A DNA stretch of 45,157 nucleotides from Saprospiraceae bacterium (GTDB lineage: Bacteria; Bacteroidota; Bacteroidia; Chitinophagales; Saprospiraceae). Position numbers and translations under genes: made by a program. Location of the stretch: NCBI GenBank assembly GCA_021739645.1, contig JAIPBL010000052.1, forward strand, positions 1-45,157, read 5' to 3'. Below are positions 1 to 45,157 of the stretch, in pieces; within the stretch, counting starts at the first letter, position 1; every line of letters starts with the position of its first letter. The notes under the pieces are model-generated. The model saw only the letters and a program-made list of their open reading frames with translations. It did not search any database and was not told the origin of the DNA.

Positions 1-139
1 GCAGTTGGCAGTTGGCAGTTGGCAGTTGGCAGTTGGCAGTTGGCAGTTGGCAGTTGGCAGTTGGCAGTTGGCAGTTGGCAGTTGGCAGTTGGCAGTTGGC
101 AGTTGGCAGTTGGCAGTTGGCAGTTGGCAGTTGGCAGTT
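1..139. repeat. Tandem array of a 7-bp unit
   Basis: The unit GCAGTTG is repeated head to tail from the first base of the window: 19 perfect copies followed by a final GCAGTT. The array probably continues to the left of the window. It ends about 80 bp before the start of the phosphoesterase gene, so it lies in a promoter-proximal intergenic position. No ORF uses it. Seven is not a multiple of three, so a copy-number change could not be read through a gene in frame. Confidence 0.97.
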
Positions 140-221
140 AAGATAAATCGAGCCTTGTAGTCCAAACCCATTAGCCTGCCTTTTTTATTCTCAATGCTAC
201 ATTTTCAATTCTCAAATTCCA

Positions 222-725
222 ATGAAAATCGGCCTACTTTCCGATACGCACAGCCATTTGGACGAAAGCGTTTTCACCTACCTCGACCCATGTGATGAGA
301 TTTGGCATGCCGGGGATATTGGCGACCCAATGGTGGCTGACCGGCTCGAAGCTTTCCGGCCATTCCGGGCCGTGTACGGGAACATTGACGGACCGCCCAT
401 CCAACGCCGCTTCCCGCTCGACCTGCGTTTCATGTGCGAGGGGGTGGATGTTTTCATGACACATATCGGCGGTTATCCGGGCAAGTACACACCGAGGGTG
501 CGGGAGATTTTGCGAACAAACCCTCCCAAGCTCTACATCTGCGGCCATTCCCACATCTTGAAAGTAATGCCAGACAAGGCGCTCGGCCTGCTGCACATGA
601 ACCCGGGTGCCTGCGGCAATGAGGGCTGGCATAAAGTAAAAACCCTTTTGCGCTTCGACCTCAACGCAGGCCGCATCGAAAACTTGGAGGTAGTGGAAAT
701 TGGAAACCGTGGAAAGTTGTCGTGA
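222..725 (+). CDS. YfcE/MJ0936-type metallophosphoesterase
   Basis: A 167-residue calcineurin-like phosphodiesterase of the small YfcE/MJ0936 family, expected to be a cytoplasmic dinuclear-metal enzyme acting on phosphodiesters; the natural substrate is unknown. The metal ligands are all visible: D8-x-H10 (SDTHSH), G31-D32, G53-N54 (GNIDG), H81 and the GHSH block at 108-111. Length is typical of the family. The ATG at 222 places the first beta strand (MKIGLLSD) at the N-terminus, as in homologues. No signal peptide is seen. A weak -7-like TACATTTT lies at 198-205. The gene stands alone on its strand and is followed by a hairpin terminator. Family assignment is firm; physiological role is not. 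Confidence 0.9.
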   Translation: MKIGLLSDTHSHLDESVFTYLDPCDEIWHAGDIGDPMVADRLEAFRPFRAVYGNIDGPPIQRRFPLDLRFMCEGVDVFMTHIGGYPGKYTPRVREILRTNPPKLYICGHSHILKVMPDKALGLLHMNPGACGNEGWHKVKTLLRFDLNAGRIENLEVVEIGNRGKLS

Positions 726-750
726 ATGATGGGAAATTCTTTCAATAAAG

Positions 751-785
751 AAGGCTCCGACGTGCAGTACGTCGAGGCCTTTTTT
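751..785 (+). terminator. Intrinsic terminator of the phosphoesterase gene
   Basis: Arms at 751-763 and 769-781 pair with one wobble and one mismatch around the loop GCAGT, followed directly by a T run to 785. It lies 26 bp after the stop codon. The arms begin with A-rich sequence on the other strand, so it may also serve the convergent PUR-domain gene. Confidence 0.8.
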
Positions 786-875
786 AGTTCAGAGCAGCAG
801 CGCTTCGTTTGCTTAGTGCATCTCTTCTGGCTGTTCGAAAAATATCAAACCATTTTTAACCCGCCAAAAACAAGG

Positions 876-1325
876 TTACCAACTAAGGTCCTCGTCCATT
901 GTAGGTTCAACTGTCGGCGGCGGAATGGGCTTTTCCAAGGTATCATCATTCTCCCCGACTTCTCTACCGGTTTTCTGCTGGTTGTGGACGACCCGGGGTG
1001 GGCGATCAGCGCCACCTTCGGCTTCTTGCGCCTCCCACTCGTCGTGGCGGCGGTCGAATTCTTCGTAGTCGTAGTCTGGCATCAGTTCCGTCTTGATGTA
1101 ATCAACCACTTCTTCGAGGTTGCTTAAAAAACGGTTGAAATCTTCCTTGTAAAGGAAAATCTTGTGGCGTTCGTAGCCATCGCCATCGAATCGTCTTGTG
1201 CTTTCTGTAAGGGTGAGGTAAAAGTCATCGCCTTTTGTTTGGCGCACGTCAAAGAAGTAAGTTCTTCGTTTACCAGCATTCATTTTCTTTGAGAAAACAC
1301 TCTCAAATCTTCTGTCTCGGTCCAC
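876..1325 (-). CDS. PUR-alpha-like DUF3276 nucleic-acid-binding protein
   Basis: A 149-residue protein of the Bacteroidota DUF3276 (PUR-alpha-like) family. Residues about 5-85 hold the PUR fold: an N-terminal RRFESVFSKK segment, KRRTYFFDVRQTK, DFYLTLTES and HKIFLYKEDFNRFLSNLEE. Members of the wider PUR family bind single-stranded DNA or RNA; the spirochaete relative BpuR acts as a regulator. The C-terminal third is acidic and low in complexity (YDYEEFDRR, EEVGEND-like stretches) and probably disordered. No signal peptide, so cytoplasmic. It has its own well-formed promoter (1401-1430) and is convergent with the upstream phosphoesterase. The domain call is firm; the target nucleic acid is unknown. 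Confidence 0.85.
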   Translation of the reverse strand: MDRDRRFESVFSKKMNAGKRRTYFFDVRQTKGDDFYLTLTESTRRFDGDGYERHKIFLYKEDFNRFLSNLEEVVDYIKTELMPDYDYEEFDRRHDEWEAQEAEGGADRPPRVVHNQQKTGREVGENDDTLEKPIPPPTVEPTMDEDLSW

Positions 1326-1400
1326 TGGCTTAAGGATTTAAGTGATAAAAAAGCCGATTAAAATCTTTTTCGAAATTTGCCAAGCTTTTTTTCGGCCTGA

Positions 1401-1430
1401 CAAATGTAGGTATTTGACTTAACCCGCCAA
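1401..1430 (-). promoter_or_regulatory. Bacteroidota-type promoter of the PUR-domain gene
   Basis: Read on the minus strand: TTG (1428-1430), a 19-nt spacer, then TACATTTG (1401-1408). This matches the Bacteroidota -33/-7 consensus TTG and TAnnTTTG exactly. Transcription would start near 1395, giving a leader of about 70 nt. The rest of the 1326-1576 gap is AT-rich and shows nothing else I can name. Confidence 0.75.
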
Positions 1431-1576
1431 ATTTCTTTGCGAGAACCTTACTATTCTAGTAAAAATTGAGGGTATCTATTCACTTTTAAGCATCTATTTG
1501 CAATTTTGATTCAATCTAAATAGACTCTAATGTCAATATTGACTTTCGCTGCTATTCCCTAATTTCAAACCTTTTA

Positions 1577-1615
1577 TAACTTTGCCACGCTTTAAAAGAA
1601 AGATTGGCGTGGTAA
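1577..1615 (+). promoter_or_regulatory. Probable nqr operon promoter, -7 box and adjacent inverted repeat
   Basis: TAACTTTG at 1577-1584 fits the -7 consensus TAnnTTTG. No TTG sits at the right distance upstream, so the -33 element is missing or weak. Immediately downstream, TTGCCACGC (1582-1590) and GCGTGGTAA (about 1606-1614) form a 9-bp inverted repeat with one mismatch across the expected start site, a plausible operator position. The leader to nqrA would be about 115 nt. Confidence 0.5.
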
Positions 1616-1705
1616 ATGAACGCGCCAATGGATTTCCAGCGAAGAAGCTATCATAGCTATAATTTAGAAACGACCACCATTCCTTCATTTTAATGCATTA
1701 GCAGC

Positions 1706-3331
1706 ATGAAAAAGGGTTTTACGAGGCTCCACCTGATCACTTCCTTTTTGTTCCTTTACCAACTGGCTCAAGCGCAATCCCCCTCTGGCAGTGGCTCCAG
1801 CAATTTTACCATGCTGTTGTTGGCCATCGTGATACTGATTGCCTTTTTCATCATTATCCGCGTTTCGGATAACCTTGTCCGCATCCAGGCCGGCAAAAGC
1901 GGTGATGATGCAAGCCTGACGCCGCTCCCAGGTGTTCGGGACTTATTTAAAAAAAGCGTCCCAACATACGTAAAGGGCAAGTACGTTGCGCTGAACAAAG
2001 GGCACAACATTTTACTGGAAGGCAGTGCCAAAGGCCCTGTCGTTGCTGGCAATGCCAAGACTTTTGCCATCCAGCCACCCAATTTCAGGGGCGTGTCTGC
2101 CATTCCGAAAGTAGAAGTTGAAGTCGGCGATACCGTAAAAGCAGGCGACCACTTGCTTTTTGACAAAAAAAATCCAGCCATAAAATACGTGTCACCCGTG
2201 AGTGGAGAGGTGATTGCCGTCAATCGCGGTGAGCGCCGTTCCATCGCCAGTGTGGTGGTGCTGGCTGACAAAGAACAGCAATATCGCAAACTGGATGCCC
2301 CGAACCCTGACACTTGCAGCCGGGAAGAACTAGTGAATTTCTTGCTTGACTCAGGCGGTTGGGCTCTCCTTCGTCATCGCCCGTTCGACGTAGTGGCCAA
2401 TACGAATGACCTTCCTGATAATATTTTCATCTCCACCTTTGATACTGCCCCACTTGCCCCCGACCTTAATGTGGTAATGGAAGGGAGAGGCGCAGCTTTT
2501 CAGCGGGGACTTGAGGTTCTGGGCAAACTCACCAAAGGAAAAGTTTGGCTCGGACTTGATGCCAACGGCGAAAACCCGCCTAGCTCCATTTTCACAGAAG
2601 CAAAAGGCGTAGCCAAATGCTGGTTCAGCGGCAAGCACCCCGCAGGGAACGTTGGTGTTCAGATACACCATATTGCCCCCATCACTACCAAAACAACCGC
2701 TTGGACGCTGGGGGTTCAGGATGTGGCGACCCTCGGTGCGCTGTTTACCGAAGGCCGTTTCAACGCTGAACGGGTAGTAGCACTTACTGGCGCTGAATTG
2801 AAGCAACCAAAATACGTCCGTACTATTATTGGTGCAAACATCGGCGAACTCTTGGATGGCAACTTTGCCAACGATCATGTGCGCATCATTTCTGGCGACG
2901 TGCTGAGCGGCAGCAAAACATCCAGCGAGAGCTACCTAAACTATCACGATGACCAGGTCACAGTGGTAGAAGAAGGAGACCAACTTGAGATGTTTGGCTG
3001 GCTTCTGCCCGACCTTTCCACCCCGAGTGCTTCCAAAGCATTGCCTGGGCATCATTTCCCTGACACTGTTTACAAGGCAAACACGAACATGCACGGTGAA
3101 AAACGGGCGTTCGTGGTCACTGGTCAGTACGAAGAGCTGCTGCCGATGGACATTTACCCACAGCACTTGATGAAGGCGATTTTAACCAACGATTACGAAA
3201 AAATCGAGGGCCTTGGAATACACGAACTTATCGAGGAAGACGTGGCACTTTGTGAATTTGCGTGTACTTCCAAACAGCCACTCCAGCAGATTTTGCGGGA
3301 AGGGCTTGACATGGTGCATGAGCAAGGGTGA
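1706..3331 (+). CDS. nqrA: Na+-NQR subunit A with N-terminal membrane anchor
   Basis: Subunit A of the Na+-translocating NADH:quinone oxidoreductase, normally a peripheral cytoplasmic subunit. Family homology starts near residue 93 (VALNKGHNILLEG) and runs to the end: DKKNPAIKYVSPVSG, RHRPFD, HPAGNVG, RIISGDVLSGSK, EEDVALCEFAC. The protein has 541 residues against about 446 in Vibrio. The extra 90 N-terminal residues hold a signal-peptide-like segment (1-23, ending AQAQ), a Gly/Ser stretch, a strong hydrophobic helix (about 35-53) and a basic flank (RVSDNLVRIQAGK). Positive-inside reasoning places the NqrA body in the cytoplasm, tethered to the membrane. ATG 1706 is the first in frame after the promoter; Met35 (1808) is an alternative start that would still keep the helix. 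First gene of the operon. Confidence 0.93.
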   Translation: MKKGFTRLHLITSFLFLYQLAQAQSPSGSGSSNFTMLLLAIVILIAFFIIIRVSDNLVRIQAGKSGDDASLTPLPGVRDLFKKSVPTYVKGKYVALNKGHNILLEGSAKGPVVAGNAKTFAIQPPNFRGVSAIPKVEVEVGDTVKAGDHLLFDKKNPAIKYVSPVSGEVIAVNRGERRSIASVVVLADKEQQYRKLDAPNPDTCSREELVNFLLDSGGWALLRHRPFDVVANTNDLPDNIFISTFDTAPLAPDLNVVMEGRGAAFQRGLEVLGKLTKGKVWLGLDANGENPPSSIFTEAKGVAKCWFSGKHPAGNVGVQIHHIAPITTKTTAWTLGVQDVATLGALFTEGRFNAERVVALTGAELKQPKYVRTIIGANIGELLDGNFANDHVRIISGDVLSGSKTSSESYLNYHDDQVTVVEEGDQLEMFGWLLPDLSTPSASKALPGHHFPDTVYKANTNMHGEKRAFVVTGQYEELLPMDIYPQHLMKAILTNDYEKIEGLGIHELIEEDVALCEFACTSKQPLQQILREGLDMVHEQG

Positions 3332-3448
3332 TTTGAATTGTTGCATTGTTAAATTGTTGAATTGTTTTTCTCGTATCACGAAAACCACAACAATATAGCA
3401 ATCAAGCAATTCGACAATCAAGCAATTCAACAATCAAGCAATCAACTA
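3332..3448. repeat. Intergenic inverted repeat built of ATTGTTG-like words
   Basis: The nqrA-nqrB gap consists of a left arm made of repeated ATTGTT(G/A)A words (about 3337-3367) and a right arm made of CAATCAAGCAATT/CAACAAT words (about 3390-3446), the rough reverse complement. The arms can pair in several registers. No T run follows, so this looks less like a full terminator than a structured spacer within the operon. Confidence 0.75.
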
Positions 3449-3451
3449 TAA

Positions 3452-4720
3452 ATGAGTACTTTCTTAGAAAAGATAAAGAAGCTGGAACCACCAAAGGAAA
3501 AGAGATTCCTGCATACACTGTACGACGGGTTTTTCACCTTCCTCTACGTGCCCGACCATACCACAAAAGGCCCTGGTGTTCACATCCTGGATCGCATGGA
3601 CCTGAAGCGCACGATGGTCATGGTGGTGCTGGCGCTCCAACTGTGCTATGTTTTTGGCACCTACAATATTGGTCACCAGCATTTTGTGGCGCTCGGCATG
3701 CACACATCATTCATGGCAGGCCTGCACCTGAAATTGGCCTACGGCTTGATTAAACTCTTGCCACTTTTCGTTGTGTCAATGGTCGTGGGCCTGGGTATCG
3801 AATTCTTTTACGCTGCCAAAAAAGGTCACGGTATCGAAGAGGGCTACCTGGTGACCGGGGCACTTATTCCGCTCATCATGCCACCGGATATTCCTCTTTG
3901 GATATTGTCATTGTCAATCGCTTTTGCGGTCATTTTGGGCAAAGAAGCCTTTGGTGGCACGGGTATGAACATCGTGAACATTGCCTTGCTTTCCAGGGTC
4001 TTCGTGTTCTTTGCCTACCCCACCACCATCTCCGGTGACCAGTGCTGGGTAGCTGGCCTGGAATATGCAGGCGGCAAAGGCGTCGGCGAAACTTATGGCT
4101 GGGCACAACATTTCTTTGACTGGATATTCAATGGCCTGGGCTGGGCCACTTTCGGCGAGGGGGGACGAGCCATTGCCGATGCCTTCACAGGCGCTACACC
4201 GCTTGGCCTAGCATCGCAAGGATGGGAACAAGTGACTGCGGTTTATTCGCCCATGCAAATGTTTTGGGGTGTCATTCCTGGCTCCATTGGCGAAACCAGT
4301 AAACCGCTCATCATTGTCGGTGCGCTGATGCTGATAGCCACCGGGATTGCCAGTTGGCGCATTATGCTGTCTTGCTTGGTTGGTGCCGTTTTCATGGCAA
4401 TGGCCTTCAACTGGTGGGGCTTCGATGCCTTTATGAACGTACCTTGGTACTACCATTTTTACATGGGCAGTTTTTGGTTTGCAGTCGCCTTCATGGCCAC
4501 GGACCCGGTCACAGCCTCCAGTACGAACACCGGCAAATGGATTTACGGTTTTTCCATTGGGGCGCTTGGTATCATCATCCGAATAATGAACCCGGCCTAT
4601 CCCGAGGGTTGGATGTTGGCGATATTGTTCATGAATGTTTTTGCACCACTGATTGACCATTTTGTGGTTGAATCCAATATTAAGCGCCGCCAAAAAATTT
4701 CGGCAGCAGCTGGAAATTGA
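3452..4720 (+). CDS. nqrB: Na+-NQR subunit B
   Basis: Integral membrane subunit of Na+-NQR that takes part in electron transfer and Na+ translocation. It has 422 residues, close to the usual length, with multiple hydrophobic helices from residue 52 onward. The covalent FMN attachment site is clear: F-T-G-A-T-P with the acceptor threonine at T249. Other family blocks: RMDLKRTM, GHQHFVALG, MPPDIPLW, GKEAFGGTGMN, MATDPVTASST. The flavin is attached by ApbE, which is not in this window. It follows nqrA after a 120-bp palindromic spacer and precedes nqrC by 51 bp. No anomaly in the coding sequence. Confidence 0.97.
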   Translation: MSTFLEKIKKLEPPKEKRFLHTLYDGFFTFLYVPDHTTKGPGVHILDRMDLKRTMVMVVLALQLCYVFGTYNIGHQHFVALGMHTSFMAGLHLKLAYGLIKLLPLFVVSMVVGLGIEFFYAAKKGHGIEEGYLVTGALIPLIMPPDIPLWILSLSIAFAVILGKEAFGGTGMNIVNIALLSRVFVFFAYPTTISGDQCWVAGLEYAGGKGVGETYGWAQHFFDWIFNGLGWATFGEGGRAIADAFTGATPLGLASQGWEQVTAVYSPMQMFWGVIPGSIGETSKPLIIVGALMLIATGIASWRIMLSCLVGAVFMAMAFNWWGFDAFMNVPWYYHFYMGSFWFAVAFMATDPVTASSTNTGKWIYGFSIGALGIIIRIMNPAYPEGWMLAILFMNVFAPLIDHFVVESNIKRRQKISAAAGN

Positions 4721-4724
4721 ACCG

Positions 4725-4769
4725 CAAAAAATTGAACACAATAAAGATTTTGTTTTTCAAAAAATTGAA
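4725..4769 (+). repeat. 12-bp direct repeat in the nqrB-nqrC gap
   Basis: CAAAAAATTGAA occurs at 4725-4736 and again at 4758-4769, the second copy ending just before the nqrC ATG at 4772. Its meaning is unknown; it may simply be a local duplication, but it is the same kind of short-word repetition seen in other gaps of this window. Confidence 0.8.
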
Positions 4770-4771
4770 AA

Positions 4772-5482
4772 ATGCACAGTAATAATTATGTAACTATTTA
4801 CACCGTCATCATGACCCTCATCGTATCGGTCGTGCTGGCCGTCATCGTATCGGGCCTGAAACCCATACATGATGACAATGAAGCTGTTTTCAAAAAAAGG
4901 GAAATCTTTCAGGCAGTAAAAGACTACCTAGGTGCTGATTTGGACAAAATGTCCGACAAAGAAGTGCTCGCGCTTTTTGACAAAAACATGCAACAAGTGG
5001 TGATTGATGCCAATGGCAAACCAGTGGAAGGTGTCAAGGCAGAGAATATTGACATGGCAAAAGAAGAGAAGAAACCTATTGCTGACCGCCAATACCCTGT
5101 CTTCACATTTGTGGGAGAAAAAGGGACTTATTACCTCGTTTCTATACGTGGGAACGGCCTTTGGGACAAAATATGGAGCACGATAGCCTTTCAGGATGAT
5201 TTCAATACTATTGCTGGTGTATCTTTTGGCCATGCCGCCGAAACGCCAGGTCTTGGGGCCGAGATTACCGACAACCCAAGTTTTCCAAAACAATTCCAAG
5301 GCAAAACCATTCAAGATGATGGCCAATACGTTTCTGTGGCCGTTGTAAAAGGTGGCATAAAGAAACCCTCCCACCAAGTGGATGCTATCACTGGCGCCAC
5401 CATTACTTCAAACGGTGTAACTGAAATGTTGGAAAGGGGACTCAAAGTATATCTGCCCTATTTTGAAAGCTTAAAAAAATAA
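4772..5482 (+). CDS. nqrC: Na+-NQR subunit C
   Basis: Subunit C of Na+-NQR: one N-terminal membrane helix (residues about 8-29, YTVIMTLIVSVVLAVIVSG) and a periplasmic FMN-binding domain. The flavinylation motif D204-A-I-T-G-A-T210 is intact, with T210 as the FMN acceptor; S200-H-Q-V precedes it as in the family. GLWDKIWS and HAAETPGLGAEI are further conserved blocks. 236 residues is within the family range. It belongs to the nqr operon between nqrB and nqrD (60-bp gap to nqrD). Flavin loading needs ApbE from elsewhere in the genome. Confidence 0.97.
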   Translation: MHSNNYVTIYTVIMTLIVSVVLAVIVSGLKPIHDDNEAVFKKREIFQAVKDYLGADLDKMSDKEVLALFDKNMQQVVIDANGKPVEGVKAENIDMAKEEKKPIADRQYPVFTFVGEKGTYYLVSIRGNGLWDKIWSTIAFQDDFNTIAGVSFGHAAETPGLGAEITDNPSFPKQFQGKTIQDDGQYVSVAVVKGGIKKPSHQVDAITGATITSNGVTEMLERGLKVYLPYFESLKK

Positions 5483-5542
5483 GTTCTTTTCGGCAGCGGG
5501 CAGCGCCTTTTTCCGAAGAAAATCAAAAAAAATAAACGCATC

Positions 5543-6241
5543 ATGGCTGAAATTGCAACGCAAGTAGAGCAGGAAAAAGAACCGCTCTTTGGCAAGAAAG
5601 AAAGAAAGCTGTTGATAGACCCTATCAACGATAACAACCCCATTACCGTGCAGGTATTGGGTATCTGTTCTGCACTGGCAGTAACCACGCTCGTTGACAA
5701 GGCATTCGTTATGGCCATTGCCGTGACCTTCGTGACAGCATTTTCCAACTTGGCAGTTTCCTTCCTCCGCAAGGGCATGCCCAAACAAATCAGGATGATT
5801 GTGCAGCTCGTCGTCGTTGCCTTCTTGGTGACCGTGGTAGAGTTGGTACTGAAAGCCGCAAATTACCCTATCTGGAAAGAACTTTCGGTTTACATCGGCC
5901 TCATCATCACCAACTGTATCGTGATGGGCCGTCTGGAAGCCTATGCCATGGCCAACAAACCTTGGCGTTCCTTCCTGGACGGCGTAGGTAACGGTCTTGG
6001 CTACGGTGTCATCCTAATCATGGTCGCTGCTGTTAGAGAGATTTTTGGAAAAGGGAGTCTTGCTGGTTTCAAAATCATCGGTAACACGCCTGAATACTTG
6101 ATTGATAGTACCCAGAATGCCTTCTTTTCGTGGTACATGCCCAACAACCTGATGGTAATACCAGCCTCTGCACTTTTTGTCATCGGCATCATCATTTGGG
6201 TGCAGCGTTCAAAGAATACCAAACTCGTGGATGTATCTTAA
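5543..6241 (+). CDS. nqrD: Na+-NQR subunit D
   Basis: Integral membrane subunit, relative of RnfE. It has 232 residues, about 20 more than the Vibrio protein because of a charged N-terminal extension (residues 1-28, EQEKEPLFGKKERK). Family blocks NNPITVQVLGICSALAVTT and TNCIVMGRLEAYAM contain C42 and C125, which correspond to the cysteines that, together with those of NqrE, hold the membrane-embedded iron-sulfur centre. DGVGNGLGYG is also conserved. Six helices are expected. It is followed by nqrE after 39 bp. Confidence 0.96.
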   Translation: MAEIATQVEQEKEPLFGKKERKLLIDPINDNNPITVQVLGICSALAVTTLVDKAFVMAIAVTFVTAFSNLAVSFLRKGMPKQIRMIVQLVVVAFLVTVVELVLKAANYPIWKELSVYIGLIITNCIVMGRLEAYAMANKPWRSFLDGVGNGLGYGVILIMVAAVREIFGKGSLAGFKIIGNTPEYLIDSTQNAFFSWYMPNNLMVIPASALFVIGIIIWVQRSKNTKLVDVS

Positions 6242-6244
6242 TCT

Positions 6245-6275
6245 GAAACTCTAAGTTCACAATTCGAAACTCTAA
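6245..6275 (+). repeat. 10-bp direct repeat in the nqrD-nqrE gap
   Basis: GAAACTCTAA is present at 6245-6254 and 6266-6275, filling most of the 39-bp spacer before nqrE. Function unknown. Confidence 0.8.
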
Positions 6276-6280
6276 TAAAA

Positions 6281-6895
6281 ATGGGTGATTTACTCAATAT
6301 CTTCATAAAGTCCGTTTTCATTGAAAACATGGTACTGGCGTACTTCCTCGGAATGTGCTCCTTCCTCGCTGTTTCCAAATCGGTGAAAACAGCCATTGGA
6401 CTTGGTGCTGCCGTAGTGTTTGTGCTTACGCTCACCGTACCCATCAACTGGTTCATCAACGAAAAAATCCTTGGCCCGAACGGCCTTTTCGGCATGGACC
6501 TTACCTTCCTGCGCTTCATCCTGTTCATCGCCACCATTGCGGCATTCGTTCAGTTGGTGGAAATGGTCGTGGAGAAATTCTCTCCGTCACTTTACAACGC
6601 CTTGGGTATTTTCCTTCCGCTCATCACCGTGAACTGTGCCATCCTTGGTGGCGCACTGTTTATGGTAGCAAGGGAATACAGCATCGGGCAGGCCACTACT
6701 TTTGGGTTTGGTTCAGGGGTCGGCTTCATGGTAGCCATCGTGGTGATGGCCGCCATTCGGGAAAAAATCAGGTACAGTGCCGTGCCACCAGCCCTGCGAG
6801 GCTTGGGCATCGCCTTTATCATCACAGGACTCATGGGCATCGCCTTTATGAGCCTGATGGGTATCAATCCTGGCAATTACATGCAGCATCATTAA
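6281..6895 (+). CDS. nqrE: Na+-NQR subunit E
   Basis: Integral membrane subunit, relative of RnfA, 204 residues, with six predicted helices. The two iron-sulfur cysteines are present: C26 in [12 protein letters not shown] and C119 in [22 protein letters not shown] and [12 protein letters not shown] are family blocks. NqrD and NqrE form a pseudosymmetric pair in the membrane. The gene continues the operon; a 77-bp spacer with two interleaved inverted repeats separates it from nqrF. Confidence 0.97.
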
Positions 6896-6965
6896 CTGAA
6901 AATGGAGAATCGATAGTTGAAAATTATCAATGCCCTATTCTCCATCTTCAGTTGTCAATTTTCAA
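6896..6965. repeat. Two interleaved inverted repeats in the nqrE-nqrF gap
   Basis: Repeat 1: CTGAAAATGGAGAAT (6896-6910) pairs with ATTCTCCATCTTCAG (6937-6951), one mismatch in 15. Repeat 2: TTGAAAATT (6917-6925) pairs perfectly with AATTTTCAA (6957-6965). The second repeat opens inside the loop of the first and closes outside it, the arrangement of a possible pseudoknot. No T run follows. nqrF starts at 6973, so the structure could influence nqrF translation. Confidence 0.7.
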
Positions 6966-6972
6966 TTGAACT

Positions 6973-8262
6973 ATGATTTTTCTATTTGACTTAATGTTCG
7001 TCCTCTGGGGTGCGGTTGCCTTCACAGCGGTCATCCTCGTGCTGACCTTCGGCTTGATTCTCGCCCAGAAAAAACTGGTGCCGCAAGGCGATGTCAAAAT
7101 TATCGTCAATGGCGACACCGAGCACCCGCTGATAGTACAACCGGGCGGCTCATTGCTCACGGCACTTTCCAACAAGAACATGTTCTTGCCCTCAGCCTGT
7201 GGCGGTGGCGGAACTTGTGCCATGTGCAAATGCCACGTGGACTCCGGTGGTGGCGATGTTTTGCCCACCGAAATGAACCACCTCAGCCGCAAACAGGCTG
7301 CCGAGCACATGCGCCTCGCCTGTCAGGTGAAGGTGCGCTCCGACATGGACATCCGAGTGCCAGAGGAAGTTTTTGGTATCAAAAAATGGGAATGCGAAGT
7401 GGAGTCCAACTACAACGTGGCCACTTTCATCAAGGAATTCGTGGTGAAACTACCAGAGGGTGAAAACCTCGACTTCGAATCGGGCGGTTATATCCAGATT
7501 GATGTGCCAATCATCGAGTGCGACTTCAAGAACATTGACATCACGGCGCACCCCCGCATGGGCAAACAAGCCGACGAATATCGCCCCGAGTGGGACAAGT
7601 TCAATATGTGGGGCCTGAAAATGAAGAATCCGGAGCCCATCTTCCGGGCCTACTCCATGGCCAACCACCCAGCCGAGGGCAACCGCATCATGCTCAACAT
7701 CCGCATCGCTACCCCACCCTGGGACCGTGCGGCAAAGGGCTGGATGAACGTGAACCCCGGCATTTGTTCCAGCTACGTTTTCACCCGCAATCCTGGCGAC
7801 AAGGTGGTGATATCCGGCCCTTATGGCGAGTTCCACATCAAGCACACCAAACGGGAGATGATGTATATCGGCGGAGGGGCTGGTATGGCGCCGCTTCGTT
7901 CGCATGTCTTCCACTTGTTCCACACGGAAAAGACAAAAGACCGCAAAGTGAGCTACTGGTACGGTGGCCGCTCCAGCCGGGAGCTTTTTTACACGGAAGA
8001 TTTCCGCCAAATCGAAAAGGAATATCCAAACTTCGAGTACCATATCGCCCTCAGCGAGCCTTCACCAGAAGACAACTGGACAGGCCCTGTCGGTTTCATC
8101 CACCAAGTGGTTTTGGAGAACTACCTCAAAAACCACCCGGAACCAGAAGAAATCGAATACTACCTCTGCGGCCCGCCGCTCATGCTGTCCGCCGTGCAGA
8201 AGATGCTCGGCGACCTCGGCGTACCGGAAGAGAACATCGCCTTCGACGATTTCGGTAGCTAA
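6973..8262 (+). CDS. nqrF: Na+-NQR subunit F, NADH-oxidising
   Basis: The electron-input subunit: it oxidises NADH and passes electrons through FAD and a 2Fe-2S centre. 429 residues. Order of parts: N-terminal membrane helix (about 5-31), plant-type ferredoxin domain with C76-x5-C82-x2-C85 and C117, FAD domain with R225-A-Y-S228, and NADH domain with GGGAGMAP (300-307) and CGPP (399-402). All cofactor ligands are present. It ends the operon and is followed by a strong terminator, so nqrABCDEF is complete and closed. Confidence 0.97.
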
Positions 8263-8266
8263 AACG

Positions 8267-8297
8267 AAAAAGCCCGGCTGCGAAGTCGGGCTTTTTT
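8267..8297 (+). terminator. Intrinsic terminator of the nqr operon
   Basis: AAAAAGCCCG (8267-8276) pairs perfectly with CGGGCTTTTT (8287-8296) around a 10-nt loop, and the right arm is itself the T run. It sits 5 bp after the nqrF stop codon. Confidence 0.9.
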
Positions 8298-8350
8298 GTT
8301 GTGAAAACAAAGCGGCAATCTCTTTTAACCAGAAAAAGTCAAAGTATAAA

Positions 8351-8776
8351 ATGGACATCGGCAAATTCAATTTCACCCTGCCCATCCAGGTAAGATGGAG
8401 CGATTTGGACCCGTTGGGGCATGTCAACAATGCTGTTTTTGTCACTTATTTTGAAATCGTGCGGGGGCATTTCATGATAAATGCCTGCCCCGGGTGGGAC
8501 TGGAAAAAGGACATGTTCCTAATTGCCAACGTAACCGCCAATTTACACAAAGAACTATTGTTGACGGCCGTGGAACCAGCGGTAAACATCCGAACTTCCA
8601 AAATTGGGAACAAAAGCTTTGTGCTGGAATATGCGGTCACCTCAAAAAATGGTGATAAAACAATCGTGCATGCCACCGGGACTACTACCCAAATCATGTT
8701 TGATATGAAAACCCGAACCACCATCGAGATTCCTGACTGGGTTCGGCGGTCGCTTGGGGCGTTTGATGGGTTATGA
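8351..8776 (+). CDS. Hotdog-fold acyl-CoA thioesterase (4HBT/YbgC type)
   Basis: A 141-residue hotdog protein of the 4-hydroxybenzoyl-CoA thioesterase/YbgC family, expected to hydrolyse acyl-CoA or acyl-ACP thioesters in the cytoplasm. The active-site helix motif is clear: R15-W-S-D18-L-D-P-L-G-H24-V-N-N27-A, followed by TYFEIVR. The reading frame is open for another 129 codons upstream, but those overlap nqrF and its terminator; the ATG at 8351 follows the terminator and starts the fold correctly (FNFTLPIQVRW). The specific substrate cannot be read from sequence. The stop codon overlaps the left arm of a long inverted repeat. Confidence 0.9.
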   Translation: MDIGKFNFTLPIQVRWSDLDPLGHVNNAVFVTYFEIVRGHFMINACPGWDWKKDMFLIANVTANLHKELLLTAVEPAVNIRTSKIGNKSFVLEYAVTSKNGDKTIVHATGTTTQIMFDMKTRTTIEIPDWVRRSLGAFDGL

Positions 8777-8869
8777 TTGATAGGACGCAGATTGAACAGA
8801 TTAAACAGATTCACACAGATAAAATCAGCGCAAATCAGTTTAATCAGTTCAATCTGTGTTCTATCAATC
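8775..8869. repeat. Long inverted repeat with CAGATTnAACAGATT-type words
   Basis: A 37-nt left arm (8775-8811) and a 37-nt right arm (8833-8869) are reverse complements with four mismatches around a 21-nt loop. Each arm is itself a string of (A)CAGATT(A/G)AA words. It could act as a transcription barrier after the thioesterase gene although no T run follows. The remaining 8870-9004 holds only a weak -7-like TACCTTCG at 8952-8959. Confidence 0.85.
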
Positions 8870-9004
8870 CCGCTAAGTTGACGACATTTGACTGGAGTCA
8901 CGCCGACACTCAAACTCCGACTCGGCCCAACCCCATCCCAAAAAAATCCCCTACCTTCGCCCCCCAACAATTCAAAAGCCAGCCCACCATTTTAATCAAA
9001 CCCA

Positions 9005-10852
9005 ATGTTTCAAAGCAAATTCAAACCGGGCATTTTCGCCTTGGCGCTAGTGTTCATCTGCACAATAAAAGCCGCCGCCCAAACCTTCCCCCTCACCGCC
9101 ACCGCTTATGATAGTCACTCGGAACTGAGCTGGCCCGTGCCCACTGGCACCGCCCCATTTTCCTATAAAATCTGGCGCTCCACCGATGGGCAGAGTTACA
9201 GCCAGTTGAAAATCATTTACCCCACCAACTACATGGACTTCACGGGCTTCAACGGCGGACAATCAGCCAATTTCTCCTATTTCGTGGAGGCGCTCGCCAC
9301 CAACGGCGACATCCTTGCCACTACCGATACGGTGGCCGTCACCGTCGCACCACTCTCCGACGATGCGTTGATGGATATGGTGCAGCGGTACACCTTTCGC
9401 TATTTCTGGGAATTCGGCCACCCGGTGAGCGGCATGGCACGGGAACGCAACACCAGCGGCGATGTGGTGACTTCCGGTGGCACAGGCTTTGGCGTCATGG
9501 CCATGCTGGTAGCAGCGGAAAGGGGCTACATCACCCGCCAGCAAGCACTGGATAGGCTGTTGATGATGACCAGTTTTTTGGAAAATGCCGACCGGTTTCA
9601 TGGCGCATTTTCACATTGGTTAAATGGCGCTACGGGCGCAGTCGTCCCGTTCAGCCAATACGACAACGGCGGCGACCTGGTCGAGACGGCCTTCCTGATG
9701 GAGGGACTGCTCACAGCACGCCAGTATTTTGACCAAAACAACCCCGAAGAGCAATTGCTGCGGGAAAAAATAACGGGACTTTGGGAGGCCGTGGAATGGG
9801 ATTGGTACCGGAAAAACAATTCCAATGTGCTGTACTGGCACTGGTCGCCGAACTTTGGCTGGCAGATGAACTTCCAGATTCGGGGCTACAACGAGGCACT
9901 TATCGTCTATCTCTTGGCCATTGCCTCCCCGACGCACCCCGTGCCGGCCAGCCTCTGGCAGACGGGTTGGGCTGGCGCTGGCTATGTGAACGGCAACACC
10001 TACTACAACCTCAAGCTCGACGTGGGGCCACCAAAAGGCGGCCCGCTGTTCTTCGCCCATTACTCCTACCTCGGCTTCGACCCACGGGGCATCAAGGACG
10101 CCTACACCAATTATTACATCCACAACAAGCACCATTCGCTCATCAATCGGCAGTACTGCATTGTTAACCCGGAGGGGCATCAGGGCTACTCCGCCGACTG
10201 TTGGGGACTCACCGCCAGCGACGACCCGCTGGTCGGGTACCTTGCCCATGAACCTACCAGCAGCGGCGACAATGGCACGATAACGCCCACCGCAGCGCTC
10301 TCCTCCATGCCCTACACGCCAGTGGAGAGCATGGCAGCGCTCAAATATTTTTACCGGGAGCAAGGGGAAAAACTGTGGGGGCAAATGGGCTTTTTCGATG
10401 CCTTCAACCTCGACCAAAACTGGTTCGCCAGCAGCACCCTCGCCATCGACCAAGGGCCGATTATCTGCATGATTGAGAACTACCGGAGCCGCTTGCTCTG
10501 GGATTTGTTCATGTCAAATCCGGAGATTCAGCCTGCGCTGGATGCGATTGGGTTTGTGCCGGATGCAAGTGCAACATCCGAGGGCACGGAGGGGGGATTG
10601 GATTGGCTGGTTTTTCCCAATCCAACCGACGAGGCGCTGACGGTGGAGTTTGTTTTGGATAAACCACAGGCTGTTTCGTTGCAGGTTTTCAATGCACAAG
10701 GGGCTTTGCTCCGCAATGTTTTGGAAGGAAAAAAGTTGTCAGTTGGCTTGGTCAGTGAGCAGATTTCGTTGTCTGATTTACCCGTAGGTCCTTATTTCTT
10801 GGTGCTAAGAATTGGCGCCGAAACCAACACAGAACCATTTTCGAAGCAATAA
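9005..10852 (+). CDS. T9SS-secreted GH144-like (glycoamylase-domain) glucanase
   Basis: A 615-residue secreted glycoside hydrolase. Order: signal peptide (1-26, ending KAAAQ), a fibronectin-III-like beta domain (about 30-110), a PF10091 'glycoamylase' catalytic domain (about 120-505) and a T9SS type A sorting domain (about 535-615: VFPNPTDEALTVEF, LPVGPYFLVLR). Catalytic-domain blocks: TGFGVMAMLVAAERG, GGDLVETAFLMEGLLTARQ, GPLFFAHYSYLGFDPRG, WGLTASDDP, AALSSMPYTPVESM, LAIDQGPIICMIENYR. This family includes CAZy GH144, whose characterised members cleave beta-1,2-glucan; exact activity here is inferred. ATG 9005 gives a clean signal peptide. It is convergent with susD of pair 1 and belongs to the neighbouring glycan-use locus. 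Confidence 0.85.
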   Translation: MFQSKFKPGIFALALVFICTIKAAAQTFPLTATAYDSHSELSWPVPTGTAPFSYKIWRSTDGQSYSQLKIIYPTNYMDFTGFNGGQSANFSYFVEALATNGDILATTDTVAVTVAPLSDDALMDMVQRYTFRYFWEFGHPVSGMARERNTSGDVVTSGGTGFGVMAMLVAAERGYITRQQALDRLLMMTSFLENADRFHGAFSHWLNGATGAVVPFSQYDNGGDLVETAFLMEGLLTARQYFDQNNPEEQLLREKITGLWEAVEWDWYRKNNSNVLYWHWSPNFGWQMNFQIRGYNEALIVYLLAIASPTHPVPASLWQTGWAGAGYVNGNTYYNLKLDVGPPKGGPLFFAHYSYLGFDPRGIKDAYTNYYIHNKHHSLINRQYCIVNPEGHQGYSADCWGLTASDDPLVGYLAHEPTSSGDNGTITPTAALSSMPYTPVESMAALKYFYREQGEKLWGQMGFFDAFNLDQNWFASSTLAIDQGPIICMIENYRSRLLWDLFMSNPEIQPALDAIGFVPDASATSEGTEGGLDWLVFPNPTDEALTVEFVLDKPQAVSLQVFNAQGALLRNVLEGKKLSVGLVSEQISLSDLPVGPYFLVLRIGAETNTEPFSKQ

Positions 10853-10853
10853 A

Positions 10854-10909
10854 ATTGGGTTATTGGGTTATTGTTCGAGAGCAATACCCCAATAACTCAA
10901 TAACCCAAT
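10854..10909. terminator. Palindrome between convergent genes, likely bidirectional terminator
   Basis: ATTGGGTTATTGGGTTATTG (10854-10873) pairs with the right arm at 10890-10909 with one mismatch over 20 bp, loop 16 nt. The arms are built from the word ATTGGGTT. It fills the gap between the GH144-like gene stop and the SusD stop on the other strand. No long T run, so termination is inferred from position and stem strength. Confidence 0.6.
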
Positions 10910-10915
10910 ACCGTT

Positions 10916-12412
10916 TCAATAACCTGCATTTTGCTTCAACTTCCCAGCACTCAAATCAATTTGCTTTTGCGGAATCGGGAAGAGCTCGTTTTTCCCGTCC
11001 ACGAAATTCTTGCCGTGGGCACGCAAAACTTCCCCTGCCCTACCCTGGCGCACCAAGTCAAAAAAACGGTCGTGCTCCATCGCCAGTTCCACCCGGCGCT
11101 CCCGCCAAATGGCGTCCCGAAGTTCGGATGGCGAGATTGGCGTTATTTCTTGAAGTCCAGCCCTGTTTCGTACTTGGTTGAGGGCAGCAATTGATTCAAA
11201 TGCTTTACCTGTCTCAAGGGCTGCTTCCGCTTTTATCAACAGGATTTCACCGTAACGCAACACACGAATATTCTTGCTAGTCAGAGAAACACCATAGTTT
11301 GTCTCTTGTGTTTTGCTCGCATACGCCTTGTAATTGTATCGAGGATTGGAAACATCTGGGGAAACCACAGCACCGTCCCAAAGCGTCTGGCCAGCAAAAT
11401 AGATGGTGCCTGACTTGCGGGCATCGCCAGCCTCATAGGCATTTTCCAAGTCTTCTGAAGGGGAATTAAAGCCCCAACCAGCGTAGCCGCCTTCCACGCC
11501 GCCACGAGCCATTTGGCATTCGGAATATTTGTCAACTGCCCAGCCTTGCTCCCCATTCTGTGCTTGTATTTCAAAAATAGACTCTATGCCATTCTCGGTG
11601 GACTGGCGCCAAAGCAGTGCATAATCAGCCTCCAAATCATATTCACCGGAATTGATGACATCATTGGCAGAAGCAAGGGCTTCGCTCCATTTTTTCTCGT
11701 AGAGGTAAATTTTTGAAAGCAAAGCCTGTGCTGCACCTTTAGTGGCACGACCAAGGTCCTTGGTTTGATAAGCACTTTTGGCAGGAAGCACAGCAGCTGC
11801 ATCCTTCAAATCTTGCTCAATCAAGGCGTAGATTTCTGCACGGGGAATATTGGTATAATCGTCATAAATCTGGGCAGCTTCCTCCCCAGTATATACCCTT
11901 GCTATCTTGGGAATATCACCGAAGCATCGAACCAAGTTAAAGTAATACAGCGCCCTTAGGAATTTGGCTTCTCCCACCAAACGGCCGGCCAAACCAGCAT
12001 CAAGTCCTGCATCTGCGAATAGTGGTACTTTGTCAATGGCTTGGTTACAACGGCCAATGCCTGTGTAATTTGCATTCCAAACCTCATTGATGGAAAGTGT
12101 GGTAGGTGAATAGCTAAGGGCGTCCATCTGGTCCTTGTCGGTACCTAGGTCGCCGGGGTCGCTGCCCTTGTCGGCATTGTCGGAAGTGATGCTGCTCATG
12201 CCAATCCAGGAGAAAACGCTCTGTTCCCACTTGAGCGTCCAGTTATAGCAGGAGTTCACGAACTTCTCGGCGTTGTCCGTATCGAGGAAGGTCGAGTCGG
12301 TTTGAATCAAAGTGTTTTCAGGTGCTGGCGAAAGCCAGTCCTTCTTGCAGCTGGGGCTAGCCATGATGGCCAGCAGGGCAATGATGAGTATTGGAAATGA
12401 AAGATTTTTCAT
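10916..12412 (-). CDS. SusD/RagB-family outer-membrane lipoprotein (pair 1)
   Basis: Glycan-binding surface lipoprotein that forms the lid of the TonB-dependent importer encoded by the upstream susC-like gene. 498 residues; lipoprotein signal with lipobox ASPSC (Cys22) followed by KKD, a Bacteroidota surface-export-like start. SusD family features: an alpha-helical TPR scaffold (GEAKFLRALYYFNLVRCFGD at about 165-185), the RGGVEGGYAGWG loop, and the C-terminal blocks LRYGEILLIKAEAALE and WRERRVELAMEHDRFFDLVRQG. It is second in a two-gene operon behind susC, with a 113-bp spacer containing two hairpins. Ligand unknown. Confidence 0.95.
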   Translation of the reverse strand: MKNLSFPILIIALLAIMASPSCKKDWLSPAPENTLIQTDSTFLDTDNAEKFVNSCYNWTLKWEQSVFSWIGMSSITSDNADKGSDPGDLGTDKDQMDALSYSPTTLSINEVWNANYTGIGRCNQAIDKVPLFADAGLDAGLAGRLVGEAKFLRALYYFNLVRCFGDIPKIARVYTGEEAAQIYDDYTNIPRAEIYALIEQDLKDAAAVLPAKSAYQTKDLGRATKGAAQALLSKIYLYEKKWSEALASANDVINSGEYDLEADYALLWRQSTENGIESIFEIQAQNGEQGWAVDKYSECQMARGGVEGGYAGWGFNSPSEDLENAYEAGDARKSGTIYFAGQTLWDGAVVSPDVSNPRYNYKAYASKTQETNYGVSLTSKNIRVLRYGEILLIKAEAALETGKAFESIAALNQVRNRAGLQEITPISPSELRDAIWRERRVELAMEHDRFFDLVRQGRAGEVLRAHGKNFVDGKNELFPIPQKQIDLSAGKLKQNAGY

Positions 12413-12433
12413 GATGCGTTTTTATTTTTATTA

Positions 12434-12520
12434 GGTTGCTTCGCAACGTACCATTCAAAATTGCGAAGCGACCAAAATGTTACTTAAGTTAGGAGGTAAC
12501 TTTAAGTTACCTCCTAACTT
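12434..12520. repeat. Two hairpins in the susC-susD spacer (pair 1)
   Basis: Hairpin A: arms at 12434-12446 and 12461-12473 (GGTTGCTTCGCAA with one mismatch). Hairpin B: AAGTTAGGAGGTAAC (12486-12500) pairs perfectly over 15 bp with 12506-12520 around a 5-nt loop. On the minus strand (the transcribed direction) hairpin B comes first after the susC stop and is not followed by a T run. Such a spacer structure could stabilise the susC message or lower susD expression relative to susC. Confidence 0.8.
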
Positions 12521-12525
12521 TTTCA

Positions 12526-15500
12526 CTAGTTGAAATCAATGTTTACCCCAACCATATAAGTAGTCAACGATGGGTAAATACCCAACTCGATGCCGCTGTT
12601 CAGGGCACTGGAGCCAGGCAGTTCTGGGGTGAAACCTGAGAATTTCTTTTTGATAACCGGGTTTTGCGCCGAAACAAAGACCCGTGCCTTGCCTATGCTG
12701 GCACGGCTGGTAACTTTCGTCGGGATGGTGTAGCCCAGCGTCACGTTGTTGATGCGGAAAAAACTGCCGGACTCGACAAAGTAGGTCGAAGGCTTGGGAA
12801 TATTGTTGGAAGCACGAGGCTCGTTGGTGTCAGTATTGGTAGGTGTCCAGCGGTCCACACGGGAGGCTTCGACACTGTCATTGCCGAAGCGAACGCCTTT
12901 TTTGCCGTTGTAAACCTTGTTGCCAGCATTGCCGTAGCAGTCAATCGTGAAGTCAAAAGCTTTCCAATTTACGCCTGCACTGATGCCATAGAAAACCTTG
13001 GGCTGGTAGGAACCAACGAAGACCCGGTCACGCTCGTCGAGCACACCGTCTCCGTTGGAATCTTTGTAACGGAAGTCGCCGGGCAGTGTACCCGTGAAGT
13101 GCGGCGAATCCGCAATTTCGCTGGTATCTTGGTATAGTCCGTCCGTTTGATAGACCCAAAAACTGCCAATGGGCTGACCAACGACTGTGGAGGTAGTGAC
13201 TTCCCCGTTGCCGAGACCACCGTCTTTCAGGTCAATACCACCAACCACTTTTTCCACATTGTTTCTGTTAAACGTTGCGTTGAAACCGACATGGTAGCCA
13301 AAATCAGTTGAGGTAAAATCACTCCATTTTAGGCTCACCTCGAGGCCCTTGTTGCGCACATCGGCGGCACGGCTGAGGATGCCGTCGGGGTCAACGACAG
13401 GCGGTGTCGGTACCCGGATGTAGGCGTTAGTGAGTTTGTTGTAGTAAGAAAATTCACCCGTCAGTTTTTTTGCGAAGCCAAACTCCACCCCAGCGTCAAT
13501 GGACTTGGTTTCCTCCCAAGTCGCAGCTGCATCCTTCAATTGGTTGATGGTGATGCCGCCCCGAAGTCCGTTCGGGAAACCGTAGGGGTCGGTGTTGGAG
13601 ACAGACAGCAGCGCTGCCAACTCGTTGTTCACGATGCGGGAGATGTTGTCATTGCCAAGGAGCGCATAACCACCCCGCAATTTGAGGTAGTCCAACACGC
13701 TGACATCCTTGAGGAAGCTTTCTTCAGACAGAATCCAAGCCGCACCCACGGAGTAGAACGTGCCCCACTGGTTGTCAGTTGGGAAGGCGCTGGAGCCGTC
13801 CCGGCGTATTGTTCCGCTGAGGTTGTATTTGTCCATGACACTGATGTTTGCCCTGCCGAAAACGCTTTCCCTGCGGAGCAGGTAGCCACCGTTGTCGGGA
13901 ACGGTGACCGTGGCTGGGTCGCCCTGGCCCACGTACCAGAGATTTCGGTCGGCTGGCACATCGGCCACCCGGATGGAATGGTTTGAGCCGCCATCACGCT
14001 CCGCCGAATGGCCTGCCAGGAGTTCTACCCGGTAGTTGTCGCCAATTTGCTTCGAAAGACTGAGGGTATTGTCCCAAACCCAGAAGAACCGGTCGTAATT
14101 GCTGAAACGAAGCTCAGAAACGGGGTTGTTGTAATTTCCGTATTTATAAACCCCATTGTAATTGGTGTTGCCGCCGGTGGACTTGTCGTAGCCCCAAGAA
14201 GAGCGGAATTTCAGCCCGTCAATGATGGCAGCCTCACCATAGAAATTGCCTTGAAAGCGGTTGGCCTTGTCGTAGTTATGCGCCAATTCAAGCGTGGCCA
14301 CTGGGTTTGCCACGCTCAGGGCGCTGATGAACCCGTAGTTTTTGTAGGCTGAGGTGACCGGAGCAGAAGCGCCCATCCGGTAGGCATCCGTGAAAGCGCC
14401 GGTGGGTTTGTTTCTGCTGTTGACGATGTTGGCGTTTACCACATGGCCCAATTTCAGGAACTTGAAAGGACGGTACTCGTTGTTCGCACGGAGCGTAATC
14501 CGTTCAAACTCTGCACCTTTCAGTACCCCCTCATCACCAAAATAGCCAGCGCTGAACAAGTAGGTCACTTTGTCCGTGCCACCGCTGACGTTGAGGTTGT
14601 AGCTCTGCACCAGTCCCTTTTGGCTGATTTCCTTGAACCAGTCGGTGTTGTAGGCAATGGTGTCAATGTTGAAAAGTGGGTCTAGGTTCTCGTAGGCCCG
14701 GGCCTCGTTGGTATATTCGCCGTAAAACTTGGAGTCGGCCATGTCCACAACATTAATGAGCTGTCGGTAGCCGACGTAGGAATCGAGGCTGACGGACATT
14801 TTACCCTCCCTGCCCCGCTTGGTGGTGATGAGGATAACGCCGTTGGCGGCACGTGTGCCGTAAATTGCGGCAGCACCATCCTTCAAAACGTCAATCGAAA
14901 AAACGTCGGCAGCATTGATGTTCGTGATATTGTCAGTGATGACACCGTCCACGACGTAGAGCGGGTTTTCGTTGGTCAAAACGGTGTTGATGCCCCGGAT
15001 TTGCACCCTCGGCTGCGAGCCGGGTTGCCCCGAACCGATGACCTGGATGCCACTGGCCAAGCCCTGCACCCCTTGGATGGGGGTGAGCAACGGCTGCTTT
15101 TTCAGGTCGTCGCCCTTCACCTGTGCGATGGCACCGGTGACCTGTTTTTTGGTCAATGTGCCGTAACCGACGACCACCACCTGGCTCAGGAGCGTGGCCG
15201 CTTCTTGCATTTTGATGTCAATGACTTTTCTTCCGTTCACTGCTACTTCTTGGGATTCGAAGCCCGTGAAGCTAAAAACGAGGACGGCGTTTTCGTCCAC
15301 GGTGATGGAATAGCTGCCGTCAAAATCCGTGATGGTGCCCACACCCGCTTCGCCCTTTACAAGAATGGTGGCGCCAATAAGTCCTTCGCCTTTCGCATCG
15401 GTCACAATTCCGGCAACGGTGATTTGGGCCAGCGGCCCTGCGGGTACTGCGGCCAAAACTTGACCGTGGGTGAAGAGTAAAATTGCGAGGACAAACTGTA

Positions 15501-15564
15501 GCAATAAATTGCCTTTGTCATGCCGCCAATTGTACCCAAGTAAATTGTAATTAAGTTGCTTCAT
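12526..15564 (-). CDS. SusC/RagA-family TonB-dependent transporter (pair 1)
   Basis: Outer-membrane TonB-dependent importer of oligosaccharides, partner of the adjacent SusD. With the start chosen here it has 1012 residues: signal peptide (to about residue 45), carboxypeptidase-regulatory-like domain (TVAGIVTDAKGEGLIGATI onward), plug domain (VVVGYGTLTKKQVTGA, YVVDGVI, VLKDGAAAIYGTRAANGVI) and a 22-strand barrel ending in VGVNIDFN. The frame opens at 15600, but the -7 box at 15626-15633 would put the transcript start close to 15620, leaving almost no leader; ATG 15564 (MKQLNYNLLG) gives a leader of about 55 nt and is preferred. It heads the operon with susD. No regulator gene lies nearby. Confidence 0.95.
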   Translation of the reverse strand: MKQLNYNLLGYNWRHDKGNLLLQFVLAILLFTHGQVLAAVPAGPLAQITVAGIVTDAKGEGLIGATILVKGEAGVGTITDFDGSYSITVDENAVLVFSFTGFESQEVAVNGRKVIDIKMQEAATLLSQVVVVGYGTLTKKQVTGAIAQVKGDDLKKQPLLTPIQGVQGLASGIQVIGSGQPGSQPRVQIRGINTVLTNENPLYVVDGVITDNITNINAADVFSIDVLKDGAAAIYGTRAANGVILITTKRGREGKMSVSLDSYVGYRQLINVVDMADSKFYGEYTNEARAYENLDPLFNIDTIAYNTDWFKEISQKGLVQSYNLNVSGGTDKVTYLFSAGYFGDEGVLKGAEFERITLRANNEYRPFKFLKLGHVVNANIVNSRNKPTGAFTDAYRMGASAPVTSAYKNYGFISALSVANPVATLELAHNYDKANRFQGNFYGEAAIIDGLKFRSSWGYDKSTGGNTNYNGVYKYGNYNNPVSELRFSNYDRFFWVWDNTLSLSKQIGDNYRVELLAGHSAERDGGSNHSIRVADVPADRNLWYVGQGDPATVTVPDNGGYLLRRESVFGRANISVMDKYNLSGTIRRDGSSAFPTDNQWGTFYSVGAAWILSEESFLKDVSVLDYLKLRGGYALLGNDNISRIVNNELAALLSVSNTDPYGFPNGLRGGITINQLKDAAATWEETKSIDAGVEFGFAKKLTGEFSYYNKLTNAYIRVPTPPVVDPDGILSRAADVRNKGLEVSLKWSDFTSTDFGYHVGFNATFNRNNVEKVVGGIDLKDGGLGNGEVTTSTVVGQPIGSFWVYQTDGLYQDTSEIADSPHFTGTLPGDFRYKDSNGDGVLDERDRVFVGSYQPKVFYGISAGVNWKAFDFTIDCYGNAGNKVYNGKKGVRFGNDSVEASRVDRWTPTNTDTNEPRASNNIPKPSTYFVESGSFFRINNVTLGYTIPTKVTSRASIGKARVFVSAQNPVIKKKFSGFTPELPGSSALNSGIELGIYPSLTTYMVGVNIDFN

Positions 15565-15625
15565 GATGTTGAAATTGCCTTTGTTTAAAAAATTGGTCAC
15601 CCATTTTTCGAGGGAACCCGTGGAG

Positions 15626-15633
15626 CAAACGTA
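15626..15633 (-). promoter_or_regulatory. -7 box of susC pair 1
   Basis: Minus-strand TACGTTTG matches TAnnTTTG. No TTG is found at the expected -33 distance, as is common for promoters that need an activator or an alternative sigma factor. A short hairpin, TGCCCG (15667-15672) with CGGGCA (15678-15683), lies just upstream near where an activator could bind. Confidence 0.5.
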
Positions 15634-16197
15634 TTAATTATAGAAAATAGATAAAAAACCGATTGATGCCCGTTTTGCGGGCACGGAAGGTAGTTATTGT
15701 TAAAAGGCGAGACAGAAAAACGGAGGCAAAACAAGTCAGAAAAATTGAATTTTCATCGCTTAATTTGAAAGCATTTCATTTTGTTTGTTTTGTGCGGCAA
15801 ATGTTCTTTTCTTATTTGACCCCGAAAAAATTGAAGATAAAACGAATCGAAGGCATCCAATGCTGCTATCAATTCGTTCTCTTACAAAGAATGATTAATC
15901 CCATTCTGAGGCAGCTCAATAGTCCGTGAAATTCATCGACAAAAAATCATTTTTAGATTATATTTTTCTGCTAAAAATTGCCCGTCCAAAAAAAAAATTA
16001 CTTTTTGTATTTCTTACAGTAAGTTTTAAAAAAGACCTACCTTAGCATGTCGAAAAAAAAACATCTGAACTTAAAAAATTGCACCTCGAACAATTCAAAA
16101 AAGGCTAAAATCAATCTCCAGCCTTCCATTTTCAACAAACCCGGTCGCTGGATTTTCCAATCAATTTATTCTTTCACAACTGTAAATATTTCTAATC
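15634..16197. other. Divergent control region between two Sus-type operons
   Basis: About 560 bp without a convincing gene, strongly AT-rich, between susC (minus) and the PKD lipoprotein gene (plus). The small ORF at 15663-15929 has no recognisable domain or start context and is not called. Near 16014-16024 there is a small palindrome CTTACAGTAAG, and TACCTTAG at 16038-16045 resembles a -7 box with one mismatch, giving a leader of about 150 nt for the plus-strand gene. I see no regulator or RNA family that I can name. Confidence 0.5.
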
Positions 16198-17949
16198 ATG
16201 AAAAACTTAGTACGAAACTCAGCGATGATGCTTCTTGCAGCTTCGTTGTTTTTTATCGGCGCCTGTAAAGACGATGACAAGGCTGACCCCCTCGCTGGCT
16301 TCACCTATGTCACTGACGCAACCGACTTCAAAACGGTGAACTTCACCAGTACCTCAACGGATGCCATCGAATTTTCCTGGAACTTTGGTGATGGCTCTAC
16401 CCTCGCTACGGAGGCCAACCCAAGCCATACTTTTCCTGGCGAAGGCACCTACACCGTTGCTTTGACCGTAAAAAATGGCAAAGAACAAGACATCGCTACA
16501 CAAATAGTGACGATTGTTGACCCACAAGCCCAATTGACTGCCTTGGCTGGTGACGACACCAAATCCTGGAAGTTGTTGCGGGTTACTAGCCAAGGACGCT
16601 GGCCATTGGAAGTTGGTCCGATTGACCTTTCTGCTGTTTGGTGGGCGCAAGGACTCAACAACGACGAAATCGCAAACCGTCCATGTATCATGAACGATGA
16701 ATTCATCTTCGGGCGTGATGGCAGCTACAAGTACAGAAGCAACGGTGACTTCTGGGCGGAAGGTGGTGTTTTCGAACCTGCCAATGAGTGTTTCCCATCC
16801 GATGCCGCTCACCTAACCGGCCCAATGGGAAGTGACCTTTCTGCTTTTGGCGATGGTGACCACACCTACTCATTGACTCCCACAAAAGTGACGTTGACTG
16901 GCCTTGGAGCTTTCATTGGCTTGCCAAAAATTGGTACAGACACGGAAGTCAAAGTTCCACAAACCTCCACCACCCTTGATATCATCAAGCTTACGGACGG
17001 TGCAGTTGACACCATGATTTTGGAGTCAAAATGGAAATTTGACCCAGCAGATGCCGCTGATGGAGCCTACTGGAAAATCACCTTGGTACACTATGATGAC
17101 CCAACTCAGGAGCCTCCAATCCCTGGCCCAAAGCCAGTGGCTGGCTTCACGTTTACCGCTGATATTTTCACGTTCACATTTACCAACACCTCAACGGGTG
17201 CTGACTCTTATAGCTGGGATTTCGGTGATGGTGCAACATCCACTCAGGCAGACCCAGTTCATACCTACGCTACCGCTGGTGTTTATACCGTTAAAATGAC
17301 AGCCACTAACGCGAATGGCATAGCAGTTTCACAGCAAGACGTAATCGCCGCTGCGCCAATGACCGAAAATGACCTGGTTGGTGGTGCTTGGAAGGTGCGT
17401 AGTACTGCACCCTCAATATATGTTGGCCCAAGCCTTGGTAGTGCTGAATGGTTCACAGTGCCTACCAATTACCTCGATGGCTCATCAACTGGAGTGGACG
17501 ATTGGTCTTGCTTGACAGACGATGAGTTCATCTTCACCGCAGGTGGTGCCTACCAGTACAAAACCAATGGTACTGCTCGCAACGACGGCTACATGGGCAC
17601 CCCGAACGGCTGCTGGACGGATGCTGAGATTGCTGCAAGCCCAGGTGCAGCGTTTGGTTCTGCAACGCACAGCTTCACATTCACACCTGCCTCTGCTTCG
17701 CCATCTGGCCGCCCAATTATCACCCTGACCAACGGCGCAACTGGTGCAGCTTTCTTAGGCTTCTACAAAGGCTACTACGGTGGAGAAAATACCGATAACG
17801 CTAATGCACCAAACGGTGGCAACACCACCAACCAGTACGAGGTCATGGGCTACTTTAATGATGGCACAACGGAAACTTTGACTGTTTCTGTTGACCTCAA
17901 TGGCGCTGCCGCTGATGGCAATGCCTGGACGATGGTATTGGTTCGCTAA
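16198..17949 (+). CDS. Surface lipoprotein with two PKD domains, candidate glycan-binding protein
   Basis: A 583-residue lipoprotein: signal peptide ending GAC (Cys23) followed by KDDDK, which fits the Bacteroidota surface lipoprotein export signal. PKD domain 1 covers about 31-108 (FSWNFGDGS, HTFPGEGTYTVALTV) and PKD domain 2 about 312-388 (YSWDFGDGA, HTYATAGVYTVKMTA). Each PKD is followed by a related module of about 180 residues: W-K-(L/V)-R, then NDEFIF/DDEFIF, a Tyr-rich strand (YKYRSNG/YQYKTNG), and H-(T/S)-(Y/F) strands. So the protein is an internal duplication. Its place between two SusC/SusD operons suggests a surface glycan-binding protein; no catalytic motif is seen. A terminator follows, so it is a separate transcript from susC pair 2. 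Confidence 0.8.
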   Translation: MKNLVRNSAMMLLAASLFFIGACKDDDKADPLAGFTYVTDATDFKTVNFTSTSTDAIEFSWNFGDGSTLATEANPSHTFPGEGTYTVALTVKNGKEQDIATQIVTIVDPQAQLTALAGDDTKSWKLLRVTSQGRWPLEVGPIDLSAVWWAQGLNNDEIANRPCIMNDEFIFGRDGSYKYRSNGDFWAEGGVFEPANECFPSDAAHLTGPMGSDLSAFGDGDHTYSLTPTKVTLTGLGAFIGLPKIGTDTEVKVPQTSTTLDIIKLTDGAVDTMILESKWKFDPADAADGAYWKITLVHYDDPTQEPPIPGPKPVAGFTFTADIFTFTFTNTSTGADSYSWDFGDGATSTQADPVHTYATAGVYTVKMTATNANGIAVSQQDVIAAAPMTENDLVGGAWKVRSTAPSIYVGPSLGSAEWFTVPTNYLDGSSTGVDDWSCLTDDEFIFTAGGAYQYKTNGTARNDGYMGTPNGCWTDAEIAASPGAAFGSATHSFTFTPASASPSGRPIITLTNGATGAAFLGFYKGYYGGENTDNANAPNGGNTTNQYEVMGYFNDGTTETLTVSVDLNGAAADGNAWTMVLVR

Positions 17950-18032
17950 TGAATCACAAACTACAGCAGCCCAACCTAATTACTACTTGAGCTGCCTGAA
18001 GAATTATTTTTAAAGCAAGACAGAAAATTGGT

Positions 18033-18074
18033 AAGCAGGAAGGTGGCAAACGCCGCCTTCCCTGCTTTTCTTTT
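18033..18074 (+). terminator. Intrinsic terminator after the PKD lipoprotein gene
   Basis: AAGCAGGAAGGTGGC (18033-18047) pairs with GCCGCCTTCCCTGCTT (18051-18066) with one bulged base and one wobble, loop about 4 nt, followed by TTTTCTTTT. It lies 84 bp after the stop codon and 50 bp before the next susC start, so pair 2 needs its own promoter in that short interval; I could not identify one. Confidence 0.85.
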
Positions 18075-18123
18075 ACCGTTTTTTGAGAACAACAGCTATT
18101 TTTCCTATCCAAATCAATCTGCC

Positions 18124-21054
18124 ATGGCCCGACTTTTTACCCTCGTAATTTGCATTTTCAGCTTCGCAATAATTGGCACAGCCCAAATCACCGGCACGGT
18201 GACGGACGCCAGCGGTGAGCCGCTGATTGGCGCCACCATCGCCCTCAAAGGCACAGCGGACGGCACCATCACCGAACTTGACGGCACGTACAGCATCAAT
18301 GCCAGAGAAGGCATGCTCGTTTTTTCCTTCACCGGGTATGAATCGCAAGAAGTACCCATTGAAGGCAAAACCCAGATTGATGTAGTGCTGCAAACCGCCA
18401 ACTACAACCTCAGTGAAATAGTGGTAGTAGGCTACGGCACACAGAAAAAAGCCGACCTGACCACCGCCGTCGTCGTCATTGACGAAGCCTCCATTAAAAA
18501 CCGCCCGATGGCCTCCGCCGCCGAAGCCCTGCAAGGCAAAGCAGCAGGTGTGCAGGTCGTGCAACCTTCCGGCAAACCCGGTGGCGACATCGCCGTGCGG
18601 GTGCGGGGCGCTACCTCCGTGCTGGCAGGCAACGAGCCGCTTTACGTCGTGGACGGTGTGCCAACGACCGACATTCGGGGCCTGAACCCTTCCGATATTG
18701 CTTCCATGTCCGTGTTAAAAGACGCCTCCTCAGCGGCCATCTACGGCGCTCGGGCAGCCAACGGCGTGGTCATCATCACCACCAAGCGGGGCAAGGAAGG
18801 CAAAAACACCGTCACTTTCAATGCCTACGGAGGCTTTTCAAATCTTCGCAAAACGGTCGAAACACTAACCACCAAAGACTACCGTGACCTCATCAACGAA
18901 ATCGCCCCCGGCGCTTATGACCAGTCCAAGACGGGCTACACCAACTGGAGCGACGAGGTGTTTGGCATCGGAAAAGTGCAGAGCTACCAACTGGCCTTTT
19001 CGGGTGGAACAGAGAAGACCCAGTATCTTTTTTCCACCAACTACCTGAACCAAGAGGGCATCGTGGCCCCGGCGCAGTTCGACCGTTATTCCATGCGCCT
19101 CAACCTCGACAACACCGTGAACCGCTGGCTGAAAGTGGGCACGAGCGTAAATGTGCTTCGCTCCATCACGGAAGACACCCCCGACAACGCCAGCAGTGGC
19201 CGGGGCGGCGTCATCATGAGCGCACTGAACACCCCGCCGTTCCTCAAAATTTACAAAGACGAAACAGAATCGCAGTACGACCCAAACCCCTTCCAACCGT
19301 CGTGGGAGAACCCGATTGCGTACATGTTCGGCGCCGACCAGAAGTCAATTGACACCCGGATTTTTGGCAACGCCAACCTAGAAGCCACTGTTTTCAAGGG
19401 TTTTTCCCTCAAAACAAACTTCGGCGTGGACATGAACGCCCACCAGTGGGACTATTACCTCGACCCGTTCAAGACGAACTTCGGTCGCAACCAGAACGGC
19501 CTCGGCCAAGCCGACAAATCAAACAGCAATATTTGGCTCTGGGAAAACACGGCCAATTACTCCACTACTTTTGGCGAAAGCAAAGTGTCGCTTTTGGCAG
19601 GCAGCAGTATCCAGAAATCACGCTGGAGCAATTCGTACATCAGTGGAAATGACTTTCCCGCCGACGTGAACGTGACGACTTTGAACGCCGCCAACAGCAT
19701 TTCGGCCAGCACCGACGTGCAGGAGTGGGCACTGGAATCGTTCTTCGGGAGGCTGACTTACGACTACAGGAGCAAGTACCTGCTGACGGCCACCGTGCGG
19801 CGGGATGGTTCTTCGAAATTGGCGCACCACTGGGGCACGATGCCCTCTGTTTCGGTGGGCTGGCGCATTTCGGCGGAGCCGTTCATGCAGAATTTCACCG
19901 CCATTTATGACCTAAAACTGCGGGCAGGTTGGGGTAAAAACGGCAACCAAGAGGGCATCCCGAACTACGCTCGCTACGGCCTCGTGAACTACTATCGCAC
20001 GGCGTCCACCAACCCGCTTTCTGGTCCGGCATCGTACCAGTCCACCTACGGCAACCCAGATTTGCGTTGGGAAACTACCGCACAATCTAATGTGGGCCTC
20101 GACCTTTCGCTCTGGAAAGGCCGGGTGAATTTCACCGCTGATGCCTACCTCAAAAAGACGGAGGACGTGCTGCTGAACGTCCAGCTTTCCAATTCCTTGC
20201 CCATCACTTCTATCCAAACCAATGCGGGTAAAATCGAGAACCGGGGGCTTGAGTTCAACCTATCCACGGTGAACACGGCGCAGGGCAGCCCGCTGACTTG
20301 GAGCACCGATTTCAATATTTCCTTCAACAAAAACAAGGTGTTGGAACTGAACTACACCGATGTGTACTACTTCGGCAGGATTTACAGCAACAACCAGGAC
20401 GTGGCCATCGTGCGGGAAGGGCTGCCGTTGGGCGTGTTCTTCGGCTATATTTCCGAAGGGGTAAACCCAGAAACGGGCGACCTCGACTACAAAGACGTGA
20501 ACGCCAACGGCATCTTTGACCCGGGTGACCGCACCATCATTGGCGATGCGAACCCTGACTTCACCTACGGCCTGACGAACAACTTTTCTTGGAAAAATTT
20601 TGACCTGAACATTTTCTTCCAGGGCAGCCAAGGCAACGATATCTACAATGCTACCCGGGTGGATTTGGAGGGAATGTTTGACAGCAAAAACCAAAGCACC
20701 GCCGTGCTGCGCCGCTGGACGCCGGATAATCGGGACACCGACATCCCTCGGGCCATCGGCGGCGGGAAAGTGGACAATGTGCGCAACTCGACCCGGTTCG
20801 TGGAGGATGGTTCGTACCTGCGCCTGAAAGCCATCACACTGGCCTACAACATCAACCCAAAATCATTGGAGCGCCTGAAAATACAGAGGCTTTCTGTATA
20901 TGTGACCGGCCAAAACCTGCTGACCATCACCAATTACAGCGGCTTCGACCCAGAAGTGAACGCCTTTGGCCGAAGCGCTACGGAGTTGGGTATTGACTAC
21001 GGCACCTACCCGCAGGCGAGGACGCTGACGGCGGGGGTGAACGTGGAGTTTTAA
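18124..21054 (+). CDS. SusC/RagA-family TonB-dependent transporter (pair 2)
   Basis: Second TonB-dependent oligosaccharide importer. With ATG 18124 it has 976 residues: signal peptide (MARLFTLVICIFSFAIIGTAQ), carboxypeptidase-regulatory-like domain (ITGTVTDASGEPLIGATI), plug (IVVVGYGTQKKADLT, YVVDGVP, VLKDASSAAIYGARAANGV) and barrel ending in LTAGVNVEF. The frame opens at 18028, inside the preceding terminator, so that start is rejected; 18124 gives a proper signal peptide. It differs clearly from the pair 1 SusC in the barrel loops, which suggests a different ligand. Followed by susD, two GH30 genes and a terminator: one operon. Confidence 0.96.
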   Translation: MARLFTLVICIFSFAIIGTAQITGTVTDASGEPLIGATIALKGTADGTITELDGTYSINAREGMLVFSFTGYESQEVPIEGKTQIDVVLQTANYNLSEIVVVGYGTQKKADLTTAVVVIDEASIKNRPMASAAEALQGKAAGVQVVQPSGKPGGDIAVRVRGATSVLAGNEPLYVVDGVPTTDIRGLNPSDIASMSVLKDASSAAIYGARAANGVVIITTKRGKEGKNTVTFNAYGGFSNLRKTVETLTTKDYRDLINEIAPGAYDQSKTGYTNWSDEVFGIGKVQSYQLAFSGGTEKTQYLFSTNYLNQEGIVAPAQFDRYSMRLNLDNTVNRWLKVGTSVNVLRSITEDTPDNASSGRGGVIMSALNTPPFLKIYKDETESQYDPNPFQPSWENPIAYMFGADQKSIDTRIFGNANLEATVFKGFSLKTNFGVDMNAHQWDYYLDPFKTNFGRNQNGLGQADKSNSNIWLWENTANYSTTFGESKVSLLAGSSIQKSRWSNSYISGNDFPADVNVTTLNAANSISASTDVQEWALESFFGRLTYDYRSKYLLTATVRRDGSSKLAHHWGTMPSVSVGWRISAEPFMQNFTAIYDLKLRAGWGKNGNQEGIPNYARYGLVNYYRTASTNPLSGPASYQSTYGNPDLRWETTAQSNVGLDLSLWKGRVNFTADAYLKKTEDVLLNVQLSNSLPITSIQTNAGKIENRGLEFNLSTVNTAQGSPLTWSTDFNISFNKNKVLELNYTDVYYFGRIYSNNQDVAIVREGLPLGVFFGYISEGVNPETGDLDYKDVNANGIFDPGDRTIIGDANPDFTYGLTNNFSWKNFDLNIFFQGSQGNDIYNATRVDLEGMFDSKNQSTAVLRRWTPDNRDTDIPRAIGGGKVDNVRNSTRFVEDGSYLRLKAITLAYNINPKSLERLKIQRLSVYVTGQNLLTITNYSGFDPEVNAFGRSATELGIDYGTYPQARTLTAGVNVEF

Positions 21055-21055
21055 A

Positions 21056-21140
21056 AGGAGGTTTAGCGGGTTTAGGAAGTTTAGAAGGTTTAGTTTGAAG
21101 CCTTTTAAACCTCCTAAACCCCTCTAAACATACTAAACCT
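21056..21140. repeat. Inverted repeat of GGTTTAG words in the susC-susD spacer (pair 2)
   Basis: The 97-bp spacer holds a left arm (about 21056-21093) of four spaced (G)GTTTAG words and a right arm (about 21102-21140) of four TAAACC words. Pairing is imperfect but extended. It is analogous in position to the hairpins of pair 1 though unrelated in sequence. Confidence 0.75.
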
Positions 21141-21151
21141 AAATTAGAATC

Positions 21152-22615
21152 ATGAAAAATATCATAGCAATCCTTTCTTTTCTGCTGTTCCTGACGATGT
21201 TCTCCTGTATGGACTTCCTCGACCTAGAGCCACATTCGCAGAGCATCGCCGTCCAGAACTCGGACGCAGATTCTGTTTATTTCAAATCGGCCAGTGAGGT
21301 AGAAGCAGCGCTGGCGGGTGCTTATTCAGATTTCAAAAACGAGTACTGGCAACTCGACTATTTCGTGAACGGCGACGCCCAATCTGACGATGCCTACGCA
21401 GGTGGCGACAACCCCGACAATTTCCAGATTGACGATTATCACCTCGACGCCACCAACCGGAACGTGAGCCGGGACTGGGCCTACCTCTACTCGACCATTG
21501 GAAAATGCAACACCGTCATCAACAACGTGGGCGCCGTGACTGACCCTGACCTGACGGCTGCCCGCAAGGAGGAAATCATCGGCGAGGCATCGTTCATCCG
21601 GGCGTTCATGTACTTCCAGTTGGTGCAGCAATGGGGCGATGTGCCACTTCAATTGACCGAAGTAAAGACCATCAGCGCCGACAAGTTGGATGAGATTTAC
21701 GCCATTATTTTTCCGGCCCGTTCGCCGCAGGCGGAGGTTTATGCCCAAATCATCAAGGACCTCGAAACGGCACTGACACGGGTACGGCCTACCGCCCCAC
21801 ACAAGGGTTTTGTTACGACCGGTGCGGTGAACGCTGTATTGGCGAAGGTTTATGCCACCCTAGCACCGCAGGATTGGGCGAAGGTGGGCCAATATTGCGA
21901 CGCTGTCATTGCCGGAGGCTACACCCTCCTTCCCAGCTATGATGCCCTGTGGGACAACGCCAACGAAAATTCCGCTGAATCCATTTTTGAAATCAACTAT
22001 GATGGCGGCACTGCGGATGGTAACTGGGGCACGAAGATATTCCGGGGATTGGATTGGAAAAAATTCAACCTGCCCAGCAACGACCTCATCGCAGCTTTCG
22101 ACGCCGAGGGCGACATGATTCGGAAGAACGCCAGCATTGCTTTCGAGGATGTTTCCGGCAAATGGTCGGATGAGCATTATCCCCAAACGCAGTATCCGTT
22201 CATCAACAAATGGCACAACTTCCAGGAGGGCAGCGACCAGAACTATATTTTTATCCGCTTGGCCGATATTCTGCTGCTGAAAGCAGAGGCAATGAACGAA
22301 CTCGGCGACCAGCCCGGCGCTGCGGCCATCGTCAACCAAATCCGTGACCGGGTGAACCTCGCACCGACCCCGGCCACCTCACAAGCCGACCTTCGCCTTG
22401 CCATTGAGAAAGAGCGCCGCCTTGAATTGGCGTTCGAGGCACACCGTTGGTTTGACCTCAAGCGCACTGGGCGTGCTGCCGAGGTGATGAGCCAAACGAT
22501 TGACCACACTGGCCAGCCGATTGGCTATGTCATCACACCACAACGGCTCGTTTGGCCAATACCACAAGCTGAGTTGGACAAGAACTCGAAGCTGGTGCAG
22601 AATGACGGGTATTGA
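21152..22615 (+). CDS. SusD/RagB-family outer-membrane lipoprotein (pair 2)
   Basis: Lid lipoprotein for the pair 2 importer. 487 residues, lipobox MFSC with Cys19. SusD features: DWAYLYSTIGKCNTVINNV, GEASFIRAFMYFQLVQQWGD (about 148-167), FIRLADILLLKAEAMNELG, and the C-terminal EKERRLELAFEAHRWFDLKRTG. The protein ends with the usual PQAELDKNSKLVQNDGY. Encoded between susC pair 2 and the first GH30 gene, with an 89-bp palindromic spacer after it. Ligand is presumably the same glycan that the GH30 enzymes cut. Confidence 0.96.
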   Translation: MKNIIAILSFLLFLTMFSCMDFLDLEPHSQSIAVQNSDADSVYFKSASEVEAALAGAYSDFKNEYWQLDYFVNGDAQSDDAYAGGDNPDNFQIDDYHLDATNRNVSRDWAYLYSTIGKCNTVINNVGAVTDPDLTAARKEEIIGEASFIRAFMYFQLVQQWGDVPLQLTEVKTISADKLDEIYAIIFPARSPQAEVYAQIIKDLETALTRVRPTAPHKGFVTTGAVNAVLAKVYATLAPQDWAKVGQYCDAVIAGGYTLLPSYDALWDNANENSAESIFEINYDGGTADGNWGTKIFRGLDWKKFNLPSNDLIAAFDAEGDMIRKNASIAFEDVSGKWSDEHYPQTQYPFINKWHNFQEGSDQNYIFIRLADILLLKAEAMNELGDQPGAAAIVNQIRDRVNLAPTPATSQADLRLAIEKERRLELAFEAHRWFDLKRTGRAAEVMSQTIDHTGQPIGYVITPQRLVWPIPQAELDKNSKLVQNDGY

Positions 22616-22625
22616 TTTTTGATTC

Positions 22626-22691
22626 AACACGGAGGCACGGAGACACAGAGGCGCACTTAGTGAAATCTCGTTGTATTTGTGCCTCCGTGTT
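22626..22691. repeat. Inverted repeat in the susD-GH30 spacer
   Basis: AACACGGAGGCAC (22626-22638) and GTGCCTCCGTGTT (22679-22691) are perfect reverse complements over 13 bp. The intervening 40 nt begins with further CGGAG/CACAGAGG words. It lies 14 bp before the GH30 start codon and has no T run. Confidence 0.85.
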
Positions 22692-22704
22692 TAATAACTA
22701 AGCC

Positions 22705-24111
22705 ATGAGAAATTTACTCACCACCATCTTGCTGCTCATCACCTTGGCAGCGTTTTCACAAAAAGTCACCGTGTACCTCACCGCTGAAGGCAGCCCAAAC
22801 CGGCTGACTCCAAGCGGCACGCTGGAATTTGCGCCCTTCGGGCAACCGTTTGAAAACCAGCCTTGCGTGTTTGTTGATCCTTCGGAAACATTTCAGACCT
22901 TTCTCGGCATCGGCGGTGCGTTGACGGACGCTTCGGCAGAGACGTTTGCGAAGCTGCCCGTTGATAAGCAAAACGAGATTTTGACGGCCTATTTTGATAA
23001 GGAAAAAGGTATCGGCTACACCCTCGCTCGCACGAACATCAACAGTTGCGACTTCTCCAGCGACATGTACACCTACGTTGCTGAAGGCGATAAAAACCTG
23101 AAGACCTTCAACATCGCACACGATGAAAAATACAAAATCCCTTTTATCAAAAAAGCGATGGACATGGCTGGGCACTTGGATTTTTACGTCAGTCCGTGGA
23201 GCCCGCCAGCTTGGATGAAGGACAATGGCGATATGCTGCAAGGCGGTCACCTCAAGCCGGAGTATTACGATGCGTGGGCAAATTACTATGTGCGTTTTAT
23301 CGAAGAATATGAAAAAAGGGGCATCCCAGTTTGGGGCCTCTCCGTGCAGAACGAGCCGATGGCCAAGCAGACTTGGGAATCCTGCATTTACACCGCAGAA
23401 GAGGAGCGTGATTTTATCAAAAACAGCCTCGGCCCGGCACTCCAAAGAAATGGCCTTGGCAGCAAAAAACTCATCGCCTGGGACCACAACCGTGACCTGA
23501 TTTACCAACGGGCCAGCACCTACCTCCACGACCCCGAAGCGGCCAAGTTCATCTGGGGAATCGGCTTCCACTGGTACGAAGACTGGAACGGCGGTTTGCA
23601 ATTCGACAACGTAAAGCGGGTTTCCGAATCGTTTCCCGACAAAAACCTGCTGCTGACGGAGGCCTGCAACTTCCCGTTCTCCTGGGAGACCATCAACCAG
23701 TGGAAATGGGGCGAGCGCTACGGCGAGAACATGATTCAGGACTTCAACAACGGCGCCGTGGCCTGGACGGACTGGAACATCCTGCTCGATGAAACGGGCG
23801 GCCCAAACCACGTTGGCAACTTCTGCTTTGCGCCCATCCATGCCAAGACGAAGGAGGGCACGTTGACTTACATGAACTCGTATTTCTACATCGGGCATTT
23901 CTCCAAATTCATCAAGCCGGGGGCGAGGCGCATCGTCAGTTCTTCGAGCCGTGCACAGTTGCTGACGACTGCTTTCCAAAACCCCGACGGCAGCATCGCC
24001 GTGGTGGTGATGAACAAAACGGAGGAGAAAATCAGCTACCGCCTTTGGCTGAACGGCAAGGCGGCAGAGACGGTTAGCCCTGCGCATTCGATTATGACGC
24101 TGGTGTTTTAA
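22705..24111 (+). CDS. GH30-family glycoside hydrolase, periplasmic or secreted
   Basis: A 468-residue GH30 (clan A) retaining beta-glycosidase. Signal peptide (about 1-18, ending AAFS). Blocks in order: FLGIGGALTDASAET, LARTNINSCDFS, SPWSPPAWMKDNG, the acid/base Glu in SVQNEP (E217), and the nucleophile Glu in LLLTEACN (E319). C-terminal beta domain from about 390. Both catalytic residues are intact. GH30 members act on beta-1,6- or beta-1,3-linked glucans, glucosylceramide or xylan; this one resembles the glucosidase-like subfamilies, but the subfamily is not certain. It is encoded right after susD and 10 bp before a second GH30 gene. Confidence 0.9.
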   Translation: MRNLLTTILLLITLAAFSQKVTVYLTAEGSPNRLTPSGTLEFAPFGQPFENQPCVFVDPSETFQTFLGIGGALTDASAETFAKLPVDKQNEILTAYFDKEKGIGYTLARTNINSCDFSSDMYTYVAEGDKNLKTFNIAHDEKYKIPFIKKAMDMAGHLDFYVSPWSPPAWMKDNGDMLQGGHLKPEYYDAWANYYVRFIEEYEKRGIPVWGLSVQNEPMAKQTWESCIYTAEEERDFIKNSLGPALQRNGLGSKKLIAWDHNRDLIYQRASTYLHDPEAAKFIWGIGFHWYEDWNGGLQFDNVKRVSESFPDKNLLLTEACNFPFSWETINQWKWGERYGENMIQDFNNGAVAWTDWNILLDETGGPNHVGNFCFAPIHAKTKEGTLTYMNSYFYIGHFSKFIKPGARRIVSSSSRAQLLTTAFQNPDGSIAVVVMNKTEEKISYRLWLNGKAAETVSPAHSIMTLVF

Positions 24112-24121
24112 ATCAAAAATT

Positions 24122-25537
24122 ATGACCAAATTTTTCGCTATTCTTTTACTCGTCAGCACCCTCGGTTGCAAATCCAAATCCGAGGATGACCCCATCATCA
24201 CACCCCCAGTCATTGGCCCTGTGGAAGTCTGGACGACCTCAGCCGACCAGACTAGCTTGCTCTACAAAAAGACGTTGGAATTCGCAGCGGGCAAGGATGA
24301 CCGTTTCCAGACTATCCAAATTGACACAGCACAGCAACTGCAACCCATTGAGGGTTTCGGGTTTACTTTGACCGGTGGAAGTGCCACATTGCTTAAAGGG
24401 ATGGGTACCACCGAACGGGTTGCTTTGCTGGATGAATTTTTCGAAACAGAAGGCAATTCCATCGGTGTCAGCTACCTGCGCCTCAGTATCGGGGCCTCCG
24501 ATTTGGATGCCGAGGTGTTCAGCTACGATGACCTCCCCGCTGGCCAGACCGACCCGACCTTGGAGCATTTCAGCATTGCAAAAGATGAGGTGCATTTGAT
24601 TCCAATTTTGAAGGAAATACTCGCCATCAATCCGGCAATTAAGCTGATGGGGTCGCCGTGGAGTCCGCCCACTTGGATGAAAACCAACGGCAGCAGCAAA
24701 GGCGGCAATTTGAAGACGGAATTTTACGGCGCTTACGCCCAGTATTTTGTGAAATACATTCAAGCCTACAAAACGCACGGCATCAACATTGACGCAGTCA
24801 CTCCTCAGAACGAACCGCACCACGGGGGCAACAACCCGAGCATGGAAATGTCGTCAACCCAGCAGGCCGATTTCATCAAGAACCACCTTGGCCCGGCCTT
24901 CCAGGCGGCGGGAATTTCCACTAAAATTATCATCTGGGACCACAACTGCGACGAACCCAACTACCCCATCGAAGTGCTGAACGACCCTGCGGCCAAGGCG
25001 TTCGTGCATGGCTCGGCCTTCCACATGTACGCTGGCGACGAGGGCGCCCTCAGCACCGTCCACGCTGCACACCCCGACAAGGCGCTGTATTTCACGGAGC
25101 AATGGACGGGGAAAAACGGCAACTTCGACGGCGACCTGCAATGGCACATCCGGCACATCATCATCGGCACCATGCGCAACTGGAGCCGGGTGGCCCTCGA
25201 ATGGAACCTCGCCAACGACCCTAGCTACGGCCCGCACACGCCCGGCGGCTGCACCGAGTGCAAAGGAGCGGTGACCATCAACGGCTCAACAGCGACCAAA
25301 AACGTGAGCTACTACATCATCGGGCAGGCGTCGAAGTTTGTGCCAGCAGGTTCGGTGCGGCTCGGCAGCAATGTCCCTGGACAATTTGCCAACGTGGCAT
25401 TCCAGCGGCCTGACGGCAAGAAAGTGCTGATTGTTTTGAACGAAACCACTGACATCCAATCGTTTAACATCAATGCGGGGAGCCGTTGGATAACGGCTTC
25501 GTTGCCGGGGAAGACGGCGGGGACGTTTGTTTGGTAG
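24122..25537 (+). CDS. GH30-family glycoside hydrolase, lipoprotein
   Basis: A second GH30 enzyme, 471 residues, only distantly similar to its neighbour. Lipoprotein signal with lipobox STLGC (Cys16) and acidic residues shortly after (KSKSEDD), so probably on the cell surface. Blocks: IEGFGFTLTGGSA, YLRLSIGASDLD, SPWSPPTWMKTNG, acid/base Glu in TPQNEP (E231), nucleophile Glu in LYFTEQW (E326), C-terminal beta domain. Catalytic residues intact. The GGSATLL block and lipoprotein form recall beta-1,6-glucanases of the GH30_3 type; this subfamily call is tentative. Last gene of the pair 2 operon; terminator follows. Confidence 0.9.
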   Translation: MTKFFAILLLVSTLGCKSKSEDDPIITPPVIGPVEVWTTSADQTSLLYKKTLEFAAGKDDRFQTIQIDTAQQLQPIEGFGFTLTGGSATLLKGMGTTERVALLDEFFETEGNSIGVSYLRLSIGASDLDAEVFSYDDLPAGQTDPTLEHFSIAKDEVHLIPILKEILAINPAIKLMGSPWSPPTWMKTNGSSKGGNLKTEFYGAYAQYFVKYIQAYKTHGINIDAVTPQNEPHHGGNNPSMEMSSTQQADFIKNHLGPAFQAAGISTKIIIWDHNCDEPNYPIEVLNDPAAKAFVHGSAFHMYAGDEGALSTVHAAHPDKALYFTEQWTGKNGNFDGDLQWHIRHIIIGTMRNWSRVALEWNLANDPSYGPHTPGGCTECKGAVTINGSTATKNVSYYIIGQASKFVPAGSVRLGSNVPGQFANVAFQRPDGKKVLIVLNETTDIQSFNINAGSRWITASLPGKTAGTFVW

Positions 25538-25564
25538 ATTTACGACTCTATCTTCAAAGTCCTT

Positions 25565-25607
25565 AAAGCGGTGACATCTTTTAAAAGCGGTGTCACCGCT
25601 TTTTTTT
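25565..25607 (+). terminator. Intrinsic terminator of the susC-susD-GH30-GH30 operon
   Basis: AAAGCGGTGACA (25565-25576) pairs perfectly with TGTCACCGCTTT (25591-25602) around a 14-nt loop, followed by T8. Confidence 0.92.
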
Positions 25608-25693
25608 CCATCTCACCTGTTTATGCGATAAAAAGCCGCCTTGGCGATGAATTTTAGCCAAATCATGCGGTTTCCCGACAGAGTTTCCACCCT

Positions 25694-25810
25694 CACCTTT
25701 GCAGCACCAATTGAAACGAAACCCAAACCATCAAAAACAATCAGTTTTTTTTTAAGACCATTTTTCATCACCTGAAATCCGCAGGCGGTATCCTCCGTCT
25801 GCGTTTTTTT
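25694..25810 (+). promoter_or_regulatory. Leader with terminator-like hairpin ahead of a T9SS cargo gene
   Basis: CACCTTTG at 25694-25701 resembles a -7 box (one mismatch). About 80 nt further on, CGCAGGCGG (25780-25788) pairs with CCGTCTGCG (25795-25803), loop 6 nt, one wobble, directly followed by T7 (25804-25810). This has the form of an intrinsic terminator yet lies only 19 bp before the start codon at 25830. It may be an attenuator, or the 3' end of a short RNA of about 100 nt. I recognise no known riboswitch. Confidence 0.55.
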
Positions 25811-25829
25811 AAACCGCATTTTTAAAATC

Positions 25830-26897
25830 ATGAAATTAAAATTGACATTCATTTTCGCTTTTGCCTTCCAGGCAATCGCCAGTTTCTCCCAAATCACCCT
25901 GACCGCTGCCGATGTTGCCATCGTTGGCCAAAGCATGACCCAGGTGAACGACACGTTGCCAGCCGCCTCGATTGTAGCAGGCCCCAGCGGACCAAACCAA
26001 AACTGGGACTTCACAGGGCTGCACGAACACGAGTCCTACAACTTCGCCACCGTTGCTCCCGACGAAACGCCGTTTGCAGACATTTTCCCCACCGCCAACC
26101 TGGCCGCCATCGAGAACGACAGCGCTTACGCCTACCTAGAAAAAGACAACAACAGCTTGCGGATACTTGGAATTTATGGGTCTTTCCCCACGGATGACGG
26201 CACCATTGAGCTGGCCATTCGAAATACGCCTACCATGAGATTATTGCAATTCCCAGCCACCTACAATGATGGTTTTTCGGAGCAATACCAGCGGATTATT
26301 GAAATGTCCGGTACGGAAAGTGGACTGCCAGTGGACAGCTTTCGGATGGTCAGCACGATTCAACGTAGCGTGCAATACGACGCCTACGGCATCCTGACAA
26401 CGCCCTCAGGTAGCTTTCAGGTTTTGCGGGTGAAAGAAACGGAAATTTCCGTGGACACTAGCTACTTCCTTTTTATGGGCGCTTGGACGGAGTTTCCGGG
26501 CGACGAAATTACCGACATCGCCTACAATTTTTGGACAAAACAAAATGGCATCAGCTTCCCGGTAGCCTCCATCCAGGCTGACGAATTTGGCAATACGGTT
26601 TCGGCTTCCTGGCTCCGTGATTTCGCCGTCAGCCCTACCCAAGAAAACAGGAACGAGGTGTCCTTCGACGTTTTTCCAAACCCCTGCCAAGACCAGCTAT
26701 CACTGGATTTGCCGGGTGATTTTGCTGGAAACTTGGAAGTGTATGATTTCACTGGCAGAAAGGTGGCAACCACAAAAATTGAAGGCCATTTTGGTTCCTT
26801 AGACGCCAGTGCCCTGGCCTCTGGCATGTTTGTATTGGTACTTAAAAACGAAGCAGGAAAGGTAGTCGGCACTAAAAAATTCGAGGTAAGCAAATAG
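25830..26897 (+). CDS. T9SS cargo protein of unknown function
   Basis: A 355-residue secreted protein. Signal peptide (about 1-21, ending ASFSQ), a central region of about 250 residues that I do not recognise, and a T9SS type A sorting domain (about 278-355: VFPNPCQDQLSLDL, LEVYDFTGRKVAT, LASGMFVLVLKNEAGKVVGTKKF). The central part is rich in beta-strand-like sequence with WDFTGLHEHESYNF near the start, a form often seen in Bacteroidota cell-surface proteins. No catalytic motif. It is preceded by a terminator-like leader and followed by a fold-back repeat element; it is convergent with the giant adhesin. Confidence 0.85.
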   Translation: MKLKLTFIFAFAFQAIASFSQITLTAADVAIVGQSMTQVNDTLPAASIVAGPSGPNQNWDFTGLHEHESYNFATVAPDETPFADIFPTANLAAIENDSAYAYLEKDNNSLRILGIYGSFPTDDGTIELAIRNTPTMRLLQFPATYNDGFSEQYQRIIEMSGTESGLPVDSFRMVSTIQRSVQYDAYGILTTPSGSFQVLRVKETEISVDTSYFLFMGAWTEFPGDEITDIAYNFWTKQNGISFPVASIQADEFGNTVSASWLRDFAVSPTQENRNEVSFDVFPNPCQDQLSLDLPGDFAGNLEVYDFTGRKVATTKIEGHFGSLDASALASGMFVLVLKNEAGKVVGTKKFEVSK

Positions 26898-26938
26898 CCA
26901 TTTCATTCGCTTCATACAAAACTTTAAGAACCAAGCTT

Positions 26939-27117
26939 CCATGTTAGGAACGTGGGTGAAATAAGTTGCCATTTTCGGCGACTGTATTCTTGGTGGTGAC
27001 AAGGCGACGGAACAGGCGCATAGCCTAGCTACGCAACTGTTTCGTCAACGAAGTCAGCGTCAAAAAGACGCCGCCCAAAACGGTAAGTTATTTCGCACAC
27101 GTTCCTTAACAGCATGG
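26939..27117. repeat. 179-bp fold-back element between convergent genes
   Basis: The ends CCATG...TTAGGAACGTG (from 26939) and CACGTTCCTTAAC...CATGG (to 27117) are imperfect reverse complements over about 40 bp, including GAAATAAGTT/AACTTATTTC-like blocks. The pairing continues inward with GACGGAACAG against CTGTTTCGTC around a small central TAGCCTAGCTA. The whole unit can fold into one long interrupted hairpin. It is probably a dispersed intergenic repeat and may double as a terminator for both neighbours. There is no ORF. Confidence 0.75.
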
Positions 27118-27157
27118 AGGGGTTTTGCTTTATGATTTGGATCCTATCATTTTTGGT

Positions 27158-30100
27158 TTATCTAACCACCACCACATCCCCCTTCAGCAACTTCCGCTCG
27201 CCGTTCACCAATTCCACTTCTGCAAACCAAGCGTAAACGCCAAGGTCCACTTTTTTGCCACGGGAAGTACCGTCCCAGCCTGTGTTCACATCATTTGGCC
27301 GCAGGCCAAACCCCTCAAAAATAGACTCGCCCCATCGGGTAAACACCTGAAAACTGACCACCTGCTTCACCTGCTTTTCATCCGCAAACACCGTCAGCAA
27401 ATCGTTGATGCCGTCGTCGTTGGGGGAGAAGGCGTTGGGGACATAGATATTGCCCTCGGGGGCATTCACCGTGATGGAAATCGAGGCACTCGCCGTGCAA
27501 CCGTCCAAGCTCGTTACAGTGACCGTGTAAGTGATGTCGGAATCGGGAAAGGCTGTGGGTTTTAGGCAATCGGTGCAGTTCAACCCATCGGCGGGTGACC
27601 ATTCCACCGAAGCCACTTCGGACACGGGAATGTTCAGCACTGGGCTGAGTTGAAGCGAACCGCCTGCCTGCACAGAAGCATTTGCTGGCAGGTTCACAGA
27701 CAGTTGTGAAAAAGTTGGCAAGGACACGTCAACGGTCGTTTCACAGCCGATTACATCATAAATTGAAATGGTGTAATTCCCCGGCAACAGCCCCTCGAAA
27801 AGGCCGCTTGTCGTGAAGTCCACCCCATCGAGAGAATAATAATACAGGGAAGTTGCACTGAACGAAATGCTACCCAGTGGGTCGGCACAAGTCGGCATCA
27901 CGATATTCGGTTCAGGAAAAACAGCTAGTCCCTCCGTCACCACAACCGAATCGAGGGCCGTGCAGCCGTTCGCTGGGTTAGTCACAACCAAAAAATAGGT
28001 TCCTGCTTCACCCACCGTTGGGCTTGCCGAGGCATTACCCGAAACAATGTCGCCATTGATGGTGGTCCACAAGTAGGCCGAATTGGGCACGTTACTGTTG
28101 CCCTGCAAAATCAATGAGCTTTGCCCACAAGGCAGTGTTGCCGATTGGCCCGCATCAACTACTGGTGGCGTAATATCCTGACCAATAGCTACTTGTGTCG
28201 TGGCCGTACAGCCATTTCCTTGATTGGTCACGGTCAAAGTATAAACCCCGGGCTGGTTCACAACTGGCTGCAAAGTAGTCCCACCTACCACAATTCCCGG
28301 CCCGGCCCATAAATAGGCAATGCCCGCACCACTGCTGCTGCCCATGCCGCTCAATGGTACAGTGGTCTGTTGGCAAGTCAACATTTGCGGCGCAGCCGCA
28401 ACCGCTATCGGAGGGGTGGCCGTCGAGTTCAACGCAACCGAAGCTGTCGCCGTGCATCCATTCGCTTGGTTAGTCACCGTCAGCGTGTAAACACCGGCCG
28501 CATTCACCACAGGAGAGAGGGTCGTGCCACCACTCACGATGCCGGGACCTGTCCACAGGTAGTCAAAACCCGCACCACTGCTGCTGCCCGTGCCGTTCAG
28601 GGTTACTTGCTGCGCAATGCAGTCGAGGCTTTGCGGCGCAGCCGCAACGGCAGTCGGCGGCGAAATAGTCTGGTTCAGCGTGGCCGAAGCCGTCGCCGTG
28701 CAGCCGTTCGATTGGCTCGTCACCGTCAGCGTGTAAACGCCAGGGGCATTTACGATTGGAGAAAGCGTGGTACCGCCATTCAAGATGCCGGGGCCTGCCC
28801 ATAAGTAGTCAAAGCCCGCACCCGTGCTGCTTCCCGTGCCGCTCAGCGGTACTTGCTGAACTAGGCAGTCGAGGCTTTGCGGCGCAGCCGCAACAGCAAC
28901 TGGCGGCGTGATATTTTGGGTCAAAACAGTGGTGGCCGAAGCCGTGCAGCCCGTCGCCGAGTTAGTCACGGTGAGGGTGTAGCTCCCTGCCAGGTTTGCG
29001 GTTGGCGAGAGCGTCATGTCCCCAGCGATGATGCCGAGGCCTGTCCATTGGTAACTGAAATTTGCGCCCATGCTACTCCCCGTTCCACTCAGTTGCACTT
29101 GCTGCGCAAGGCAGGTGAGTTGTTGCGGCGCAGCCGCAACAGCCGTTGGCGGCGTTAAGTCTTCGGTGACGGTTACCTGCGCAAAAGTGACACAGTTGGT
29201 GGTGGTATTCGTCACTTGAAAGGTGTAAACGCCAATGGCATTCACCACGGGCATCAGCGTCGTCTCGCCACTCAAAATGCCCGGGCCCGTCCAGAGATAG
29301 GCGAAGTTGGGGCCGCTGCTGCTCCCCGTCCCGTTCAGGGTGGAGGTAAGCACCGTGCAGCCGATGGGTTGCGGCGGCGCCACAATGCCATCCGGCTGCT
29401 GCGATTGGTCAGTGACCTGCACACTGGCCAAAGTTTGGCAGTTGTTTGCCGTGTTCGTCACCGTGAGCAGGTAGGTGCCGGCGGCTGTCACGGTGGGCAT
29501 GAGCGTTGTTTCGCCCATCGAAATCTGGCCGTTGGTGGTTGTCCAGAGATAGCTGATGTTGGGGCCAGTGCTGCTTCCTGTGCCGTTCAGCGTAGCCGAC
29601 AGCACGGAGCAGGTCAGCGATTGCGGAGCACCCGCCACGGCCACGGGAGCGCTGGCATCCTGCCCGACTAGCACGTCGTCCGTTGCGGAGCAGCCACTTG
29701 CCACATCGGTAACGGTGAGGGTGTAGAGGCCGGGGGCATTCACGGTGGGCGTTGGCGTATCGGCGCCGTTCTGGATGTTTCCGTTTTGCGTCGTCCAAAA
29801 GTAGCTGACATTTGGGCTGCTGCCCGAACCATCGAGCTGGAGGCTGGACTGGCCGCAAAGCAGGGTTTGCGGAGCACCTGCATCGGCGATGGGAATATCT
29901 CCAGATTGATAAACATTCACTTGGTAATACCAAACACAGCCTGTATTTTCATTGAAAATGTTAAGCGCATAAATCCCAGGTTCATTGACGGTCGGAGTCA
30001 AAGTCCCACCACCACTAACGATGCCGTTTTGGCCACTGAAATTTTCCCAACCATAAGTATAGTTTGAACCAAGATTCGCCGACAAAACTATTTGAACCTC

Positions 30101-32974
30101 ATTAGCTAAACAAGAAAGTGTGTCAGGTGGAATATGCGTAATGGTCGGAATGGTATCAATCCCTTCTACCAATACATCATCCACAGCTGTACAGCCATTG
30201 CTGTTGTCAGTAACTGTCAAATAGTATGTACCCGGAACCTGAACCATCAATTGTAGGCTTGTATCACCATTTGACCATAAATAAGAGAATTGAGGGCCTT
30301 GATTGCTACCGCTTCCATCCAAAGGCTGCGAACCATTGCTATTGCAATCTTCCGCATCAGGGTCAGGCCCTGCGTCCGCCACAGGGGATATGATATCCTG
30401 CAATATTGTCACGGAAGCATTGGACTCACAGTTGTTGGTGGTGCTGACGAGGATGAGCTGGTAAACACCGGGTTGGTTGACGGTCGGCGTCAATGTGTTT
30501 TGCCCACCAACAAAACCAGGGCCGTTCCAAGTGATGGTGATATTTGGGCCATTGGAAGAACCCGTTGCGTTCAGCGTGATTTCGTCCGTGTCGCAGTCGA
30601 GTTGACCGGGCAATTCAATCAGCACGATTGGCGCATTGGCATCCTGCCCAACGGCCACCGTATCAATGGCCGTGCAGCCGTTCGCCGCATTTTCCACTGT
30701 CAAAACATAATTGCCAACGCCGTCCACATCTGGGGTGAGCGTCGTGTCACCACTGACGATGTTGCCGTTCGGGGTCGTCCACAGGTAGCTAAAGCCGGAG
30801 CCAGTGCTGGAGCCGCTGCCATCGAGCGGGATGGCCGTGCCACTGCAATCCAGCGTGGCATTTGGGCCTGCTTGCGCAATGGGCGGGGTGCTGTTTTCGG
30901 TCACGGTCGCCGAGGCGGAGGCAGTGCAGCCACTGGTGGTGTCGGTGAGGGTGAGGGTATAAACCCCGGCACTACCCACCCACGGCATCAGCGTGGTGTC
31001 GCCGGAGAGGAACGTGCCGTTTTGCGAAGCCCAAACCAACCCGAAGCCGGGGCTACCAGTCGATTGCGAAGCATCCAACTGCACCGAGTCGGTGAGGCAG
31101 TTGAGTACAGGAATCGGGGTGGCAATGCCGACAGTTGGCTGTGAAAAATTGGCGCTGACGCCGACGCTGGCCGTTGCCGTGCACCCGTTTGAGGTGTTGG
31201 TGACGGTCAAAATGTAAACACCCGCCGAGTCCACGGTGGCCGTTGGGCCATTGGTGGGGCTGGTGAAATGGCCGTCGGGGGTGCTCCAAGCGTAGCTAAT
31301 GCCGGGGCCGTTGCTGCTGCCCGTGCTGCTGAGGGTGTCAATGGCATGGCCGCAGTTCAAATTGCCAGTGGAACTGGTGGCCGAGGCAGTGGGTGGGGAG
31401 GCAGTGGTAGCCAAGGTGGTTGTTGCGGTGGCAGTGCAACCGTTGTCGTCATTGGTGACGGTGAGGGTGTAGCTGCCGGGGATGTTCACGAGGCAGTCGT
31501 TTTGGGTGTTTTCACCGGAAACGATGCCGGGCCCTGTCCACAGGTAACTGAAATTGCCGCCCGAACTGCTGCCCATGCCGCTGAGGGTCGTTTCAAAAAC
31601 AGCGCAGGAAAGCGGTGTGGGCGCATTGGCCATGGCCATTGGCAGCATGGTGTTTTGGTTCACGGTCGCCGTGGCGGTGGCGGTGCAGCCGCTGATGGAG
31701 TTGGTGACAGTGAGGGTGTAGAGTCCTGGTTGGTTCACCTCCGGCATCAAAGTTCCTTGCCCGGAGATTACCGCAAAGGCGGGTTCCCACTCGTAGCTGA
31801 TGGTATTTTCGGAAGAGCTGCCCGTCCCATCTAAAAAGACGGTGGAATTGGTGCAAGTCAGCATTTCGTTGGCAGCGGCGAAGGCCGTCACAATGTTTGG
31901 GTCGTCCTGCACTGTGAGGCTGGAGGAGACTTGGCAGTGCGTGGGGCCGAAATCGAAATTGACGGTAAGCGTGTAATTGCCCACTTGATTGACGGTGACG
32001 ATGGGCGTGTTGGCGCCCGCAATGATGCCGGGGCCCGTCCAGGAATAGGTAATATTTGGCCCGGCAGATGAGGCGCTTCCGTCGAGTTGGATGCCAGATT
32101 GTACCGCATTGCAAGGCAAAAAAGCGGTGATGGGCACAATGGCTTCGATGTTCGCCACGTCCACATTCACTTCATCGGTGACGGTACAGGCGGCGGCGAA
32201 GAAGATGTCGTCAAGGGCGTAGTCATCGCCGAAGAAGCCGTTGCCGCCCGTGATTTGGTCGAGGATGCAAAGGTTAGCCGTACTGGATGAACCAGAGTAC
32301 CATGAGGCAGAAAACTGTTGCCAATTGCAGGTGCCCGTGCCGACGGGGTATGGGTCGCCAACGGACGTTCCGTTCACCGAAAACTGCAAGGTGGGTGGTG
32401 TGATGGGTGAGGCCATCGCCCAGCCGCTCATCACGTACCAGGTGTTGGGCGTAACGGGGATGGTCTGGCACCAAACCTGCGCCCCAGTGCTGGCGTCGCC
32501 GTTGATGAGCATCATATTTCCCGTGCCGTTGCCGTAGGTGTGGTCGTCGCATGGTGGAAACGAGGAGAGCACGAGTGCTGGGGAGGTGGTGAGCACATAC
32601 GTGCCGGGCGTGATGGGCTGGGCTGCGTAGGTATAAACGCTCGTGAAACCGCTGTTGCCGGACTCGAAGCCGGGGTTGGTGACGAGGTTGGTCGCTGTGG
32701 GGTCAACGGCCTGTGCGGTCAGCGTGTAGGTTATCGGCCCTGTGATAATGGCAGTCGGATTGAGGAAGTTGGGGTTGTTGAGGCCCGAGGGTGGCGACCA
32801 TGCGAACCCGAGGTAGGGCCCCGAGACATTTCCCTGCAAGAGTGTGGAATTGCCCACATCGCAGACAATCAGGTCGGGGCCGGCGCTGACGGTGATGGGG
32901 CACTGGGCAGTGAGCGGGTTTTTCGAAAAAAACAGGCTGAGAAATAACAGAATGAAAAGGTTGCGGGTACTCAT
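27158..32974 (-). CDS. Giant modular surface adhesin with gliding-type C-terminal domain
   Basis: A 1938-residue secreted protein (with the start used here). Order: signal peptide (ending PLTAQ), an Ig-like module, a jelly-roll, CBM-like domain (about 100-265, NLVTNPGFESG to DYALDDIFF), about 17 Ig/PKD-like modules of about 82 residues, an SprB-type repeat-like region, and a CHU_C type B T9SS sorting domain (VPNAFSPNDDGINDLLTV, FTRWGESIFEG, GKKVDLGVYAWF). Each module has a conserved L-x-C near the start, SYLW, YTLTVT and NGCTA, so the two cysteines probably form a disulfide per module. The frame opens at 33004, but a -7-like box at 33004-33011 puts the transcript start near 32998; Met at 32974 (MSTRNLFIL) is preferred. 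Probable adhesion or gliding role; ligand unknown. Confidence 0.9.
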   Translation of the reverse strand: MSTRNLFILLFLSLFFSKNPLTAQCPITVSAGPDLIVCDVGNSTLLQGNVSGPYLGFAWSPPSGLNNPNFLNPTAIITGPITYTLTAQAVDPTATNLVTNPGFESGNSGFTSVYTYAAQPITPGTYVLTTSPALVLSSFPPCDDHTYGNGTGNMMLINGDASTGAQVWCQTIPVTPNTWYVMSGWAMASPITPPTLQFSVNGTSVGDPYPVGTGTCNWQQFSASWYSGSSSTANLCILDQITGGNGFFGDDYALDDIFFAAACTVTDEVNVDVANIEAIVPITAFLPCNAVQSGIQLDGSASSAGPNITYSWTGPGIIAGANTPIVTVNQVGNYTLTVNFDFGPTHCQVSSSLTVQDDPNIVTAFAAANEMLTCTNSTVFLDGTGSSSENTISYEWEPAFAVISGQGTLMPEVNQPGLYTLTVTNSISGCTATATATVNQNTMLPMAMANAPTPLSCAVFETTLSGMGSSSGGNFSYLWTGPGIVSGENTQNDCLVNIPGSYTLTVTNDDNGCTATATTTLATTASPPTASATSSTGNLNCGHAIDTLSSTGSSNGPGISYAWSTPDGHFTSPTNGPTATVDSAGVYILTVTNTSNGCTATASVGVSANFSQPTVGIATPIPVLNCLTDSVQLDASQSTGSPGFGLVWASQNGTFLSGDTTLMPWVGSAGVYTLTLTDTTSGCTASASATVTENSTPPIAQAGPNATLDCSGTAIPLDGSGSSTGSGFSYLWTTPNGNIVSGDTTLTPDVDGVGNYVLTVENAANGCTAIDTVAVGQDANAPIVLIELPGQLDCDTDEITLNATGSSNGPNITITWNGPGFVGGQNTLTPTVNQPGVYQLILVSTTNNCESNASVTILQDIISPVADAGPDPDAEDCNSNGSQPLDGSGSNQGPQFSYLWSNGDTSLQLMVQVPGTYYLTVTDNSNGCTAVDDVLVEGIDTIPTITHIPPDTLSCLANEVQIVLSANLGSNYTYGWENFSGQNGIVSGGGTLTPTVNEPGIYALNIFNENTGCVWYYQVNVYQSGDIPIADAGAPQTLLCGQSSLQLDGSGSSPNVSYFWTTQNGNIQNGADTPTPTVNAPGLYTLTVTDVASGCSATDDVLVGQDASAPVAVAGAPQSLTCSVLSATLNGTGSSTGPNISYLWTTTNGQISMGETTLMPTVTAAGTYLLTVTNTANNCQTLASVQVTDQSQQPDGIVAPPQPIGCTVLTSTLNGTGSSSGPNFAYLWTGPGILSGETTLMPVVNAIGVYTFQVTNTTTNCVTFAQVTVTEDLTPPTAVAAAPQQLTCLAQQVQLSGTGSSMGANFSYQWTGLGIIAGDMTLSPTANLAGSYTLTVTNSATGCTASATTVLTQNITPPVAVAAAPQSLDCLVQQVPLSGTGSSTGAGFDYLWAGPGILNGGTTLSPIVNAPGVYTLTVTSQSNGCTATASATLNQTISPPTAVAAAPQSLDCIAQQVTLNGTGSSSGAGFDYLWTGPGIVSGGTTLSPVVNAAGVYTLTVTNQANGCTATASVALNSTATPPIAVAAAPQMLTCQQTTVPLSGMGSSSGAGIAYLWAGPGIVVGGTTLQPVVNQPGVYTLTVTNQGNGCTATTQVAIGQDITPPVVDAGQSATLPCGQSSLILQGNSNVPNSAYLWTTINGDIVSGNASASPTVGEAGTYFLVVTNPANGCTALDSVVVTEGLAVFPEPNIVMPTCADPLGSISFSATSLYYYSLDGVDFTTSGLFEGLLPGNYTISIYDVIGCETTVDVSLPTFSQLSVNLPANASVQAGGSLQLSPVLNIPVSEVASVEWSPADGLNCTDCLKPTAFPDSDITYTVTVTSLDGCTASASISITVNAPEGNIYVPNAFSPNDDGINDLLTVFADEKQVKQVVSFQVFTRWGESIFEGFGLRPNDVNTGWDGTSRGKKVDLGVYAWFAEVELVNGERKLLKGDVVVVR
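28150..29160 (-). repeat. Four near-identical 246-bp units in the adhesin gene
   Basis: The 15-bp word TGCGGCGCAGCCGCA (plus strand) recurs at 28386, 28632, 28878 and 29124, exactly 246 bp apart, which equals 82 codons. Flanking sequence is also highly similar. These four modules are much closer to each other than to the rest of the array, so they reflect recent duplication or gene conversion. Confidence 0.9.
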
Positions 32975-33003
32975 AAGGCTGACGACTGCGTTCTTGTTCA
33001 GCA

Positions 33004-33011
33004 CGAAGGTA
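33004..33011 (-). promoter_or_regulatory. -7-like box of the adhesin gene
   Basis: Minus-strand TACCTTCG, one mismatch from TAnnTTTG. The same octamer lies upstream of the GH144-like gene (8952-8959). No TTG at the expected -33 distance. It supports the use of the downstream Met at 32974. Confidence 0.4.
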
Positions 33012-33050
33012 CGGGTGGGTGAGGTACTTTTGAAAAAATTTTGGGTGGGT

Positions 33051-33080
33051 TTGGAAAAATGGGTAGTGGGATTAGTTTTG
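33051..33080 (+). promoter_or_regulatory. Bacteroidota-type promoter of the AraC regulator
   Basis: TTG (33051-33053), a 19-nt spacer and TAGTTTTG (33073-33080) fit the -33/-7 consensus. Transcription from near 33087 gives a leader of about 135 nt that contains a small perfect hairpin (TGACCGCA 33164-33171 with TGCGGTCA 33175-33182) and the word TGTTAGGCAT just before the start codon. Confidence 0.6.
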
Positions 33081-33222
33081 TGGGGGGAAACGGACTGCCA
33101 TTAACCGATGGAAATGCTCGGTTGGGATGAGGGGTTCGCTCCTTGGCGAAATATGCGCAGATTTGACCGCAAGGTGCGGTCAGAATTGCAGGAAGCAAGA
33201 TGTTAGGCATAATAAAAAAGAA

Positions 33223-34095
33223 ATGAAAATTATTGACGTATATGAATTTTTCAAGAAGCATCCTGGGTACAACAAACTAATTGGTAGTGACTTTTTGTTT
33301 GTCGAATACAAGTGCCCACTTCATGTTGAAGAATTTCAACTATGGACAAAATCTCATTTAATAACTTATGTTGTTAACGGTAAAAAGGATTGGATATCAC
33401 CAAATGGGACGTACCAGCTAACGGCAGGCGATGCACTATTTGTCAGAAAAGGAGTGTACACTACCAAGCAGTATCTGGAAGAAGAGTACTGTGTGATATT
33501 ATTTTTTATTACAGATGATTTTATCAAAAAATTCATAGTAGAAAACGACCTGCTTAAAAATAATATTGTTACTAAGCCGAATCAAAAGTATCTTTTCAAA
33601 ATAGGTGTAAATGATTCTTTTATATCTCTGATAGATAGCATATTTCATTACTTGAAGGACGTTGAGAATATCCCCCAAAGTTTAATTGAAATAAAATTTA
33701 AGGAGCTATTATTCAACATTGCCTTAAATCCAGAAAACAATAGTTTGATGAGATTTTTCCAAACCATAAATCAGAATAAAAAAACTGATATGGAACAAGT
33801 AATGATGGAGAACTTCCAGTACGATTTAAAAATGGAGGCTTTCGCCAAATTGTGTGGAAGGAGCTTGTCCGCATTCAAAAGAGATTTTAAGAATGACTTC
33901 AAGACCACACCATCCAGATGGCTGACGACAAGACGACTTGAATATTCAAAAACACTCCTATTGGGAACAGAATTAAACGTAAATCAAATATGCTACGAAA
34001 GTGGATTTAAGAACCCTTCGCATTTTATTCGCATATTTAAAAACAAGTATAACTCACCCCCTAATCAGTTTAGGTCTGCTTATCCGAAAGACTAA
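33223..34095 (+). CDS. AraC-family transcriptional regulator
   Basis: A 290-residue regulator with the start at ATG 33223 (MKIIDVYEFFKKHPGYNKL). The N-terminal 170 residues form a cupin-like sensor (VNGKKDWISPNGTYQLTAGDALFVRKG, the typical AraC-like effector domain). The last 100 residues hold the two helix-turn-helix motifs: FAKLCGRSLSAFKRDFKNDF...PSRWLTTRRLEYSK and VNQICYESGFKNPSHFIRIFKNKY. The frame is open from 33127, but those codons cross the leader hairpin and lack a start signal. Codon use is AT-rich, unlike the neighbouring adhesin, which suggests transfer. It precedes an OsmC gene by 240 bp and may control it. Effector unknown. Confidence 0.9.
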   Translation: MKIIDVYEFFKKHPGYNKLIGSDFLFVEYKCPLHVEEFQLWTKSHLITYVVNGKKDWISPNGTYQLTAGDALFVRKGVYTTKQYLEEEYCVILFFITDDFIKKFIVENDLLKNNIVTKPNQKYLFKIGVNDSFISLIDSIFHYLKDVENIPQSLIEIKFKELLFNIALNPENNSLMRFFQTINQNKKTDMEQVMMENFQYDLKMEAFAKLCGRSLSAFKRDFKNDFKTTPSRWLTTRRLEYSKTLLLGTELNVNQICYESGFKNPSHFIRIFKNKYNSPPNQFRSAYPKD

Positions 34096-34260
34096 AATCA
34101 TTGATTCCGAGGCTTCTCAATATGTTTGGGCTTAAGAGCACATTATGTGAACTTATTAGCAAATCCGAATAGCTTCTTGTATCTGACCTTTACATCATTG
34201 TTTAAAGAATGATACAATATGGAGATAATATTTCTCGACCAAAAATATCAATTCCTCCAA

Positions 34261-34295
34261 GACCAATTTTAAGGTGCATCACATTAAAATTGGTC
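34261..34295. promoter_or_regulatory. Perfect inverted repeat upstream of the OsmC gene
   Basis: GACCAATTTTA (34261-34271) and TAAAATTGGTC (34285-34295) are perfect reverse complements with a 13-nt spacer, 41 bp before the OsmC start codon. It could be an operator or a weak terminator of the AraC gene; no T run supports termination. Confidence 0.5.
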
Positions 34296-34336
34296 CCAAT
34301 AATCTTTAATATTTTAAGAACTTAAATAGCCAAATC

Positions 34337-34933
34337 ATGAAAGACAAAATGTTTATTGCCAAGCAACTAATGAATAAAGTTGGGCTTCGTAAATCTAAAT
34401 CTGAAGTTCATAGAAGGCAAATGGAACTTAATAAGCTATATGCTGCGAATCCCAACCAAGCGTTAATTGTTGACTCAGCTGTTGTAATTGGCCAAAATTT
34501 GTCAGATCCCTTTCGAACTGAAGTATTGATTAACTCGGAATTTAAAGTACCTATGAAAGTGGGTGTTCACAGGGCTGTTGGAGGAGACCATGATTATCCT
34601 AATCCGGGAGATATTCTCTGTGCTTCATTGGCTGCATGCGTTGAAAGTACGCTGAGGATGATTGCAAGTCGTCTTGAAATCGAACTTTTTGAAACTAAAA
34701 TAGAAGTGACGGCAAGCATCGATGTAAGAGGGACCTTGATAATCGACAGGGCAGTTCCTGTAGGGTTTCAATCAATGCATATAGCGATGGAAATTGGTGC
34801 TCGCAACATATCAGATAAAATGATACATACTCTTGTAAATGCAACCAAACGAAGTTGTGTTGTTTATCAAACATTAAAGAAAGGGCTTCCTATTACAAAA
34901 GAATTAAAGATTATTAGAGAAAAAAATACTTAA
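34337..34933 (+). CDS. OsmC-family protein
   Basis: A 198-residue OsmC-like protein, a family that reduces organic or fatty-acid hydroperoxides with two cysteines. The two expected cysteines are present: C101 in SLAACVEST and C174 in KRSCVVYQTL. The GDHDYPNPGDILCASLAA block matches the family. The first 60 residues form an extension (QLMNKVGLRKSKSEVHRRQM) longer than in E. coli OsmC; the role is unknown. AT-rich like its AraC neighbour. No signal peptide. The two genes together suggest a small stress-response unit; this is inference. Confidence 0.85.
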   Translation: MKDKMFIAKQLMNKVGLRKSKSEVHRRQMELNKLYAANPNQALIVDSAVVIGQNLSDPFRTEVLINSEFKVPMKVGVHRAVGGDHDYPNPGDILCASLAACVESTLRMIASRLEIELFETKIEVTASIDVRGTLIIDRAVPVGFQSMHIAMEIGARNISDKMIHTLVNATKRSCVVYQTLKKGLPITKELKIIREKNT

Positions 34934-34986
34934 TAGAAGTAGAACTTTGCTTAGGTCAAAACCATGTTGAATTGCGAATTTTATAT

Positions 34987-35293
34987 CTTACATTCACGAG
35001 TTGGCGAAATCTATTTTTTGATTTAATAAATTGCCTAATTTCAGGCGTTAACAACGCATTTTCATGTCGAATTCATGGATTTCAAGATTTTGAATTTTTC
35101 ATTTCAAGTTTGAAACGAAACCAATGTAAAACTTGAGAACGATTTAAGTACTTGATTATCAGGGCGAGTAAATTTTTAAAATCGAATTCGCTTTGTTCAA
35201 ACCCCTGATTATCAATTACTTATTTTCATTAAACCGAAATTACGAAGAAAAATTTAAATCGCAAAATAGCCAGACGCAACTCGTGAATGTCAG
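34987..35293. mobile_element. MITE-like 307-bp element with terminal inverted repeats and 6-bp duplication
   Basis: The ends are 17-bp terminal inverted repeats with one mismatch: CTTACATTCACGAGTTG (34987-35003) and CAACTCGTGAATGTCAG (35277-35293). The hexamer TTATAT flanks the element directly on both sides (34981-34986 and 35294-35299), as a target-site duplication would. Homology between the arms continues inward for roughly 25 more bases (CTATTTTTTGATTTAA-like), and a second inner inverted repeat pairs AAGTACTTGATTATCAGGG with CCCTGATTATCAATTACTT. No ORF inside. This occupies most of the 419-bp gap between the OsmC gene and the phosphoesterase gene. Confidence 0.7.
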
Positions 35294-35352
35294 TTATATG
35301 ATTTCAATAAATTGATTTTCAACGGATTGTGAGCTGTTAGTCAGAATAAAAA

Positions 35353-36531
35353 ATGAAAAAAAGAATCATTCGATACCTAAAACACATTTTCGCAACCATA
35401 ACAGTTTTATTGTTAGTTGGGATTGCGATTTTGTTGTCCGAAGATGGGGCTATCCATTATGGGGATAATCCATTACAGATGAATTGGGAAAATGATGGGC
35501 CTTACGTATTTTTTGAAGGTGACAGCATTTTAAAAATTCAATACATCAAAGGGAATCATGAAGATGGATTTTATGCTGATTCTAAGGAATATTTGGCAGA
35601 TTCAATTTTTAATGCATCTTGCCATTTCAATTTAGATAACACCGAATTCAACTTTTCGATTGATGAAAATCAGATAAGCATTCCTGCCTCAACGTACAAT
35701 GTTGAAGGAAATATCTTCGCAGTTTCTGATATTGAGAGTAGTTATAGGACATTTCGAGATTTACTTATCAGTTCAAATGTGATAGACAAAAACTTAACTT
35801 GGTCTTATGGGAATGGTCATTTAGTTCTGGTGGGAGATTTTGTTGATAGAGGGTTTTCTACGACTCAGGTACTTTGGTTTATTTATAAACTGGAACAGGA
35901 GGCAACAAAACAAGGTGGCAAAGTTCACTTTATTTTGGGCAATCACGAATTGAAAAATATGCAAGCCAACTATGAATCTTCCTCGCCCAAATACACTCAT
36001 GTGGCTTATATCTTGGAAAAGCAACAGCATGAGTTATACAACAAAAATTCATTTATTGGCAGGTGGCTGGCAAGTAAGAATACTATGGAGTTAATCAATG
36101 GACACCTTTTTGTGCATGGAGGAATACACCCTGAAATTGCCAATATTGATATGGACTTGGACGAAATGAACGAAACTATCAGGGCAAGATATTATCAAGG
36201 TTATTTCCCAAAGAAAGAAAAATCGGACGAACAACTGCTTGTATCAACCGATAAAGGCCCTTCTTGGTATCGAGGCTATTTTAAAGACGATAATTTAACC
36301 CAAGCACAAGTAGAAGAAGGGTTGAGGAAATTTAATGCCCAAAGCGTCATAGTAGGTCATACTATTCAGTCTAAGGTGAATAAAAAGTGGAACGGTAAGG
36401 TAATTGGGATTGATGTGCAACACCCCAAGGATTTCCATAAAAATTGGCCAAGTAGAAAGTCCGAAGCCCTTTTGATTGAAAATGGGGATATTTATAGAGT
36501 GTTAGTAAATGGTAAAAAAATAAAGATGTAA
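35353..36531 (+). CDS. Membrane-anchored PPP-like metallophosphoesterase
   Basis: A 392-residue calcineurin-like phosphoesterase with an N-terminal hydrophobic anchor or signal (about 11-29, IFATITVLLLVGIAILL), so probably periplasm-facing. A beta-rich segment (about 40-115) precedes the catalytic domain. Metal motifs: SDIES with D126 and E128, G161-D162-x-x-D165-R-G, G196-N197-H198-E199, H255 and G335-H336. The first motif is D-x-E where the canonical PPP motif is D-x-H; the remaining ligands are intact, so catalysis is likely. It is AT-rich like the AraC/OsmC pair and is bounded by a MITE-like element and a repeat cluster. Substrate unknown. Confidence 0.85.
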   Translation: MKKRIIRYLKHIFATITVLLLVGIAILLSEDGAIHYGDNPLQMNWENDGPYVFFEGDSILKIQYIKGNHEDGFYADSKEYLADSIFNASCHFNLDNTEFNFSIDENQISIPASTYNVEGNIFAVSDIESSYRTFRDLLISSNVIDKNLTWSYGNGHLVLVGDFVDRGFSTTQVLWFIYKLEQEATKQGGKVHFILGNHELKNMQANYESSSPKYTHVAYILEKQQHELYNKNSFIGRWLASKNTMELINGHLFVHGGIHPEIANIDMDLDEMNETIRARYYQGYFPKKEKSDEQLLVSTDKGPSWYRGYFKDDNLTQAQVEEGLRKFNAQSVIVGHTIQSKVNKKWNGKVIGIDVQHPKDFHKNWPSRKSEALLIENGDIYRVLVNGKKIKM

Positions 36532-36576
36532 AGTGTTGCTATACTTTGGAGCGCCAGGTTTTGTCCATTTGAAATT

Positions 36577-36629
36577 GCAGTATAGCTATTGGCTATTGGC
36601 CGTTGGCCAATAGCCAATAGCTATACTGC
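36577..36629. repeat. Perfect 25-bp inverted repeat with 3-nt loop
   Basis: The arms 36577-36601 and 36605-36629 are perfect reverse complements over 25 bp, separated only by GTT. They contain the repeated words CTATTGG/CCAATAG. Found 45 bp after the phosphoesterase stop codon. Position suits a transcription stop, but there is no T run. Stems of this perfection are also preferred recombination or replication-slippage substrates. Confidence 0.9.
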
Positions 36630-36632
36630 GCA

Positions 36633-36738
36633 CTAATAGGTTTTGTGCATTTTGAATTTTGAACAAAACTACAAAATGCTAGTGTTTGTTGAGGTTTTGC
36701 AAATTTTTCAGGATATTGATTTGCACAAAACCTATTAG
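36633..36738. repeat. 17-bp inverted repeat around a 72-bp core
   Basis: CTAATAGGTTTTGTGCA (36633-36649) and TGCACAAAACCTATTAG (36722-36738) are perfect reverse complements. The core is AT-rich. A related sequence, AGGTTTTGTCCATTTGAAATT, with one base difference and one gap, lies just before the preceding hairpin near 36557. It looks like a dispersed repeat unit rather than a gene. Confidence 0.8.
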
Positions 36739-36766
36739 CGCAGAGTATAACGGCCAGAAGTATAAC

Positions 36767-36843
36767 AACGGCTTGTTGTCCATGCCGCCGAACAGCCAGC
36801 CCGCAAACCCAACGCACGGCGGCACGGCAGCAAGCCAACCGTT
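36767..36843. repeat. Interrupted palindrome of attC-like shape
   Basis: The left arm 36767-36790 (AACGGCTTGTTG...) pairs with the right arm 36817-36843 (...CAAGCCAACCGTT) with a few unpaired extra bases on one side, loop 26 nt. The outer ends read TAACAACGG and CCGTTA. Imperfect arms with extra bases resemble integron attC sites, but the outer ends do not match the GTTRRRY core. The following 36844-36940 shows nothing further. Confidence 0.6.
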
Positions 36844-36940
36844 ACCAAACAATAGGGAATGAAATGACTTGCTATTAAAGCCATCCCATTGCCGATATCA
36901 TAAATCGTTCCTCGTCCCAAAGGGATAAATAAATCCAAAC

Positions 36941-38224
36941 TCACAAATTCTTCGGATGCGGCTCCCCTAACTTATCCAAGCTCTTCGCCACAATCATCGA
37001 AACGCTGAGGTCGCTGGTGACGTTGGCGATGGTGCGGCACATGTCCAGCGGTCGGTCAACGGCGAAGATGAGCGCCAGGCCCGCCTCCGGGATGCCCGCT
37101 TGCGCCAGCACGATGACGAGCATGACCATGCCCGCTCCCGGCACAGCTGCCGTGCCAATGCTGGCCAGTGTTGCCGTTAGGATGATGCCGAGCTGTGCAC
37201 CCAGGCCGAGGCCCATGCCAAATGCCTGAGCGATGAACACCGCCGCTACGCCCTGGTAAAGCGCCGTGCCGTCCATGTTGATGGTGGCACCGATGGGCAA
37301 CACGAAACTGGCCACCTCCTCGTCCACACCGAGGTGCTCCTCGGCCCGCTCCATCGAAACGGGAAGCGTAGCGGCACTGGAACTGGTGCTGAACGCCAGC
37401 AACTGCGCCGGGGCAATGCCCCGTAGGAAGAAGCCGTAGCCCTTTTTGGCATAGGTTTTTACTAAAAAAGGATAGAAGCCGAAAATGAGGATAGAAAGGC
37501 CGAGCAGCACACAGAAGGAGTAGCCGAGCAGCGCCACCAGCAGGTCGGTGGAGGGCAGCTCGAAAATGAGCGAGGCGAGCAGCGCAAAGACGCCAATCGG
37601 CGCAAAAAGCATGATGATGTCAATGAGTTTCATGATGACCTCGTTGGCGCCGTCAAAAAAGGCCACCACAGGTTTGGCCTGTTCTTCGGGGATGAGGATG
37701 AGGCCGATTCCGAAGAAAATCACGAAGAAAATCACCTTCAACATGCTGGAATTTTCGGTGGCAGCTTTGAAAAGGTTGTCGGGCACCATGTCCACCAAGG
37801 GCTGGAGGGGGCCGCTTTTTCGGACGTCTTCGGCGGCCTTGATTTTGTCGGCGGCGCTGTCCGCAAACTTCTCGGACATCATGTCCCGAGTTTCCGGCTT
37901 GATGAAATGGCCGGGCTTTATGACGTTGACGACGACCAAGCCGACACTGATGGCAACGGCAGTGGTAAGCACGTAAATGCCAAAAGTGCGCCCACCCATT
38001 TTGCCGAGTTTGCGAATGTCCTTCAGGTTAGCCACGCCGGTGATGAGCGAGGTGACGATGAGCGGTACGGCAATCATTTTCAGCAGGTTGATGAAGATGG
38101 TGCCGAAGGGTTTTACCCAGTCTGCGATGTACTCGCCCCAGCCCATTTCCGCCCCCAAAAGGCCGAAAAGGATACCTGCTGCGATGCCGATGAGGATTTG
38201 CCAGTGTAGCGCCAGTTTTTTCAT
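36941..38224 (-). CDS. Dicarboxylate/amino acid:cation symporter (DAACS), copy 1
   Basis: A 427-residue sodium- or proton-coupled symporter of the DAACS family (GltP/DctA type), inner membrane, with eight helices and two re-entrant hairpins. Hallmarks: STSSSAATLPVS (hairpin 1), NMDGTALYQ (helix 7), GIPEAGLALIF (hairpin 2), and D-M-C-R-T-x-x-N-V-x-x-D (helix 8; R and D contact substrate). A non-conserved loop near 115-145 is present in both copies. Substrate is likely glutamate, aspartate or C4-dicarboxylates. Highly similar to the next gene, so a tandem duplicate. Na+ coupling would use the gradient made by the Na+-NQR; this is inference. Confidence 0.93.
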   Translation of the reverse strand: MKKLALHWQILIGIAAGILFGLLGAEMGWGEYIADWVKPFGTIFINLLKMIAVPLIVTSLITGVANLKDIRKLGKMGGRTFGIYVLTTAVAISVGLVVVNVIKPGHFIKPETRDMMSEKFADSAADKIKAAEDVRKSGPLQPLVDMVPDNLFKAATENSSMLKVIFFVIFFGIGLILIPEEQAKPVVAFFDGANEVIMKLIDIIMLFAPIGVFALLASLIFELPSTDLLVALLGYSFCVLLGLSILIFGFYPFLVKTYAKKGYGFFLRGIAPAQLLAFSTSSSAATLPVSMERAEEHLGVDEEVASFVLPIGATINMDGTALYQGVAAVFIAQAFGMGLGLGAQLGIILTATLASIGTAAVPGAGMVMLVIVLAQAGIPEAGLALIFAVDRPLDMCRTIANVTSDLSVSMIVAKSLDKLGEPHPKNL

Positions 38225-38459
38225 AAAATCAAGGTTGAAATTGAACGAAGGCCCATGCCTTAGCGGCCAAAATAGCCAAGTTTTTCAAACTTCTGATTTG
38301 AACTTGCCCAAAATCACCGTAGGCAGTCGGGCAAGGGGGTTAACTCCCTACCAATTTGCGGCGCCCTCCCACTTTACCTTGACGGCAATTGCGAAGCAGT
38401 TCCCAATGAAGTTTGCCATGGTGGGGCCATGTCCATCGGCAACAAGTTATCACCTCATT

Positions 38460-39746
38460 TCACCATAAATTTTTCACCTTCGGTTCCCCCAATTTGTCCA
38501 AATTTTTTGCAATAATCGTAGTGACCGTCAGGTCACTTGTCACGTTGGCCACGGTGCGGCACATGTCCAGTGGACGGTCCACGGCGAAAATGAGGGCCAA
38601 GCCCGCTTCTGGGATGCCAGCCTGTGCCAGCACGATGACCAGCATGACCATACCTGCCCCTGGCACTGCTGCAGAGCCAATACTGGCCAGCGTTGCCGTC
38701 AGGATGATGCCCAGCTGTGCTCCCAAATCAAGTTGCATCCCAAAGGCTTGCGCAATGAAAACGGCTGCCACGCCCTGGTACAGTGCCGTGCCATCCATGT
38801 TCACCGTGGCGCCAATGGGCAGCACGAAGCTCGCCACTTCTTCGTCCACGCCGAGATGCTCCATCGCCCGCTCCATCGAGACAGGCAAGGTGGCGGCGCT
38901 GGAACTGGTGCTGAACGCAAGCAACTGCGCTGGGGCAATGCCCTTCATGAAAAAGGAGTAGCCCCGCTTTGCGAAGGTTTTGACGAGGAAAGGATAAATG
39001 CCGAAAATGAGTAAGGCGAGGCCCAACACGACACAGCCCGCATAACCGAGCAGGGCCAACAACAGGTCGGGAGAGGGCAACTCGACGATGAGGGACGAAA
39101 GCAAGGCGAAGACGCCTATCGGGGCGAAGAGCATGATAATGTCAATCAGTTTCATAATGACCTCGTTGGCACCGCCAAAAAAATCCACGACAGGCTTGGC
39201 CTGTGCGGCTGGAATGAGGATGAGGCCAATGCCGAATAGCACGACGAAGAAAATCACTTGGAGCATGTTCGTGTTTTCGGTTGCCGCCTTAAATAAGTTA
39301 TCAGGGACGATATCCACGAGCGGCTGAAGCGGGCCACTGTTTTTGGCACTTTCGGCAGCTTTGATTTTGTCGGCGGCGTTTCCCGCAAACTTCTCCATCA
39401 TCTCCGACCGGGTTTCTTCCTGAATGAAATTCCCCGGTTGGACGATGTTGACAATCACCAATCCAATACAGATGGCAATGGCCGTGGTGAGGATGAAAAT
39501 GCCGAAAGTCCGCCCTCCCATCTTGCCCAGCTTATTGATGTCCTTCAGGTCGGCGACACCCTTCACGAGCGAAGTGACGATGAGGGGCACCGCTATCATC
39601 TTCAGAAGATTGATGAAAATGGTGCCGAAGGGTTTTATCCAATCTTTGACAAAAATGGCCCAGCCCATTTTTGCCGCAAATAGGCCGAAAATGATGCCGG
39701 CTGCAATGCCAATAAGGATTTGCCAGTGAAGCGCTAGTTTTTTCAT
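38460..39746 (-). CDS. Dicarboxylate/amino acid:cation symporter (DAACS), copy 2
   Basis: A 428-residue paralogue of the adjacent symporter, about four in five residues the same by eye, with all family hallmarks kept (STSSSAATLPVS, NMDGTALYQ, GIPEAG, DMCRT). Differences cluster in the first 60 residues, the loop at about 110-145 and the C-terminus, so both copies appear functional. The 235-bp gap between the copies lacks a clear promoter or terminator; joint transcription is possible. Copy 2 is upstream. Substrate differences cannot be read from sequence. Confidence 0.93.
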   Translation of the reverse strand: MKKLALHWQILIGIAAGIIFGLFAAKMGWAIFVKDWIKPFGTIFINLLKMIAVPLIVTSLVKGVADLKDINKLGKMGGRTFGIFILTTAIAICIGLVIVNIVQPGNFIQEETRSEMMEKFAGNAADKIKAAESAKNSGPLQPLVDIVPDNLFKAATENTNMLQVIFFVVLFGIGLILIPAAQAKPVVDFFGGANEVIMKLIDIIMLFAPIGVFALLSSLIVELPSPDLLLALLGYAGCVVLGLALLIFGIYPFLVKTFAKRGYSFFMKGIAPAQLLAFSTSSSAATLPVSMERAMEHLGVDEEVASFVLPIGATVNMDGTALYQGVAAVFIAQAFGMQLDLGAQLGIILTATLASIGSAAVPGAGMVMLVIVLAQAGIPEAGLALIFAVDRPLDMCRTVANVTSDLTVTTIIAKNLDKLGEPKVKNLW

Positions 39747-40050
39747 GAAAGTGGAAATGGGTTGAGATAGTTCGATATGGTTTGGGGCGGTTAGATGTGG
39801 CTGAAAAAACAGCGTATTTGAATAGGAATTGTTCTGTACAAGTAGCAGACTTCCACAAGTTCAATCTATTTCAAACAACACCAACAATGCCAACCCATAA
39901 AACTGGCGGGCAAGTTACCCAACTTTTTCATTCTCAAAAACCGGCGCTGTTTTCAGCATAGGGCAAACGCACCAAAATGGAAATAAAGGTGCGCCGCGGC
40001 TTTGAAAAATTTGATGTGTTTGCACTGTTTCATCAGCAGTGTTTTTGGAG
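39747..40050. other. Gap upstream of symporter copy 2
   Basis: About 300 bp between the symporter start codon and the end of the PD40 protein gene, both on the minus strand. I find no consensus -7 box for the symporters, no convincing hairpin with a T run, and no gene. The small reading frames here lack recognisable content. Confidence 0.5.
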
Positions 40051-41022
40051 TTACTGGGTCGCCTCTCCCGTGCTGTAGGAAACATTGAGCGGAGTAGCCG
40101 GTACTGTTTTCTTCACTTCGTAAATATCGAAGCAACCGAACCCTTCCACACTTCCAGTGCAAAGCGAGCCGGGGCGGTCGGAGGCGAGGTAGCCCGTTTG
40201 CGAGGATTCGTGGTAGGTGTAAAACATATCGTCGTAGGCTGAATTGAAGGGCCTGCCGAGGTTCTGCGGGCTGGCCCAGTTGCCATCCTTGTTTTTTTGT
40301 GCCGCAAAAATATCGAACCTGCCCTGCCCTTTCAGGCCGTTGGAGCTGAAAAACAAGGTCTGCCCCGTTTGGCTGAAACTCGGCGTCACTTCGTCTTCCG
40401 GGGTGTTGAACGGTAGGCAAACGGGCGCTTCAAACTTGCCATCCCAAGTAATGGTACTGGCCCAGATGTCCATTTTGCCCTTGCCACCTGCCCGGTTGGA
40501 GGCAAAAAACAAGGTGTATTTCTTGAGGGTGGCATCCCATCCGATGGCGGGTTGGGCGGTGTTCGCCCCCCGTGCGTTGATGAATTCTGGCAGTCTTTGG
40601 GCGACGCCCCAAGTGCCTTCGTACTCGCGGTCACGGTACCAGATTTCACATTTCTGCATGGCCTCGTCCCGACAAAGCGTGAAATACATGCGACTTGCAT
40701 CGGGCATCAGTGTAGGACAGGCAATGTGGCTTTCGTTATTTTTAGGATTGAATTCAGCATCGACAGTTGGTTCATGACCGGGCGTGTACGAAAATATTCG
40801 GCTGATGGCAGTACCACCGACCGTCTCTTGTCGAAGGCTGGAAAAATAGACCCGGTCGCCGTAACGGACAGGTGCAAAGTCAGCGATGGGCGAGTTCATC
40901 GTGTTGTCAAACCGTTTGACTTGAATGTTGGAATTTGCTTTGGAGGTGTTTTTTGGTTGCTGTGCAGCCAAGTTGGCGAATGCAAGGATGCATCCTACAA
41001 GCGTAAGGATTCTGGTTAACAT
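40051..41022 (-). CDS. PD40 beta-propeller protein, PorE-like but shortened
   Basis: A 323-residue exported protein: signal peptide (about 1-20, ending ANLAAQ), then a PD40/WD40-like propeller (about 45-300) with blades marked by VYFSSLR, SRMYFTLCRDE, YTLFFASNRAGGKGKMDIW, TLFFSSNGLKGQGRFDIF and GYLASDRPG...FDIYEV. It is a paralogue of the propeller part of the next gene upstream but lacks that protein's N-terminal TPR and C-terminal regulatory domain. In the T9SS protein PorE the same propeller is followed by an OmpA-like peptidoglycan-binding domain, absent here. Probably periplasmic or surface-located; function unknown. Confidence 0.85.
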   Translation of the reverse strand: MLTRILTLVGCILAFANLAAQQPKNTSKANSNIQVKRFDNTMNSPIADFAPVRYGDRVYFSSLRQETVGGTAISRIFSYTPGHEPTVDAEFNPKNNESHIACPTLMPDASRMYFTLCRDEAMQKCEIWYRDREYEGTWGVAQRLPEFINARGANTAQPAIGWDATLKKYTLFFASNRAGGKGKMDIWASTITWDGKFEAPVCLPFNTPEDEVTPSFSQTGQTLFFSSNGLKGQGRFDIFAAQKNKDGNWASPQNLGRPFNSAYDDMFYTYHESSQTGYLASDRPGSLCTGSVEGFGCFDIYEVKKTVPATPLNVSYSTGEATQ

Positions 41023-41179
41023 GTTACGTAAGTTTTGGTTGTAAGAAATAAAAGCTAAGTCCGTTGTCGGACAATGGTTAAAATCGTAAGTGAATTGTCA
41101 GTAAAAACCGTGTAGAATGAAACCAGAAGAAGTTTGTAGAAATCGAGTTGTGGAGAAGGAGATGGTAAGAATTGTGGTG

Positions 41180-41210
41180 CAAAGATACGGCGGGATGTGA
41201 CAGAAGGCAA
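41180..41210 (-). promoter_or_regulatory. Bacteroidota-type promoter of the PD40 gene
   Basis: Minus-strand TTG (41208-41210), a 20-nt spacer and TATCTTTG (41180-41187) match the -33/-7 consensus. Transcription from near 41174 gives a 150-nt leader for the gene starting at 41022. The rest of the 41023-41372 gap holds two copies of CCATCCAAATTCT (near 41259 and 41310) and nothing else I recognise. Confidence 0.75.
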
Positions 41211-41372
41211 GGGGTTGGCATTTTGCGCTAGCAAATCGAAGCAGATGGGTATTTTATCCATCCAAATTCTACCACAAATATTAAGTGATTGAAAATGAGT
41301 TGGTTAGCCATCCAAATTCTAGGTTTGAGGGTCAAATTGCGGAGCAAAAAAAAAATTGATTTCCTGAAAAAA

Positions 41373-42932
41373 TCATGGGTCAAGTGGGCTTTTAAGGTAA
41401 ATCTGGCGATCCAGTTGAATGAAATAACTGATGTCCTCGGTACTGAACTCGAAACTATACGAGGCGTATCCACCTGCCGTCACGGTGATTAGGTAGCGTT
41501 TCCCAGCTTCCAGTTTTAATTGGATTTCGTTCTGGTTATTTCGAGCAGCGAAAGAGCCTATTTCACCTGAGTTGACGTCTTTGACATATACTTGGGGGGC
41601 GTAAACGGGTGCGTTGTCCAGCGAGCGGAACACCTTCAATTGTAGTTCAGCGAATATGCGGGCTTCATAAATATCGAGGTTGCCAAAATCCTTGTTGTTT
41701 TCGTTGGGCCGGTTGGAAACGAGGTAGGCATTTTGGCTTCTGGCATGGTAACTATAATAGGTTTCATCGTATGCGCTGTTCAGCATTTCGCCAAGATTTT
41801 CCGGCACATTCCACTCGCCATCGCTGGTTTTGGATTCCCTGAAAATATCAAAACCACCCTTTCCGGGCCAGCCATTTGAACTAAAAAACAGGGTTTGGGT
41901 CAATTGGTGGAAAAACGGCGTGACATCGTCCTGCGGGGTGTTGAATGGGAGACAAAACGGCTTGTCAAAGGAGCCGTCCTTGTTGATTACGCTGCACCAA
42001 ATGTCCATTCCACCACGGCCACCCGGCCTATTGCTTGCATAGTATAGTATGTATTTTTTCTGGATTTTGTCCCAGCCAATGGAAGGCTGTGTAGCAGAAT
42101 AGCCCCTCATGTTTACCTGCCCTGGGAGCCTTTTTGCGGCCCCCCAATTGCCTTCGTATCCGCGCTCCCGGAACCAGATTTCACAATCCTCATTTTTAGT
42201 AAAATCGCCTTTGCATATTGTGTAGAAAACCTTGCTTGCATCGGGTGTGAGTGACACATCACCAGCACTGAGGTCGGGTTTGTTGGGATTTCCTTCAAAG
42301 GATGTAGCTGCATAACCTGGCCTTGCCTCATAAATGCGGCTTACTTCAACCTTGTTGTGGTTTCGCCTTTCTTTATCAACCTCCACCATGGTGGTGAAGT
42401 ACATCTTATCGCCGTAGCGAAGCGGTGCAAAATCTGGTTTCGAAGTATTGATGTTGCCGGGAATTTGGTGCGTAGCAAGTGGATTCTCTTTGGTCCGAAC
42501 ATCTTTTCCCATGGATTTCAGTGCCTCAATTGCCAAGTATGCTAACAGGTTATTGGCTTCGTTGTGTTCATTGATATATTTTTGGTACAAAAACTTGGCG
42601 TCACTAGTCTTGTTCAAGTCCAGTTTCACCCCTGCCAACTGGAAGTCAGTGACAGCAAAATAGCCTACTTTCGCTTTGTTTGGAATTCGCTCCAGATAAC
42701 TCTCTGCCTTTTGAAAATCACCGGAAAGCCGAGCCGCTTCGCCCGCTACAAACAGGGAGGTAATATTGACTGAGTCAATTTCCAAAACCTTCCCACATAA
42801 CAACAGGGCAGACTGATAGTCTCTAGAATGGAAGGCAGTGAGTGCTTTCTTTTCGTAGTTTTCCAAGTATTGCCCAATTGCAAGGTTGGAGCTCAGCATG
42901 AATGCTGCCAATAGAATGTTCCAAATACGCAT
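41373..42932 (-). CDS. TPR-PD40-CRD protein, PorE-like without OmpA domain
   Basis: A 519-residue exported protein: signal peptide (about 1-20), TPR-like helices (about 22-130, KALTAFHSRDYQSALLLCGKV), PD40 propeller (about 150-410, YILYYASNRPGGRGGMDIW, TLFFSSNGWPGKGGFDIF) and a carboxypeptidase-regulatory-like beta domain (about 415-510, AELQLKVFRSLDNAPVYAPQ, ITVTAGGYASYSFEF). This is the domain order of PorE, a T9SS component, but PorE continues with an OmpA-like domain that anchors it to peptidoglycan; here the gene simply ends. I see no OmpA remnant after the stop codon. Paralogue of the shorter neighbour. Possible T9SS or envelope role, unproven. Confidence 0.85.
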   Translation of the reverse strand: MRIWNILLAAFMLSSNLAIGQYLENYEKKALTAFHSRDYQSALLLCGKVLEIDSVNITSLFVAGEAARLSGDFQKAESYLERIPNKAKVGYFAVTDFQLAGVKLDLNKTSDAKFLYQKYINEHNEANNLLAYLAIEALKSMGKDVRTKENPLATHQIPGNINTSKPDFAPLRYGDKMYFTTMVEVDKERRNHNKVEVSRIYEARPGYAATSFEGNPNKPDLSAGDVSLTPDASKVFYTICKGDFTKNEDCEIWFRERGYEGNWGAAKRLPGQVNMRGYSATQPSIGWDKIQKKYILYYASNRPGGRGGMDIWCSVINKDGSFDKPFCLPFNTPQDDVTPFFHQLTQTLFFSSNGWPGKGGFDIFRESKTSDGEWNVPENLGEMLNSAYDETYYSYHARSQNAYLVSNRPNENNKDFGNLDIYEARIFAELQLKVFRSLDNAPVYAPQVYVKDVNSGEIGSFAARNNQNEIQLKLEAGKRYLITVTAGGYASYSFEFSTEDISYFIQLDRQIYLKSPLDP

Positions 42933-43160
42933 ATTGTGGTCAAATTGAAGTGTTTGCGGCCTGATACAATTCCCTATCTTAATTAAATGGAGTGTGCTAG
43001 TCTATGAGCCTATCATGCAGATTATCCGTTTGGAATCAAATACTAAGCCATAGGGGAAATTGATAATTTGACAAAAACCGTTAAAAAATATCCCATTCAA
43101 AATTGAACCCATCCCGATTCTCCGTGTACAATGCCCTGTATTTTTTAAACTTTGACCATC

Positions 43161-45086
43161 ATGAAAAAGACATTGTCCATTGCAACATCCCTGCTTTTCT
43201 TGGCAACCAGCCTATTGGCAAACCACCGTTCGGCAGCACTGCCCGAATCCATCAAGCCTATTTCCAAAGTGGCCTACTCTTTTGAGTATTACACCGAGCA
43301 GGCCAAACTCTGGAAACTGGAAACAAGCAAAAACGCCCGGAACCCCGATGCCTGGCTCAACTACTTCCGTGCGGCCCGCTATGCCAACATGGTCAACCGG
43401 GACGGCCAGCCAGCCTTCGACCTAACGGCCATTGTGGAGAAGATTCCAGCCGCACTGCACAATACTTTCGAGTACCAATTCATTAGTTTTATGAATGCTG
43501 ATTGGGACGAGCGCCGCTTTCAGTTCCTACTGAAAGCCCATGAAATTGCGCCGCAGCGCACCGAAATCTACCACGACCTGGTCACCTACCACGAGACGAG
43601 GGGCGAGCAGTCACAGGCACTTTTTTACCTCAAAAAATTGTTTGAAGCTGGCGAGTTCCCAGCCGAGCTGTTGGCTTGGAATTACAACCTCCTTGCCTCC
43701 GTGGAGCCGGACGCCATCCTGCTCACCTACGGCGACAACGACACCTACCCGCTGTGGGTGCTGCAATCGGCAAGGGGCATCCGAAAGGACGTTAAGGTAT
43801 TGAATATCAACTTGTTATTACTGGAAGAATACCGAACCAAAGCCCTTTTGCAATTGGGGTTGCCCGCCATTGACCTCAGTAATTGCCAAGACACGAAGGC
43901 GATGTACCTGCTAGTGATGAACGCAATCATGTCCGGCGCAAAGCAGCCTGTATATGTGGCCAACACCATGCCCGAACCCGTTCGCCAAGCATTTGGCGAC
44001 AGCCTGTACCTCACGGGGCTTGCCTTCCGCTACGCCGCAAACGCTTTTGACAACCTGGCTTTTTTGAAAAACAATTATGAAAACAAGTTCCTGCTCGATT
44101 ACCTGCGGGTGGACTTCAGTCCCGACTCCGTTTCCTCGGTGCTGTCCGGCATGAACCTCCAGTACCTCCCTGCCTTCCTCTTGCTCCACCAACATTACGA
44201 GGCCAGTGGCGAGAAATTCAAGGCGGCGAACCTGGAACCTGTCATGCGGCGGGTAGCCAAAGAAGGTGGACGTGAAAGCGAATTGGCCGCTTACTTGTCC
44301 ACTTATACGAAGGATTCCTACGCTGTGGAGTCTGCCATCTCCATTCGCAGCCTGGACAAGGGATTGAAGAAAATCAACGGCAACCTCTTTGCCTTCGACA
44401 CCGAGGTGACCAACGGCCAATACGAGGCTTTTTTGATGGATTTGGTAAAAAACAAGGCGTTCGACCTGCTCGCCACCTGCCAGGCTCCACGTACCGATTG
44501 GCGCAGCCTACTACCCAGCACCCTGAAAAATTTGCCAGACAGTGAAGTTTTCAAAAACGCCAACCCGGATGACCCACAAGCCCCCATCGTGAACATCAGC
44601 CATGAGGCTGCCCAGCAATACTGCACCTGGATTACGAAAGTTTACAACGCCAGCACCGACCGGAAAAAAGCCCACAAGAAAGTGCGCTTTCGGCTGCCAA
44701 CCGAGGCCGAGTGGGAAATAGCTGCACATGCTGGCAGAGATGCCCCCTACCCTTGGGGCGGCTACTATATCCGAAACAATAAAGGCTGCTACCTCGCCAA
44801 CTACGACGTGTCTGCCGAGGCGACCTGCAAAGACTGCCCCAGCACCAACAACGACAGGCCAGACGATGGCGGCTACTTCACCGTGAAGGCCGATTCCTAC
44901 TTCCCCAATGACTTCGGCCTGTACAACACGAGCGGAAACGTTGCTGAAATGATAGACCAACCCGGTGCAACCAAAGGCGGGAGCTGGTTTGAAATTCCGT
45001 ATTACGGTCAGATCACCAGTCGCAATACTTTCACCAAACCAGCGCCGTTTATTGGGTTTCGGGTTTTTATGGAGGTAATTGAGTAA
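43161..45086 (+). CDS. Secreted DUF2723-like/FGE-sulfatase-domain protein
   Basis: A 641-residue protein from ATG 43161 (MKKTLSIATS; an in-frame ATG 9 bp upstream is less likely). Signal peptide about 1-20. Residues about 40-180 are helical and TPR-like. Residues about 180-300 carry YGDNDTYPLWVLQSARGIR and VKVLNINLLLLEEYR, which closely resemble the soluble C-terminal part of DUF2723 membrane proteins. The last 235 residues are an FGE-sulfatase/SUMF1 domain: FDTEVTNGQYEAFL, FRLPTEAEWEIAA, GLYNTSGNVAEM, GGSWFEI, GFRVFMEV. The catalytic cysteines of true formylglycine-generating enzymes are not seen near the C-terminus, so it is probably non-catalytic, as in the gliding proteins GldJ/GldK. Function unknown. 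Confidence 0.8.
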   Translation: MKKTLSIATSLLFLATSLLANHRSAALPESIKPISKVAYSFEYYTEQAKLWKLETSKNARNPDAWLNYFRAARYANMVNRDGQPAFDLTAIVEKIPAALHNTFEYQFISFMNADWDERRFQFLLKAHEIAPQRTEIYHDLVTYHETRGEQSQALFYLKKLFEAGEFPAELLAWNYNLLASVEPDAILLTYGDNDTYPLWVLQSARGIRKDVKVLNINLLLLEEYRTKALLQLGLPAIDLSNCQDTKAMYLLVMNAIMSGAKQPVYVANTMPEPVRQAFGDSLYLTGLAFRYAANAFDNLAFLKNNYENKFLLDYLRVDFSPDSVSSVLSGMNLQYLPAFLLLHQHYEASGEKFKAANLEPVMRRVAKEGGRESELAAYLSTYTKDSYAVESAISIRSLDKGLKKINGNLFAFDTEVTNGQYEAFLMDLVKNKAFDLLATCQAPRTDWRSLLPSTLKNLPDSEVFKNANPDDPQAPIVNISHEAAQQYCTWITKVYNASTDRKKAHKKVRFRLPTEAEWEIAAHAGRDAPYPWGGYYIRNNKGCYLANYDVSAEATCKDCPSTNNDRPDDGGYFTVKADSYFPNDFGLYNTSGNVAEMIDQPGATKGGSWFEIPYYGQITSRNTFTKPAPFIGFRVFMEVIE

Positions 45087-45099
45087 GTTGATTTGTGGT

Positions 45100-45157
45100 C
45101 GCCCAATTTATTGGGCTGGCCGTTTATAGAAATTCGGTCAGCCCAATAAATTGGGCG
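45100..45157. repeat. 23-bp inverted repeat at the window end
   Basis: CGCCCAATTTATTGGGCTGG... (45100-45122) pairs with 45135-45157 with one mismatch over 23 bp, loop 12 nt. Within each arm GCCCAAT and ATTGGGC form a second small palindrome. It starts 14 bp after the stop codon and probably ends transcription. The window stops exactly at its last base, so downstream T content cannot be judged. Confidence 0.85.

Follow-up and report, generated by a model that had tools for sequence, protein, structure and literature searches.

The palindromes built of short repeated words in the intergenic gaps of a 45,157-nucleotide Saprospiraceae contig (JAIPBL010000052.1, analysed at its full length and hereafter the window) are probably gene-less copies of small hairpin elements that resemble the intervening sequences (IVS) of 23S rRNA and usually carry a gene of the PF05635 or GxxExxY type. 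A full element consists of a G-rich word array, followed by a loop with one small gene and by the complementary C-rich word array. The loop gene usually encodes a four-helix-bundle protein of the 23S rRNA IVS type (PF05635/TIGR02436) or, with words of the CACGGAG/CAGATT type, a GxxExxY protein.

Palindromes and word arrays in the window

The first-pass annotation of this DNA reported inverted repeats in at least nine gaps; all eight that it listed were verified, and the nqrE-nqrF gap at 6.9 kb provides the ninth. The best hairpin was matched by none of 300 dinucleotide shuffles in the gaps at 3.3, 8.8, 10.86, 12.5, 21.1, 22.6, 36.6 and 45.1 kb and was equalled by one of 300 in the nqrE-nqrF gap. 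As RNA, all nine palindromes fold strongly (z from -5.2 to -13.3), none of 200 shuffles being as stable. In a genome sample of 380 kb (the window and 20 further stretches, with 44 kb of gaps), the gaps contain 52 hairpins and 42 tandem arrays, whereas five shuffles gave no hairpin and 0–4 arrays. These shuffle tests rule out a chance origin of the palindromes. Two direct repeats reported between nqr genes are likewise present (all window features are given without strand), namely two copies of CAAAAAATTGAA in the nqrB-nqrC gap (4725..4769; no hairpin; an equally long repeat in 14 of 1000 shuffles) and two copies of GAAACTCTAA in the nqrD-nqrE gap (6245..6275; 1 of 1000). In three relatives, the latter gap holds word hairpins with the words GGTATGA, AGGGATG and GTTATGA.

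Most window word hairpins have related arms among the gene-bearing elements described below. The hairpin of ATTGTTGA words that occupies most of the gap before nqrB (3333..3446) has words in common with the arms of the PF05635 elements L323, L324 and L301, and the nqrE-nqrF hairpin, composed of TGAAAATGGAGAAT and TTCAATT words (6894..6970; absent from the earlier list), with the PF05635 elements L259 and L315. The most 7-mers are shared by the hairpin of GGTTTAG(AA) words between two sus genes (21060..21140), with PF05635 elements L240 and L226. For the hairpin of CAGATTnAA words with 46-bp arms (8775..8869) and that of CACGGAGG words (22622..22695), the nearest arms among the examined elements are those of GxxExxY elements, L286 of the same genome first in the former case and L270 in the latter. 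Convergent genes flank two hairpins, a perfect one with 25-bp arms of GCTATTG words (36577..36629), which has some words in common with the broken PF05635 element L307 (6 of 23 7-mers), and one of ATTGGGTT words (10854..10909), for which no clear PF05635 cognate was found among the examined elements; in the relative G013, a gap of equal length (63 bp) contains a GGGTGAGA-type hairpin. A second inverted repeat (36622..36749; arms 36622-36649 and 36722-36749) overlaps part of the 36.6-kb hairpin. Finally, the contig begins with an array of about 20 perfect copies of GCAGTTG (1..139), a word that is also found in the arms of three PF05635 elements, L246 of this genome, L257 and L229.

The remaining two palindromes, at 12.5 and 45.1 kb, are dispersed palindromes of another kind than the word hairpins. 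The former (12486..12520) consists of AAGTTAGGAGGTAACTT and its inverse, with 22 genome matches at no more than 2 mismatches, and is missing from the corresponding gap of G013, whereas the REPIN-like latter (45100..45157, at the contig end) is made of two inverted copies of GCCCAATAAATTGGGC, with 77 genome matches at no more than 1 mismatch. REP and REPIN sequences are dispersed, intergenic, near-identical hairpins associated with RAYT transposases and present in many gene-less copies. The word hairpins are likewise dispersed, intergenic and numerous without a gene, but they are variable word arrays rather than one near-identical palindrome and have other protein families in the loop; dispersed near-identical inverted pairs were found only at 45.1 and 12.5 kb. 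Mobilisation in trans by transposases of the Y1/RAYT kind, which read hairpins in single-stranded DNA, is compatible with these two pairs and with the seven Y1_Tnp matches in the genome, and an asymmetry between 5' and 3' arms could be the product of an enzyme that reads single-strand hairpins. As an explanation of the word hairpins it is nevertheless unlikely, given that the surroundings of six Y1_Tnp loci yielded only non-word palindromes, that the seventh (L370) has a single word hairpin about 1 kb off but a non-word inverted repeat immediately around the gene, and that the words covary with PF05635 proteins instead. No exact copies of the 12.5- and 45.1-kb palindromes were found at the seven loci (2.1–3.3 kb each).

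The first-pass annotation held that the palindromes share no sequence and form no single transposable family. The second statement is borne out, one dispersed family being ruled out by the many different words. The first holds insofar as the word tends to differ from gap to gap; however, the sequences recur elsewhere in the genome. Leaving aside the 12.5- and 45.1-kb palindromes, most of the 7–9-bp words recur in the genome or genus, and ATTGGGTT, TTGTTGAA, GGTTTAGAA, CACGGAGG and CAGTTGG turn up again in other gaps of the 380-kb sample.

Anatomy and polarity of the word hairpins

Among 85 word hairpins, the word period is 7 in 44, 8 in 35, 9 in 3 and 10 in 3, and the tandem 7-bp gap words typical of heptameric repeats of the STRR type are found in part. 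Fixed ends of the MITE kind were not seen by eye. In 83 of the 85, the G-rich arm lies on the 5' side, and this holds for hairpins in co-directional (57 of 59), in convergent (11 of 11) and in divergent gaps (8 of 8), which rules out gene context as the cause of the polarity. Single arrays outside detected hairpins are mostly C-rich near starts (25 versus 4 in co-directional and 13 versus 3 in divergent gaps) and G-rich near stops (23 versus 10 in co-directional and 15 versus 4 in convergent gaps). An effect on translation was dropped as the source of the polarity because convergent gaps contain no starts. That the G-rich arm is almost always the 5' one is a clue to mechanism, and every model must account for it.

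The expression or mRNA stability role that had been proposed for these palindromes is not supported. As functional RNA hairpins, they would be intercistronic stems that tune mRNA stability or expression within operons, in keeping with the strong folding of the window hairpins, the position of 59 of the 85 word hairpins between co-directional genes and the location of arrays often only a few bases from stop or start codons. However, the polarity is the same between convergent and divergent genes, where hairpins also occur, and there is no match to Rfam in the window at the gathering threshold. Mismatches between arms are of the G.U type in 43 cases and of the A.C type in 47; this lack of a wobble excess argues against selection for RNA pairing. 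Moreover, among 170 orthologous comparisons, the hairpin is present in one genome only in 61, and where both sides have one, the words differ in 34 of 48 (a set that takes in a few non-word palindromes). A functional RNA is thus a very improbable explanation.

Odd words occupy mirrored positions in the two arms of some hairpins (e.g., L131:4406-4479 and L143:6266-6346), suggesting that the arms are copied from one another, as expected of template switching. These examples, the variable repeat numbers and the lack of an RNA-level pairing signature fit a purely local origin, in which polymerase slippage makes the tandem words and template switching the hairpins, with no element or protein involved; slippage at heptamers has already been proposed in the available text of PMC4692102. 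The first-pass annotation favoured such local manufacture. It appears right in that the arms seem to be copied from each other, but the words are drawn from a shared stock and slippage does not predict a G-rich 5' arm. Already strained by the G-rich 5' arm in 83 of 85, a purely local origin predicts neither the dispersed shared words nor the association and covariation with particular proteins described next, and is an unlikely account of the whole.

Loop genes and their words

In the genus, 66 of 75 PF05635 genes (23S rRNA IVS/four-helix type) lie between complementary word arms, compared with 6 of 295 control genes, an excess that a purely local origin does not predict. The 75 were drawn from about 123 matches, fragments included, and tested in two sets (37 of 39, then 29 of 36), the 295 controls accompanying the 39-gene set; the 36-gene set counts L334, which pairs via a non-word palindrome, and L311, with C-rich pairing unlike words. 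The same arrangement was found for 9 of 10 GxxExxY genes, a count into which L292 and L294 were not entered. Contig-end loci without flanks were excluded (PF05635: L228, L299, L300, L321 and L322; GxxExxY: L267 and L290). By the names read from their sequences, four of the five control positives from an earlier round of this test look mobile-type themselves; the fifth is nqrD, with a hairpin on each side. PF05635 elements have the G-rich arm on the left in a ratio of 66:3 in the genus, 15:1 across the phylum (2 equal) and 13:0 on plasmids, and GxxExxY elements have a less marked polarity (within the genus, 6 of 9; elsewhere, 6 of 6).

Within the genus, similar PF05635 proteins share words (Mantel r 0.36, 0 of 5000 permutations). 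At non-homologous sites, words are shared by all 8 pairs of at least 80% protein identity, by 15 of 24 pairs at 60–80% and by 52 of 2013 below 35%. Across groups, where no pair reaches 60% identity, the correlation is absent (r 0.026, 473 of 5000; three unpaired plasmid loci left out). When gene-less hairpins were matched to element arms, 26 of 73 shared at least half of their 7-mers, compared with 47 of 1460 shuffled; this agreement is only moderate, and 12 of the 85 hairpins, identical to element arms, were left out. L334, L311 and elements scoring below 12 were removed before the covariation, arm-matching and cross-group tests. Given that shared words go with particular PF05635 or GxxExxY genes, the words cannot simply be local products.

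At the same gap sites, relatives can have different hairpins. For two gene-bearing elements of this genome, G003 has a shorter, gene-less hairpin of other words at each site; with regard to target-site duplication, the G003 side is thus another hairpin and not an empty target. One of these two elements also occurs in G013, and further shared sites exist, so that some arms agree by descent.

The gene-bearing forms of the genome and genus combine a PF05635 gene with an inverted-repeat stem, as does the IVS, described as a hairpin stem around one small S23p/four-helix gene and as unclear in origin and function in the available text of PMC4990558. In contrast to the 23S rRNA IVS, which is located inside the rRNA gene and excised by RNase III, the elements lie in protein-gene gaps, as do the gene-less window hairpins; gene-less copies are abundant, and the arms are repeated 7–9-bp words, each copy having different ones. 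The elements work like an IVS but are not classed as one.

Diversity-generating retroelements comprise a reverse transcriptase with template and variable repeats. The available text of PMC10053308 describes PF05635 as homologous to their Avd protein, with a related four-helix fold, which raises the possibility of an Avd-like protein whose partner reverse transcriptase copies the hairpin RNA. Consistent with this, this genome has a reverse transcriptase next to a weak PF05635 match and a match to Y1_Tnp, and one of ten element proteins has a weak DivGenRetAVD match (39 of 80 bits, far below the cut-off). The element itself, however, has no reverse transcriptase, and a search with the element profile retrieves no Avd structure at E 0.01. 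RVT_1 is absent from 6 of 13 genus genomes, which rules out reverse transcription as a general requirement, and three of these (G003, G008 and G012) hold word hairpins. Retro-mobility is therefore quite unlikely.

Distribution and possible mode of spread

Outside the genus, 13 of 16 tested plasmid PF05635 loci, mostly cyanobacterial (from 32 records), lie between complementary word arms, compared with 3 of 320 shuffles. Within the order but in other families, only 1 of 7 PF05635 loci passed the pairing threshold, and across the phylum only 14 of 30 did. In ten other Bacteroidota genomes with 6–16 PF05635 matches each, 200 kb sampled contained 6 tandem arrays and no gene-less word hairpin, whereas 180 kb from nine genomes without a PF05635 gene contained 4 arrays and 1 word hairpin. 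PF05635 gene number is thus unsupported as a predictor of gene-less hairpins, and the protein alone is insufficient to fill a genome with them. These results, like the absent correlation across groups, weigh against the element interpretation.

We propose that the protein would bind its own word on single-stranded DNA or RNA, perhaps with one word per subunit of a five-fold ring. Five-fold rings are known for this four-helix fold. The bound protein would enable the hairpin to enter other hairpins or take their place, probably when DNA is copied with a switch of template. The number of words might then be altered, and the arms repaired, by slippage and fold-back copying. A tentative and more far-reaching possibility is a selfish element with neither transposase nor reverse transcriptase, in which each four-helix protein reads its own 7–9-letter word in single-stranded G-rich arrays, and hairpins with that word would displace those built of different words at fixed positions in the gaps.

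Intergenic 7-bp words are also typical of the heptameric tandem repeats of cyanobacteria, Xanthomonas (GGGAATC) and Beggiatoaceae (TAACTGA). In the available text of the respective papers, one or a few words are given per genome and PF05635 and GxxExxY are not named, whereas here many words per genome are tied to these genes; a connection of either family to word repeats was not found in the open-licence literature. In Xanthomonas, 70 and 75 inverted pairs are called convergent (PMC4692102, available text), and BOGUAY repeats are described as lying mostly right before start codons (PMC4679880, available text).

Two puzzles are involved, namely the 7-bp intergenic repeats of many bacteria, which differ among close relatives, and the purpose of the protein encoded by rRNA intervening sequences. 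The element link would give the long-unexplained 7-letter repeats an owner and, if it holds, both puzzles could be tested by one binding experiment, and many "hypothetical four helix bundle proteins" would be word-specific, selfish DNA- or RNA-binding proteins. If the selfish-element proposal is true, the heptamer repeats in the gaps of cyanobacteria, Bacteroidota and others would all belong to a single system in which protein-word pairs compete, and the rRNA IVS would be its rRNA-dwelling branch.

Palindromes and words in the gaps

The source genome is a 6.16-Mb draft in 147 contigs, of which the window is one entire contig, and by comparison of NqrF its nearest named relatives are mostly Saprospiraceae metagenome bins. 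Genes of the window are named from family matches for ten proteins; the putative nqr genes are so called after the first-pass annotation. All the palindromes listed in that annotation were found, each exceeding shuffled sequence, along with an additional one in the nqrE-nqrF gap. In 380 kb of this genome (the window and 20 stretches), gaps of at least 20 bp, totaling 44 kb, contain 52 hairpins and 42 tandem arrays, compared with 0 hairpins and 0–4 arrays in five dinucleotide shuffles. In this census, 58 hairpins lie within gaps or no more than 30 bp from them, and 9 in predicted genes.

The window palindromes are of more than one sort, those at 45.1 and 12.5 kb being set apart from the word hairpins, i.e., palindromes with arms built of repeated short words. 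The window thus holds two dispersed palindromes together with hairpins of many words, in agreement with the earlier claim that there is no single shared family, and many of these words turn up again in further gaps of the genome. Searches with hairpins of two word families gave dozens of matches in three relatives, and so did searches with the arms of two gene-bearing elements. The 45.1-kb palindrome (45100-45157, the contig end) is a REPIN-like pair with 77 matches in the genome, including copies that lie, in some 20 contigs, no more than about 70 bp from the contig start. A GCAGTTG array occupies the start of the window (1-139); such repeats therefore seem to interrupt assembly. The 12.5-kb palindrome has 22 matches in the genome and is absent from the corresponding gap of a relative (G013). 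Two more long inverted repeats of the window, at 26946-27106 (83% complementary, 91 nt apart) and 34977-35303 (85%, 273 nt), lack word structure, and an imperfect tandem repeat of ~246 bp (28438-29162) lies within a 1948-aa gene (27158-33004).

Small genes between word arms

In one orthologous gap, two relatives carry a small gene between the word arms, which reads as encoding a four-helix protein of the 23S-rRNA-IVS type (PF05635). There are 15 PF05635 matches in the source genome, 2–16 per genome in twelve genomes of the same genus, and none in 14 control genomes. When the 300-bp flanks of a gene were paired against each other (positive at a score of at least 14), 37 of 39 tested PF05635 genes of the genus, and then 29 of 36 further ones, had pairing flanks, the two exceptions among the first 39 scoring 12 and 13.5; for control genes (250–700 bp, same genus) the count was 6 of 295. 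By sequence reading, the five control genes that scored positive in the first test are two Y1-transposase-like genes, one GIY-YIG-nuclease-like gene, one GxxExxY gene and nqrD, which lies between two hairpins. Of 69 PF05635 elements, 51 have a single hairpin whose arms enclose the gene, and 18 carry an additional hairpin in a flank. For GxxExxY genes (PF13366), the flanks pair in 9 of the 10 genus cases and in 6 of 16 outside the genus. A further small gene, GIY-YIG-like by reading (L186:8771-9124), is flanked by ~100-bp inverted repeats without word structure.

Flanks of PF05635 genes pair in 1 of 7 cases in other families of the same order, in 14 of the 30 top matches across the phylum (3 of 150 shuffles), and in 13 of 16 loci picked from 32 plasmid records (3 of 320 shuffles); of the latter 13, cyanobacteria account for 10 (out of 13 cyanobacterial loci), and Azospirillum, Gemmatirosa and Bernardetia for one each. 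Four plasmid PF05635 genes (L374, L376, L383, L373) are placed as if inserted in operons: the neighbors are cas6 and cas4 in two cyanobacterial cases, cas10/cmr2 and a gene of the Cmr3 family in another, and genes for ribonucleotide reductase subunits in the fourth. Elsewhere in the source genome (G000:C51:41217-42972; L334, L368), a reverse transcriptase, a PF05635 match below the curated cut-off flanked on either side by CGCCGAACCCCAGTTCGGCG palindromes, and a Y1_Tnp match adjoin; together they may represent a retroelement that encodes an Avd-like protein.

Shared 7-mers relate the window hairpins to arms of gene-bearing elements: the 21.1 kb hairpin to L240 and L226, that at 3.3 kb to L323, L324 and L301, that at 6.9 kb to L259 and L315, that at 36.6 kb, weakly, to the broken L307, and the GCAGTTG array to L246 of the source genome and others. 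The 8.8 and 22.6 kb hairpins share 7-mers with GxxExxY elements (L286, from the source genome, and L270, respectively); for the 10.86 kb hairpin, no good partner was found among the examined arms.

Turnover of words and their link to the proteins

Words change rapidly in orthologous gaps. The nqrD-nqrE gap holds, in three relatives, hairpins built of GGTATGA, AGGGATG and GTTATGA words, and in the gap between the glycoamylase-like gene and susD, 63 bp in each genome, ATTGGGTT of the source genome faces a GGGTGAGA-type hairpin in G013. Among 170 comparisons of orthologous gaps, in which a few non-word palindromes are included and the hairpins as a whole are 37 G-left (with the 5' arm richer in G) and 4 C-left, both sides had a hairpin in 48, one side only in 61 and neither in 61; of the 48, 14 shared words and 34 differed. 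At two element sites (L251 and L256), flanks 84–87% and 76–85% identical to those of another relative (G003) enclose 552 and 514 bp (arms and gene) in the source genome and 73 and 97 bp in G003, which read as hairpins of other words; the L256 element is present in G013 too. This looks like one hairpin swapped for another, in whichever order, rather than insertion into empty DNA.

Across the 69 genus elements, with pairs that have homologous distal flanks excluded, protein identity correlates with shared arm 6-mers (r = 0.36; the highest value in 5000 permutations was 0.09, so that none came up to it). Words are shared by 8 of 8 pairs at protein identity of at least 80%, 15 of 24 at 60–80%, 11 of 69 at 45–60% and 52 of 2013 below 35%, and the most similar protein has the same word in 40 of 69 elements. 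Descent of the entire unit could explain this agreement as well as recognition; however, in one gap (g9-g10 of L143) words differ among four genomes although the neighboring proteins are 92–99% identical, so that agreement at 60–80% identity calls for a constraint of some kind. No correlation was found across groups (r = 0.026; 473 of 5000 permutations).

Polarity, possible spread and lineage

Among 85 word hairpins from 1.41 Mb of the genus, with a period of mostly 7 (44) or 8 (35), the 5' arm is richer in G than in C in 83: 57 of 59 in co-directional, 11 of 11 in convergent and 8 of 8 in divergent gaps, 5 of 5 inside predicted genes and 2 of 2 at edges. Left arms consist of 35% G, 35% T, 25% A and 6% C; non-word hairpins of the same set are G-left in 102 cases versus 68, with 20 equal. 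Because a hairpin is identical when read from either strand, this polarity is a property of the structure itself. It extends to PF05635 elements of the genus (66 versus 3), the phylum (15 versus 1, 2 equal) and plasmids (13 versus 0), and to GxxExxY elements outside the genus (6 of 6), with only 6 of 9 inside it. In clear examples, one arm mirrors the other, including odd words at matching positions, and mismatches between arms are wobble-type in 43 cases and A.C-type in 47, which gives no indication of selection for RNA pairing. Tandem arrays of genus loci for which no partner arm was detected often have one end no more than ~15 bp away from a stop or start codon; on the coding strand, they are C-rich ahead of starts and G-rich after stops.

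The anatomy of word elements, their association with genes, covariation within the genus, turnover and polarity are directly observed; beyond these, the protein would bind its own word, perhaps one word per subunit, and would drive the spread of its hairpin, and the G-left polarity would result if a nascent 3' end rich in G folded back and was copied onward. RVT_1 is missing in 6 of 13 genus genomes, which rules out reverse transcription as a general requirement. Two solved structures are matched by a profile of 24 element proteins, namely 2rld and XCC0516 (2gsc), whereas at E 0.01 no structure of Avd is. PMC4990558 describes XCC0516 as five four-helix bundles arranged in a ring, and also rRNA IVS elements with this protein. 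Heptamer repeats are known from Xanthomonas, Nostoc and Calothrix (PMC4692102) and from Beggiatoaceae, cyanobacteria and Bacteroidetes (PMC4679880); in searches of the open-licence literature, we found no paper linking them with IVS-type protein elements. No word hairpin was present in a total of 200 kb from ten Bacteroidota genomes with 6–16 PF05635 matches, and 1 was present in 180 kb from nine genomes that lack the gene. Thus, it is this lineage, and not the PF05635 protein as such, that is characterized by abundant gene-less copies.
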